Shown here piece after piece: positions 1-38,700 of a stretch of DNA of 38,700 nucleotides. Source of the DNA: Alphaproteobacteria bacterium (GTDB lineage: Bacteria > Pseudomonadota > Alphaproteobacteria > Acetobacterales > Acetobacteraceae). Position 1 is the first letter of the stretch. Each line of letters starts with the position of its first letter. The position numbers were made by a program, and so were the translations under genes. The stretch is taken from contig JAPLOH010000060.1 of assembly GCA_026400845.1 (NCBI GenBank), positions 1 to 38,700 on the forward strand, in the 5' to 3' direction. The notes beneath the pieces are model-generated. The model made no database searches. It was given only the letters and a program-made list of their open reading frames with translations, and was not told the origin of the DNA.

Positions 1-129
1 AAAGGCACTGGCCTCGGCCTGTCGATTTGTCAGACCACGATGAAGTCCTGCGGCGGCACCATCGAGGCCACCAATGCCGGCGGCGGCGCTCGATTTACGC
101 TGCACCTCGCCAGCGTGCGGGGGGCATAG
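1..129 (+). CDS. sensor histidine kinase, C-terminal end only
   Basis: The first 42 codons are the end of a protein whose start lies outside the window. The reading frame opens with KGTGLGLSICQTTMKSCGGT, which carries the G2 box (GTGLGLS) of the HATPase_c ATP-binding domain of histidine kinases. The following GGGARFTLHL matches the last strand of that domain, and the protein stops three residues after LASVRG with TAG at 127-129. Because the protein ends directly after the ATPase domain, no receiver domain follows it, so it is an ordinary rather than a hybrid kinase at its C-terminus. The sensing domain and partner cannot be judged. It faces polA, and copy 1 of the palindromic terminator-like element lies between them. 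Confidence 0.85.
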   Translation, partial: KGTGLGLSICQTTMKSCGGTIEATNAGGGARFTLHLASVRGA

Positions 130-130
130 G

Positions 131-263
131 AAGAAAGCGCTTCTTTTTTGAAAAAAGAAGCAAAAACTTTTCATCCGTTGGCTCCGCTCTCTCCGCGGAG
201 AGAGCGGAGCCAACGGAGAGAAGTTTTTTGGTTCTTTTTTTCAAAAAAGAACCGCTTCCTTAC
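131..263. repeat. palindromic terminator-like element, copy 1 (complete)
   Basis: This non-coding element fills the gap between two convergent genes. Its centre, 174-217, is a perfect 44-bp palindrome around CCGCGG. On the left, 139-161 forms a small hairpin (GCTTCTTTTTT, one base, AAAAAAGAAGC). On the right, 230-253 forms another (GGTTCTTTTTT, two bases, AAAAAAGAACC). The whole element is one long imperfect inverted repeat, since the left arm resembles the reverse complement of the right arm. Read on either strand, the GC-rich stem is followed within about six bases by a T-tract, the layout of a Rho-independent terminator working in both directions. That fits its place between the histidine kinase and polA. 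Related copies lie at 8951, 11765, 13951 and 25314. Confidence 0.9.
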
Positions 264-265
264 CG

Positions 266-2158
266 TCAATGCGCCTCCGCCCAACTCCGTCCAATACCGG
301 TTTCAACCACGAGCGGCACCGACAGTGTCGCGGCATTCTCCATCACGTCACGGACCAGTACTGCGAGGGCCGCCGCCTCCGCGTCGGGCGCCTCGAACAG
401 CAGTTCGTCATGCACCTGGAGCAGCATGCGGGACCGCAGCCCGGCGGCGGCAAGGGCGGCGGGCAGCTTCACCATGGCCCGTTTGATGATATCGGCGGCG
501 CCGCCTTGCAGCGGCGCGTTGATCGCCTGGCGCTCGGCATAGCCGCGCATCGCCTGGTTCTTCTCGGCGATGCCGCGGATCCAGATCCGTCGGCCGAAGG
601 GAGTCAGCACATAGCCCTTGTCGCGGGCCTCCTCGCGGGCGGCGTTCATGTAGGCTCGGATGCCGGGGTAGCGGGCGAAATAGGCGTCGATGTAGTGGCG
701 CGCCTCGCCGGGCGAGATCTGCAACTGGCGGCCGAGGCCGAAGGCGGAAATGCCGTAGATGATGCCGAAATTGATCGCCTTGGCGCGGCGGCGGGTGGCG
801 CCATCCATCCCCTCCATCGGCACGCCGAACACCTCCGAGGCGGTGCGGGCATGGATGTCCTCGCCCCTGGCGAAGCTCTCCTTCAGCGCCGGCAAGTCGG
901 CGACATGGGCGAGCAGCCGCAGTTCGATCTGCGAGTAGTCGGCGCTTACCAGCATATGGCCGGGCTCGGCGATGAAGGCGCGCCGGATACGGCTGCCCTC
1001 CTCGGTGCGGACGGGGATGTTTTGCAGATTGGGGTCGGTCGAGGAGAGGCGACCGGTCGAGGCGATGGCCATGGCGAAGCTGGTATGAACGCGCCCGGTT
1101 TCGGGGTTAATCTGCTGCGCCAGCGCGTCGGTATAGGTGGATTTGAGCTTCGCCAGTTGCCGCCATTCCAGCACGCGCGACGGCAGCTCATGCCCCTGCT
1201 CCGCGAGGGTTTGCAGCACCGCCGCGTCGGTGCCCCAGGCGCCGGCCTTCAGCCGCTTGCCGCCCGGAAGCTTCATCTTGTCGAGCAGGATCTCGCCGAG
1301 CTGCTTGGCCGAGGCAAGGTTGAAGGCCTCGCCGGCGAGGCGGTGGATATCGGTTTCCATCACCGCCATGCGCGCCTCGAAATCGGCCGACATGGCGCGC
1401 AGATCGGCCTCGTCGACCTTGATGCCGGCCTGCTCCATGGCCAGCAGGATGGGGATCAGGCGGCGCTCGACCTGCTCGTACATCGCCAGCGCCCGCGCCG
1501 CCCGCAGCCTTGGCCGCAGCGCATGCCATAGTCTCAGGGTGACGTCGGCATCTTCGGCGGCATAGACGGTGGCCCGGTCGAGCGGCACCTGCGCGAAGGG
1601 CAGGCGCCCCTTGCCGGTGCCGGTCACGCTGTCGAAACTGATGGGGGTATGGCCGAGATGCAGCGTGGACAGCTCGTCCATGCCATGGCCGTGGGCGCCG
1701 GCATCCATGCAGTGGGAAATCACCATGGTGTCGTCGAGCGGCAAGGCGAGCGGCGCGCCGGCACGCTGAAAAATCGCCAGGTCGAACTTGGCGTTCTGGA
1801 ATATCTTCAGCGTGGCGGGGTCCGCCAGCAGCGGGGAAATCGCAGAGATCGCCGCGTCCAGCGGGATCTGCTCCTCCAGCCCCGCATGGCGGAGCGGCAC
1901 GTAGCAGGCCCGGCCCGACGCGGTGGCCAGCGAAAAGCCGACGATGTTGGCGCGCAACGCATCGAGCCCGTCGGTCTCGGTATCGACGGCGACGATGCCG
2001 GCCCGGGTTGCCTCCGCGATCCAGGCATCGAGCGCCGCCAGCGTGGTCACGCTCTCATAGGGTCCGAACCCTTCGGCGGAGCCGCTCTGCGCGAGATTGG
2101 GGAAAAGATATCGTGGAGCGGAAGCCCTGGGCGCGCAGGAAATCGGACAGCACGGCAT
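266..2158 (-). CDS. polA: DNA polymerase I, 3' part (3'-5' exonuclease and polymerase domains)
   Basis: This frame holds the C-terminal two thirds of DNA polymerase I, which fills gaps in repair and removes Okazaki primers. The 3'-5' exonuclease domain starts at VTTLAALDAW and keeps its DTETDGLD metal motif (about residues 59-66). The polymerase domain has motif A (DYSQIELRLLAH), motif B (RRRAKAINFGIIYG) and motif C (QVHDELLFE), all intact, so it should be catalytically competent. The first roughly 20 residues from the ATG at 2158 are not polymerase sequence: they are the out-of-frame copy of the end of the 5' part. Translation must enter from the overlapping upstream frame by skipping one base, probably in the CCCC/TTTT run at 2099-2106. 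Without that, this is a broken gene or a sequencing error. Corrected length would be about 902 residues, normal for PolA. Confidence 0.9.
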   Translation of the reverse strand: MPCCPISCAPRASAPRYLFPNLAQSGSAEGFGPYESVTTLAALDAWIAEATRAGIVAVDTETDGLDALRANIVGFSLATASGRACYVPLRHAGLEEQIPLDAAISAISPLLADPATLKIFQNAKFDLAIFQRAGAPLALPLDDTMVISHCMDAGAHGHGMDELSTLHLGHTPISFDSVTGTGKGRLPFAQVPLDRATVYAAEDADVTLRLWHALRPRLRAARALAMYEQVERRLIPILLAMEQAGIKVDEADLRAMSADFEARMAVMETDIHRLAGEAFNLASAKQLGEILLDKMKLPGGKRLKAGAWGTDAAVLQTLAEQGHELPSRVLEWRQLAKLKSTYTDALAQQINPETGRVHTSFAMAIASTGRLSSTDPNLQNIPVRTEEGSRIRRAFIAEPGHMLVSADYSQIELRLLAHVADLPALKESFARGEDIHARTASEVFGVPMEGMDGATRRRAKAINFGIIYGISAFGLGRQLQISPGEARHYIDAYFARYPGIRAYMNAAREEARDKGYVLTPFGRRIWIRGIAEKNQAMRGYAERQAINAPLQGGAADIIKRAMVKLPAALAAAGLRSRMLLQVHDELLFEAPDAEAAALAVLVRDVMENAATLSVPLVVETGIGRSWAEAH

Positions 2159-2975
2159 GGTCGGGCTCGCGCACGATCAACGCCGCGAGCTCGAGCGGGC
2201 GGGGGGCGTCCTCGCGCAGGATGACGAGTTGGCGGGAAATGCGCGCCGCCGCGGCGTGCTCGATCAGCAGGTCCCGCCGCTTGCCCGGCTTCATCGTGGG
2301 CGCGGCGGCGAGGATGCCTTCGAGGTCGCCGAATTCACCGATCAGCTGAGCGGCGGTTTTCGGGCCGATGCCGGGCACGCCGGGAACGTTGTCGACCGAG
2401 TCGCCGATCAGCGCCTGCGCCTCGATCACCTTGTCGGGCGACACGCCGAACTTCTCCATCACCTCGGCCGGCCCGATCGGCTTCTGCTTCATCGGATCGA
2501 GCATCTCGACGCCGGGCCGGATGAGCTGCATCAGATCCTTGTCGGAGGAAACGATGGTCGCGCGCCCTCCGACGTCGGTCACCGCGCGGGCGTAGGAGGC
2601 GATGAGGTCATCGGCCTCCCAGTCGGCCAGCTCGATCGCCGGCACCCCAAAGGCGGTTGTGGCCTCGCGCACGATGGCGAATTGCGGACGCAGCTCCTCT
2701 GGCGCCTCCGGTCGCTGCGCCTTGTAGGCCTCGTAGAGCCGGTTTCTGAACGTGTAGCGTCCGGCGTCGAAAATGACCGCGATATGGGTGCCGACATGCT
2801 CTTTCAGGAGGCGCGCCAGCATGTTGGTGAAGCCGAACACGGCATTCACCGGCACGCCATCCGGCCGGGTCATCGGCGGCAGGGCATGGAAGGCACGGAA
2901 GATGAAACCCGATCCGTCGATCAGGATCAGATGCGGCGGCGCGTTGGGCGGCGGCGGCGCCGTAAGGTCGTTCAC
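2055..2975 (-). CDS. polA: DNA polymerase I, 5' part (5'-3' exonuclease domain)
   Basis: These 306 residues are the N-terminal 5' nuclease domain of DNA polymerase I. LILIDGSGFIFRAFHA, the acidic DWEADDLIAS and SSDKDLMQL motifs, and the helix-hairpin-helix segment (VPGVPGIGPKTAAQLI) are all visible. After ALSDFLRAQGFRS the frame runs into unrelated residues (STISFPQSRAERLRRR) and stops at 2055, while the polymerase continues in the next frame; the two frames overlap by about 100 bases. A single base too many near 2099-2106 explains the break. The start is GTG at 2975, six bases after the stop of the zinc-finger gene, so the two are probably cotranscribed. PolA loss is tolerated but costly in bacteria, so a sequencing or assembly indel is at least as likely as a true pseudogene. 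Confidence 0.9.
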   Translation of the reverse strand: MNDLTAPPPPNAPPHLILIDGSGFIFRAFHALPPMTRPDGVPVNAVFGFTNMLARLLKEHVGTHIAVIFDAGRYTFRNRLYEAYKAQRPEAPEELRPQFAIVREATTAFGVPAIELADWEADDLIASYARAVTDVGGRATIVSSDKDLMQLIRPGVEMLDPMKQKPIGPAEVMEKFGVSPDKVIEAQALIGDSVDNVPGVPGIGPKTAAQLIGEFGDLEGILAAAPTMKPGKRRDLLIEHAAAARISRQLVILREDAPRPLELAALIVREPDHAVLSDFLRAQGFRSTISFPQSRAERLRRRVRTL

Positions 2976-2981
2976 CGGGGC

Positions 2982-3179
2982 TCAGTGCCCATGGTCGTCC
3001 CCGGCGCCATCGTTCAGCACGTAGAGGCGCGAGCAATAGGGGCACATGATCTCCTGGCCGGCGATGCGCAGGAACACGCGGGGGTGGCCGAGCGCGCCGT
3101 CCCCGCCATCGCAGGCGATGGTGCGCTCGTCCACATGGATGATCTCGGTGGGTTTGGGGCCGGTGGCGCCGTCGGGCAT
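2982..3179 (-). CDS. small CHCC zinc-finger protein
   Basis: This 65-residue protein contains the ligand pattern of the zf-CHCC family: a Cys in IACDGGDG, a His in ALGHPRVFL, and the CPYC pair in IMCPYCSRLYVL. The family is related to the zinc-binding end of the mitochondrial complex I subunit NDUFS6, and it is common as a short stand-alone protein in alphaproteobacteria. Its role there is poorly defined; an accessory role in respiratory complex I is an inference from homology. The tail is rich in Asp, Gly and His (DGAGDDHGH). It starts with ATG at 3179 and lies six bases upstream of polA, so it probably heads that transcript. It is divergent from the hydrolase gene, with about 50 bases for both promoters. 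Confidence 0.85.
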   Translation of the reverse strand: MPDGATGPKPTEIIHVDERTIACDGGDGALGHPRVFLRIAGQEIMCPYCSRLYVLNDGAGDDHGH

Positions 3180-3230
3180 GAAATATCCTCGGGGTTGTCG
3201 TGCTGAGGGGTCCCATAACGCGGGTCCGCC

Positions 3231-4247
3231 ATGATAGCCATGGCGCGCATGCTTTCAACCATACACCATCTGTCGCGCCGTGCCGCCCTGCTGGGCGCGC
3301 CCGCGTTGCTCGCCGCCTGCGCCGGCGCGGCGACGCCGCCAGGGCCGGTCGTGAGGACAGCCGCGATGGGTGACGACTCCTTCCTGATGCGCGATGGTGC
3401 CGCCCTGCCCTATCGCGCCTGGCTGCCTGCCGGCGCGGCGGACGCTGTGGTGCTCGCACTGCATGGCTTCAACGACAGCCGCGACGCCTGGGAAATCCCG
3501 GCCCCCGCCTTCGCCGATGCCGGGATCGCCTTCTACGCGCCTGACCAGCGCGGCTTCGGCGCGGCGCCCGGCCGCGGGCTGTGGGCCGGGGCCGAGGCGA
3601 TGGTGGATGATGCGGCGGACATGGTCGCAGCACTGCGCGCCCGCCATCCCGGCCAGCGTTTGATCCTGATGGGCGAAAGCATGGGTGGCGCGGTGCTGAT
3701 GCGCCTCGCCACCCGCGGGAGCGCGCCGGATGTCGCGGGCTATGTCCTGCTGGCGCCCGCGGTGTGGGGCCGGGCGCGGATGAACCTGTTAATGCGCGGC
3801 GGATTGTTCCTGGCCGCCAATTTGACGCCCGGCATGACCGTCGCACGGCCGCCGCCGCCGATCAGGATCTACGCCAGCGACAATGCCGACGCGATCCGCC
3901 GCCTGGGGCGAAACCCGCTGACCATCCTCGAGACCCGCTTCGACACCATGGCCGGGCTGGTCGACCTGATGGACCTCGCCCTCGCCGCCGCCCCGCAATT
4001 CGCCGCCCCCGGCCTGTTCCTCTACGGCGCCCGCGACGAGATCGTGCCGCCCGCCGCAACGCGCGCCACCTGGTCGACCCTGCCGGCGTCGGCTCGGCAA
4101 GCACTCTATACCGATGGTTGGCACCTGCTGATGCGCGATCTCGCCCGCGCCCTGCCGATCGCCGATACCATATCGTGGATCCGAAACCCCTCCGCGCCGC
4201 TTCCCTCCGGCGCCGAAGCCCGCGCCGCCACCTGGTTGGAGAGCTAG
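3231..4247 (+). CDS. alpha/beta hydrolase, lipoprotein-like (lysophospholipase family)
   Basis: The protein has a positively charged, hydrophobic N-terminus ending in the lipobox-like LLAAC, so it is probably exported and lipid-anchored. The rest is a Hydrolase_4-type alpha/beta fold: LALHGFNDS oxyanion region, PDQRGFGAAP, the nucleophile elbow GESMGG (catalytic Ser), the acid in YGARDEIVPP and the His in DGWHLLMRD. This triad fits monoacylglycerol lipase or lysophospholipase-like esterases; the actual substrate cannot be read from the sequence. Three in-frame ATGs (3231, 3240, 3249) could start it; none has a strong ribosome site, and the last gives the most usual signal peptide. Its stop overlaps that of the PEP-CTERM gene on the other strand within the shared CTAG at 4244-4247. 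Confidence 0.85.
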   Translation: MIAMARMLSTIHHLSRRAALLGAPALLAACAGAATPPGPVVRTAAMGDDSFLMRDGAALPYRAWLPAGAADAVVLALHGFNDSRDAWEIPAPAFADAGIAFYAPDQRGFGAAPGRGLWAGAEAMVDDAADMVAALRARHPGQRLILMGESMGGAVLMRLATRGSAPDVAGYVLLAPAVWGRARMNLLMRGGLFLAANLTPGMTVARPPPPIRIYASDNADAIRRLGRNPLTILETRFDTMAGLVDLMDLALAAAPQFAAPGLFLYGARDEIVPPAATRATWSTLPASARQALYTDGWHLLMRDLARALPIADTISWIRNPSAPLPSGAEARAATWLES

Positions 4248-5731
4248 GTCCGAGGTGATTCGTTTCCGACGACAATGTCGCGGTGGCCGGGCAGGCCGGG
4301 GGCGATCTGCCGCCGCGGCGTGGCCCAGGCGAGCAGCGCGAGTGCGGCGGCGAACAGGCCGATGGAGGCCGGTTCGGGGACGCCCTGCACCACGAGATCG
4401 AGTTCGCCACTGCCGCGAACCGCGGCAATCACCGGATGGTCGCCACCGGGGGCAATGCACAGCCAGCGATCCGTCGCCGTGCTGCTGCAGGCGATGCCGT
4501 TGAGGGCGAAGCTGTCGATATGGCCGGAGATGCTCGCATAGCCGTCGATGGCTTTGAAACTGTCACCGGGGGCGAGCAGGTAGCCGTCGGTGAGGTCGAG
4601 CGCGAAGCTGCCGGCGAGCGACACCGCGCCGGTCACGCTCAACGCCCCGTACTGGCCCTCCACGGTGCCGGCGGCCAGCAGGTCGAGCGTGCCGCCGCTG
4701 AGCGCGAAATCCCCGGTGATGCTGTGGCGCGTCGAGAGTTGGAGCAGGCCCTGGCCGGTCACGCTGCCCGCGCCGCCGTTCACCGCGATGTCCTGGTTGA
4801 GATACTGGTTGCCGGTGAGCAGCAGGTTGCCATTCACCACGGTCACCGCGCCGTTGGTGAGGGTCCCGAAGGTGCTGCCGCTGCCGCCGGCGATGGTGAG
4901 ATTCTGGTTTTCGACGGTAATGTTGCCGGTGATGAAGCCGCTATTGGTGACGGCGCCTATCGCGGCGCCCGCCCCGGTGCTGTAGATCGCGTTGGCGGCG
5001 TTGATCGTGCCGGAATTGACGATCGGCCCGAGCGCGCCCCCGTCATTGCTGATACCCATGCGCGTGCCGGTGATGATGCCGGTGTTGGCGACACTGCCGA
5101 TCGACCCGCCGGTGGCGCGGATGCCGAAGGCGCCGCCGCTTATCACGCCGGTGTTGTCGATCGACCCGATCGTCCCGCCGCCGTTGCCCAGCCCGGCGAT
5201 GCCGCCGACGATGCTGCCGCTGTTGGTGATGCCGCCGATGCCGCCGCTGTTCTTGACGCCGTAACCGCCGGACCGAATGGCGCCGTCATTGGCGAGGGTC
5301 GCGATTGTGCCGGTGTTGGCGACGCCGATAACGGCACCCCGCGCTGTCGCGCTGATCGTGCCACTGTTGCCGAGCAGCGTGGTGGCGCCATCGCTCGAGA
5401 TGCCGCCGGTGGAACCGCCGATACTGCCGCTGTTGGTGATCGTGCCCACCGAGGAGGTTCCGAGCACGACGCCGCTTGTGGTGCCGCTCACGCTGCCGGC
5501 ATTGTCCAGAGTCGTCGCGCCGCAGCCGGCCAGGTCGATGCCGTTGGTCGCGCCGGTGACGGAGCCACCCGGCAGGATGGCGATGTCGCCGCCATCGCCG
5601 GTCAGCGGGCCGGTGAGGCTGGTGGTGACGGATTGGCTGGACGGGATACAGGCGGCCTGGGCGAGCGACGGCAGGGCCATCCCGAGCAGGCCGAGGGCGG
5701 AAACACCGCCGAACAGGCGTCCACGGCGCAC
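4244..5731 (-). CDS. repetitive beta-helix-like exported protein with PEP-CTERM sorting signal
   Basis: An export signal (LFGGVSALGLLGMALPSLAQA) is followed by a long Gly, Ser, Thr and Asn-rich region. From roughly residue 70 to 290 it repeats a unit of about 23 residues of the type IGSIDNTGVISGGAFGI, in eight or nine diverged copies, as in parallel beta-helix adhesins and autotransporter passengers. There is no C-terminal beta-barrel. Instead it ends with VPEPASIGLFAAALALLAWA and then two Arg, the three-part PEP-CTERM signal recognised by exosortase systems, which target proteins to the surface or extracellular matrix. No exosortase gene lies here. The start is chosen as GTG at 5731, preceded by a good ribosome site (GGGGGGTGAG); a GTG at 5797 would add 22 residues and lacks one. 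Function is unknown beyond a surface or matrix role. Confidence 0.85.
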   Translation of the reverse strand: MRRGRLFGGVSALGLLGMALPSLAQAACIPSSQSVTTSLTGPLTGDGGDIAILPGGSVTGATNGIDLAGCGATTLDNAGSVSGTTSGVVLGTSSVGTITNSGSIGGSTGGISSDGATTLLGNSGTISATARGAVIGVANTGTIATLANDGAIRSGGYGVKNSGGIGGITNSGSIVGGIAGLGNGGGTIGSIDNTGVISGGAFGIRATGGSIGSVANTGIITGTRMGISNDGGALGPIVNSGTINAANAIYSTGAGAAIGAVTNSGFITGNITVENQNLTIAGGSGSTFGTLTNGAVTVVNGNLLLTGNQYLNQDIAVNGGAGSVTGQGLLQLSTRHSITGDFALSGGTLDLLAAGTVEGQYGALSVTGAVSLAGSFALDLTDGYLLAPGDSFKAIDGYASISGHIDSFALNGIACSSTATDRWLCIAPGGDHPVIAAVRGSGELDLVVQGVPEPASIGLFAAALALLAWATPRRQIAPGLPGHRDIVVGNESPRT

Positions 5732-5801
5732 GAACTCACCCCCCGCGGGCGTTATCCGGGGTCGATCGAGACGTGCTATGTCACGGAACCTGGTCACTGA
5801 G

Positions 5802-5852
5802 GATTGTCGATCTCCGACAACAATCTCATCACAGTTCGTTCATTTTTGTCAA
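5802..5852 (-). promoter_or_regulatory. putative promoter and leader hairpin of the PEP-CTERM gene
   Basis: The roughly 100 bases between the PfkB gene and the PEP-CTERM gene are much richer in A+T than their surroundings. On the minus strand a perfect TTGACA lies at 5852-5847; the best -10 candidate, TGAGAT 18 bases downstream, is weak. Closer to the gene, 5802-5825 can fold back: GATTGT pairs with ACAATC, and inside it GTCG pairs with CGAC, with one bulged base. Such a hairpin in the leader could bind a regulator or shape translation. This is read by eye only. Confidence 0.4.
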
Positions 5853-5905
5853 GCGACGATAGGTTTTGAGCTAAAACTGGTTGTTGAAGCTCAATTTGAG
5901 ACGGA

Positions 5906-6886
5906 TCAGTATCCGGCCAGCCGCCTCAGGTCGGCTTGCGGGCGGGCGCCGTAGTGGCTGATCACCTCCGCCGCCGCGACGCTGCCGAGGCGGCCGCATT
6001 CGGCAAGCGGTTTGCCCGCGGTAAGCCCGGCAAGAAAGCCCGCCGCATAAGCGTCGCCGGCGCCGGTGGTGTCGACAACCCGGGCGGGGACCGCCGCCAC
6101 CTCCTCGGTATCGCCGCCCCGAATGATCAGGCTGCCGGCTTCGCTACGGGTCAGCGCCGCCAGCGCGACGTCGCGGCGCGCCCAGGCGGCGGCCTCGGCG
6201 AAGGTGTTGGTCTCGTAGAGCGCGGTGATCTCCGCCTCATTGGCGAACAGGATGTCGACATGCCCGTTCACCAGTTCGCGGAAGGCGGCGCGATGGCGAT
6301 GGACGCAGAACGCGTCCGACAGCGACAGCGCAACCTGGCGGCCGGCATCGTGCGCGGCCTTGGCGGCGCGGCGGAAAGCGGCCTGGGCCTCCGGCGGGTC
6401 GAACAAATAGCCTTCGAGGTAGGTCACGGCGGCATCAGCCACCAGCGCGGTATCGACATCGGCCTCGCCGAAGGTGACGCAGGCGCCGAGATAGGTGTTC
6501 ATGGTGCGCTGCCCGTCCGGCGTCACCATGATGAGGCAGCGCGCAGTGGGCGCCCCGCCCCGCAGCGGCGGGGTGGGGAAATGCACGCCGACGGCACCGA
6601 TATCGTGGTGGAATACGCGGCCGAGCTGGTCGTCGGCGACCTTGCCGAGATAGGCGACCTTTGCCCCCATCATGGCGGCGACCGCGCAGGTGTTGGCGGC
6701 CGAACCGCCCGACGTTTCGACCGCCGGCGGCATGGCGGCGTAGAGCGCGTCCGCGGTCGCGGTATCGATCAGCGCCATGGCGCCCTTGTGCATGTCGTGG
6801 CGCGAGAGGAACGCCTCATCCACCGGGGCGACGACGTCGACGATGGCGTTGCCGATGCCGAGGATATCGTAGGTCGGGGCGGTCAT
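5906..6886 (-). CDS. PfkB-family sugar/nucleoside kinase, adenosine kinase-like
   Basis: The 326-residue product is a ribokinase-fold kinase. It opens with YDILGIGNAIVDVV, contains the substrate-binding ETSGGSAANTCAVA signature, an NEAEITALYE segment, and the anion hole and catalytic base in DTTGAGDAYAAGFLAG. Proteins of this pattern in alphaproteobacteria are usually annotated as adenosine kinase, which phosphorylates adenosine to AMP; related enzymes act on ribose or fructose, so substrate remains inferred. The start is set at the ATG at 6886 because residues upstream are low-complexity and belong to another frame. It lies four bases after the stop of the acidic-tailed unknown gene and is in line with nadE, so a purine/NAD nucleotide theme is plausible. 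Confidence 0.85.
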   Translation of the reverse strand: MTAPTYDILGIGNAIVDVVAPVDEAFLSRHDMHKGAMALIDTATADALYAAMPPAVETSGGSAANTCAVAAMMGAKVAYLGKVADDQLGRVFHHDIGAVGVHFPTPPLRGGAPTARCLIMVTPDGQRTMNTYLGACVTFGEADVDTALVADAAVTYLEGYLFDPPEAQAAFRRAAKAAHDAGRQVALSLSDAFCVHRHRAAFRELVNGHVDILFANEAEITALYETNTFAEAAAWARRDVALAALTRSEAGSLIIRGGDTEEVAAVPARVVDTTGAGDAYAAGFLAGLTAGKPLAECGRLGSVAAAEVISHYGARPQADLRRLAGY

Positions 6887-6890
6887 GGGT

Positions 6891-7259
6891 CTATTCCTCG
6901 TCTTCTTCGTCGGGGGTGTCGTCGCGCGGATCGAGCGCGCGCCAGTTGCGGTCATGCCGGTCGGCCGGGACGTCGGCGAACAGCGCGATTTCCGGGCCGC
7001 TCTTCCAGCCACCCTCGCCGGCATCCACCACCTCGGCGTCCTCGCCGAAGGCGAACCAGGCGTCGATCACCTCGCGCCCGGTGAGCCCGCCGGCGCGGCA
7101 CAGCTCGACGCTGTCGCGGACGTAGCGGCGCGCGAACTCGTTGGCCTGCATGAGGGTGGGGAAGCCGCCGATCTCCTCGGAGATGCCGTCCTCGGCACCG
7201 CCCGAGAGGTCGCGGATGCGCACCCGCCAGCCGCCGTCCGGCGCAAAAATGTCGCTCAT
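6891..7259 (-). CDS. conserved hypothetical protein with acidic tail
   Basis: I do not recognise this 122-residue protein. It starts MSDIFAPDGGWRVRIRDLSG, has a compact mixed alpha/beta-looking body (FPTLMQANEFARRYVRDSVE, then EVIDAWFAFGEDAEVV) and ends in an acidic tail, DPRDDTPDEEDEE. No signal peptide, membrane segment or Cys motif is seen. Its start codon overlaps the stop of nadE in ATGA (7256-7259), and the PfkB gene follows four bases after its stop, so it is translated as part of a tight nadE-unknown-kinase set. Codon use matches its neighbours, so it is a real gene rather than a shadow. The overlap suggests, but does not prove, a link to NAD or nucleotide metabolism. Confidence 0.8.
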   Translation of the reverse strand: MSDIFAPDGGWRVRIRDLSGGAEDGISEEIGGFPTLMQANEFARRYVRDSVELCRAGGLTGREVIDAWFAFGEDAEVVDAGEGGWKSGPEIALFADVPADRHDRNWRALDPRDDTPDEEDEE

Positions 7260-8920
7260 GCGATGAGGTTCGTGAAGCCGTTGGTGATCGGGTAGCGCCG
7301 GTCCCGCCCGAAGGCGCGCGGCGTGATCTTCACCCCCGGCGGCGCCTGACGGCGTTTGTATTCGGCGCGATCGAGCATCCGCCACACCCGCAGCACGGTG
7401 GCGCGCTCGTAGCCCTTGGCGACCAGCGCGTCGACCGACATTTCGCCTTCGACGAGGCCTTCGAGGATAGCGTCCAGAATTTCGTACGGCGGCAGCGTGT
7501 CCTGGTCGGTCTGGTTGGGCTTGAGCTCCGCCGATGGCGGCTTGGTGATGATCCGCTCCGGGATCACGCGTCCGGCCGGGCCGAGCGCACCGTTGAAATG
7601 ATGGGCGTTGCGCCAGTGGCAGAGCGCGAACACCGTCATCTTGTAGACGTCCTTCAGCACCGAATAGCCGCCGCACATGTCGCCGTAGAGCGTGGCGTAT
7701 CCGACCGACATTTCCGATTTGTTGCCGGTGGTCAGCACCATGTGGCCGAGCTTGTTGGAGATTGCCATCAGGATCAGCCCGCGCGCGCGGGACTGGATGT
7801 TCTCCTCCGTGATGTCGGCCTGTCGCCCGGCGAAGACCGGGGCCAGCATGGCGCCGAACGCCTCCATCGCCGGCACGATCGGCACCGTCTCGCAGGAAAT
7901 CCCGAGGAGGCCCGCGCACTCGGCCGCGTCATCCAGGCTGTCCTGGCTGGTATAGGGGCTCGGCATCATGAAGGTCCGCACCTTGTCGCCACCCAGCGCA
8001 TCGACGGCAACGGCGGCGGAGAGCGCGCTGTCGATACCGCCAGACAACCCGAGGATCACGCCGGGGAAGCGGTTCTTTCGCACGTAGTCCCCGAGGCCGA
8101 GCACCATCGAACGGTAGATCGAACCGAGGCGGTCCGGCTCGATCGCCAAGGCAAGCGGGGCGCAGACCATCGTTTCGCCCTGGCGCGTCCATGTGGTGAG
8201 CGCCACCTGTTCCTCGAAGAAGGGCATTTGCAGCGCGAGCGAGCGATCGGCGTTGAGCACGAAGCTGGCACCCTCGAACACCAGTTCGTCCTGCCCGCAG
8301 ACCTGGGCGCAGAACACGAAGGGCAGCCCGGTCTCGACCACCCGGCTGACGGCGAGCTGGATGCGGGTCGACTGCTTGCCGACCTCAAAGGGCGAGCCGT
8401 TGATGGACAGGAGTAACTCGGCGCCACTCTCCGCCAGTGTTTCGGCGACCGCCGGAAACCACCAATCCTCACAGACCATCACGCCGATGCGGACGCCGCG
8501 GAAATTCACCGGCCCCGGCGGCGGGCCGGCGTCGAACACCCGCTTCTCGTCGAACACGCCGTAGTTCGGCAGCTCGTGCTTGGCGCGGCGGGTGAGGATC
8601 TTGCCACCGTCCATGACATAAGCCGCGTTGTAGAGCTTGCCGTCCTGCGACCACGGCCCGCCGATCAGCACGCCCGGCCCGCCATCGGCGGTATCGGCGG
8701 CGAGTTCGGCGAGTGCCGCCTCGCACGCCGCGACAAAGGCCGGCTTGCGGATGAGGTCCTCCGTCGGATAGCCAGCGATGAACATCTCGGGCGCCACCAC
8801 CAGGTTCGCTCCCAAAGCGGCGGCCTCGGCACGGGCGGCGCGGATGCGCGCGAGATTGGCGTCGACCTGCCCGACATGCGAGTTGATCTGGGCGAGGGCG
8901 ATTTTGAGCGTGTCGGACAT
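7256..8920 (-). CDS. nadE: glutamine-dependent NAD+ synthetase
   Basis: This 554-residue enzyme makes NAD+ from nicotinate adenine dinucleotide, with glutamine as nitrogen source. The N-terminal half is a nitrilase-type glutaminase domain with its triad in order: Glu in VAPEMFIAGYP, Lys in AKHELPNYGVF and Cys in VMVCEDWWFP. The C-terminal half is the ATP-dependent synthetase, with the PP-loop LGLSGGIDSALSAA, TGNKSEMSVGY and the late KPPSAELKPNQTDQDTLPPY segment. Length is typical for the two-domain form. It starts with ATG at 8920 and its stop overlaps the next start (ATGA). A nicotinate phosphoribosyltransferase gene lies upstream on the same strand, but copy 2 of the terminator-like element sits between them, so nadE probably has its own promoter near 8921-8950. 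Confidence 0.95.
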   Translation of the reverse strand: MSDTLKIALAQINSHVGQVDANLARIRAARAEAAALGANLVVAPEMFIAGYPTEDLIRKPAFVAACEAALAELAADTADGGPGVLIGGPWSQDGKLYNAAYVMDGGKILTRRAKHELPNYGVFDEKRVFDAGPPPGPVNFRGVRIGVMVCEDWWFPAVAETLAESGAELLLSINGSPFEVGKQSTRIQLAVSRVVETGLPFVFCAQVCGQDELVFEGASFVLNADRSLALQMPFFEEQVALTTWTRQGETMVCAPLALAIEPDRLGSIYRSMVLGLGDYVRKNRFPGVILGLSGGIDSALSAAVAVDALGGDKVRTFMMPSPYTSQDSLDDAAECAGLLGISCETVPIVPAMEAFGAMLAPVFAGRQADITEENIQSRARGLILMAISNKLGHMVLTTGNKSEMSVGYATLYGDMCGGYSVLKDVYKMTVFALCHWRNAHHFNGALGPAGRVIPERIITKPPSAELKPNQTDQDTLPPYEILDAILEGLVEGEMSVDALVAKGYERATVLRVWRMLDRAEYKRRQAPPGVKITPRAFGRDRRYPITNGFTNLIA

Positions 8921-8950
8921 GGTTCCAGGCTATGCGGAAGGGGCGAGGAA

Positions 8951-9083
8951 GGGAAGGAAGGGCTTCTTTTTGAAAAAAGAAGCAAAAACTTTTTATCCGT
9001 TCGCTTCGCACGCTCCATGGTGAGTGCGAAGCAAACGAGGGAAAGTTTTTTGGTTCTTTTTTTCAAAAAAGAACCGCTTCCTT
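8951..9083. repeat. palindromic terminator-like element, copy 2 (complete)
   Basis: This element has the same layout as copy 1. It is bounded by GGAAGGAAG on the left and CTTCCTTCC on the right, carries the left mini-hairpin with GCTTC/GAAGC, the right mini-hairpin with GGTTC/GAACC at 9052-9075, and a central stem around CCATGG at about 8998-9037. The stem sequence differs strongly from copy 1, yet about 17 of 20 pairs still match. It lies in the 188-base gap between the nicotinate phosphoribosyltransferase gene and nadE, both on the minus strand, where it would end transcription of the former. Nothing else is seen in that gap. Confidence 0.9.
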
Positions 9084-9108
9084 CCATGCCTCTGGCTACT
9101 TGTGGAGT

Positions 9109-10269
9109 TCACGGCATCCCGCCCTTCTGCCGATCCCCGTTGCGCCGCAACAGGAACTCCCGCCCGACCTTCACCATCGGCACGCCATCGTAGGAAACGA
9201 TATCGGCGGTCGCATAGGTCTCGGTCCAGGCATCGGGGATGAAGCTGCCGGTGCCGACCACGTCGATCGGCGCCCGTGCGTCGGCCATCACCCGGCATTT
9301 ATCGACGCCGAAGCCGGAGCTGGCGACGATGCGCACCTTGGGGAAACCGGCGGCGTTCAGCGCCTCGCGCATCCGCCAGATCGCCGCGGCCGAGACGCCC
9401 GTGCCGACGAGGTAACGCAACTCGGTTTCGCTGCGGTAGCGGCGGATCGCGCCCGGGGCCTGGCGTTCCAGCACCGCATAGCTCTCGGCGGGGTCGAGCC
9501 CTTCGAGGAACCGCCCGCCATGGGTATCGAGCCGCACCGAGAGCCGGCCCGAAGCGGCGAGGTTGGCGAAGCGCTCGCACACCGCAAGCCCGTCCGTCAC
9601 CTCCCGGCCGAAATAATCGACCAGCACGGTGAGCGCTTCATCGGGGAAGGTCTCGTGGAACATCTCGGCCGCGCGCACGGTGGAGCCGGCATAGCCGATC
9701 AGCGCGTGCGGCATGGTGCCGCGGCCGGCGCGCTCGCCGAACCAGTGGGCGGTGCCGTCATTGGCGTTGCCGATGAAGCCCCGCGCCCCCTCGCGCCGCG
9801 CGGCGTTGGAGCCGACGGAGGCGGCGTAGGCCATCATCTCCTGCATCTCTCCCCCAGCGCAGTGCCGCGCCTCCATGGCGAGGAAGGGCACGGCGGGGAG
9901 GGCGAGGGACATCTGGTAGGCGTTATGGGCTGCAACGCAGGCCGGGCCGATTTTTTGCAGCGCGATGGTCTCGAGGTCCGATAGCGCTTCCATGCTGCCG
10001 GTGACGTACACCAGCGGCTCGCCGGCGCCGACCCAGGTGCCCTCGGGGTGGGTCACGTCGATATCGAACACGGTGCCGCGCTCGGCGGCGACGCGAGCGA
10101 GGAAGTCGAGCATCAGCCGCGGCGCCGAAATCACCGGACGGCGCAAGAACACCGCGTAGGTGACGCGCTTGTCGCCGAAGCGCGCGACGACCTGGCGGGT
10201 GCGGTTGAAGTAGCTGTCCGTGCGCGCCGCAATATCGGCGGCGAGCGCGGAAGCCGGCTTCTGGTCCAC
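9109..10269 (-). CDS. nicotinate phosphoribosyltransferase family protein
   Basis: The 386-residue product resembles the nicotinate phosphoribosyltransferase family, which turns nicotinate and PRPP into nicotinate mononucleotide, the entry step of the Preiss-Handler route to NAD. Supporting segments are TDSYFNRTRQVVARFGDKRVTYAVF near the N-terminus, GSNAARREGARGFIGNANDG, GTMPHALIGYAGST, and the phosphate-binding style end VASSGFGVDKCRVM, APIDVVGTGSFIP. The family also contains other phosphoribosyltransferases, so substrate is inferred, helped by nadE two genes away in function. It starts with GTG at 10269, immediately after the TAG of the DAHP synthase gene with no gap, indicating cotranscription with it. 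Copy 2 of the repeat follows its stop. Confidence 0.8.
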   Translation of the reverse strand: MDQKPASALAADIAARTDSYFNRTRQVVARFGDKRVTYAVFLRRPVISAPRLMLDFLARVAAERGTVFDIDVTHPEGTWVGAGEPLVYVTGSMEALSDLETIALQKIGPACVAAHNAYQMSLALPAVPFLAMEARHCAGGEMQEMMAYAASVGSNAARREGARGFIGNANDGTAHWFGERAGRGTMPHALIGYAGSTVRAAEMFHETFPDEALTVLVDYFGREVTDGLAVCERFANLAASGRLSVRLDTHGGRFLEGLDPAESYAVLERQAPGAIRRYRSETELRYLVGTGVSAAAIWRMREALNAAGFPKVRIVASSGFGVDKCRVMADARAPIDVVGTGSFIPDAWTETYATADIVSYDGVPMVKVGREFLLRRNGDRQKGGMP

Positions 10270-11643
10270 CTATTCGGCCGCCGCCTGCACTGGCGCGCGG
10301 CGGCGCTTGAGCTCCTCGGCGACGAGGAAGGCGAGTTCAAGCGACTGCTCGGCGTTGAGGCGGGGGTCGACGAAGGTCTCGTAGCGCTTGGCGAGATCCT
10401 CCTCGGTCAGCATATGGGCGCCGCCGACGCATTCGGTGACGGGCTGGCCGGTCATCTCGACATGCACGCCACCGGCCCAGCTACCCTCGGCGGCATGGAC
10501 GTCGAAGAAGCGGCGCACCTCGGTGAGGATCGCATCGAAGCTGCGGGTCTTGTAGCCGTTGGAGGTGGTGGTGGTGTTGCCGTGCATCGGGTCGCACAGC
10601 CACACCACTTTGCGGCCGGCCTTCTGTACCGCACGCACCAGCGGCGGCAGCAGGCTCTCGACCTTGGCGGCACCCATGCGGGCGATCAGGGTCAACCGGC
10701 CGGCCTCGTTGGCGGGGTTCAGGGTGTCGCAGATCTTCAGCAGGTCATCGGCCGTGGTGGTCGGGCCGACCTTCATGCCGAGCGGATTCTTCACGCCACG
10801 AAGGAACTCGACATGCGCGCCATCCGGCTGGCGGGTGCGATCGCCGATCCACAGGAAATGCGCGGAGCAGGCGTAGGGGTCGTTGGTCAGGCTGTCGATG
10901 CGGGTCAGCGCCTGCTCGTAGGGCAGCAGCAGCGCCTCGTGGCTGGTGTAGAAATCGGTCTCGCGGATCTGCGCGGTGGTGTTGGAATCGATCCCGCAGG
11001 CGGCCATGAAGCCCAGCGTTTCGTCGATGCGGTGCGCGAGGTCCCGGTAGCGGTCGGCCAGCGGCGAGCGGGCGACGAAGCCGAGGTTCCAGCGATGCAC
11101 CTCATGCAAATCGGCATAGCCGCCGGAGGCGAAGGCACGCAGCAGGTTCAGCGTGCCGGCGGACTGGAAATAGCCGAACTCCATCCGCGCCGGATCGGGA
11201 ATGCGGGCCGCGGGCGTGAAGTCCGGCCCGTTGACGATGTCGCCACGATAGGACGGCAGAGTGACGTCGCCCTGCTTCTCCAAATCCGACGAGCGCGGCT
11301 TGGCGAACTGGCCGGCCATGCGGCCGATCTTCACCACCGGCATGGAGGCGCCGAAGGTCAGCACGACCGACATCTGCAACAGCACGCGGAAGGTGTCGCG
11401 GATGATGTTGGCGGTGAAATCCTGGAAGCTCTCGGCGCAGTCGCCGCCCTGCAGGACGATCGCCTTCCCCTCGGCGACCTGCGCCAGCGCTGCCTTCAGC
11501 CGCCGCGCCTCGCCGGCGAACACCAAGGGCGGATAGGCCCGCAGCTTGCCCTCCATCGCGGCAAGCTGCGCGGCATCCGGATAATTCGGCTGCTGCTCCG
11601 CTTTGCGGTTGCGCCATGAGTCGAGGGACCAGGTGGTGGCCAT
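10270..11643 (-). CDS. 3-deoxy-7-phosphoheptulonate synthase, class II
   Basis: This 457-residue enzyme joins phosphoenolpyruvate and erythrose 4-phosphate, the first step of the shikimate pathway to aromatic amino acids. It is clearly the class II (plant and mycobacterial) type: it starts [20 protein letters not shown] and has [14 protein letters not shown] with the metal-binding Cys, [56 protein letters not shown] and [12 protein letters not shown]. The start is fixed at the ATG at 11643; the frame stays open another 94 codons upstream, but that stretch is intergenic and crosses repeat copy 3. It heads the minus-strand pair with the phosphoribosyltransferase gene and diverges from the SUF regulator. 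Confidence 0.95.
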
Positions 11644-11764
11644 GCGTTTCGCTCCAAATTCCTCGGTCCGCCCCACATCGCTGTCCGGGTGGCCCGCCGG
11701 GCGCACTATTCGCCGAAAATCCGCGGCTTGGCTACTGCGCCGTGCGCAACCCTGGGCAATCGGG

Positions 11765-11857
11765 GGAAGGCAGAAGGAAGCGCTGCTTTTTGAAAAAAGA
11801 AGCAAAAACTTTTTATCCGTGGCTTCGCGCTCTCCGCGGCGAGTCAGAAGCCGGGGG
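11765..11857. repeat. palindromic terminator-like element, copy 3 (right arm missing)
   Basis: In the 327-base gap between the divergent DAHP synthase and SUF regulator genes lies the left arm (mini-hairpin near 11780-11803) and a degenerate central stem in which GGCTTC pairs with GAAGCC and CTC with GAG. The right arm is absent, as the sequence passes directly into GGGGGTCGAGCGG. Unlike the complete copies it is not at the 3' end of any gene. The rest of the gap should hold both promoters; I see only a short CGGCCG hairpin at 11891-11909 and no clear promoter hexamers. Confidence 0.8.
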
Positions 11858-11970
11858 TCGAGCGGTGCGGGTTTCTTCCCTGCACCCGGTCGGCCGGTCT
11901 TGACGGCCGGGGGGGGATGGGCCATTTGCCCGAATCAGGACTGCCAGGGTCCGATTAGGGTAATGGTGCC

Positions 11971-12441
11971 ATGCTCAGGCTTTCCAAACTGACCGATTAC
12001 GCGGTGGTGGTGCTGATCCGGCTCGGCGATTGCCTGCGGGCGGGCGAGGATTGCGTGCAGACCTCTCCCGGCATCGCGGTGGCGACCGGGGTGCCGGAAC
12101 CGACAGTCGCGAAGGTGCTGAAGGCGCTGGCGAGCGCCTCGCTGGTCACCTCGCAGCGCGGCGCGCGCGGCGGCTACCGGCTGTCGCGGCCGCTGGAGCG
12201 AGTGACGGTGGCGGACGTGATCGCCGCGATCGACGGCCCGATCGCGCTCACCGCCTGCGTCGATGGCGGCGGCGGGGGCTGCGACGTGGGGAACATCTGC
12301 GCCGTCAAAGGGCGGTGGGACCTGGTGAACGACGTCATTCGCCTGGCGCTGTCGGAGATATCATTGGCGGATATGCGGGCGGCCTCGGTGCCGCTGGCGT
12401 TCCGCGTGCCGGCGCCGCACCGCGTTTCGGCCGCCGAATAG
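11971..12441 (+). CDS. Rrf2-family SUF operon regulator
   Basis: The 156-residue protein is an Rrf2/IscR-type transcription factor. It has an N-terminal winged helix (MLRLSKLTDYAVVVLIRLGD, then EPTVAKVLKALASASLVTSQ and the wing RGARGGYRLSRP) and three Cys in CVDGGGGGCDVGNIC, where IscR-type proteins bind an iron-sulfur cluster. It belongs to the subgroup that sits at the head of SUF operons, and by analogy it represses or tunes the operon according to cluster status. It is ten bases upstream of sufB, which has a strong ribosome site (AGGAGA), so both are on one transcript. The ribosome site of the regulator itself is weak, compatible with low expression. Target site is not identified. Confidence 0.9.
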   Translation: MLRLSKLTDYAVVVLIRLGDCLRAGEDCVQTSPGIAVATGVPEPTVAKVLKALASASLVTSQRGARGGYRLSRPLERVTVADVIAAIDGPIALTACVDGGGGGCDVGNICAVKGRWDLVNDVIRLALSEISLADMRAASVPLAFRVPAPHRVSAAE

Positions 12442-12450
12442 GAGAACAGC

Positions 12451-13950
<1,500 letters not shown>

Positions 13951-13982
13951 AAGTTTTTTGGTTCTTTTTTTCAAAAAAGAAC
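13951..13982. repeat. palindromic element, right half only, between sufB and sufC
   Basis: Immediately after the sufB stop comes the right arm of the repeat family: AAGTTTTTTG and then a perfect 10-bp A/T-rich hairpin, GTTCTTTTTT, two bases, AAAAAAGAAC (13961-13982). The GC-rich central stem and the left arm are absent, and the outer GG/CC pair of the hairpin is lost. Without the stem this should not terminate transcription, in line with its place inside an operon. The transcript could still form a U/A hairpin just ahead of the sufC ribosome site. Confidence 0.85.
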
Positions 13983-14012
13983 ATTCTTGCTTGCTTGTTT
14001 AAGGACGTTCAA

Positions 14013-14762
14013 ATGCTTGAGATCAAGGGCCTCCACGCCGGCATCGAAGACAAGGAGATCCTCAGGGGGATCGATCTGGTGGTGCCGACCGGCGAGGTGC
14101 ACGCCATCATGGGCCCCAACGGTTCGGGCAAGTCGACCCTGTCCTACGTGCTCTCGGGCCGCGAGGGCTACGAGGTGACCGGCGGCAGCGCGACGTTTGA
14201 CGGTCATGAATTGCTGGAGATGGAGCCGGAGGAGCGGGCGGCGGCGGGCGTGTTCCTCGCCTTCCAGTATCCGGTCGAGCTGCCGGGCGTGAACAACGCG
14301 AATTTCCTGCGCACCGCGCTCAACGCCCAGCGCCGCGCGCGGGGCGACGCGGAGCTTGATGCCGTGCAGTTCCTCAAGATGGCGCGCGCCGAGATCAAGC
14401 GCCTGTCGATGGCCGACGACATGCTGAAGCGCAACGTCAATGTCGGCTTCTCCGGCGGCGAGAAGAAGCGCAACGAGGTGCTGCAGATGGCGATCCTGCG
14501 CCCGAAGCTCGCCATTCTCGACGAGACCGACAGCGGGCTCGATATCGACGCGCTGAAGATCGTCGCCGACGGGGTGAACGCGCTGCGCGGCCCCGCTTTC
14601 TCGGCCGTTGTGATCACCCACTACCAGCGGCTGCTCGAACATATCGTGCCCGATCGCGTGCATGTGCTGGCGAATGGCCGCATCATTCGCTCCGGCGGGC
14701 CGGAGCTGGCGCTGGAGTTGGAGGCGCAGGGCTACGCCGCCGTGGTGGCGGAGGCGGCGTGA
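14013..14762 (+). CDS. sufC: Fe-S assembly ATPase SufC
   Basis: SufC is the ABC-type ATPase that drives shape changes in the SufBCD scaffold. The 249-residue product has Walker A (GPNGSGKST), a Q-loop (AFQYPVELPG), the signature FSGGEKKRNE and Walker B with the SUF-typical LAILDETDSGLDID. Start is set at ATG 14013, with AAGGAC six bases upstream; the TTG six codons earlier would extend into the spacer. The gene ends in GTGA at 14759-14762, where its stop overlaps the GTG start of sufD. Confidence 0.97.
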   Translation: MLEIKGLHAGIEDKEILRGIDLVVPTGEVHAIMGPNGSGKSTLSYVLSGREGYEVTGGSATFDGHELLEMEPEERAAAGVFLAFQYPVELPGVNNANFLRTALNAQRRARGDAELDAVQFLKMARAEIKRLSMADDMLKRNVNVGFSGGEKKRNEVLQMAILRPKLAILDETDSGLDIDALKIVADGVNALRGPAFSAVVITHYQRLLEHIVPDRVHVLANGRIIRSGGPELALELEAQGYAAVVAEAA

Positions 14763-16024
14763 ACGCCGTGTCGCAAACATCGTTGCAGGCGGCCGCGGCG
14801 TCTTTCCGCGCGCGCTATGAGGGGCTGAAGGAGCGGCTGGGCGGCGACAGCATCCAGCGCGCCGAGGCGGCCGACGCTTTCGCGCATCAGGGCCTGCCCG
14901 GCCCGCGCGAGGAGGCCTGGCGCTACACCGTGCTGCGGCCGCTCACCGAGGTCGCCTTTCACGAGCCGGTGGTGCTGCTCTCCGATTGTGCCGCCGGGTT
15001 GGCAGCGCTGCCCGATCTCGGAATGCCGCGTCTGGTGTTCATCGACGGCCGTTTCCGCGCCGATCTTTCAGATGCGGTGACCGGCGCCGAGGTCCGCACC
15101 GGGGCGCCGGCATTTGGCCCCTCGGTGGCGCTCGGCGAGAAAATGGTCGCGCTCAACGCGATGCTGGCCGAGGACGGCGCGGCGATCACGGTGGCGCCGG
15201 GCGTCGATGCCGGGGCGGTAATGCTGGTGAGCCTCGGGTCCGACGCGCATGGCGTGCCGGTCTCCTTCCACCCCCGCCATTCCGTGGTGCTCGGCAAGGG
15301 CGCGCGCCTGACGCTGGTGGAGATCAACGCCGGCACGGGCGTCTATTTCAACAACCCGGTGCTGGTTGCCGAAGTTGCCGAGGACGCGACCTTGGTCCAT
15401 CTGCGCATGCAGCAGGAAGCCGCTGGCGCCTTCCATCTATCCACCGTGCTGGCCGAGGTCGGCGCGCGTGGCACCTATGACAGTTTCTCGCTCGCCCTCG
15501 GCGGCCGGCTGTCCCGCGTCGAGGTGCATGCGACGCTGCTGGGTGAGAAGGCGATGGCGCATCTCAACGCCGCGCAACTGCTCGGCGGATCGCAGCACAG
15601 CGACTTCACCACCATCGTGCGCCATCACGCGCCGGCGACCGCGAGCCGGCAGACCGTGAAGAACGTGCTGACCGGCCGCTCCAAGGGCGTGTTCCAGGGC
15701 AAGATCGAGGTCGCCCGGATCGCCCAGAAAACCGATGGCTATCAGATGAACCAGACCCTGCTGCTCTCCGGCGATGCCGAGATCGACAGCAAGCCGCAGC
15801 TCGAAATCTACGCCGACGACGTAAAGTGCAGCCACGGCGCGACTGTCGGCGAACTCGATGCCGATCAGTTGTTCTACTTGCGCAGCCGCGGCGTGCCGGC
15901 CGAACAGGCGCGCAACCTCCTGGTGCGCGCCTTCCTCTCCGAAGCGCTCGACCCGATTGCCCATGAAGGTGCGCGCGCGGCGATGGAGGCGGCGATCGCC
16001 GCGTGGTGGGAGCGCCAGGCATGA
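14759..16024 (+). CDS. sufD: Fe-S cluster assembly protein SufD
   Basis: SufD pairs with SufB in the scaffold and helps iron entry. The 421-residue product has the family pattern: HQGLPGPREEAWRYTVLRPL near the N-terminus, then a beta-helix core, ending with VKCSHGATVGELDADQLFYL, which includes the conserved Cys-Ser-His, and SRGVPAEQARNLLVRAF. It begins with GTG inside GTGA at the sufC stop and ends in ATGA at the sufS start (16021-16024), so its translation is coupled on both sides. Neighbours and length leave little doubt. Confidence 0.96.
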   Translation: MNAVSQTSLQAAAASFRARYEGLKERLGGDSIQRAEAADAFAHQGLPGPREEAWRYTVLRPLTEVAFHEPVVLLSDCAAGLAALPDLGMPRLVFIDGRFRADLSDAVTGAEVRTGAPAFGPSVALGEKMVALNAMLAEDGAAITVAPGVDAGAVMLVSLGSDAHGVPVSFHPRHSVVLGKGARLTLVEINAGTGVYFNNPVLVAEVAEDATLVHLRMQQEAAGAFHLSTVLAEVGARGTYDSFSLALGGRLSRVEVHATLLGEKAMAHLNAAQLLGGSQHSDFTTIVRHHAPATASRQTVKNVLTGRSKGVFQGKIEVARIAQKTDGYQMNQTLLLSGDAEIDSKPQLEIYADDVKCSHGATVGELDADQLFYLRSRGVPAEQARNLLVRAFLSEALDPIAHEGARAAMEAAIAAWWERQA

Positions 16025-17247
16025 GCCAGTTCGACGTCACGTCCATCCGGGCGCAATTCCCCATCCTCGGCCAGAAGGTACGCGGCAAGGACCTCGTGTT
16101 TCTCGACAGCGCGGCCTCGGCGCAGAAGCCGCGCGCGGCGATCGACGCCATGGTCGGCGCCATGGAGACGCAGTACGCGAACATCCATCGTGGCCTGCAC
16201 TGGATGAGCGAGCGCACCACCGAGGCCTATGAGGCCGCGCGCGATGCCGCCGCCCGCCTGCTCAACGCCGGGGACCGCCACGAGATCGTCTTCGTGCGCA
16301 ACTCCACCGAGGGCATCAACCTCGTCGCCCACTCCTATGGCCGCAGCGTACTGAAGCCCGGCCAGGCCGTGGTGATCTCGGCGATGGAGCACCACTCCAA
16401 CATCGTGCCCTGGCAGATGCTGCGCGACGCGCACGGCACCGAACTGCGGGTGGCGCCGATCACCGATGCCGGCGAACTCGACATGGCGGCCTACGAGGCG
16501 CTGTTCGCCGACGGGAAGGTGGGGCTGGTGGCGATCACCCACATGTCCAACGTGCTCGGCTCCTACACGCCGGCGGAGCGGATCGTGAAGATCGCCCACG
16601 CGCACGGCGCCAAGGTGTTGCTCGATGGCTCGCAGGCGGTGGTGCACCGCAAGGTGGACGTGCGGGCGCTCGATGCCGATTTCTACGTCTTCACCGGCCA
16701 CAAGCTCTACGGCCCCACCGGCATCGGTGTGCTCTACGGGAAGGCCGCGCTGCTGGAGGCGATGCCGCCCTGGATGGGCGGCGGGGACATGATCTCGTCG
16801 GTCACCTACGAAAAATCCACCTGGGCGCGGGTGCCGCATAAGTTCGAGGCCGGCACCCCCGCCATCCTCGAAGGCATCGGCCTGGAGGCGGCGATCCGCT
16901 GGGTGGAGGCGATCGGCTATGACGCGATCGCGGCCCACGAAGCCGAGCTCACCGAGCATGCGCTGGCCCGCATGTCCGCCGTCGATGGGCTGACCATCAT
17001 CGGCCGGGCGCAGGATCGCGGCGGGGTGGTGAGCTTCACGCTCGATCGCGCCCACGCGCATGACATCGCGACCCTGCTGGATCGCGCCGGCATCGCGGTG
17101 CGGGCGGGGCATCACTGCGCGGAGCCGCTGATGCGCCGGCTCGGGCTTGAATCGACCGCACGGGCGAGCTTCGGCATCTATACGACGGCCGAGGAAATCG
17201 ACGTGCTGGCGGATACGCTGACCAAGGTGCGGGAGTTCTTCAAATAA
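16021..17247 (+). CDS. sufS: SufS-type cysteine desulfurase
   Basis: This 408-residue PLP enzyme removes sulfur from L-cysteine as a persulfide for cluster assembly. The PLP lysine lies in FTGHKLYGPTGIG, the cofactor-contacting segments are MEHHSNIVPWQ and LLDGSQAVVH, and the catalytic Cys that carries the persulfide is in RAGHHCAEPLMRR. It is a group II (SufS/CsdA) enzyme, judged by the short catalytic loop. The start ATG at 16021 overlaps the sufD stop in ATGA. Its stop shares a base with the sufU start (TAATG). The adjacent sufU suggests that SufU, not SufE, takes over the sulfur. Confidence 0.96.
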   Translation: MSQFDVTSIRAQFPILGQKVRGKDLVFLDSAASAQKPRAAIDAMVGAMETQYANIHRGLHWMSERTTEAYEAARDAAARLLNAGDRHEIVFVRNSTEGINLVAHSYGRSVLKPGQAVVISAMEHHSNIVPWQMLRDAHGTELRVAPITDAGELDMAAYEALFADGKVGLVAITHMSNVLGSYTPAERIVKIAHAHGAKVLLDGSQAVVHRKVDVRALDADFYVFTGHKLYGPTGIGVLYGKAALLEAMPPWMGGGDMISSVTYEKSTWARVPHKFEAGTPAILEGIGLEAAIRWVEAIGYDAIAAHEAELTEHALARMSAVDGLTIIGRAQDRGGVVSFTLDRAHAHDIATLLDRAGIAVRAGHHCAEPLMRRLGLESTARASFGIYTTAEEIDVLADTLTKVREFFK

Positions 17248-17699
17248 TGTTCGAAGACGTCCGCGACCTCTACAACGCCACCATCCTCGAACGGGGCCGC
17301 CGGCCGCGCCACATGCGCCGGCTGGAGGCGTTCGACGTCACCGCCAAGGGCGACAACCCGATGTGCGGCGACCGCGTGCAGGTATGGGTGAAATTCGCCG
17401 ATGACCGCTCCATCGCCGCCACCGGCTTCGATGCGCGGGGCTGCGAAATCAGCAAGGCCGCGGCGGATTTGATGGTAGAGGCGGTGGCGGGCAAGACGGC
17501 CGAAGATACCAAGGCGATGTTCGCGGCCTTCCGCACCCTCGCCCAGACCGGCGCCTGCGATGACTGTGCCGAGGCACTGGCGCCGATGCAGCCGCTGGCC
17601 GCCGTGCACGAGTATCCCTCGCGGGTGAAATGCGCCACGCTGCCGTGGCACGCACTGATCGCCGCACTTGATGGACAGGGAGCCAGCACCAGTGAGTGA
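17247..17699 (+). CDS. sufU: SufU-type sulfur transfer / scaffold protein
   Basis: This 150-residue protein is a SufU/IscU-fold partner of SufS. The three conserved Cys and the Asp are in place: NPMCGDRV, ARGCEISKAA and RVKCATLPW. The long stretch between the second and third Cys (about 60 residues) is characteristic of SufU rather than IscU. In Bacillus SufU is a zinc-dependent sulfur acceptor for SufS; the same role is inferred here, since no sufE is visible. The start overlaps the sufS stop by one base. It is of interest because SufU is best known from Gram-positive bacteria. Confidence 0.92.
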   Translation: MFEDVRDLYNATILERGRRPRHMRRLEAFDVTAKGDNPMCGDRVQVWVKFADDRSIAATGFDARGCEISKAAADLMVEAVAGKTAEDTKAMFAAFRTLAQTGACDDCAEALAPMQPLAAVHEYPSRVKCATLPWHALIAALDGQGASTSE

Positions 17700-17706
17700 G
17701 GATGGC

Positions 17707-18066
17707 ATGAACGAGACCGCACCGCAGGTCGGCACCTGGTCGCCGGACGGGGTAAGCGAGGGCAAGCCCTCCGAGGAGGCGCTGATCGCCGCCTGCGCCT
17801 CGGTGTATGACCCGGAAATCCCGGTCAACATCTACGAACTCGGCCTGATCTACACGATCGACATCAACGACGCCGGCAACGTGAAGGTCGAGATGACGCT
17901 CACCGCGCCGGCCTGCCCGAGCGCGCAGGAACTGCCCGAGCAGGTGCGCGATGCCATCCTCGCCGTCCCCGGCGTCACGACCTGCGACGTCGAGGTGGTG
18001 TGGGACCCGCCGTGGGACCAGTCGCGGATGACCGAAGATGCGCGCCTCGCGCTCAATATGTTCTGA
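17707..18066 (+). CDS. DUF59 (MIP18) SUF-associated protein, SufT-like
   Basis: The 119-residue protein is a DUF59/MIP18-fold protein of the kind found in SUF operons and often called SufT. Characteristic segments are VYDPEIPVNIYELGLIYTID, MTLTAPACPSAQELPEQV with the conserved Cys, and VEVVWDPPWDQSRM. Members help maturation of iron-sulfur proteins, probably in cluster transfer. Start is set at ATG 17707, with GAGG five bases upstream; in-frame GTG 17692 and ATG 17671 would extend it into sufU. It lies between sufU and sufA in the same transcript. Confidence 0.9.
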   Translation: MNETAPQVGTWSPDGVSEGKPSEEALIAACASVYDPEIPVNIYELGLIYTIDINDAGNVKVEMTLTAPACPSAQELPEQVRDAILAVPGVTTCDVEVVWDPPWDQSRMTEDARLALNMF

Positions 18067-18086
18067 ACAACGGAACGGGGAACACC

Positions 18087-18455
18087 ATGTCGACCACCAC
18101 TACGACCGTCCGACCGCGCCGCCCCTTGCCGCCGCTGATGGCGCTCACCGATGCCGCCGCCGAGCGCCTGCGCAGTCTCTACAGCGCCGGGCAGGAAGGC
18201 ATGCTGCTGCGCATCTCCGTCAACACCAAGGGCTGCTCGGGCCTCGCCTATGACATGACCTGGACGGACGCGCCCGGCCCGGGCGACGAGAGCGTCGCCG
18301 ACAAGGGCGTCACCGTCCTGGTGGACCGCAAGGCGAGCCTGTTCCTCATCGGCACGACGATGGATTACGAGGTGAAGGACTTGTCATCGGGCTTCACATT
18401 CGTGAATCCTAACGAGAAGGGGCGGTGCGGCTGCGGCGAGAGCTTCCACGTCTGA
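18087..18455 (+). CDS. sufA: HesB/IscA-family Fe-S carrier SufA
   Basis: SufA carries assembled clusters from SufBCD to target enzymes. The 122-residue product has the A-type carrier motif: one Cys in NTKGCSGLAYDM and the terminal pair in EKGRCGCGESF. It begins MSTTTTTVRPRRPLPPL, a short variable leader typical of the family, at ATG 18087, 20 bases after the DUF59 stop. It is the last Fe-S gene of the operon; serine acetyltransferase follows 24 bases later on the same strand, with no terminator seen between them. Confidence 0.93.
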   Translation: MSTTTTTVRPRRPLPPLMALTDAAAERLRSLYSAGQEGMLLRISVNTKGCSGLAYDMTWTDAPGPGDESVADKGVTVLVDRKASLFLIGTTMDYEVKDLSSGFTFVNPNEKGRCGCGESFHV

Positions 18456-18479
18456 CGGCGCCCCACGGGAGTGACTGCG

Positions 18480-19307
18480 ATGAGCGAGCTTGATTGCGGC
18501 GTGCGTGGCGTGTTCGTTGCCGAGGCCGTCGGTGTGTGGGACATCATACTCCGTGAGGCCGCCACCGCCGTGCTGCGGGACCGGCTGATGAGCCGGGTGG
18601 TCGGCGTGCTGGTCACCCCGCATGGCGATCTCGCCGGCGCCATGGCCTGCATGCTCGCCCGCAAACTCAACGACGACGGCATCGACCGCATGACGCTCGC
18701 CGGCCTCATCAGCGACGCCTACGAGGACGAGCCCGACATCGTCGCCGCCACCGCGGCCGACCTGCTGGCGATCCGCGACCGCGACCCCTCCTGCGAGGAT
18801 CTGCTCACCCCCTTCCTTTATTTCAAAGGCTTTCAGGCGTTGCAGGCGCATCGCGTCAGCCACTGGCTGTGGAAGGGCGGGCGGACCCACTTGGCACGGC
18901 ACATGCAGAGCCGCATTTCCGAAATCTTCGGCGCCGATTTCCACCCCGCCGCCCGCGTTGGCCGCGGCATCATGATCGACCATGGCACCGGGGTGGTGAT
19001 CGGCGAGACGGCGGTGATCGAGGATGACGTCTCGATGCTGCATGAGGTCACGCTCGGCGGCACCGGCAAGGCCGGCGGCGACCGCCACCCCAAGGTGCGG
19101 CGCGGCGTGCTGATCGGCGCCGGCGCCAAGATCCTCGGGAATATCGAGGTCGGCGAGGGCGCCAAGGTCGGCGCCGGTTCGATCGTGCTGGACGATGTCG
19201 CCCCCTTCACCACCGTCGTTGGCATCCCCGCCCGCCCGGTCGGCCGCATCGCCGGGATGGCCGCGCTGACCATGGACCAGACCTGGCCGCACGACCGCAG
19301 CGGCTGA
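18480..19307 (+). CDS. cysE: serine O-acetyltransferase
   Basis: This 275-residue enzyme acetylates serine with acetyl-CoA, the committed step of cysteine synthesis. It has the helical N-terminal domain (LMSRVVGVLV ... DLLAIRDRDPSCEDLLTPFLYFKGFQALQAHRVSHWLW), then the left-handed hexapeptide beta-helix with IDHGTGVVIGETAVIEDDV, LGGTGKAGGDRHPKVRRGV and VVGIPARPVG. ATG 18480 is chosen because GGGAG lies eight bases upstream; GTG 18471 is possible. As it is 24 bases after sufA and on the same strand, it may be cotranscribed with the SUF operon and supply cysteine for SufS, a sensible metabolic link (inference). Confidence 0.93.
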   Translation: MSELDCGVRGVFVAEAVGVWDIILREAATAVLRDRLMSRVVGVLVTPHGDLAGAMACMLARKLNDDGIDRMTLAGLISDAYEDEPDIVAATAADLLAIRDRDPSCEDLLTPFLYFKGFQALQAHRVSHWLWKGGRTHLARHMQSRISEIFGADFHPAARVGRGIMIDHGTGVVIGETAVIEDDVSMLHEVTLGGTGKAGGDRHPKVRRGVLIGAGAKILGNIEVGEGAKVGAGSIVLDDVAPFTTVVGIPARPVGRIAGMAALTMDQTWPHDRSG

Positions 19308-19308
19308 G

Positions 19309-19338
19309 CCGGCGCGAGACATCCCGGCGCGAGACATC
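19309..19338. repeat. perfect 15-bp tandem duplication
   Basis: Between cysE and the epoxide hydrolase gene, CCGGCGCGAGACATC is present twice in a row without mismatch. The second copy is followed by AAGGACACATC and the hydrolase ATG. It looks like a recent slippage duplication in the leader; no inverted symmetry or promoter is evident. Confidence 0.9.
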
Positions 19339-19349
19339 AAGGACACATC

Positions 19350-20477
19350 ATGACCGAGCCGCTGCCCGCCGCATTGCTGCCCGACGGCATTCGCGCCCGC
19401 ATTGTGGCGGGGATCAACGGGCTCGACATCCACATGCTGGAGGCCGGGTTCGAGCAGCCGGGCCGCCCCTGCCTGTTGCTGCTGCACGGCTTCCCCGAAC
19501 TCGCCTTCAGTTGGCGCAAGGTGATGCGCCCGCTCGCCGCGCTGGGCTACCACGTGATCGCGCCCGATCTGCGTGGCTATGGCCGCACCACCGGCTGGGA
19601 GAACGGCTACGATGCCGATCTTGGCCAATTCCGCCTGTTCAACGTCATCCGTGACATGCTCGGCCTGCTGCACGCGCTCGGTCGGGACCATGTCGAGGCG
19701 GTGGTTGGCCATGATTTCGGCTCGCCGGTCGCCGCCTGGTGCGCTTTGGTGCGGCCGGATGTGTTTCGCGCGGTGGCGATGATGAGCTCACCCTTCGGCG
19801 GCCCGCCCCGCATCGGCCGCGCCGCCCCGGCCCGCGACATCCATGCCGACCTGGCAGCCCTGAAGCGGCCGCGCAAGCACTATCAGTGGTATTATTCGAC
19901 CCGCCCCGCCAATGCCGACATGGTCAACGCGCCGCAGGGGCTGCACGCCTTCCTGCGCGGCTATTACCACCACAAGAGCGCGGATTGGGCGGAGAACCGA
20001 CCCTATCGCCTCGCCGGCTGGACCGCCGAGGAACTGGCCAAGCTGCCGACCTACTACGTGATGGACCTCGGCGAAGACATGGCCGCCACCGTCGCCCACG
20101 AGATGCCCACCGCAGATGCCATCGCGGCCAATCGTTGGCTGCCGGAGGCGGACCTCGCGGTCTACGCCGCTGAATACGGCCGCACCGGCTTCCAGGGCGG
20201 GCTGCAATGGTATCGCAGTCGCACCACCGGGCGCTTCGAAACCGAGTTGGAGATGTTCTCCGGCCGGGCGATCGACGTGCCGTCCTGCTTCATCTCGGGC
20301 GCCAGCGACTGGGGCATCCACCAGTTCCCCGGCGGGCTGGAGGCGATGAATGGCACCTCCTGCACGCAGCTTCGCTTCGTGGAGCTGATCCCGGGCGCCG
20401 GGCATTGGGTGCAGCAGGAACAGCCGGAAGCGACTGTCGCAGCACTCAGCCGGTTTCTCGCCAGCGCGAAAGGCTGA
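19350..20477 (+). CDS. epoxide hydrolase-like alpha/beta hydrolase
   Basis: The 375-residue product has the features of soluble epoxide hydrolases, which open epoxides to diols: the oxyanion motif LLHGFPELAFSWR, the Asp nucleophile in the elbow GHDFGSPVA (Asp where esterases have Ser), a cap region with Tyr-rich KHYQWYYSTR, and the His in PGAGHWVQQEQPEA. The acid residue is probably the Asp in ISGASDWGIHQ. Haloalkane dehalogenases share this layout, so substrate is open. Start is ATG 19350 behind AAGGAC. Its last 32 bases overlap the 3' end of the VOC gene on the opposite strand, with both reading frames coding there. Confidence 0.88.
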   Translation: MTEPLPAALLPDGIRARIVAGINGLDIHMLEAGFEQPGRPCLLLLHGFPELAFSWRKVMRPLAALGYHVIAPDLRGYGRTTGWENGYDADLGQFRLFNVIRDMLGLLHALGRDHVEAVVGHDFGSPVAAWCALVRPDVFRAVAMMSSPFGGPPRIGRAAPARDIHADLAALKRPRKHYQWYYSTRPANADMVNAPQGLHAFLRGYYHHKSADWAENRPYRLAGWTAEELAKLPTYYVMDLGEDMAATVAHEMPTADAIAANRWLPEADLAVYAAEYGRTGFQGGLQWYRSRTTGRFETELEMFSGRAIDVPSCFISGASDWGIHQFPGGLEAMNGTSCTQLRFVELIPGAGHWVQQEQPEATVAALSRFLASAKG

Positions 20478-20910
20478 CGGTCCCCAATTCCGGGCGCGGC
20501 TGGCCTTCGAGCATGGCAATGTACTCGAGCGAATGCCCGTCCGGGTCGTCGAAATAGACGCTTGCCGCCGGCATCCAGCCGAACACGATCGGCTCCATGA
20601 TCTCCCGCCCGCCGCCACCATCCCGTGGCATCACCCCCGCCGCCCGCAGCCGGCCGACCGAGGCCTCGACATCGGCGAGCGTCGCGCTGAAGGCGATGTG
20701 CAGGCGCAGCGCGATCGGCGCGGTGTGGATCGACCACAGGCCCAGCATGTGTTGCCTGCGCCCGCCGATCCACAGGAAGGCGGCGTGGCGTTCCGGCACC
20801 CGATGGGCCAGTTCCAGCCCGACGATGCCCGTGTAGAATTCGATCGACCGGTCGAGATCGCGGACGGTGAGGTGGGATTCGAACAAGCCGTCGAGCGGGA
20901 TGATGGCCAT
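20446..20910 (-). CDS. VOC (glyoxalase/dioxygenase fold) family protein
   Basis: The 154-residue protein is a single vicinal oxygen chelate module pair: it starts PLDGLFESHLTVRDLDRSIEFY with the metal-ligand His, and ends AASVYFDDPDGHSLEYIAML with the second His and a Glu. LRLHIAFSATLADVEASVGR in between supplies the other conserved His region. The fold covers glyoxalases, dioxygenases and resistance proteins, and the substrate cannot be told. It begins with ATG at 20910, four bases after the receiver gene stop, so it is the last gene of the copper/receiver run. Its 3' end overlaps the epoxide hydrolase gene tail to tail. Confidence 0.88.
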   Translation of the reverse strand: MAIIPLDGLFESHLTVRDLDRSIEFYTGIVGLELAHRVPERHAAFLWIGGRRQHMLGLWSIHTAPIALRLHIAFSATLADVEASVGRLRAAGVMPRDGGGGREIMEPIVFGWMPAASVYFDDPDGHSLEYIAMLEGQPRPELGTVSLSRWRETG

Positions 20911-20914
20911 GCCG

Positions 20915-21271
20915 CTAGGCCCCGATCAACTCGCGCAGCGCCGCATTCAGCACATTGGCGCGGAACGGCTTGCGCAGCATCTTGACCTCGATGGTGGTCT
21001 CCAGCGCCGCGCCATAGCCGCTGATCAGCATGCACGGCAGGTCCGGACACATGGCGCGTGCCCGCTGCACCAGCTCCTCGCCGGACATCCCGGGCATCGA
21101 CTGGTCCGTCACCATGGCGGCGAAACGCTCGCCGGCGGCGAGCAGCGCCAGCGCCTCCGCGGCGGCGGAAACCGGCACGGCGATGTAGCCGCCGAGGCCG
21201 AGCAGCTCGGCGGTGAGCTCCAGCACGTCGGGGTCATCGTCGACCAGCAGGATACGGCTTTCGACCATCAT
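20915..21271 (-). CDS. stand-alone response regulator receiver domain
   Basis: These 118 residues form one CheY-like receiver and nothing else. Visible parts are the acidic pocket ILLVDDDPDVLELT, the phosphoacceptor Asp in MVTDQSMPGMSG, the Ser switch in MLISGYG and the conserved Lys in LRKPF. There is no DNA-binding or enzyme domain, so output must be through protein contact or phosphotransfer. No histidine kinase is adjacent. Its ATG at 21271 overlaps the stop of copD (ATGA), so its translation is coupled to a copper membrane protein, and the VOC gene follows after four bases. Confidence 0.9.
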   Translation of the reverse strand: MMVESRILLVDDDPDVLELTAELLGLGGYIAVPVSAAAEALALLAAGERFAAMVTDQSMPGMSGEELVQRARAMCPDLPCMLISGYGAALETTIEVKMLRKPFRANVLNAALRELIGA

Positions 21272-22941
21272 GCTTCCCGATAGATCAGCAGGATCACCCC
21301 AACCAGCACGAAACAGATCGGCCACACAAGCCCGGCGATGCGGGATTCCGGCGGGTCGAGCCGCAGTTCCAGCCATCTTGCCCATCCCGCGACGATCCCG
21401 GCGAGTGCCAGCGGCGTGTGGGTAAGCTCGATCAGCAGCTGGTCCTTCACATTTGCGATCGCGTGGCTGTGCGTCAGCAGTGCCGCGCCGCCGATCGCGG
21501 TGACCAGCGGGAACACCAGCGCCCGGGCCGAGCGCCCGCCATCGCGGCGCACCCGCCATTCGAACAGCCCGAAGATGATGATCAGCAGCACGAAGAAGCG
21601 GTGCTGCAACACCTCCGGCTCGCGCAGCGATTCGAAGAAGCCGACCTGCCCGAGCGGCCAGACCTCGGGGTCGCTGCGCAGGAACAGGAAGCCAGCCAGG
21701 CCGAGGAACACCAGCGGCCAATGCCGCGCCGGGCCGAAGCCGGCGCGATGGGCCAAGGCGAGCAACCCGATCACCGCGACGAATATGCCGGACCAGTGGT
21801 GGTTGTATTCCGACCAGGCGATGTCCTCGGCGTTGATCGCGGCGATGGCGCCGGAGCCCGGCACGATCGCCGGTGCCGGCTTGGTCGCGTTGGCCGCGGC
21901 CTCGGCATCGAGCTTTGCCTGCAAGGCCGGGATCGTCAGCGCATCGTAGTCCGGCGAGGTGAGCCGCGGCATCACCGGCCAGTTGCGCTCGACGATCTCG
22001 CTCAGCGTCACCCGGTCCTCCGGCAAGTCGACCGCAGGGGGCACCGAGGTCAGCGCCGCGGCGGCGAAGAAGAGGGTGATGCCGATGCCGATCTCCGCCT
22101 CGGCGAAGCGGCGCAGGCGGAGCCGGGGGGTGGTGCGGTCCTCGCCCAGTGCCGCGATGGTGCGGAAATTGGCGCGGCCCAGCAGCAGCAGCATCATGAA
22201 CAGCGCCATCTTGGTGCCGACCATCACGCCATAGGCGGTGCCGTAGAGGCCGGAGAAATCGCCGATATAGAGCACGTACATCCAGGCCGCGCTGACCAGG
22301 ATGATGCCGACGCCGATTTGGCAGATCAGCGAGAAGCGCCGGCCGATGGCAAGCGTCGCGGTCGGGGTGTCGAAGCGCGCGAGCGCGGCGACGAAGGCCG
22401 GGATGCCGCCGATCCACAGCGCCGCGCCGAGCTGGTGCAGCGCGGAGACCGCGAGCAGCACACCGCGATCGGTGAGCCGGGCGGCGGCATGGGTGGTGGC
22501 GGTGCCGGCGGCGATGATGGCAGCGGAGGCAAGCACGGCGAGCAGGGCGACCGTCCCGGCCACGACACCGCGCGGACCAAGCAGCATCGCGAGGCCCAGC
22601 AGCGCCGCCAACAGGAGGGCGGCGGCGATCTTGGCGATGCCGGCGACGGCGAATTCGGCCCCGGCCACGCCGGCCCATGGGATATCGAGCGTGCCGGTCA
22701 GCACCGCGCCATCGAGCCCGAGGCGCGTCGCCTCGACCAGGGCGAGCGCCAGCGCGGCGATGAGGCCGATCCACCCAGTGCCCCGCCGCAGCCGCCGTTC
22801 ATCGGCGCCGAACATCCAGCCGAGCGGCCGTACCAGCGCGACCAGGAACACGACGCTGCCCACCGCGATCGATTGCGCGGCGATCACCCCGCCATGCAGC
22901 ACGATGACGAGATAGCCGAAGACGTCGACCAGCAGGTTCAC
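21268..22941 (-). CDS. CopD-family copper transport/resistance membrane protein, extended
   Basis: The 557-residue product is a polytopic inner-membrane protein. The first roughly 300 residues hold about eight hydrophobic segments and the copper resistance D domain (HQLGAALWIGGIPAFVAA, then RRFSLICQIGVGIILVSAAW and YGVMVGTKMALFMM). A polar, presumably periplasmic stretch of about 90 residues follows, then about five more segments with His clusters (NHHWSG, LTHSHAIANVK, ELTHTPLA). Classical CopD is about 300 residues, so this is the long form. It is expected to move or sense copper with CopC. It starts with GTG at 22941 inside GTGA at the copC stop. Confidence 0.88.
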   Translation of the reverse strand: MNLLVDVFGYLVIVLHGGVIAAQSIAVGSVVFLVALVRPLGWMFGADERRLRRGTGWIGLIAALALALVEATRLGLDGAVLTGTLDIPWAGVAGAEFAVAGIAKIAAALLLAALLGLAMLLGPRGVVAGTVALLAVLASAAIIAAGTATTHAAARLTDRGVLLAVSALHQLGAALWIGGIPAFVAALARFDTPTATLAIGRRFSLICQIGVGIILVSAAWMYVLYIGDFSGLYGTAYGVMVGTKMALFMMLLLLGRANFRTIAALGEDRTTPRLRLRRFAEAEIGIGITLFFAAAALTSVPPAVDLPEDRVTLSEIVERNWPVMPRLTSPDYDALTIPALQAKLDAEAAANATKPAPAIVPGSGAIAAINAEDIAWSEYNHHWSGIFVAVIGLLALAHRAGFGPARHWPLVFLGLAGFLFLRSDPEVWPLGQVGFFESLREPEVLQHRFFVLLIIIFGLFEWRVRRDGGRSARALVFPLVTAIGGAALLTHSHAIANVKDQLLIELTHTPLALAGIVAGWARWLELRLDPPESRIAGLVWPICFVLVGVILLIYREA

Positions 22942-23306
22942 GTCGCGGCCTGGCGCACGGTGAAGCGCAGTTCGCCGCGGGTGATATGGCCGTCCACCGC
23001 CAGAACCTGCCAGCGCAGCACCTGCGGCCCCGGCGCCAGCGTGGCCGGGGCGATCAGCAGGTCATCGCGCTCACCATGGGCAATCGGCAACACCAGCTCC
23101 TTGCCGTCCGCAAGAGCGAGGGCGAGGCGGGAGCGGGCGGCATCGATGCGGCTATTGAAGCGCAGCCGCAGCGTGATCTCGCCGGCGTCGATGCTGCTGC
23201 CCTGGCGCGGCTGGCTATCCACCAGGATGGCGTGCGCCAGGGCAGGCCAGGGCGCGGCGGCCAGAGCCAGCAAAAGGGACAGGGCGAAGGCGAGGCGGCG
23301 CGGCAT
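22938..23306 (-). CDS. CopC-family periplasmic copper-binding protein
   Basis: The 122-residue product has a clear signal peptide (RRLAFALSLLLALAAAPWPALA) and a mature form beginning HAILVDSQPRQGS, where the N-terminal His is the Cu(II) ligand of the CopC family. The second conserved site, LAVDGHITRGELRF, with Asp and His, closes the beta-sandwich. It likely hands copper to CopD, encoded immediately downstream with a GTGA overlap. ATG 23306 is chosen for the signal peptide, although its ribosome site is weak. The frame stays open for 181 more codons upstream, back to a second ATG with a strong ribosome site, so copC is in frame with the preceding unknown gene. Confidence 0.88.
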   Translation of the reverse strand: MPRRLAFALSLLLALAAAPWPALAHAILVDSQPRQGSSIDAGEITLRLRFNSRIDAARSRLALALADGKELVLPIAHGERDDLLIAPATLAPGPQVLRWQVLAVDGHITRGELRFTVRQAAT

Positions 23307-23849
23307 GGTCGGTTCATCCGGCTCGAAGTGCGGCGGTCCGTCTAGCCTGCGCGGAGGCAGGCTGTCCATCGGCCGGCCCGTCGCCGCCGCGGGGTGAGAG
23401 GCGCACGAAAGCGCCGCCGGAAGCCAGCCCCTCCGGCGGAGATCAGGCACAACGATGTCGGGCGTACATCGGTCCGGTGCCGCATGCCCCGCCGCGCCCA
23501 TCTCCGGCACCGCGCCGGGCCGATGCTGCACACGCGTCCACCAAATGATCCGCCGCGCCAGGGCGCACCGCCCGGCATCGCCGACCACGCGCGCCACCTC
23601 CGCCGCCTTCCCGGCCATCCCAGGGTCCGCCCAGAAATCCGGTTCCGCCAGCAGCGCCGCATAGTGCTCCGCCCTTGCGTACTCCTTCTCCAGCCGCGCC
23701 CGGTGCCGATGCCCGGCCCCCACCCGCGCCAGCCGCGCCCGCAGCACCAAAACGCGCAGCTCCAGAACCCGGACGCACCCCAGCATCAGGATCAGGCGCA
23801 GCACGAGGCGGCGCAAAATCTCCTGGAATGTGGCGGGGGCGGGCGGCAT
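23307..23849 (-). CDS. unknown gene behind an SOS-type promoter, open into copC
   Basis: I do not recognise this product. ATG 23849 has a strong ribosome site (AAAGGAG, six bases away). The first roughly 100 codons have the GC-rich third positions of a real gene: PATFQEILRRLVLRLILMLG, a Leu/Arg-rich amphipathic or membrane-like helix, then RLEKEYARAEHYAALLAE, PDFWADPGMAGKAAEV. Beyond about residue 110 the sequence looks less protein-like (proline and histidine-rich). No stop occurs before copC, so the frame would make a 303-residue fusion unless copC is translated separately from 23306. An ancestral stop may have been lost by deletion, or a frameshift may hide the true end. The LexA-type promoter just upstream suggests damage induction. 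Confidence 0.6.
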
Positions 23850-23877
23850 CGGGGGCTCCTTTGCTGAGGCAGAGAGT

Positions 23878-23907
23878 GAACATAAAGCGAACATAGATAA
23901 TAGTCAA
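23878..23907 (-). promoter_or_regulatory. near-consensus sigma70 promoter with LexA (SOS) box
   Basis: On the minus strand TTGACT (23907-23902), 17 bases and TATGTT (23884-23879) make a strong promoter, in a locally AT-rich stretch. GTTC, seven bases, GTTC at 23892-23878 overlaps the -10 element; this direct repeat is the established LexA-binding consensus of alphaproteobacteria (GTTC-N7-GTTC). Bound LexA would block the -10 region. Transcription would start about 20 bases before the ATG at 23849. The eight fixed bases alone occur by chance about once per 65 kb per strand; the placement is what gives it weight. Confidence 0.7.
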
Positions 23908-24048
23908 GGATCTCAGCAAAATTTTCTCCCTGAGCAGGAAGAAACCCGCCCCACCCCGCTCACCCGAATATCGCCCCCCGCCAATCGGCCGTTGCCGTCC
24001 GCCGGCAAACCTAGTCTAGTCCGCCAACCCCACGCCCTCCGGACCCAG

Positions 24049-24489
24049 ATGAGCCGCGCCCCACCCCTTACCCGTGCCGATTTCCGCTGGTTCATGCCCA
24101 TCACCACACGCTGGATGGACAATGACCCGTTCGGGCACGTCAACAACGTGGTCTATTATTCCTGGATCGACACCGCGGTGAACCGCTTCCTGATCGACCA
24201 TGGGCTGCTCGATATCGCCACGAGCGAGATCATCGGCATCGTCGCCGAGACCGGATGCCGCTATTTCTCCGAAGTTGCCTACCCCGACGACATCTGGGTC
24301 GGCCTCGCGGTAGAGACGCTGGGGCGCAGTTCCGTGCGCTACGCCTGCGGCATTTTCCGCGGCGATGCCGAGACCGTCTCGGCCGAGGCGTATTTCGTCC
24401 ATGTCTACTGCGCCCGCGCCAACATGCGGCCCACGCCGATCCCCGACCACATCCGGGCCGAGATGCAGAAAATCCAGCGCCAGCCATAA
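24049..24489 (+). CDS. hotdog-fold acyl-CoA thioesterase
   Basis: The 146-residue protein belongs to the 4-hydroxybenzoyl-CoA thioesterase/YbgC-like family, which cleaves acyl-CoA thioesters. The signature is TTRWMDNDPFGHVNNVVYYS, where the Asp before PFGHVNN is the usual catalytic residue. The long central helix follows (IDTAVNRFLIDHGLL), and then strands such as ETGCRYFSEVAYPDDIWVGL. Preferred acyl chain is unknown. The start is ATG 24049, since upstream codons belong to the spacer shared with the divergent SOS-type promoter. The SDR gene follows 38 bases later on the same strand, suggesting a joint role in acyl or carbonyl metabolism. Confidence 0.9.
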   Translation: MSRAPPLTRADFRWFMPITTRWMDNDPFGHVNNVVYYSWIDTAVNRFLIDHGLLDIATSEIIGIVAETGCRYFSEVAYPDDIWVGLAVETLGRSSVRYACGIFRGDAETVSAEAYFVHVYCARANMRPTPIPDHIRAEMQKIQRQP

Positions 24490-24527
24490 GGGCCGGCGGT
24501 CACCACCACACCAAGGGAGAAACCACC

Positions 24528-25310
24528 ATGGATACCGGTCTCAAAGGCAAGAAGGCCATCGTCTGCGCCGCCAGCAAGGGGCTCGGCCGCGCCTGCGCCA
24601 TTTCGCTCGCGCGCGAAGGCGTCGACCTCGTCATCACCGCCCGCACCGCCGAAACGCTGGAAGCCACTGCGGCGGAAATCCGCGCGATGACCGGCGTCAA
24701 CGTGATCGCGGTGGCCGGTGACATCACCACCGAGGCCGGCCGCGCCGCGGCGCTGGCCGCCTGCCCGGAGCCCGACATCCTGGTCAACAACGCCGGCGGG
24801 CCGCCCCCCGGCGACTTCCGCGACTGGGACCGCGACGCCTGGATCAAGGCGGTGGACGCCAACATGCTGACGCCGATCTTCCTCATCAAATCGGTGGTCG
24901 ACGGCATGATCGCGCGCAAATTCGGCCGTATCGTCAACATCACCTCGGCCTCGGTGAAGTCGCCCATCCCGCATCTCGGCCTCTCCAACGGCGCCCGTGC
25001 CGGGCTCACCGGCTTCGTCGCCGGCCTCGCCCGCCAGGTGGCGCGCCACAACGTCACCATCAACGGCCTGCTGCCCGGCCCCTTCCTTACCGACCGCCTC
25101 AAGGGCACCATGGCCGGCATGGCCGCCAAGGCCGGACGGACGCTGGAGGACGAGCTCGCTGCCCGCATGAAGGACACCCCGGCCGGCCGGGCCGGCGATC
25201 CCTCGGAGTTCGGCGACGCCTGCGCCTTCCTCTGCTCGGTCACCTCGAGCTTCATCGTCGGCCAGAATCTCGTGCTCGACGGCGGGGCATTCAACTCCTC
25301 GATGGGCTGA
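24528..25310 (+). CDS. divergent short-chain dehydrogenase/reductase
   Basis: The 260-residue protein has the SDR fold but lacks standard catalytic residues. The nucleotide motif is CAASKGLGRA in place of TGxxxGIG, NNAG is present (DILVNNAGGPPP), and the Ser is kept in NITSASVKSP. Where the Tyr-x-x-x-Lys pair should be, the sequence reads LSNGARAGLTGF, with Ser and Arg in the aligned positions. It ends with the usual FIVGQNLVLDGGAF. This matches a known FabG-like SDR subgroup that departs from the normal motifs and whose reaction is unclear. ATG 24528 lies behind AAGGGAGA. Copy 5 of the palindromic element follows its stop by three bases. Confidence 0.88.
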   Translation: MDTGLKGKKAIVCAASKGLGRACAISLAREGVDLVITARTAETLEATAAEIRAMTGVNVIAVAGDITTEAGRAAALAACPEPDILVNNAGGPPPGDFRDWDRDAWIKAVDANMLTPIFLIKSVVDGMIARKFGRIVNITSASVKSPIPHLGLSNGARAGLTGFVAGLARQVARHNVTINGLLPGPFLTDRLKGTMAGMAAKAGRTLEDELAARMKDTPAGRAGDPSEFGDACAFLCSVTSSFIVGQNLVLDGGAFNSSMG

Positions 25311-25313
25311 TTG

Positions 25314-25456
25314 AAGAAGGAAGGCAGCGCTTCTTTTTGAAAAAAGAAGCAAAAACTTTTTATCCATTGGCCGCGAAGTCTCCCCGGCGAGGTCGAAGCC
25401 AACGGGTAAAAGTTTTTTGGTTCTTTTTTTCAAAAAAGAACCGCTTCCCTTCCTTC
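25314..25456. repeat. palindromic terminator-like element, copy 5 (complete)
   Basis: The element begins three bases after the SDR stop. Outer arms are GAAGGAAGG and, at the far end, CCCTTCCTTC. The left mini-hairpin (25329-25350) has GCTTC/GAAGC, the right one (25418-25442) GGTTC/GAACC. The central stem (about 25364-25406) is the most degenerate of the complete copies: TTGGC pairs with GCCAA and CTC with GAG around CCCCGG, with internal mismatches. T-tracts flank it on both sides. It should end SDR transcription and separate it from the binding-protein operon. Confidence 0.9.
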
Positions 25457-25492
25457 CCCCGATTGCCCTGGGGCTGATCCGTCTTGCTGCCG

Positions 25493-25521
25493 GTGCCGCG
25501 GACCTCTACGGTTCGCGGCAC
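25493..25521 (+). promoter_or_regulatory. strong leader hairpin before the binding-protein operon
   Basis: GTGCCGCGGACC and GGTTCGCGGCAC can pair over 12 positions (eleven Watson-Crick pairs and one G-U) around the loop TCTAC. The hairpin ends 17 bases before the ATG at 25539, just ahead of the ribosome site GGGAG. No T-tract follows, so it is not an intrinsic terminator; control of translation or mRNA stability is more likely. The stretch 25457-25492 shows no clear promoter. Confidence 0.55.
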
Positions 25522-25538
25522 ATGCCGGGAGCAAGCCG

Positions 25539-27059
25539 ATGATACGTAACGCAAAGTTACTCGCCGCCGCGATCGCCGCCGCCGTCACATTGGCCGCCCC
25601 GGCGCAGGCGCAAAAATCCGCTGACACCCTGCGCGCCGTTCACTGGACCCAGATCGCCGACATCAACCCCTACTACAACCAGCTCCGCGACGGGCTGGTG
25701 GTCGCCCATCAGGCGTGGGACGGGCTGGTATATCGCGATCCCGAGACCTTCGCGATCAAGCCGCTGCTCGCCACCGCGTGGAAATACGTCGACGACACCA
25801 CGCTCGAATTCCAGCTCCGCAAGGGGGTGAAATTCCACGACGGCAGCCCGTTCAGTGCCGATGACGTGGTTTACACCTTCAACTCCATCCTCACCGACAA
25901 GCTGGTCTCGACGCCCTCCAACTACGCCTGGATGGAAGGCGCCGAGAAGGTCGACGACTTCACCGTGCGGGTGAAGCTCAAGCGCGTCTTCCCCGCGGCG
26001 ATGGAGAACCTCGCCATGGTGATGCCGATCCTGCCCAAGGCCTACCGCGAGAAAATGGGCGCCGAGGGCTATTCCAAGGCCCCGATCGGCGCCGGCCCCT
26101 ACCGCTTCACCAAGGTCGAAACCCCGAGCCAGTTCGAGTTCGAGCGCTTCGACGACTACTACGCCGACAGCCCCAAACCCAAGCCCGCCATCCGCAGACT
26201 GGTGCTGCGCGAGGTGTCCGACGCGACCACCGCGCTCAACGAGCTGATCGGCGGCAAGGCGGATTGGACCTGGAACTTCATCCCCGACAATTTCGACAAC
26301 GTCGCCCGGCTGCCGACCCTCAACGCGGTGCGCGGCGGCGCCATGCGGGTCTACTATATCGGCTTCGACTCCGCCGGCCGCACCGGTGCGAACAACCCGC
26401 TGACCAACCCCAAGGTCCGCCAGGCCATCGCCCACGCCGTCAACCGCGGCGACATGGCGAAGAACCTGATGCAGGGCGACTCCAAGGTGCTCGACACCCC
26501 CTGCTACCCGACCCAGTTCGGCTGCGATGCCACGGTGGCGGTGCGCTACGAGTTCAACCCCGCCAAGGCCCGCGCCCTGCTCGCCGAGGCCGGCTATCCC
26601 AACGGGTTCGAGACCGAATTGCTGACCTTCGTGCCGCCGCAATTCGGCGTCGCCACCCAGAACTATCTGCGCGACGTCGGAATCTCCGTGAAGGTCTCGC
26701 AGCTCCAGGTCCAGGCGGTGATCCAGCGGATGATCGAGGGCAACGCGCCGATGGTGCTGTCTAACTGGGGCAGCTACTCGGTGAACGACATCTCGGCCTT
26801 CCTCCCCGCCTTCATCAACGGCGGCAACCAGGACTACATCCGTAACGCCGACCTGCAGAAACTGGTCGACCAGGGCGGCGCCAGCACCAACCCCGACGAG
26901 CGCCGCAAGAACTACAGCGCGGCGATCAAGACCATCACCGAGCAGATGCTCTATCTGCCGCTGTTCAACTCGGTGGTGACCTACGGGATGAGCAAGCAGA
27001 TCAACTTCAAGCCCTACCCCGACGAATTGCCGCGCTTCTACCTCTCGACCTGGAAGTGA
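25539..27059 (+). CDS. ABC transporter substrate-binding protein, peptide/opine type (first of two)
   Basis: The 506-residue protein has a signal peptide (MIRNAKLLAAAIAAAVTLAA, cleavage near AQAQKS) and the SBP_bac_5 (DppA/OppA) fold: VKFHDGSPFSADDVVYTFNS, the PIGAGPYRF segment, and VRQAIAHAVNR. It would bind a peptide or other oligomeric solute in the periplasm. It is closely similar to the next gene throughout (for example NYAWMEGAEK against NYAWIAGAEK, and identical FKPYPDELPRFYL near the end), so the pair arose by tandem duplication. No permease or ATPase gene is nearby. Start ATG 25539 follows the hairpin at 25493 and a GGGAG ribosome site. Confidence 0.93.
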   Translation: MIRNAKLLAAAIAAAVTLAAPAQAQKSADTLRAVHWTQIADINPYYNQLRDGLVVAHQAWDGLVYRDPETFAIKPLLATAWKYVDDTTLEFQLRKGVKFHDGSPFSADDVVYTFNSILTDKLVSTPSNYAWMEGAEKVDDFTVRVKLKRVFPAAMENLAMVMPILPKAYREKMGAEGYSKAPIGAGPYRFTKVETPSQFEFERFDDYYADSPKPKPAIRRLVLREVSDATTALNELIGGKADWTWNFIPDNFDNVARLPTLNAVRGGAMRVYYIGFDSAGRTGANNPLTNPKVRQAIAHAVNRGDMAKNLMQGDSKVLDTPCYPTQFGCDATVAVRYEFNPAKARALLAEAGYPNGFETELLTFVPPQFGVATQNYLRDVGISVKVSQLQVQAVIQRMIEGNAPMVLSNWGSYSVNDISAFLPAFINGGNQDYIRNADLQKLVDQGGASTNPDERRKNYSAAIKTITEQMLYLPLFNSVVTYGMSKQINFKPYPDELPRFYLSTWK

Positions 27060-27067
27060 GGCCGGCG

Positions 27068-28588
27068 ATGCCGCTCCGCTCCCGCCTGTTCGCGGCCCTC
27101 GCCACCGCTTTCGTCGCCCTCGCCACCCCTGCGATGGCACAGAAATCCGCCGACACGCTGCGCGTCACCTGGCGTGACGGCATCCCCGTGGTCGATCCCT
27201 ACTATAACTCGCTCCGCATCGGCCTGATCGTCGCCCATCAGGCCTGGGACGGTCTGGTCGGCCGCGATCCCGAAAGCTTCGCGGTGCGCCCGCTACTGGC
27301 GGAATCCTGGCAGTACACCGACCCCACCACCATCGAGTTCAAGCTCCGCGCCAACGCGACCTTCCACGACGGCAGCCCGGTGACGGCGGACGACGTGGTC
27401 TACACCATCAACAGCCTGCCGACCGACAAGAAGGTCTCGGTCCCCTCCAACTACGCCTGGATCGCCGGGGCCGAGAAGATCGACACCCATACGGTGCGGG
27501 TGAAGCTCAAGCGCGTGTTCCCCGCGGCCCTCGAATACCTCGTCATGGTCACCCCGATCTGGCCCAAGGCCTATCGCGAGCGGGTCGGCGAGGAGGCCTA
27601 TGCCAAGGCCCCGGTCGGCGCGGGGCCGTACCGGATCACCAAGGTGGACGGCGTCCATCAGATCGTCATGGAGCGCTACGAGGGCTACCACGCCGGCGGC
27701 ATCAAGCCGAAGGCCGCCATCCGCAACCTCGTCATCAACAGCGTCACCGATTCCTCGGCGGAAATCACCGCGCTGCTCGGCAACAAGGCCGACTTCATCT
27801 GGAACTTCCCCTCCGATAACTTCGACAACATCAACCGCATCCCGACGCTGATCGCCATGCGCGCCGAGAGCATGCGGGTCGGCTACCTCTCGATCGACGC
27901 TGCCGGCCGCACCGCGGCGGGCAATCCGCTCACCAACCTCAAGGTCCGCCAGGCGATCCATCACGCCATCGACCGTCTGACGATCGCCGACAAGCTTGTG
28001 CAGGGCGGCTCGCGGGTGCCGGAAGCGCCCTGCTACCCGAGCCAGTTCGGCTGCGACGGCAAGGCCGCCGTGGCCTATGCCTATGATCCGGCGAAGGCCA
28101 AGGCGCTGCTCGCCGAGGCCGGCTACCCCAACGGGTTCGACATCGAGCTGGTCACCTACATCCTGCCGCAGTGGAGTGCTGCGGTGCAGAACTACCTCAA
28201 GGCGGTTGGCATCAACGCCCGCATTTCCCAGCTCCAGGCCTCGGCGGCGCTCCAGCGCAGCATCGAGGGCAAGAACCCGCTCTATCTCGGCTCCTGGGGC
28301 AGCTATTCGATCAACGACGTCTCGGCCCTGATGCCGTTCTTCTTCACCGGCGGCGGCGATGACTACGCGCGCGACGCGGAGACGAAAACCCTCGTCGATG
28401 CCGGTGGCGCCACCACCGATCTCGACGAACGCCGCAAAAACTACTCGGCCGCCATCACGCGCATCACCGAACAGGCCTACTGGCTGCCGCTGCACACCTA
28501 CGTCAACACCTATGCGCTGACCCGGCAGCTCGACTTCAAGCCCTATCCCGACGAACTCCCCCGCTTCTATCTGGCGAAATGGAAATGA
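27068..28588 (+). CDS. ABC transporter substrate-binding protein, peptide/opine type (second of two)
   Basis: This 506-residue paralogue of the preceding gene has its own signal peptide (RSRLFAALATAFVALATPAM, cleavage near AMAQ) and the same SBP_bac_5 segments: ATFHDGSPVTADDVVYTINS, PVGAGPYRIT, VRQAIHHAIDR. Both share PCYP and FGCD with two conserved Cys that may form a disulfide. The differences are spread along the chain, which suggests an old duplication with changed ligand preference. ATG 27068 is chosen, with GAGG six bases upstream; GTG 27056 would overlap the previous stop (GTGA) and add four residues. The next enzyme gene overlaps its 3' end. Confidence 0.93.
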   Translation: MPLRSRLFAALATAFVALATPAMAQKSADTLRVTWRDGIPVVDPYYNSLRIGLIVAHQAWDGLVGRDPESFAVRPLLAESWQYTDPTTIEFKLRANATFHDGSPVTADDVVYTINSLPTDKKVSVPSNYAWIAGAEKIDTHTVRVKLKRVFPAALEYLVMVTPIWPKAYRERVGEEAYAKAPVGAGPYRITKVDGVHQIVMERYEGYHAGGIKPKAAIRNLVINSVTDSSAEITALLGNKADFIWNFPSDNFDNINRIPTLIAMRAESMRVGYLSIDAAGRTAAGNPLTNLKVRQAIHHAIDRLTIADKLVQGGSRVPEAPCYPSQFGCDGKAAVAYAYDPAKAKALLAEAGYPNGFDIELVTYILPQWSAAVQNYLKAVGINARISQLQASAALQRSIEGKNPLYLGSWGSYSINDVSALMPFFFTGGGDDYARDAETKTLVDAGGATTDLDERRKNYSAAITRITEQAYWLPLHTYVNTYALTRQLDFKPYPDELPRFYLAKWK

Positions 28589-29460
28589 CCTTCAGCCTCT
28601 GCACCCTGTTCGACAACGGCGCCGCCACCGGCTGCGTCGAACTTCCCTCCGGCACCTATCGCCTGCGCGACGTCGGCGCGCCGGCGACGGTGGCGGAACT
28701 GTTCGCCGACTGGCCGCGTTGGTCTGCCCACCTGAACGGCCTCGTGCCGTCGGCCACGCCGCTGCCGGCCGGGCTACAAGTGCTGGCCCCGCTGCAATTC
28801 CCCGGCAAGATCCTTTGCGCCGGGGCCAACTACTACGACCACTCCGCCGAAATGGGCGTGCAGGATCTGCGCAAGGAAGCCCAGCGCCTGTTCTTCTTCT
28901 TCAAGCCGCCGCGCAATGCGGTGGTCGGCCCGGGCGCCACCGTGCGCAAGCCGATCGGCACCCAGGCGATGGACTGGGAGGTCGAACTCGCTTTGGTGAT
29001 CGGCAAAACCGCCCGCAACGTGTCGGAAGCCGACGCGATGAGCCATGTCGCGGCCTATACGGTGGCGATCGATTTCTCGGCGCGCGACCACAACCGCGCA
29101 CCCGAAACCTTCTACAAGCTCGACTGGGTGGCCGGCAAAGGTCACGACACCTGCTGCCCGATGGGCCCCAGGCTGATTCCGGCCGCCGATATCGGCGATG
29201 CGATGGACCTGGCACTCAGCCTCTCGGTGAACGGCGAGATGAAGCAGAACGCCCGCACCTCGGGCATGATCTTCAACATCGCCGAACAAATCGCCACCCT
29301 CTCGCGCATCATGACGCTCGACCCCGGTGACGTCATCCTCACCGGCACCCCCGCCGGCGTCGGCGCCCCGAAACAGACCTTCCTCTCGGTCGGCGATCAG
29401 GTGACCGCGGAGATCCAGAAGATCGGCAAGCTCGCGGTGACGATCCAGCCCGAGGGCTGA
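28585..29460 (+). CDS. fumarylacetoacetate hydrolase family protein
   Basis: The roughly 291-residue protein has the FAH fold used to cleave or decarboxylate dicarbonyl acids in aromatic and sugar-acid breakdown. GKILCAGANYYDHSAEMG opens the catalytic domain, the metal ligands are in MDWEVELALVIGK (Glu pair) and VAIDFSARDHNR (Asp), and the domain ends with DVILTGTPAGVGAPK. Exact reaction is open: fumarylpyruvate hydrolase, 5-carboxymethyl-2-hydroxymuconate isomerase and acylpyruvase share these motifs. Start ATG 28585 overlaps the stop of the second binding protein (ATGA); ATG 28579 is an alternative. The overlap suggests that the imported compound is its substrate or a precursor of it. Confidence 0.9.
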   Translation: MTFSLCTLFDNGAATGCVELPSGTYRLRDVGAPATVAELFADWPRWSAHLNGLVPSATPLPAGLQVLAPLQFPGKILCAGANYYDHSAEMGVQDLRKEAQRLFFFFKPPRNAVVGPGATVRKPIGTQAMDWEVELALVIGKTARNVSEADAMSHVAAYTVAIDFSARDHNRAPETFYKLDWVAGKGHDTCCPMGPRLIPAADIGDAMDLALSLSVNGEMKQNARTSGMIFNIAEQIATLSRIMTLDPGDVILTGTPAGVGAPKQTFLSVGDQVTAEIQKIGKLAVTIQPEG

Positions 29461-29472
29461 CGCCCCGGGAGC

Positions 29473-30015
29473 CTAAGCCCCGAGGCGGAAGATGCTCATC
29501 AGCGCGGCGCCATGGCGGCGTTGGTCGAGGAGTTCGCCGAGATCGGGCGGGTCTTCATCGCGAGCGGTTTCCGCCACCACCACGGCGCCCGGCTTCAGCC
29601 AGCCATGCAGCTTGAGCGCGGTGACGGCGGGGGCGATGAGGTCTTCGTGGTACGGCGGGTCGAGGAAGGCGAGGTCACACGCGGGGCCGCGGGGCGGGTG
29701 CAGCGCGTCATGGTGGACGGAAGCCTTGGCGCGGAAGGCGGCGATGTTGGTTCGTAGGGCCGCGACGGCGGCCGGGTCGGCCTCGAAGAAATGGGCGTGC
29801 GTGGCACCGCGCGAGAGCGCTTCGAGCCCGAGCGCCCCGGTGCCGGCGAAGGCGTCCAGCACGGTCGCGCCGTGCACGAGGGTTCGTCCGCCCCATTCGG
29901 CATGCACCAGCGTGTCGAACAGCGCCTGGCGCACACGATCGGCGGTGGGGCGGGTGGTGGTGCCCTTGGGGGTGGCCAGCATGCGGCCCTTGTAGAGACC
30001 GGCGACGATTCTCAC
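29473..30015 (-). CDS. rsmD: 16S rRNA (guanine-N2-)-methyltransferase RsmD
   Basis: RsmD methylates G966 of 16S rRNA in the small ribosomal subunit. The 180-residue product begins MRIVAGLYKGRMLATPKG and has the N-terminal RPTADRVRQALFDTL typical of RsmD, the SAM-binding LDAFAGTGALGLEALSRG and the catalytic DPPY in LAFLDPPYHEDLI. It lies ten bases after rluB on the same strand, so the two rRNA modification genes form one transcript with the amidotransferase gene. Its stop is 12 bases from the convergent stop of the hydrolase-family gene. Confidence 0.95.
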   Translation of the reverse strand: MRIVAGLYKGRMLATPKGTTTRPTADRVRQALFDTLVHAEWGGRTLVHGATVLDAFAGTGALGLEALSRGATHAHFFEADPAAVAALRTNIAAFRAKASVHHDALHPPRGPACDLAFLDPPYHEDLIAPAVTALKLHGWLKPGAVVVAETARDEDPPDLGELLDQRRHGAALMSIFRLGA

Positions 30016-30025
30016 GGAATTGGCC

Positions 30026-30774
<749 letters not shown>

Positions 30775-30778
<4 letters not shown>

Positions 30779-31485
30779 CCGCAGGCGGCGATCAGCGCGT
30801 CGAAAATGCGGCGGTCGCCCTGGTCGATGAAGAATTCCGGGTGCCACTGCACGCCGAGGCAGAAGCGGTAGCGGTCGTCCTCGATCCCCTCGATGACGCC
30901 GTCGGACGCCGCGGCATCTACAATGGCATGCGGCCCGGGGGAGCGCACGGCTTGGTGATGTGCGGAGTTCACGTGCATCACCGTGCCACCGACGATGCGG
31001 TGCAGCAGGGTTCCCGGCACCACGTCGACACGGTGGCCGGGCTCGTGGCGGGGGTTGGGCTGCTCATGGGCGAGCGCGTCGGGGTAGCTGTCGGGGATGT
31101 GCTGCACCAACGTGCCACCAAGGGCGACGGCGAGGAGTTGCTGGCCGCCGCAAATGCCGAGCACCGGGAGGTCCCGTGCCAATGCACCCTGGACCAAAGC
31201 GAGCTCCGCCTGGGTGCGGCCGGCTTTCAGCGTGACGGTTTCGTGCTTGGCGCCGTCGCCGTAAAGCGCGGGGTCGACGTCGAAGGCGCCGCCGGTGACC
31301 ACGAGCGCGTCGAGCCGATCGAGGTAGTCGGCGGCGAGTTCGGGGTGGTGCGGCAGGGCCACCGGCAGCCCGCCGGCGGCGGCGATGGCGCCGGCATAGT
31401 TGGTGCGCAGCGCGTACCAGGCGTATTTGGACCAGCCGCCCGGCTGTTCGCTGTCGAGCGTGACGCCGATGATGGGTTTCTTCAT
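30775..31485 (-). CDS. gamma-glutamyl-gamma-aminobutyrate hydrolase family amidotransferase
   Basis: This 236-residue protein is a class I glutamine amidotransferase-like peptidase C26, the PuuD family, which hydrolyses gamma-glutamyl amides such as those of polyamine breakdown. The triad is complete: nucleophile Cys in LGICGGQQLLAV, and His and Glu in QWHPEFFID. The N-terminal KPIIGVTLDSEQPGGWSKYA and LVVTGGAFDVDP are also typical. It lacks any synthase partner, so it acts alone. It starts with ATG at 31485, only 56 bases from the divergent tadA start chosen here, and its stop is coupled to rluB. Confidence 0.9.
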
Positions 31486-31541
31486 GAGGGGTAGCTAGCG
31501 AAGTGGGCGGTTCGGAGCAAGCGACAGCGCTGGGGGCAGCC

Positions 31542-31973
31542 ATGGCGGCGGCGCTGGACGCGGCCCGCGCCGCCGCCGCGCGCGGCGAAGTGCCGGTCGG
31601 CGCGGTGGTGCTGGGGCCGGACGGCACGGTGTTGGCCGAAGCGGGCAACCGCACCGAGGAGCTGCACGACGCGGCCGCCCATGCCGAGCTGCTGGCGCTG
31701 CGGGCAGCCGCCGTCCACCTCGGATCGTCCCGCCTGCCCGGTTGCACCTTGGTGGTCACACTCGAACCCTGCGCGATGTGCGCCGCCGCGGCCGGGCTGT
31801 TCCGCGTCGCCCGGGTGGTGTTCGGCGCCTATGACCCCAAGGGCGGCGGGGTGGAGCATGGGGCGCGGGTGTTCGCGACCCAGGGCGCACTGCATCGCCC
31901 GGAGGTGATTGGCGGCCTGCGGGAAACCGACGCCGCCGATCTGCTGCGGGCCTTCTTCGCGCCTAGGCGGTAA
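31542..31973 (+). CDS. tadA: tRNA adenosine(34) deaminase TadA
   Basis: TadA makes inosine at the wobble position of tRNA-Arg(ACG). The protein has EVPVGAVVLGPDG, the zinc and proton-shuttle motif HAELLALRAA, and the zinc-binding PCAMCAAAAGLFRV, followed by VVFGAYDPKGGGVEHG. Start is set at ATG 31542 (143 residues), which matches the family N-terminus and leaves room for a promoter between this and the divergent gene; GTG 31503 would add 13 residues. Its last 11 bases overlap the convergent DUF1203 gene. Confidence 0.92.
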   Translation: MAAALDAARAAAARGEVPVGAVVLGPDGTVLAEAGNRTEELHDAAAHAELLALRAAAVHLGSSRLPGCTLVVTLEPCAMCAAAAGLFRVARVVFGAYDPKGGGVEHGARVFATQGALHRPEVIGGLRETDAADLLRAFFAPRR

Positions 31974-32445
31974 CCGGCTCCACCCGGCACAGCAGGCAGC
32001 CCGGCCGCGCGGTGTGGACGTTGACGAAGCTGGTGCGGACGTCGCCCAACGCGCGGGCCAGCGGGGCGTCCACATCCGCGCCGTCGCTGACCTGGCCGAG
32101 ATCGTAGAGCACCATCCCATCGGCATCATAGGCGCGCACCGAGACCAACGCGTTGTGGCGAACGATACCGGGGATCTCGTCGTGGCCGGCATACGGCGTG
32201 CAGGGTTCGGCATGGACGAAAATCGGGCTCGGCGTCCAGTAGAGCCCCTGCGGCTTGGGCAGGTTGTAGCTGCCGAGCAACACCTCCTCGCCAGGCCGCG
32301 CGTAGGCGAGGCAGACGCGGCAGGGGAAACCGCCATCGTTGGTGGCGATCATCCGCTTGATGGGATTGCCCCGGTCATCGATGCCGGTGGCACGGAAGCG
32401 GGCGGCGATCTCGGGGTCGATGGCGACGCAGGCGAAACGGGACAT
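31963..32445 (-). CDS. DUF1203 domain-containing protein
   Basis: The 160-residue protein fits the DUF1203 family of unknown function: FRATGIDDRGNPIKRMIATN, GGFPCRVCLAYARPGEEVLL, PSPIFVHAEPCTPY, IVRHNALVSVRAYD and the final TARPGCLLCRVEPV. Six Cys and several His stand in conserved places (CRVC, HAEPC, CLLC), so metal binding is possible but unproven. It starts with ATG at 32445 and diverges from the TPR gene over a 127-base gap. Its 3' end overlaps tadA tail to tail. Confidence 0.85.
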   Translation of the reverse strand: MSRFACVAIDPEIAARFRATGIDDRGNPIKRMIATNDGGFPCRVCLAYARPGEEVLLGSYNLPKPQGLYWTPSPIFVHAEPCTPYAGHDEIPGIVRHNALVSVRAYDADGMVLYDLGQVSDGADVDAPLARALGDVRTSFVNVHTARPGCLLCRVEPVTA

Positions 32446-32572
32446 GGCTGGGCTCCTACTGATGGCTCGGTCATCGCATCCGCGCCGGCCAGTTCGCCAT
32501 CCGCTTGTTGCCGTGGCTCGTTGCCAGCCGGGCGGTGCCGGTCCATATATTGCGATCCCGACGGAGGGTGGC

Positions 32573-33448
32573 ATGGGGATCATTCTATCCGGGCTCTGGC
32601 AGGACCCGCGAAGCACGTTGATCGGCACCTTGCGCCGCCTGGTGCGCCGGGCTGACGGCTTTCCGCGCCCGAACGACACCGCGCAGCGGCTCCAGGAGAT
32701 CGCCCGTTCGGTGCGCTACATTCCGGCCGAACTCGATGGGCTGGTGCGTGACTATCCCGGCTATCCGGAACCGCTGTTCGAGCGCGCTTTGGTGCAGATC
32801 GAGGACAACCAGTGGGAGGCGGTGCTGGCGACGGCGGAATATCTCGTCCAGCGCTTCGGCTCCCATTTGCTGAGCTATCGGCTAACCTGCGGAGCATTGC
32901 GCCAGTTCAAGCGCTACGACGAGGCGGAGACGCTGGCGATCACCGCGATCCGGCGATTTCCCAACGGCGTCGCGGCCTGGGAGGCCTATGCCCAGGTGGC
33001 GCAGGAGCAGGGCGACATGGTCACCGCCGAGCGGCGCTGGGCGATAGTGGCGCGGCGCTTCCCCAAGGTGATGTGGCCGCGCCTGATGGTCGCGACATGT
33101 CGCGCCGCCAACGGCGATCGCGAGGAGGCCGACCGACTACTGCGGATCCTCGTCGATGATTTCCCGGACGAATACTGGGTACTGCATCACTACGCCGACA
33201 TGGCCGAGCGCCGCGGCGATTTTGCCGCCGCCGCCGCCCGCTGGGGTGCGGTGATGCAGAAAATTCCCGGGCAGCCCGGCAGCCACGAGCGCATGGTGAA
33301 AGCGCTGCTGCAGGCAGGAGACCTCCGCACCGCCGTCGAGCGGCTCGATAGCGCCGCGTTCATGTTTCCGCGCGATCCGGGATTGCTCTCGGCACGCGAA
33401 ATGGTGATCACCGCCGGCGGCAAGCTGGCGCCGTTGCCTGGAAGTTGA
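32573..33448 (+). CDS. TPR-repeat protein
   Basis: The 291-residue protein is all alpha-helical with tetratricopeptide-like pairs: PLFERALVQIEDNQWEAVLA, YRLTCGALRQFKRYDEAETL, AWEAYAQVAQEQGDMVTAER, AATCRA-type repeats with NGDREEADRL, HYADMAERRGDFAAAAARWG and VKALLQAGDLRTAVERLD. It has no signal peptide or enzyme domain, so a scaffold role is likely. Similar repeats precede or fuse to sulfotransferase domains in related bacteria, and a sulfotransferase gene follows 151 bases later. ATG 32573 is chosen for the ribosome site GGAGGG. A TATATT at 32549 is a possible -10 element with only a poorly spaced TTGCCA upstream. Confidence 0.85.
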   Translation: MGIILSGLWQDPRSTLIGTLRRLVRRADGFPRPNDTAQRLQEIARSVRYIPAELDGLVRDYPGYPEPLFERALVQIEDNQWEAVLATAEYLVQRFGSHLLSYRLTCGALRQFKRYDEAETLAITAIRRFPNGVAAWEAYAQVAQEQGDMVTAERRWAIVARRFPKVMWPRLMVATCRAANGDREEADRLLRILVDDFPDEYWVLHHYADMAERRGDFAAAAARWGAVMQKIPGQPGSHERMVKALLQAGDLRTAVERLDSAAFMFPRDPGLLSAREMVITAGGKLAPLPGS

Positions 33449-33526
33449 TCGAGGCACGGCATACTTGCAGGTCAAAGGTCGGCGTTTAGCGCTAGAGCGC
33501 CATGAAGTAGTGCGATAAGTCGCCCC

Positions 33527-33542
33527 CATCGGTTCACCGATG
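33527..33542. promoter_or_regulatory. 16-bp inverted repeat before the sulfotransferase gene
   Basis: CATCGGT, two bases, ACCGATG is a perfect inverted repeat in the 151-base gap between the TPR and sulfotransferase genes, 57 bases before the start codon. It could be a dimer-binding operator. No T-tract follows, so it is not an intrinsic terminator. The rest of the gap shows only a GGCG/AGCGCT/CGCC-rich stretch near 33481. Confidence 0.35.
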
Positions 33543-33599
33543 CGCATGGTCGGAACAAGGGACGCGGCCGGATGGGGCCGCAGCAGAACGGAAGACAGT

Positions 33600-34433
33600 A
33601 TGAATCAGGACATCGCCCAACCCGGCGGGATGCCGATCTTCATCACCGGATCGCCGCGCTCGGGGACCAGCATTTTCATCCTCGGCCTCAAGGCCGCCAC
33701 CGGCATTCCCGCCTTTGCCGAGGGCCAGTTGCTCGACGTCTACGGCAAGCTCGCCCTCGCGGTGGACCGGCATTATTCCAACTACGCCCACTCGGCCGGC
33801 GACCCGCGTCATGCCATCGGCAACATCTCCGCCGAGGAGGTCAAGCAGGCGATGGCCCGCACGCTGCTGGAACTGTCCAACAAGGTGCACGGCGGCAGTT
33901 CCTGGATCGACAAGTCCGGCGGCACCGAGATGCTTGAATACATCCGCATGCTGACACGGATCGGTCAGCCCTTCGTCACCTTCTTCTGCTATCGCCGCGC
34001 CATCGAGAACGTCTACAGCCGGCTGCAGAAATTTCCCAAGTTCGACATCGCCTACCACGCGAAGGACTGGGTCAACATCATGCGCGCCTGGCGCCAGACC
34101 CGTGCCTTGCTGCCGGTCGGCACCTGGCTCGAGATCGAGCAGAAGGACATCGCCGACCGCCCGGGCTTCGTCGTCGAGGGGGTCAACCAGGTGCTCAAGC
34201 TCACGCCCCAGCAGCGCGATCGGATGATCGAGACCTTCCGCAACCAGCGCCCGCAGGTGCTCGCCTCCGATGAGGTCGGCCGCATGCTGACGATCAACCA
34301 GACCGGATGGGACGCCGATCAACGCGCCGCCTTCCGCTCAACGGTGGAGGAGGAGATGCGCATCTGGGGCTTCACCTACGACGAGCGCTACCGCGTGCCG
34401 GTGGCACAGCCGGCGGCAGCGTCAGGGGCATAA
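33600..34433 (+). CDS. sulfotransferase family protein
   Basis: The 277-residue product begins with the PAPS phosphosulfate-binding loop PIFITGSPRSGTSIFILGL and has the second cofactor segment around FCYRRAIENVYSRLQKFPKF. It therefore belongs to the broad sulfotransferase/P-loop family that moves sulfate from PAPS to sugars, lipids or peptides. Acceptor is unknown. There is no membrane segment or signal, so it acts in the cytoplasm. Start ATG 33600 follows GGAAG at a good distance. The TPR gene upstream may encode its partner. Its final 12 bases overlap the convergent phosphatase gene. Confidence 0.85.
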   Translation: MNQDIAQPGGMPIFITGSPRSGTSIFILGLKAATGIPAFAEGQLLDVYGKLALAVDRHYSNYAHSAGDPRHAIGNISAEEVKQAMARTLLELSNKVHGGSSWIDKSGGTEMLEYIRMLTRIGQPFVTFFCYRRAIENVYSRLQKFPKFDIAYHAKDWVNIMRAWRQTRALLPVGTWLEIEQKDIADRPGFVVEGVNQVLKLTPQQRDRMIETFRNQRPQVLASDEVGRMLTINQTGWDADQRAAFRSTVEEEMRIWGFTYDERYRVPVAQPAAASGA

Positions 34434-35072
34434 TCTCCCGGCGAGGCTGACGAGCCCGGCGAAATCCTCCGCGATCGCCGCGGCCTCCGCCCCCTGACTG
34501 CGTGGCCCGTAGCCCCAGGCGGCGAATATGCAGGGAACGCCGGCGCCCTGTGCCGCTGCAACGTCGTTGTGGTGATCCCCGGCCATCACGGCGCGCTCCA
34601 CCCGCCCGCCGGACGCCGCCAGGGTGGCCAGCAGATGGCCGGGATCGGGCTTGCGCACCGGGAAACTGTCGCCACCGCCGATCGCCGCGAAATAATGGTC
34701 GAGCCGCAAAGCCGTCAGCAGATTGCGCGCCGCCGTCTCCGGCTTGTTGGTGCACACCGCCAGCCGCCAGCCCGCCGACGCAAGCTCCCGCAACCCCTGT
34801 TCGACGCCGGGGAACGGCCGGGTCAGCACCGCGGTATTCGCCGTGTAGTCGGTGAGGAAGGCCCCCAGCGCCGCCCCATCCTGCGCCACCTCCCGCGCCG
34901 CGAAGGCACGCGCCAGCAGCACCGCCGCCCCATCGCCCACCAACGCGGCGACTTCCCTGTCGCTGAACGGCGCCAGGCCGCGCGCCGCCATCAGCCGGTT
35001 GAGTGCGGCCGCCAGGTCGGGGACGGAGTCGACGAGGGTGCCGTCGAGGTCGAGGAGCAGGGTGCGGGTCAT
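34422..35072 (-). CDS. gph: phosphoglycolate phosphatase-type HAD hydrolase
   Basis: The 216-residue protein is a HAD phosphatase: motif I LLLDLDGTLVDSVPDL (nucleophile Asp), motif II in LAVCTNKPE, motif III Lys in FPVRKPDPGHLL and motif IV GDHHNDVAAAQGAG. The set and length match Gph, which clears 2-phosphoglycolate produced by oxidative DNA damage repair or Rubisco oxygenation; other small phosphate monoesters are possible. It diverges from glmU over 85 bases and meets the sulfotransferase gene tail to tail with a 12-base overlap. Confidence 0.88.
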   Translation of the reverse strand: MTRTLLLDLDGTLVDSVPDLAAALNRLMAARGLAPFSDREVAALVGDGAAVLLARAFAAREVAQDGAALGAFLTDYTANTAVLTRPFPGVEQGLRELASAGWRLAVCTNKPETAARNLLTALRLDHYFAAIGGGDSFPVRKPDPGHLLATLAASGGRVERAVMAGDHHNDVAAAQGAGVPCIFAAWGYGPRSQGAEAAAIAEDFAGLVSLAGRLCP

Positions 35073-35157
35073 GTCCGGTTTTCGTTGCCAGCGGGCGGGA
35101 AGCGTGATTCACAGGCATGTGACATATTGGCGCCGAGACCGCCACTCCGGAGGCACC

Positions 35158-36477
35158 ATGACCGCGACCGCCGTAATCCTTGCTGCCGGCTTCGGCACCC
35201 GCATGAAGTCGGCTTTGCCCAAGACCCTTCATAAGGTGGCGGGCAAGCCGATGCTGCGCCACCTCATCGACAGCTGTGCCGAGGTGTTCGACCGGATCGT
35301 CGTCGTGGTCGGCCCGGAGACCGAGGCGGTGGGCCGCGCCGCCGCGCCCTGGCCCGCCGTGGTGCAGGTCGAACGGCTCGGCACCGCCCATGCCGCCTTG
35401 CAGGCCGAAGCCCATTTCGGCGAGGGCGAGGTGGCGGTGCTCTATGCCGACAACCCGCTGATCACGCCGGCCACCCTGCGGCGCCTGCTCGATCGCCGCG
35501 CCCAGGGCGATATCGGCCTGGCTTTGCTCGCCATGCGCCCCACTGACCCCGCGAAGTATGGCCGCGTCATCGGCGCGGGCGGCTTCGTCGAGCGCATCGT
35601 CGAATACAAGGACGCGACCGAGGCCGAACGCGCCGTCGGTCTGTGCAACGCCGGCGTGCTGTGCGCCGATGCCGGGCGCATGCTGGCCTGGCTGCGGGCG
35701 GTGAAAAACGACAACGAGGCGGGCGAATACTACCTCACCGACACCGTCGCCCTCGCTTGCGCCGAGGGCGCCCTGGTCGCCGCGGTCGAAGCCCCGGAGT
35801 CGGAGCTGCTCGGCATCAACTCCCGCGCCGAACAGGCCCGCGCGGAGGCCGAGGTGCAGAAGCGCCTTCGCGCGGCGGCGATGGATGCCGGCGTCACCCT
35901 GATCGCGCCGGAGACGGTGTTTTTCGCCATGGACACGGTGATCGGCAATGACGTGATCGTGGAGCCCAACGTGGTGTTCGGGCCGGGCGTGCGGATCGAG
36001 AGCGGTGCCCATATCCGTGCCTTCAGCCATCTTGAAGGCTGCGTCGTGCAATCGGGCGCCATCATCGGCCCCTATGCCCGCCTGCGCCCCGGCGCCGACA
36101 TCGGGGCCGGCGCCCATATCGGCAATTTCGTCGAGGTGAAGGCGGCGAGCATCGGAGCCGGCGCCAAGGCCAACCATCTCAGCTATATCGGCGACGCCTC
36201 GGTCGGTCCGCGCACCAACATCGGTGCCGGTACCATCACCTGCAACTATGACGGCTTCTCGAAGTTCCGCACCACCATCGGTGCCGACGCCTTCATCGGC
36301 TCCAACAGCATCCTGGTCGCCCCCGTCACCATCGGCGATGGCGCCATCACCACCGCCGGCAGCGTGATCACCGCCGATGTCGAACCCGACGCGATGGCCT
36401 TCGGCCGGGCCCGCCAGGAGGTGCGGCCCGGACGGGCGGCGGAATTTCGCGCCCGCCGCAAAAAGGAGAAGAAGTAG
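35158..36477 (+). CDS. glmU: bifunctional UDP-GlcNAc pyrophosphorylase / GlcN-1-P acetyltransferase
   Basis: GlmU performs the last two steps of UDP-N-acetylglucosamine synthesis, needed for peptidoglycan and lipopolysaccharide. The N-terminal uridyltransferase has AVILAAGFGTRMKSALPKTL, LGTAHAALQAE and YADNPLITP. The C-terminal half is a left-handed beta-helix of hexapeptide repeats with the acetyltransferase signature KANHLSYIGDASVG and IGAGTITCNYDG. The 439 residues are close to the usual 450. Start is ATG 35158 behind CGGAGG; CATATT at 35123 is a possible -10. glmS begins at the base after its stop. Confidence 0.96.
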   Translation: MTATAVILAAGFGTRMKSALPKTLHKVAGKPMLRHLIDSCAEVFDRIVVVVGPETEAVGRAAAPWPAVVQVERLGTAHAALQAEAHFGEGEVAVLYADNPLITPATLRRLLDRRAQGDIGLALLAMRPTDPAKYGRVIGAGGFVERIVEYKDATEAERAVGLCNAGVLCADAGRMLAWLRAVKNDNEAGEYYLTDTVALACAEGALVAAVEAPESELLGINSRAEQARAEAEVQKRLRAAAMDAGVTLIAPETVFFAMDTVIGNDVIVEPNVVFGPGVRIESGAHIRAFSHLEGCVVQSGAIIGPYARLRPGADIGAGAHIGNFVEVKAASIGAGAKANHLSYIGDASVGPRTNIGAGTITCNYDGFSKFRTTIGADAFIGSNSILVAPVTIGDGAITTAGSVITADVEPDAMAFGRARQEVRPGRAAEFRARRKKEKK

Positions 36478-38301
<1,824 letters not shown>

Positions 38302-38362
38302 GCCGGGACGCTTGACTAAAATCGATATCGAAACAAAATAATCACACCTCTCCCCACCCGAC
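38302..38362. other. short AT-rich intergenic stretch with a 10-bp palindrome
   Basis: The 61 bases between glmS and the last gene (both ending here) contain TCGATATCGA in an A-rich context and a TTGACT at 38311. There is no GC-rich stem with T-tract, so I see no intrinsic terminator for glmS. The palindrome could be a protein site, but nothing further supports that. Confidence 0.3.
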
Positions 38363-38698
38363 TCAATCCCGCGGCAGTTTTCGCGGCAGCAGCTTCATCG
38401 GCTTCCCCTCGGAGTTGGGATACCACAGGATCGCCTCGCGCTCCTTGCGGGTGAGGCGTTTCGGTTTGGTCGAGACCTTCTTCGGCCGCTTCTTGCGCGG
38501 ACGGGGGGGCAGCGGCGGCACACAGGCCACCTCCACCCCGAGAATACGGAACATCGGCCGCAGCGCGCGCTGCGCCTGGGGCGAGTTCGCGATCAATGCT
38601 GCGACCTCGGGCCGGTCGAGCACCCAGGCGATCTGCGCATTGAACACGCGGATCTGCCAGCCCAATTGCCCGATCCAGTCCTTGCGGCGGGGGATCAC
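38363..38698 (-). CDS. hypothetical basic protein, possibly incomplete at the window edge
   Basis: I do not recognise this 111-residue protein. It opens with a GTG at 38698, two bases from the end of the window, so the true start may lie outside. The N-terminal half is helical (DWIGQLGWQIRVFNAQIAWV, then RPEVAALIANSPQAQRALRP), followed by a proline-rich hinge and a very basic stretch, RPRKKRPKKVSTKPKRLTRK. It closes with EREAILWYPNSEGKPMKLLP. The layout suggests nucleic acid or membrane contact, but no domain can be named. Codon use matches the neighbourhood. It meets glmS tail to tail across 61 bases. Confidence 0.65.
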   Translation of the reverse strand: MIPRRKDWIGQLGWQIRVFNAQIAWVLDRPEVAALIANSPQAQRALRPMFRILGVEVACVPPLPPRPRKKRPKKVSTKPKRLTRKEREAILWYPNSEGKPMKLLPRKLPRD

Positions 38699-38700
38699 CA

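What the first reader, a model, noticed from the sequence alone, without database searches (positions are those of the whole stretch)
131..25456. A dispersed family of palindromic, bidirectional terminator-like elements
Five related elements occur at 131-263, 8951-9083, 11765-11857, 13951-13982 and 25314-25456. Seen directly: complete copies have outer GGAAGGAAG/CTTCCTTCC-like ends, a mini-hairpin in each arm and a GC-rich central stem flanked by T-tracts on both strands. The stem sequence differs widely between copies, yet pairing is largely kept. The three complete copies all lie at gene 3' ends, one of them between convergent genes. Known: a GC stem followed by a T-tract is an intrinsic terminator. 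Inferred: a mobile or amplified terminator family, comparable in style to REP/BIME elements but structurally different. I know of no description of it.
Basis: partly seen in the sequence, partly recalled or inferred. Interest (0 to 1): 0.78.

Follow-up and report, generated by a model that had tools for sequence, protein, structure and literature searches.

The report
Gene-end terminator repeats with paired arms
A 130-letter palindromic DNA repeat is scattered directly behind gene stop signals in a family of vinegar-type bacteria and in viral DNA sequences; in this genus it looks like an off-switch for transcription from both sides, and no description of it was found in the papers searched.

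Summary
The copies belong to a dispersed family: 137 left-arm sites in the 5.4 Mb genome, 0 for the reversed control. A complete copy is GGAAGGAAGC, an A/T-rich mini-hairpin, A5CTTTT, a ~48 nt variable centre, AAAGT6, a second mini-hairpin and GCTTCCTTCC. Arms are nearly invariant. Centres in four species of the genus are GC hairpins, with partial compensation. Of 69 complete copies analysed, 26 lie between convergent, 34 between tandem and 5 between divergent genes; 53 have an arm within 25 nt of a stop codon, against 15% of random intergenic positions. On the two strands 67 and 56 of 72 pass a classical terminator score; with shuffled centres 6 of 52. Nine of nine readable sites lack the copy in at least one sister species. 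A covariance model hits 47 of 150 Acetobacteraceae genomes, but in a sample of the class only the own genome (1 of 190). Against: elsewhere centres mostly do not fold (12 of 47), so arms and gene-end position are what is conserved. Best reading: a REP/SPRITE-like repeat acting here as a bidirectional intrinsic terminator. Function and mobility are untested.

The parts
129..263 (.). Complete element 1: outer purine tract 129-138, left mini-hairpin 139-161, terminator-like hairpin 167-223, T-tracts 224-229 (+) and 162-166 (-), right mini-hairpin 230-253, outer GCTTCCTTAC
   Evidence: between convergent genes (stop TAG 127-129 by eye; polA-like gene ends 266). Model coordinates 139-253
8951..9083 (.). 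Complete element 2: left mini-hairpin 8962-8983, terminator-like hairpin 8989-9045, right mini-hairpin 9052-9075
   Evidence: 3' side of gene 9109-10269(-), upstream of the NAD-synthase-like gene 7256-8920(-)
25314..25456 (.). Complete element 3: left mini-hairpin 25329-25350, terminator-like hairpin 25356-25412, right mini-hairpin 25419-25442
   Evidence: behind gene 24528-25310(+), tandem with 25539-27059(+)
11765..11857 (+). Partial copy: left arm (mini-hairpin region 11782-11803) with decayed centre and no right arm, in a divergent intergenic region
   Evidence: absent from the orthologous site in sister genome G151
13948..13990 (+). Lone right arm between a sufB-like gene and the next gene; the stop codon TAA (13948-13950) lies at the junction and appears to come with the arm
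   Evidence: present in G151, absent in G150, G020 and G111, which end the gene with another stop
127..129 (+). TAG stop codon of the upstream gene, which merges into the element's GGAAG outer end
   Evidence: read by eye; general pattern

Best explanation
The elements are a dispersed, non-coding REP/SPRITE-like repeat. It has two inverted arms, each a purine outer tract, an A/T mini-hairpin and an A-tract plus T-tract, around a centre of about 48 nt. It sits directly behind stop codons. In this genus the centre is a GC hairpin (seen in four of five species sampled). Transcribed from either side, that hairpin is followed at once by 5-6 U, a 5-nt break and 6-7 more U, which makes it a bidirectional intrinsic terminator that closes one tandem gene or both convergent genes. 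Shown here: anatomy, copy number, placement, terminator score on both strands, compensatory change, presence/absence between species. Inferred: that RNA polymerase stops there, that copies arise by mobilisation or recombination of arms, and that the arms' strict conservation reflects recognition by a protein or by the copying mechanism.
For: 137 sites, reversed control 0. Of 69 complete copies 26 convergent, 34 tandem, 5 divergent, 3 inside predicted genes, 1 edge; chi-square of the first three classes against intergenic bp p=3e-10; 53 of 69 within 25 nt of a stop against 15% of intergenic positions. Sister species G151, G150, G020: 23 convergent, 19 tandem, 1 divergent of 43; 38 of 42 within 25 nt. 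Terminator score above 0 in 67 and 56 of 72 on the two strands of G000 copies; 6 of 52 with shuffled centres. Covariation: none of 500 shuffles reaches four of five measures, and slid controls score 0.046 at most against 0.089. At one site the closest sister has, by eye, an ordinary GC hairpin plus T-run where G000 has the element; at another G111 has a GC hairpin plus T-runs. A Microviridae record has, by eye, a GC hairpin followed by a 36/36 match to the right arm. Annotated plasmids of Pseudoroseomonas cervicalis carry one copy between convergent and one between tandem genes.
Against: No transcript data. The generic terminator scan of window 1-20000 did not list the GC stems of elements 1 and 2, because an A/T stretch separates stem and T-run. 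In copies from other genera, named-genome loci and viral contigs the centre mostly does not fold (12 of 47 with z below -2), and a single copy of sister species G111 does not reach it either (z -1.5), yet arms and, in viral contigs, gene-end position are kept. Own stems are only modestly better than chimaeric ones (-26.6 against -23.2 kcal/mol, p=0.005; 52 of 72 copies usable). Halves, which should not terminate, are also close to stops (14 of 24). In 80 of the 119 named-genome loci the 10 complete copies include 2 divergent. The shuffle control ignores relatedness of copies. Gene-end placement alone could reflect selection against insertion elsewhere.
Confidence: 0.66

Rival explanations
1. 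A mobile or recombination-active DNA element defined by its arms, targeted to or tolerated at gene ends; the GC hairpin in this genus is a late, partly incidental addition that happens to terminate.
For: Arms are nearly identical across genera and viral contigs while centres change freely. Arms occur stem-in (complete), stem-out (inside-out) and single. G020 holds inside-out copies at two sites where G000 has complete ones. Nine of nine readable sites lack the copy in at least one sister species.
Against: No target-site duplication seen, ends fade out, no transposase met (only Y1_Tnp was searched). The GC hairpin is kept with compensation in four species of the genus, with a G150 subfamily having its own paired change, which selection on the hairpin explains better.
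Confidence: 0.2
2. An mRNA 3'-end protector or processing site: the long palindrome blocks 3' exonucleases, as REP sequences do, and the actual end is made elsewhere.
For: Very stable folding of the whole element (-57 to -85 kcal/mol for the three complete window copies); location just behind stop codons.
Against: Kept T-tracts on both strands and enrichment between convergent genes fit termination better; a protector needs no T-tract.
Confidence: 0.08
3. Cassette-type recombination sites (attC-like) at gene ends.
For: Palindrome with conserved ends and variable centre behind stop codons.
Against: Integron core motif (recalled: RYYYAAC/GTTRRRY) is in the outer 12 nt of 0 of 69 copies; the window copies stand singly beside housekeeping-type genes (polA-, NAD-synthase- and sufB-like).
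Confidence: 0.02
4. Chance or assembly artefact.
For: A few copies lie at contig edges of draft genomes.
Against: Zero hits in shuffles and reversed controls; copies also in plasmid records given as complete sequences and in 47 of 150 genomes.
Confidence: 0.01

Closest known systems
[quoted passage not shown]
   Same: Small dispersed repeat resembling an unusually long intrinsic terminator, over-represented between convergent genes and close to gene 3' ends, possibly co-opted as terminators; no target-site duplication established (PMC3049150, passages read; pointed to by the MITE review PMC10969869, passages)
   Different: 30 copies in one genome, one 18-bp duplex plus U-rich tract, AT-rich, almost confined to S. 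pneumoniae and S. mitis. Here: 137 left-arm sites, two-sided, paired mini-hairpin arms, exchangeable centre, inside-out forms, Acetobacteraceae and viral contigs
REP/BIME elements
   Same: Short palindromic intergenic units in inverted pairs, in both head-to-head and tail-to-tail order (BIME layout recalled)
   Different: No GTAG/CGTC tag in the outer consensus and no cognate RAYT found; CGTC REPs were reported missing from Acetobacteraceae (PMC3733652, two passages); unit about 50 nt with A/T mini-hairpin, pair about 133 nt
Inverted uptake-signal (DUS/USS) terminators of Neisseria and Pasteurellaceae
   Same: A dispersed repeat in inverted pairs that forms terminators at gene ends (PMC1852404, passages)
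   Different: Uptake signals are about 9-11 nt with generally 1,000 or more copies; here about 140 sites, a conserved arm over 30 nt, and the stem itself is the variable part
Bidirectional intrinsic terminators with A-tract and T-tract
   Same: GC hairpin flanked by A's on one side and T's on the other, at convergent gene ends (described in PMC1852404, passage)
   Different: Ordinary ones share no sequence between loci (recalled); these share nearly identical arms
RUP, BOX and other MITEs
   Same: Short, inverted ends, intergenic, over-represented between convergent genes (PMC3049150, passages)
   Different: No target-site duplication or parental transposon found here; parental transposon not searched for beyond Y1_Tnp

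Membership tests
Intrinsic (Rho-independent) bidirectional terminator | GC-rich hairpin directly followed by a U-tract on both strands | tested here: met
   Score above 0 in 67/72 and 56/72 copies of G000 and in the three complete window copies on both strands; shuffled centres 6/52 (formula and threshold recalled). Not met by most centres sampled outside the genus (12 of 47 fold)
Intrinsic (Rho-independent) bidirectional terminator | Located at gene or transcription-unit ends | tested here: met
   60 of 69 have a gene 3' end on at least one side; 53/69 within 25 nt of a stop
Intrinsic (Rho-independent) bidirectional terminator | RNA 3' ends or reduced read-through at the T-tract | not testable with these tools
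   No transcript data held
REP/BIME with RAYT | GTAG or CGTC tag at the palindrome | tested here: not met
   Outer consensus GGAAGGAAGC on both sides, 69 copies
REP/BIME with RAYT | Cognate RAYT (Y1 transposase) gene in the genome | tested here: not met
   One Y1_Tnp match, 22.5 bits against cut-off 23; its flanks (read by eye) hold other repeats and not this element
MITE | Terminal inverted repeats and small size | tested here: met
   Inverted arms, about 133 bp
MITE | Target-site duplication at empty/filled sites | tested here: inconclusive
   Empty sites found, but element ends fade and stop codons differ; no duplication seen by eye
MITE | Parental transposon with the same ends | not tested
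   Only Y1_Tnp was searched
SPRITE | 18-bp duplex plus U-rich tract with AAAA/TTTT ends, pneumococcal | tested here: not met
   Different architecture and host
Integron attC | Core site motifs at the ends | tested here: not met
   0 of 69 (motif recalled)
Rfam families | Match at gathering score | tested here: not met
   0 matches in the window

The most novel reading that the evidence does not exclude
A family-wide gene-end module of Acetobacteraceae, also found in viral contigs: two nearly invariant A/T mini-hairpin arms that bracket about 48 nt of freely exchanged centre and settle directly behind stop codons, repeatedly and independently at the same genes, in either order of the arms. In one genus the centre has become a compensating GC hairpin, so a mobile repeat has turned into a genome-wide set of interchangeable bidirectional terminators that replace ordinary ones.
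Probability: 0.35. Interest if true: 0.8.

Novelty: new variant of a known kind. Interest (0 to 1): 0.62.

Why it matters
If true, one repeat family supplies a visible share of transcript ends in a bacterial genus, and its spread can be followed site by site in sister species: terminator turnover caught in the act. It would also give ready-made two-way terminators for acetic acid bacteria, and it poses a clear question: what keeps the arms so alike across genera and in viral contigs while what lies between them changes.

Tried and rejected
REP/RAYT origin: one weak Y1_Tnp match whose flanks show other short repeats; those GTAGGGTGGGAC-type motifs number 1-2 in the sampled 645 kb. attC-like sites: core motif in 0 of 69. 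Directional use: in 34 tandem pairs the right arm faces the upstream gene in 21 and the left in 13, no clear bias. Insertion creating TAG stops: TAG not enriched (p=0.24), TAA p=0.05, TGA depleted p=0.02. The first gene finder confused sense and antisense frames (13 complete copies 'inside' genes); after retraining 3 remained. Single arms in viral contigs were listed but no rule was drawn. Similar 23-36 nt stretches in low-GC viral contigs, Clostridia MAGs and in E. coli, Enterococcus, Parabacteroides and Bacteroides plasmids were not pursued; they may be convergence. RNAalifold left the central stem out of model R1, so R1 is mainly a sequence-plus-arms model. A MAFFT alignment with uneven flanks was not used. 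A first count of folded viral centres (4 of 47) held some centres in both orientations and was replaced (6 of 27).
Full report
WHAT IS THERE. The left-arm 24-mer matches 4 times and the right-arm 34-mer 4 times in the window, with none in 100 shuffles. A complete copy reads: outer GGAAGGAAGC; mini-hairpin GCTTC-T5-G-A6-GAAGC; A5-C-TTTT; a centre of about 48 nt; AAAG-T6; mini-hairpin GGTTC-T7-C-A6-GAACC; outer GCTTCCTTCC. The outer consensus is nearly the same on both sides in 69 copies and fades beyond ten bases. The three complete window copies are 76-85% complementary inverted repeats and fold with z from -6.6 to -13.2 on the two strands; the two partial ones do not. Rfam gives no match in the window.

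COPY NUMBER. The left-arm pattern with at most 2 mismatches occurs 137 times in the 5,398,449-base genome; the reversed pattern occurs 0 times. The gene-context work used 80 merged pieces, 645,052 bases, which hold 92 such sites. In these one pattern gave 69 complete copies and 24 halves; other patterns on overlapping sets of G000 loci gave 70, 72 and 68.

GENE CONTEXT. With a self-trained gene finder (coding fraction 0.90), the 69 complete copies are 26 convergent, 34 tandem, 5 divergent, 3 inside a predicted gene and 1 at an edge; the 24 halves are 5, 12, 3, 2 and 2. Intergenic DNA without elements is 14% convergent, 52% tandem and 34% divergent; chi-square on the 65 intergenic copies p=3e-10. 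An arm lies within 25 nt of the nearest stop in 53 of 69 complete copies, median 12 nt among those with a gene 3' side, against 15% of random intergenic positions; for halves 14 of 24. Since about 10 nt of outer tract precede the arm, many copies start at the stop codon, and seven genes end at the TGA inside the arm itself. The first gene finder had put 13 complete copies inside genes because it confused sense and antisense frames. In sister species, in 60 stretches chosen because they matched the pattern or a G000 copy: G151 3 convergent and 15 tandem; G150 12, 2 and 1 divergent; G020 8 and 2 (plus 2 inside-out, tandem). Together 23, 19 and 1 of 43, with 38 of 42 within 25 nt. In the 30 loci of the model search 3 convergent and 6 tandem of 9. 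In 80 of the 119 named-genome loci 2 convergent, 6 tandem, 2 divergent of 10 complete copies and 1, 4, 2 and 1 edge of 8 inside-out ones. Annotated plasmids of Pseudoroseomonas cervicalis have one copy between convergent genes and one between tandem genes.

TERMINATOR PROPERTIES. In the classical score that combines hairpin energy per nucleotide with a weighted T-tail (formula and threshold recalled, not from a call), 67 of 72 copies in G000 pass on the left-to-right strand and 56 of 72 on the other; with shuffled centres 6 of 52 pass (20 copies dropped because their ends did not fit the pattern). Sisters: G151 18 and 15 of 18, G150 15 and 15 of 15, G020 8 and 6 of 10. The three complete window copies pass on both strands. 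The generic terminator scan of window 1-20000 did not list the GC stems of elements 1 and 2; it wants the T-run directly after a stem of at most 20 pairs.

COVARIATION. On 28 copies, 8 of 19 central pairs show changes on both sides; over the whole structure paired cells 93.4% against 92.1% in shuffles, cells with double change 30 against 17.2, covariation score 0.089 against 0.070, none of 500 shuffles as high; further pair types 12 of 500; sliding the partner lowers the score to 0.046 or less. This control does not allow for relatedness of copies. RNAalifold itself left out many of the central pairs. Own stem halves fold better than chimaeras, -26.6 against -23.2 kcal/mol, p=0.005, 52 of 72 copies usable. 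G150 has its own paired change (ATGG with CCAT where G000 has TTGG with CCAA; read). Arms found by an anchor that requires no pairing form 4 or 5 of 5 stem pairs in 505 of 532; GCTTC/GAAGC and GGTTC/GAACC dominate, and rare types such as GTTAC/GTAAC, CTCCC/GGGAG, CTTAC/GTAAG and TTTC/GAAA keep pairing. Counted by distinct types this is weak: 5 of 54 types pair fully, against a mean of 2.0 and a maximum of 6 in shuffles.

SISTER SPECIES. I looked at 11 copies of G000 (4 in the window, 7 elsewhere) in the four other genomes of the genus held; 9 could be read in at least one. All 9 are missing from at least one sister. In the closest, G151, 8 were readable: 6 absent, 1 shared half (the sufB-like gene) and 1 replaced by a copy with other mini-hairpins and another centre; a further one is cut by a contig end inside the element. 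At absent sites other palindromes stand at the same place: in G151 an ordinary GC hairpin with a T-run behind the same gene and, at another site, two CCCTCTCCC-type palindromes; in G111 a GC hairpin with T-runs. At two sites G020 has an inside-out copy where G000 has a complete one. No target-site duplication was seen. These junctions were read by eye.

SPREAD. In a sample of the class it is in 1 of 190, the own genome, with at most 19 candidates scored and stricter filters. A viral-contig scan gave 78 stretches.

WHAT SPEAKS AGAINST A PLAIN TERMINATOR FAMILY. Centre folding, median z: G000 -5.2 (54 of 68 below -2), G151/G150/G020 -5.0 (38 of 47), model loci -0.9 (3 of 8; seven of other genera and one of sister G111, which has z -1.5), named-genome loci -0.5 (3 of 12), viral -0.4 (6 of 27). 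The pattern missed the two P. cervicalis copies, which by eye do have paired GC stems. Viral complete copies still sit behind stop codons: 22 tandem, 3 convergent, 0 divergent, 1 inside and 1 edge of 27, with 19 of 25 within 25 nt; in those contigs most gene pairs are tandem anyway (680 of 732). So the family is defined by arms and place, and the hairpin centre is a feature of this genus (four of five species) and of some other copies. Some viral contigs and the bog_908 MAG share a centre motif (seen; not tested further). A Microviridae record has a GC hairpin followed by a 36/36 match to the right arm, with no left arm in the bases before the hairpin that I read.

KNOWN RELATIVES. SPRITE of pneumococcus is the closest precedent I met in print: a terminator-like dispersed repeat over-represented between convergent genes (PMC3049150, passages; found through PMC10969869, passages). 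Inverted uptake signals form terminators in Neisseria and Pasteurellaceae (PMC1852404, passages). REP membership fails on tag and RAYT; CGTC REPs were reported missing in Acetobacteraceae (PMC3733652, two passages). A 40-genome survey of stem-loop families has no occurrence of Gluconobacter, Acetobacter or Rhodospirill- in its main text (PMC2267715, find only). The Gluconobacter oxydans RNAseq paper has no occurrence of palindrom-, repeat or hairpin (PMC5756330, find only); the Acetobacter pasteurianus paper names REP and MITE only in general in the passages seen (PMC4686929). Ten literature searches, one of them with sequence strings, listed no description; several showed only the top 10-12 of more papers, and most subscription papers are not held, so this is not proof.

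VERDICT. Best reading: a REP/SPRITE-like dispersed repeat that in this genus acts as a bidirectional intrinsic terminator; mobility is likely but not shown.

Noticed in passing
G020 loci L104, L109, L115, L299; also L318, L351, L357, L367, L384: Inside-out copies: the two arms joined at their outer ends with the stem halves pointing outwards, several of them near stop codons.
   Followed up: partly
L091:1408-1941 (G000:C318:21274-21570): A single RAYT-like Y1 transposase gene just below the Pfam cut-off, flanked by GTGGGAC-type repeats of another sequence.
   Followed up: partly
L429:2940-3035 (MG945182.1): A Microviridae record from cattle blood carries a GC hairpin followed by an exact 36-nt right arm.
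   Followed up: partly
L458, L468, L474, L499: Low-GC viral contigs with near-identical flanks have the same T-tract plus mini-hairpin motif directly before a Shine-Dalgarno-like GGAAGGAGGG.
   Followed up: no
L324, L348, L487, L496, L508: Viral contigs and the MAG bog_908 share a centre motif around GCCGGC...GGTCCGCGACAGC between the same arms, which suggests exchange between host and virus.
   Followed up: no
G151:C222:1; G150:C372:1-124; G000:C137:7-30: Some draft contigs begin inside or right at an element, so copy number in draft genomes may be underestimated.
   Followed up: no
L052 near 3000; L086 near 9426: Single arms joined to another palindrome of the CCCTCTCCCGC type, as if a different stem had been captured.
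   Followed up: no
L230:3800-3930 (G151): Two CCCTCTCCCCCC-type palindromes stand at the gene end where G000 has the element: another repeat family uses the same niche.
   Followed up: no
L002:402-1524 (G000:C9): Two left arms facing outwards around two host-like genes, one a 2Fe-2S ferredoxin by Pfam.
   Followed up: partly
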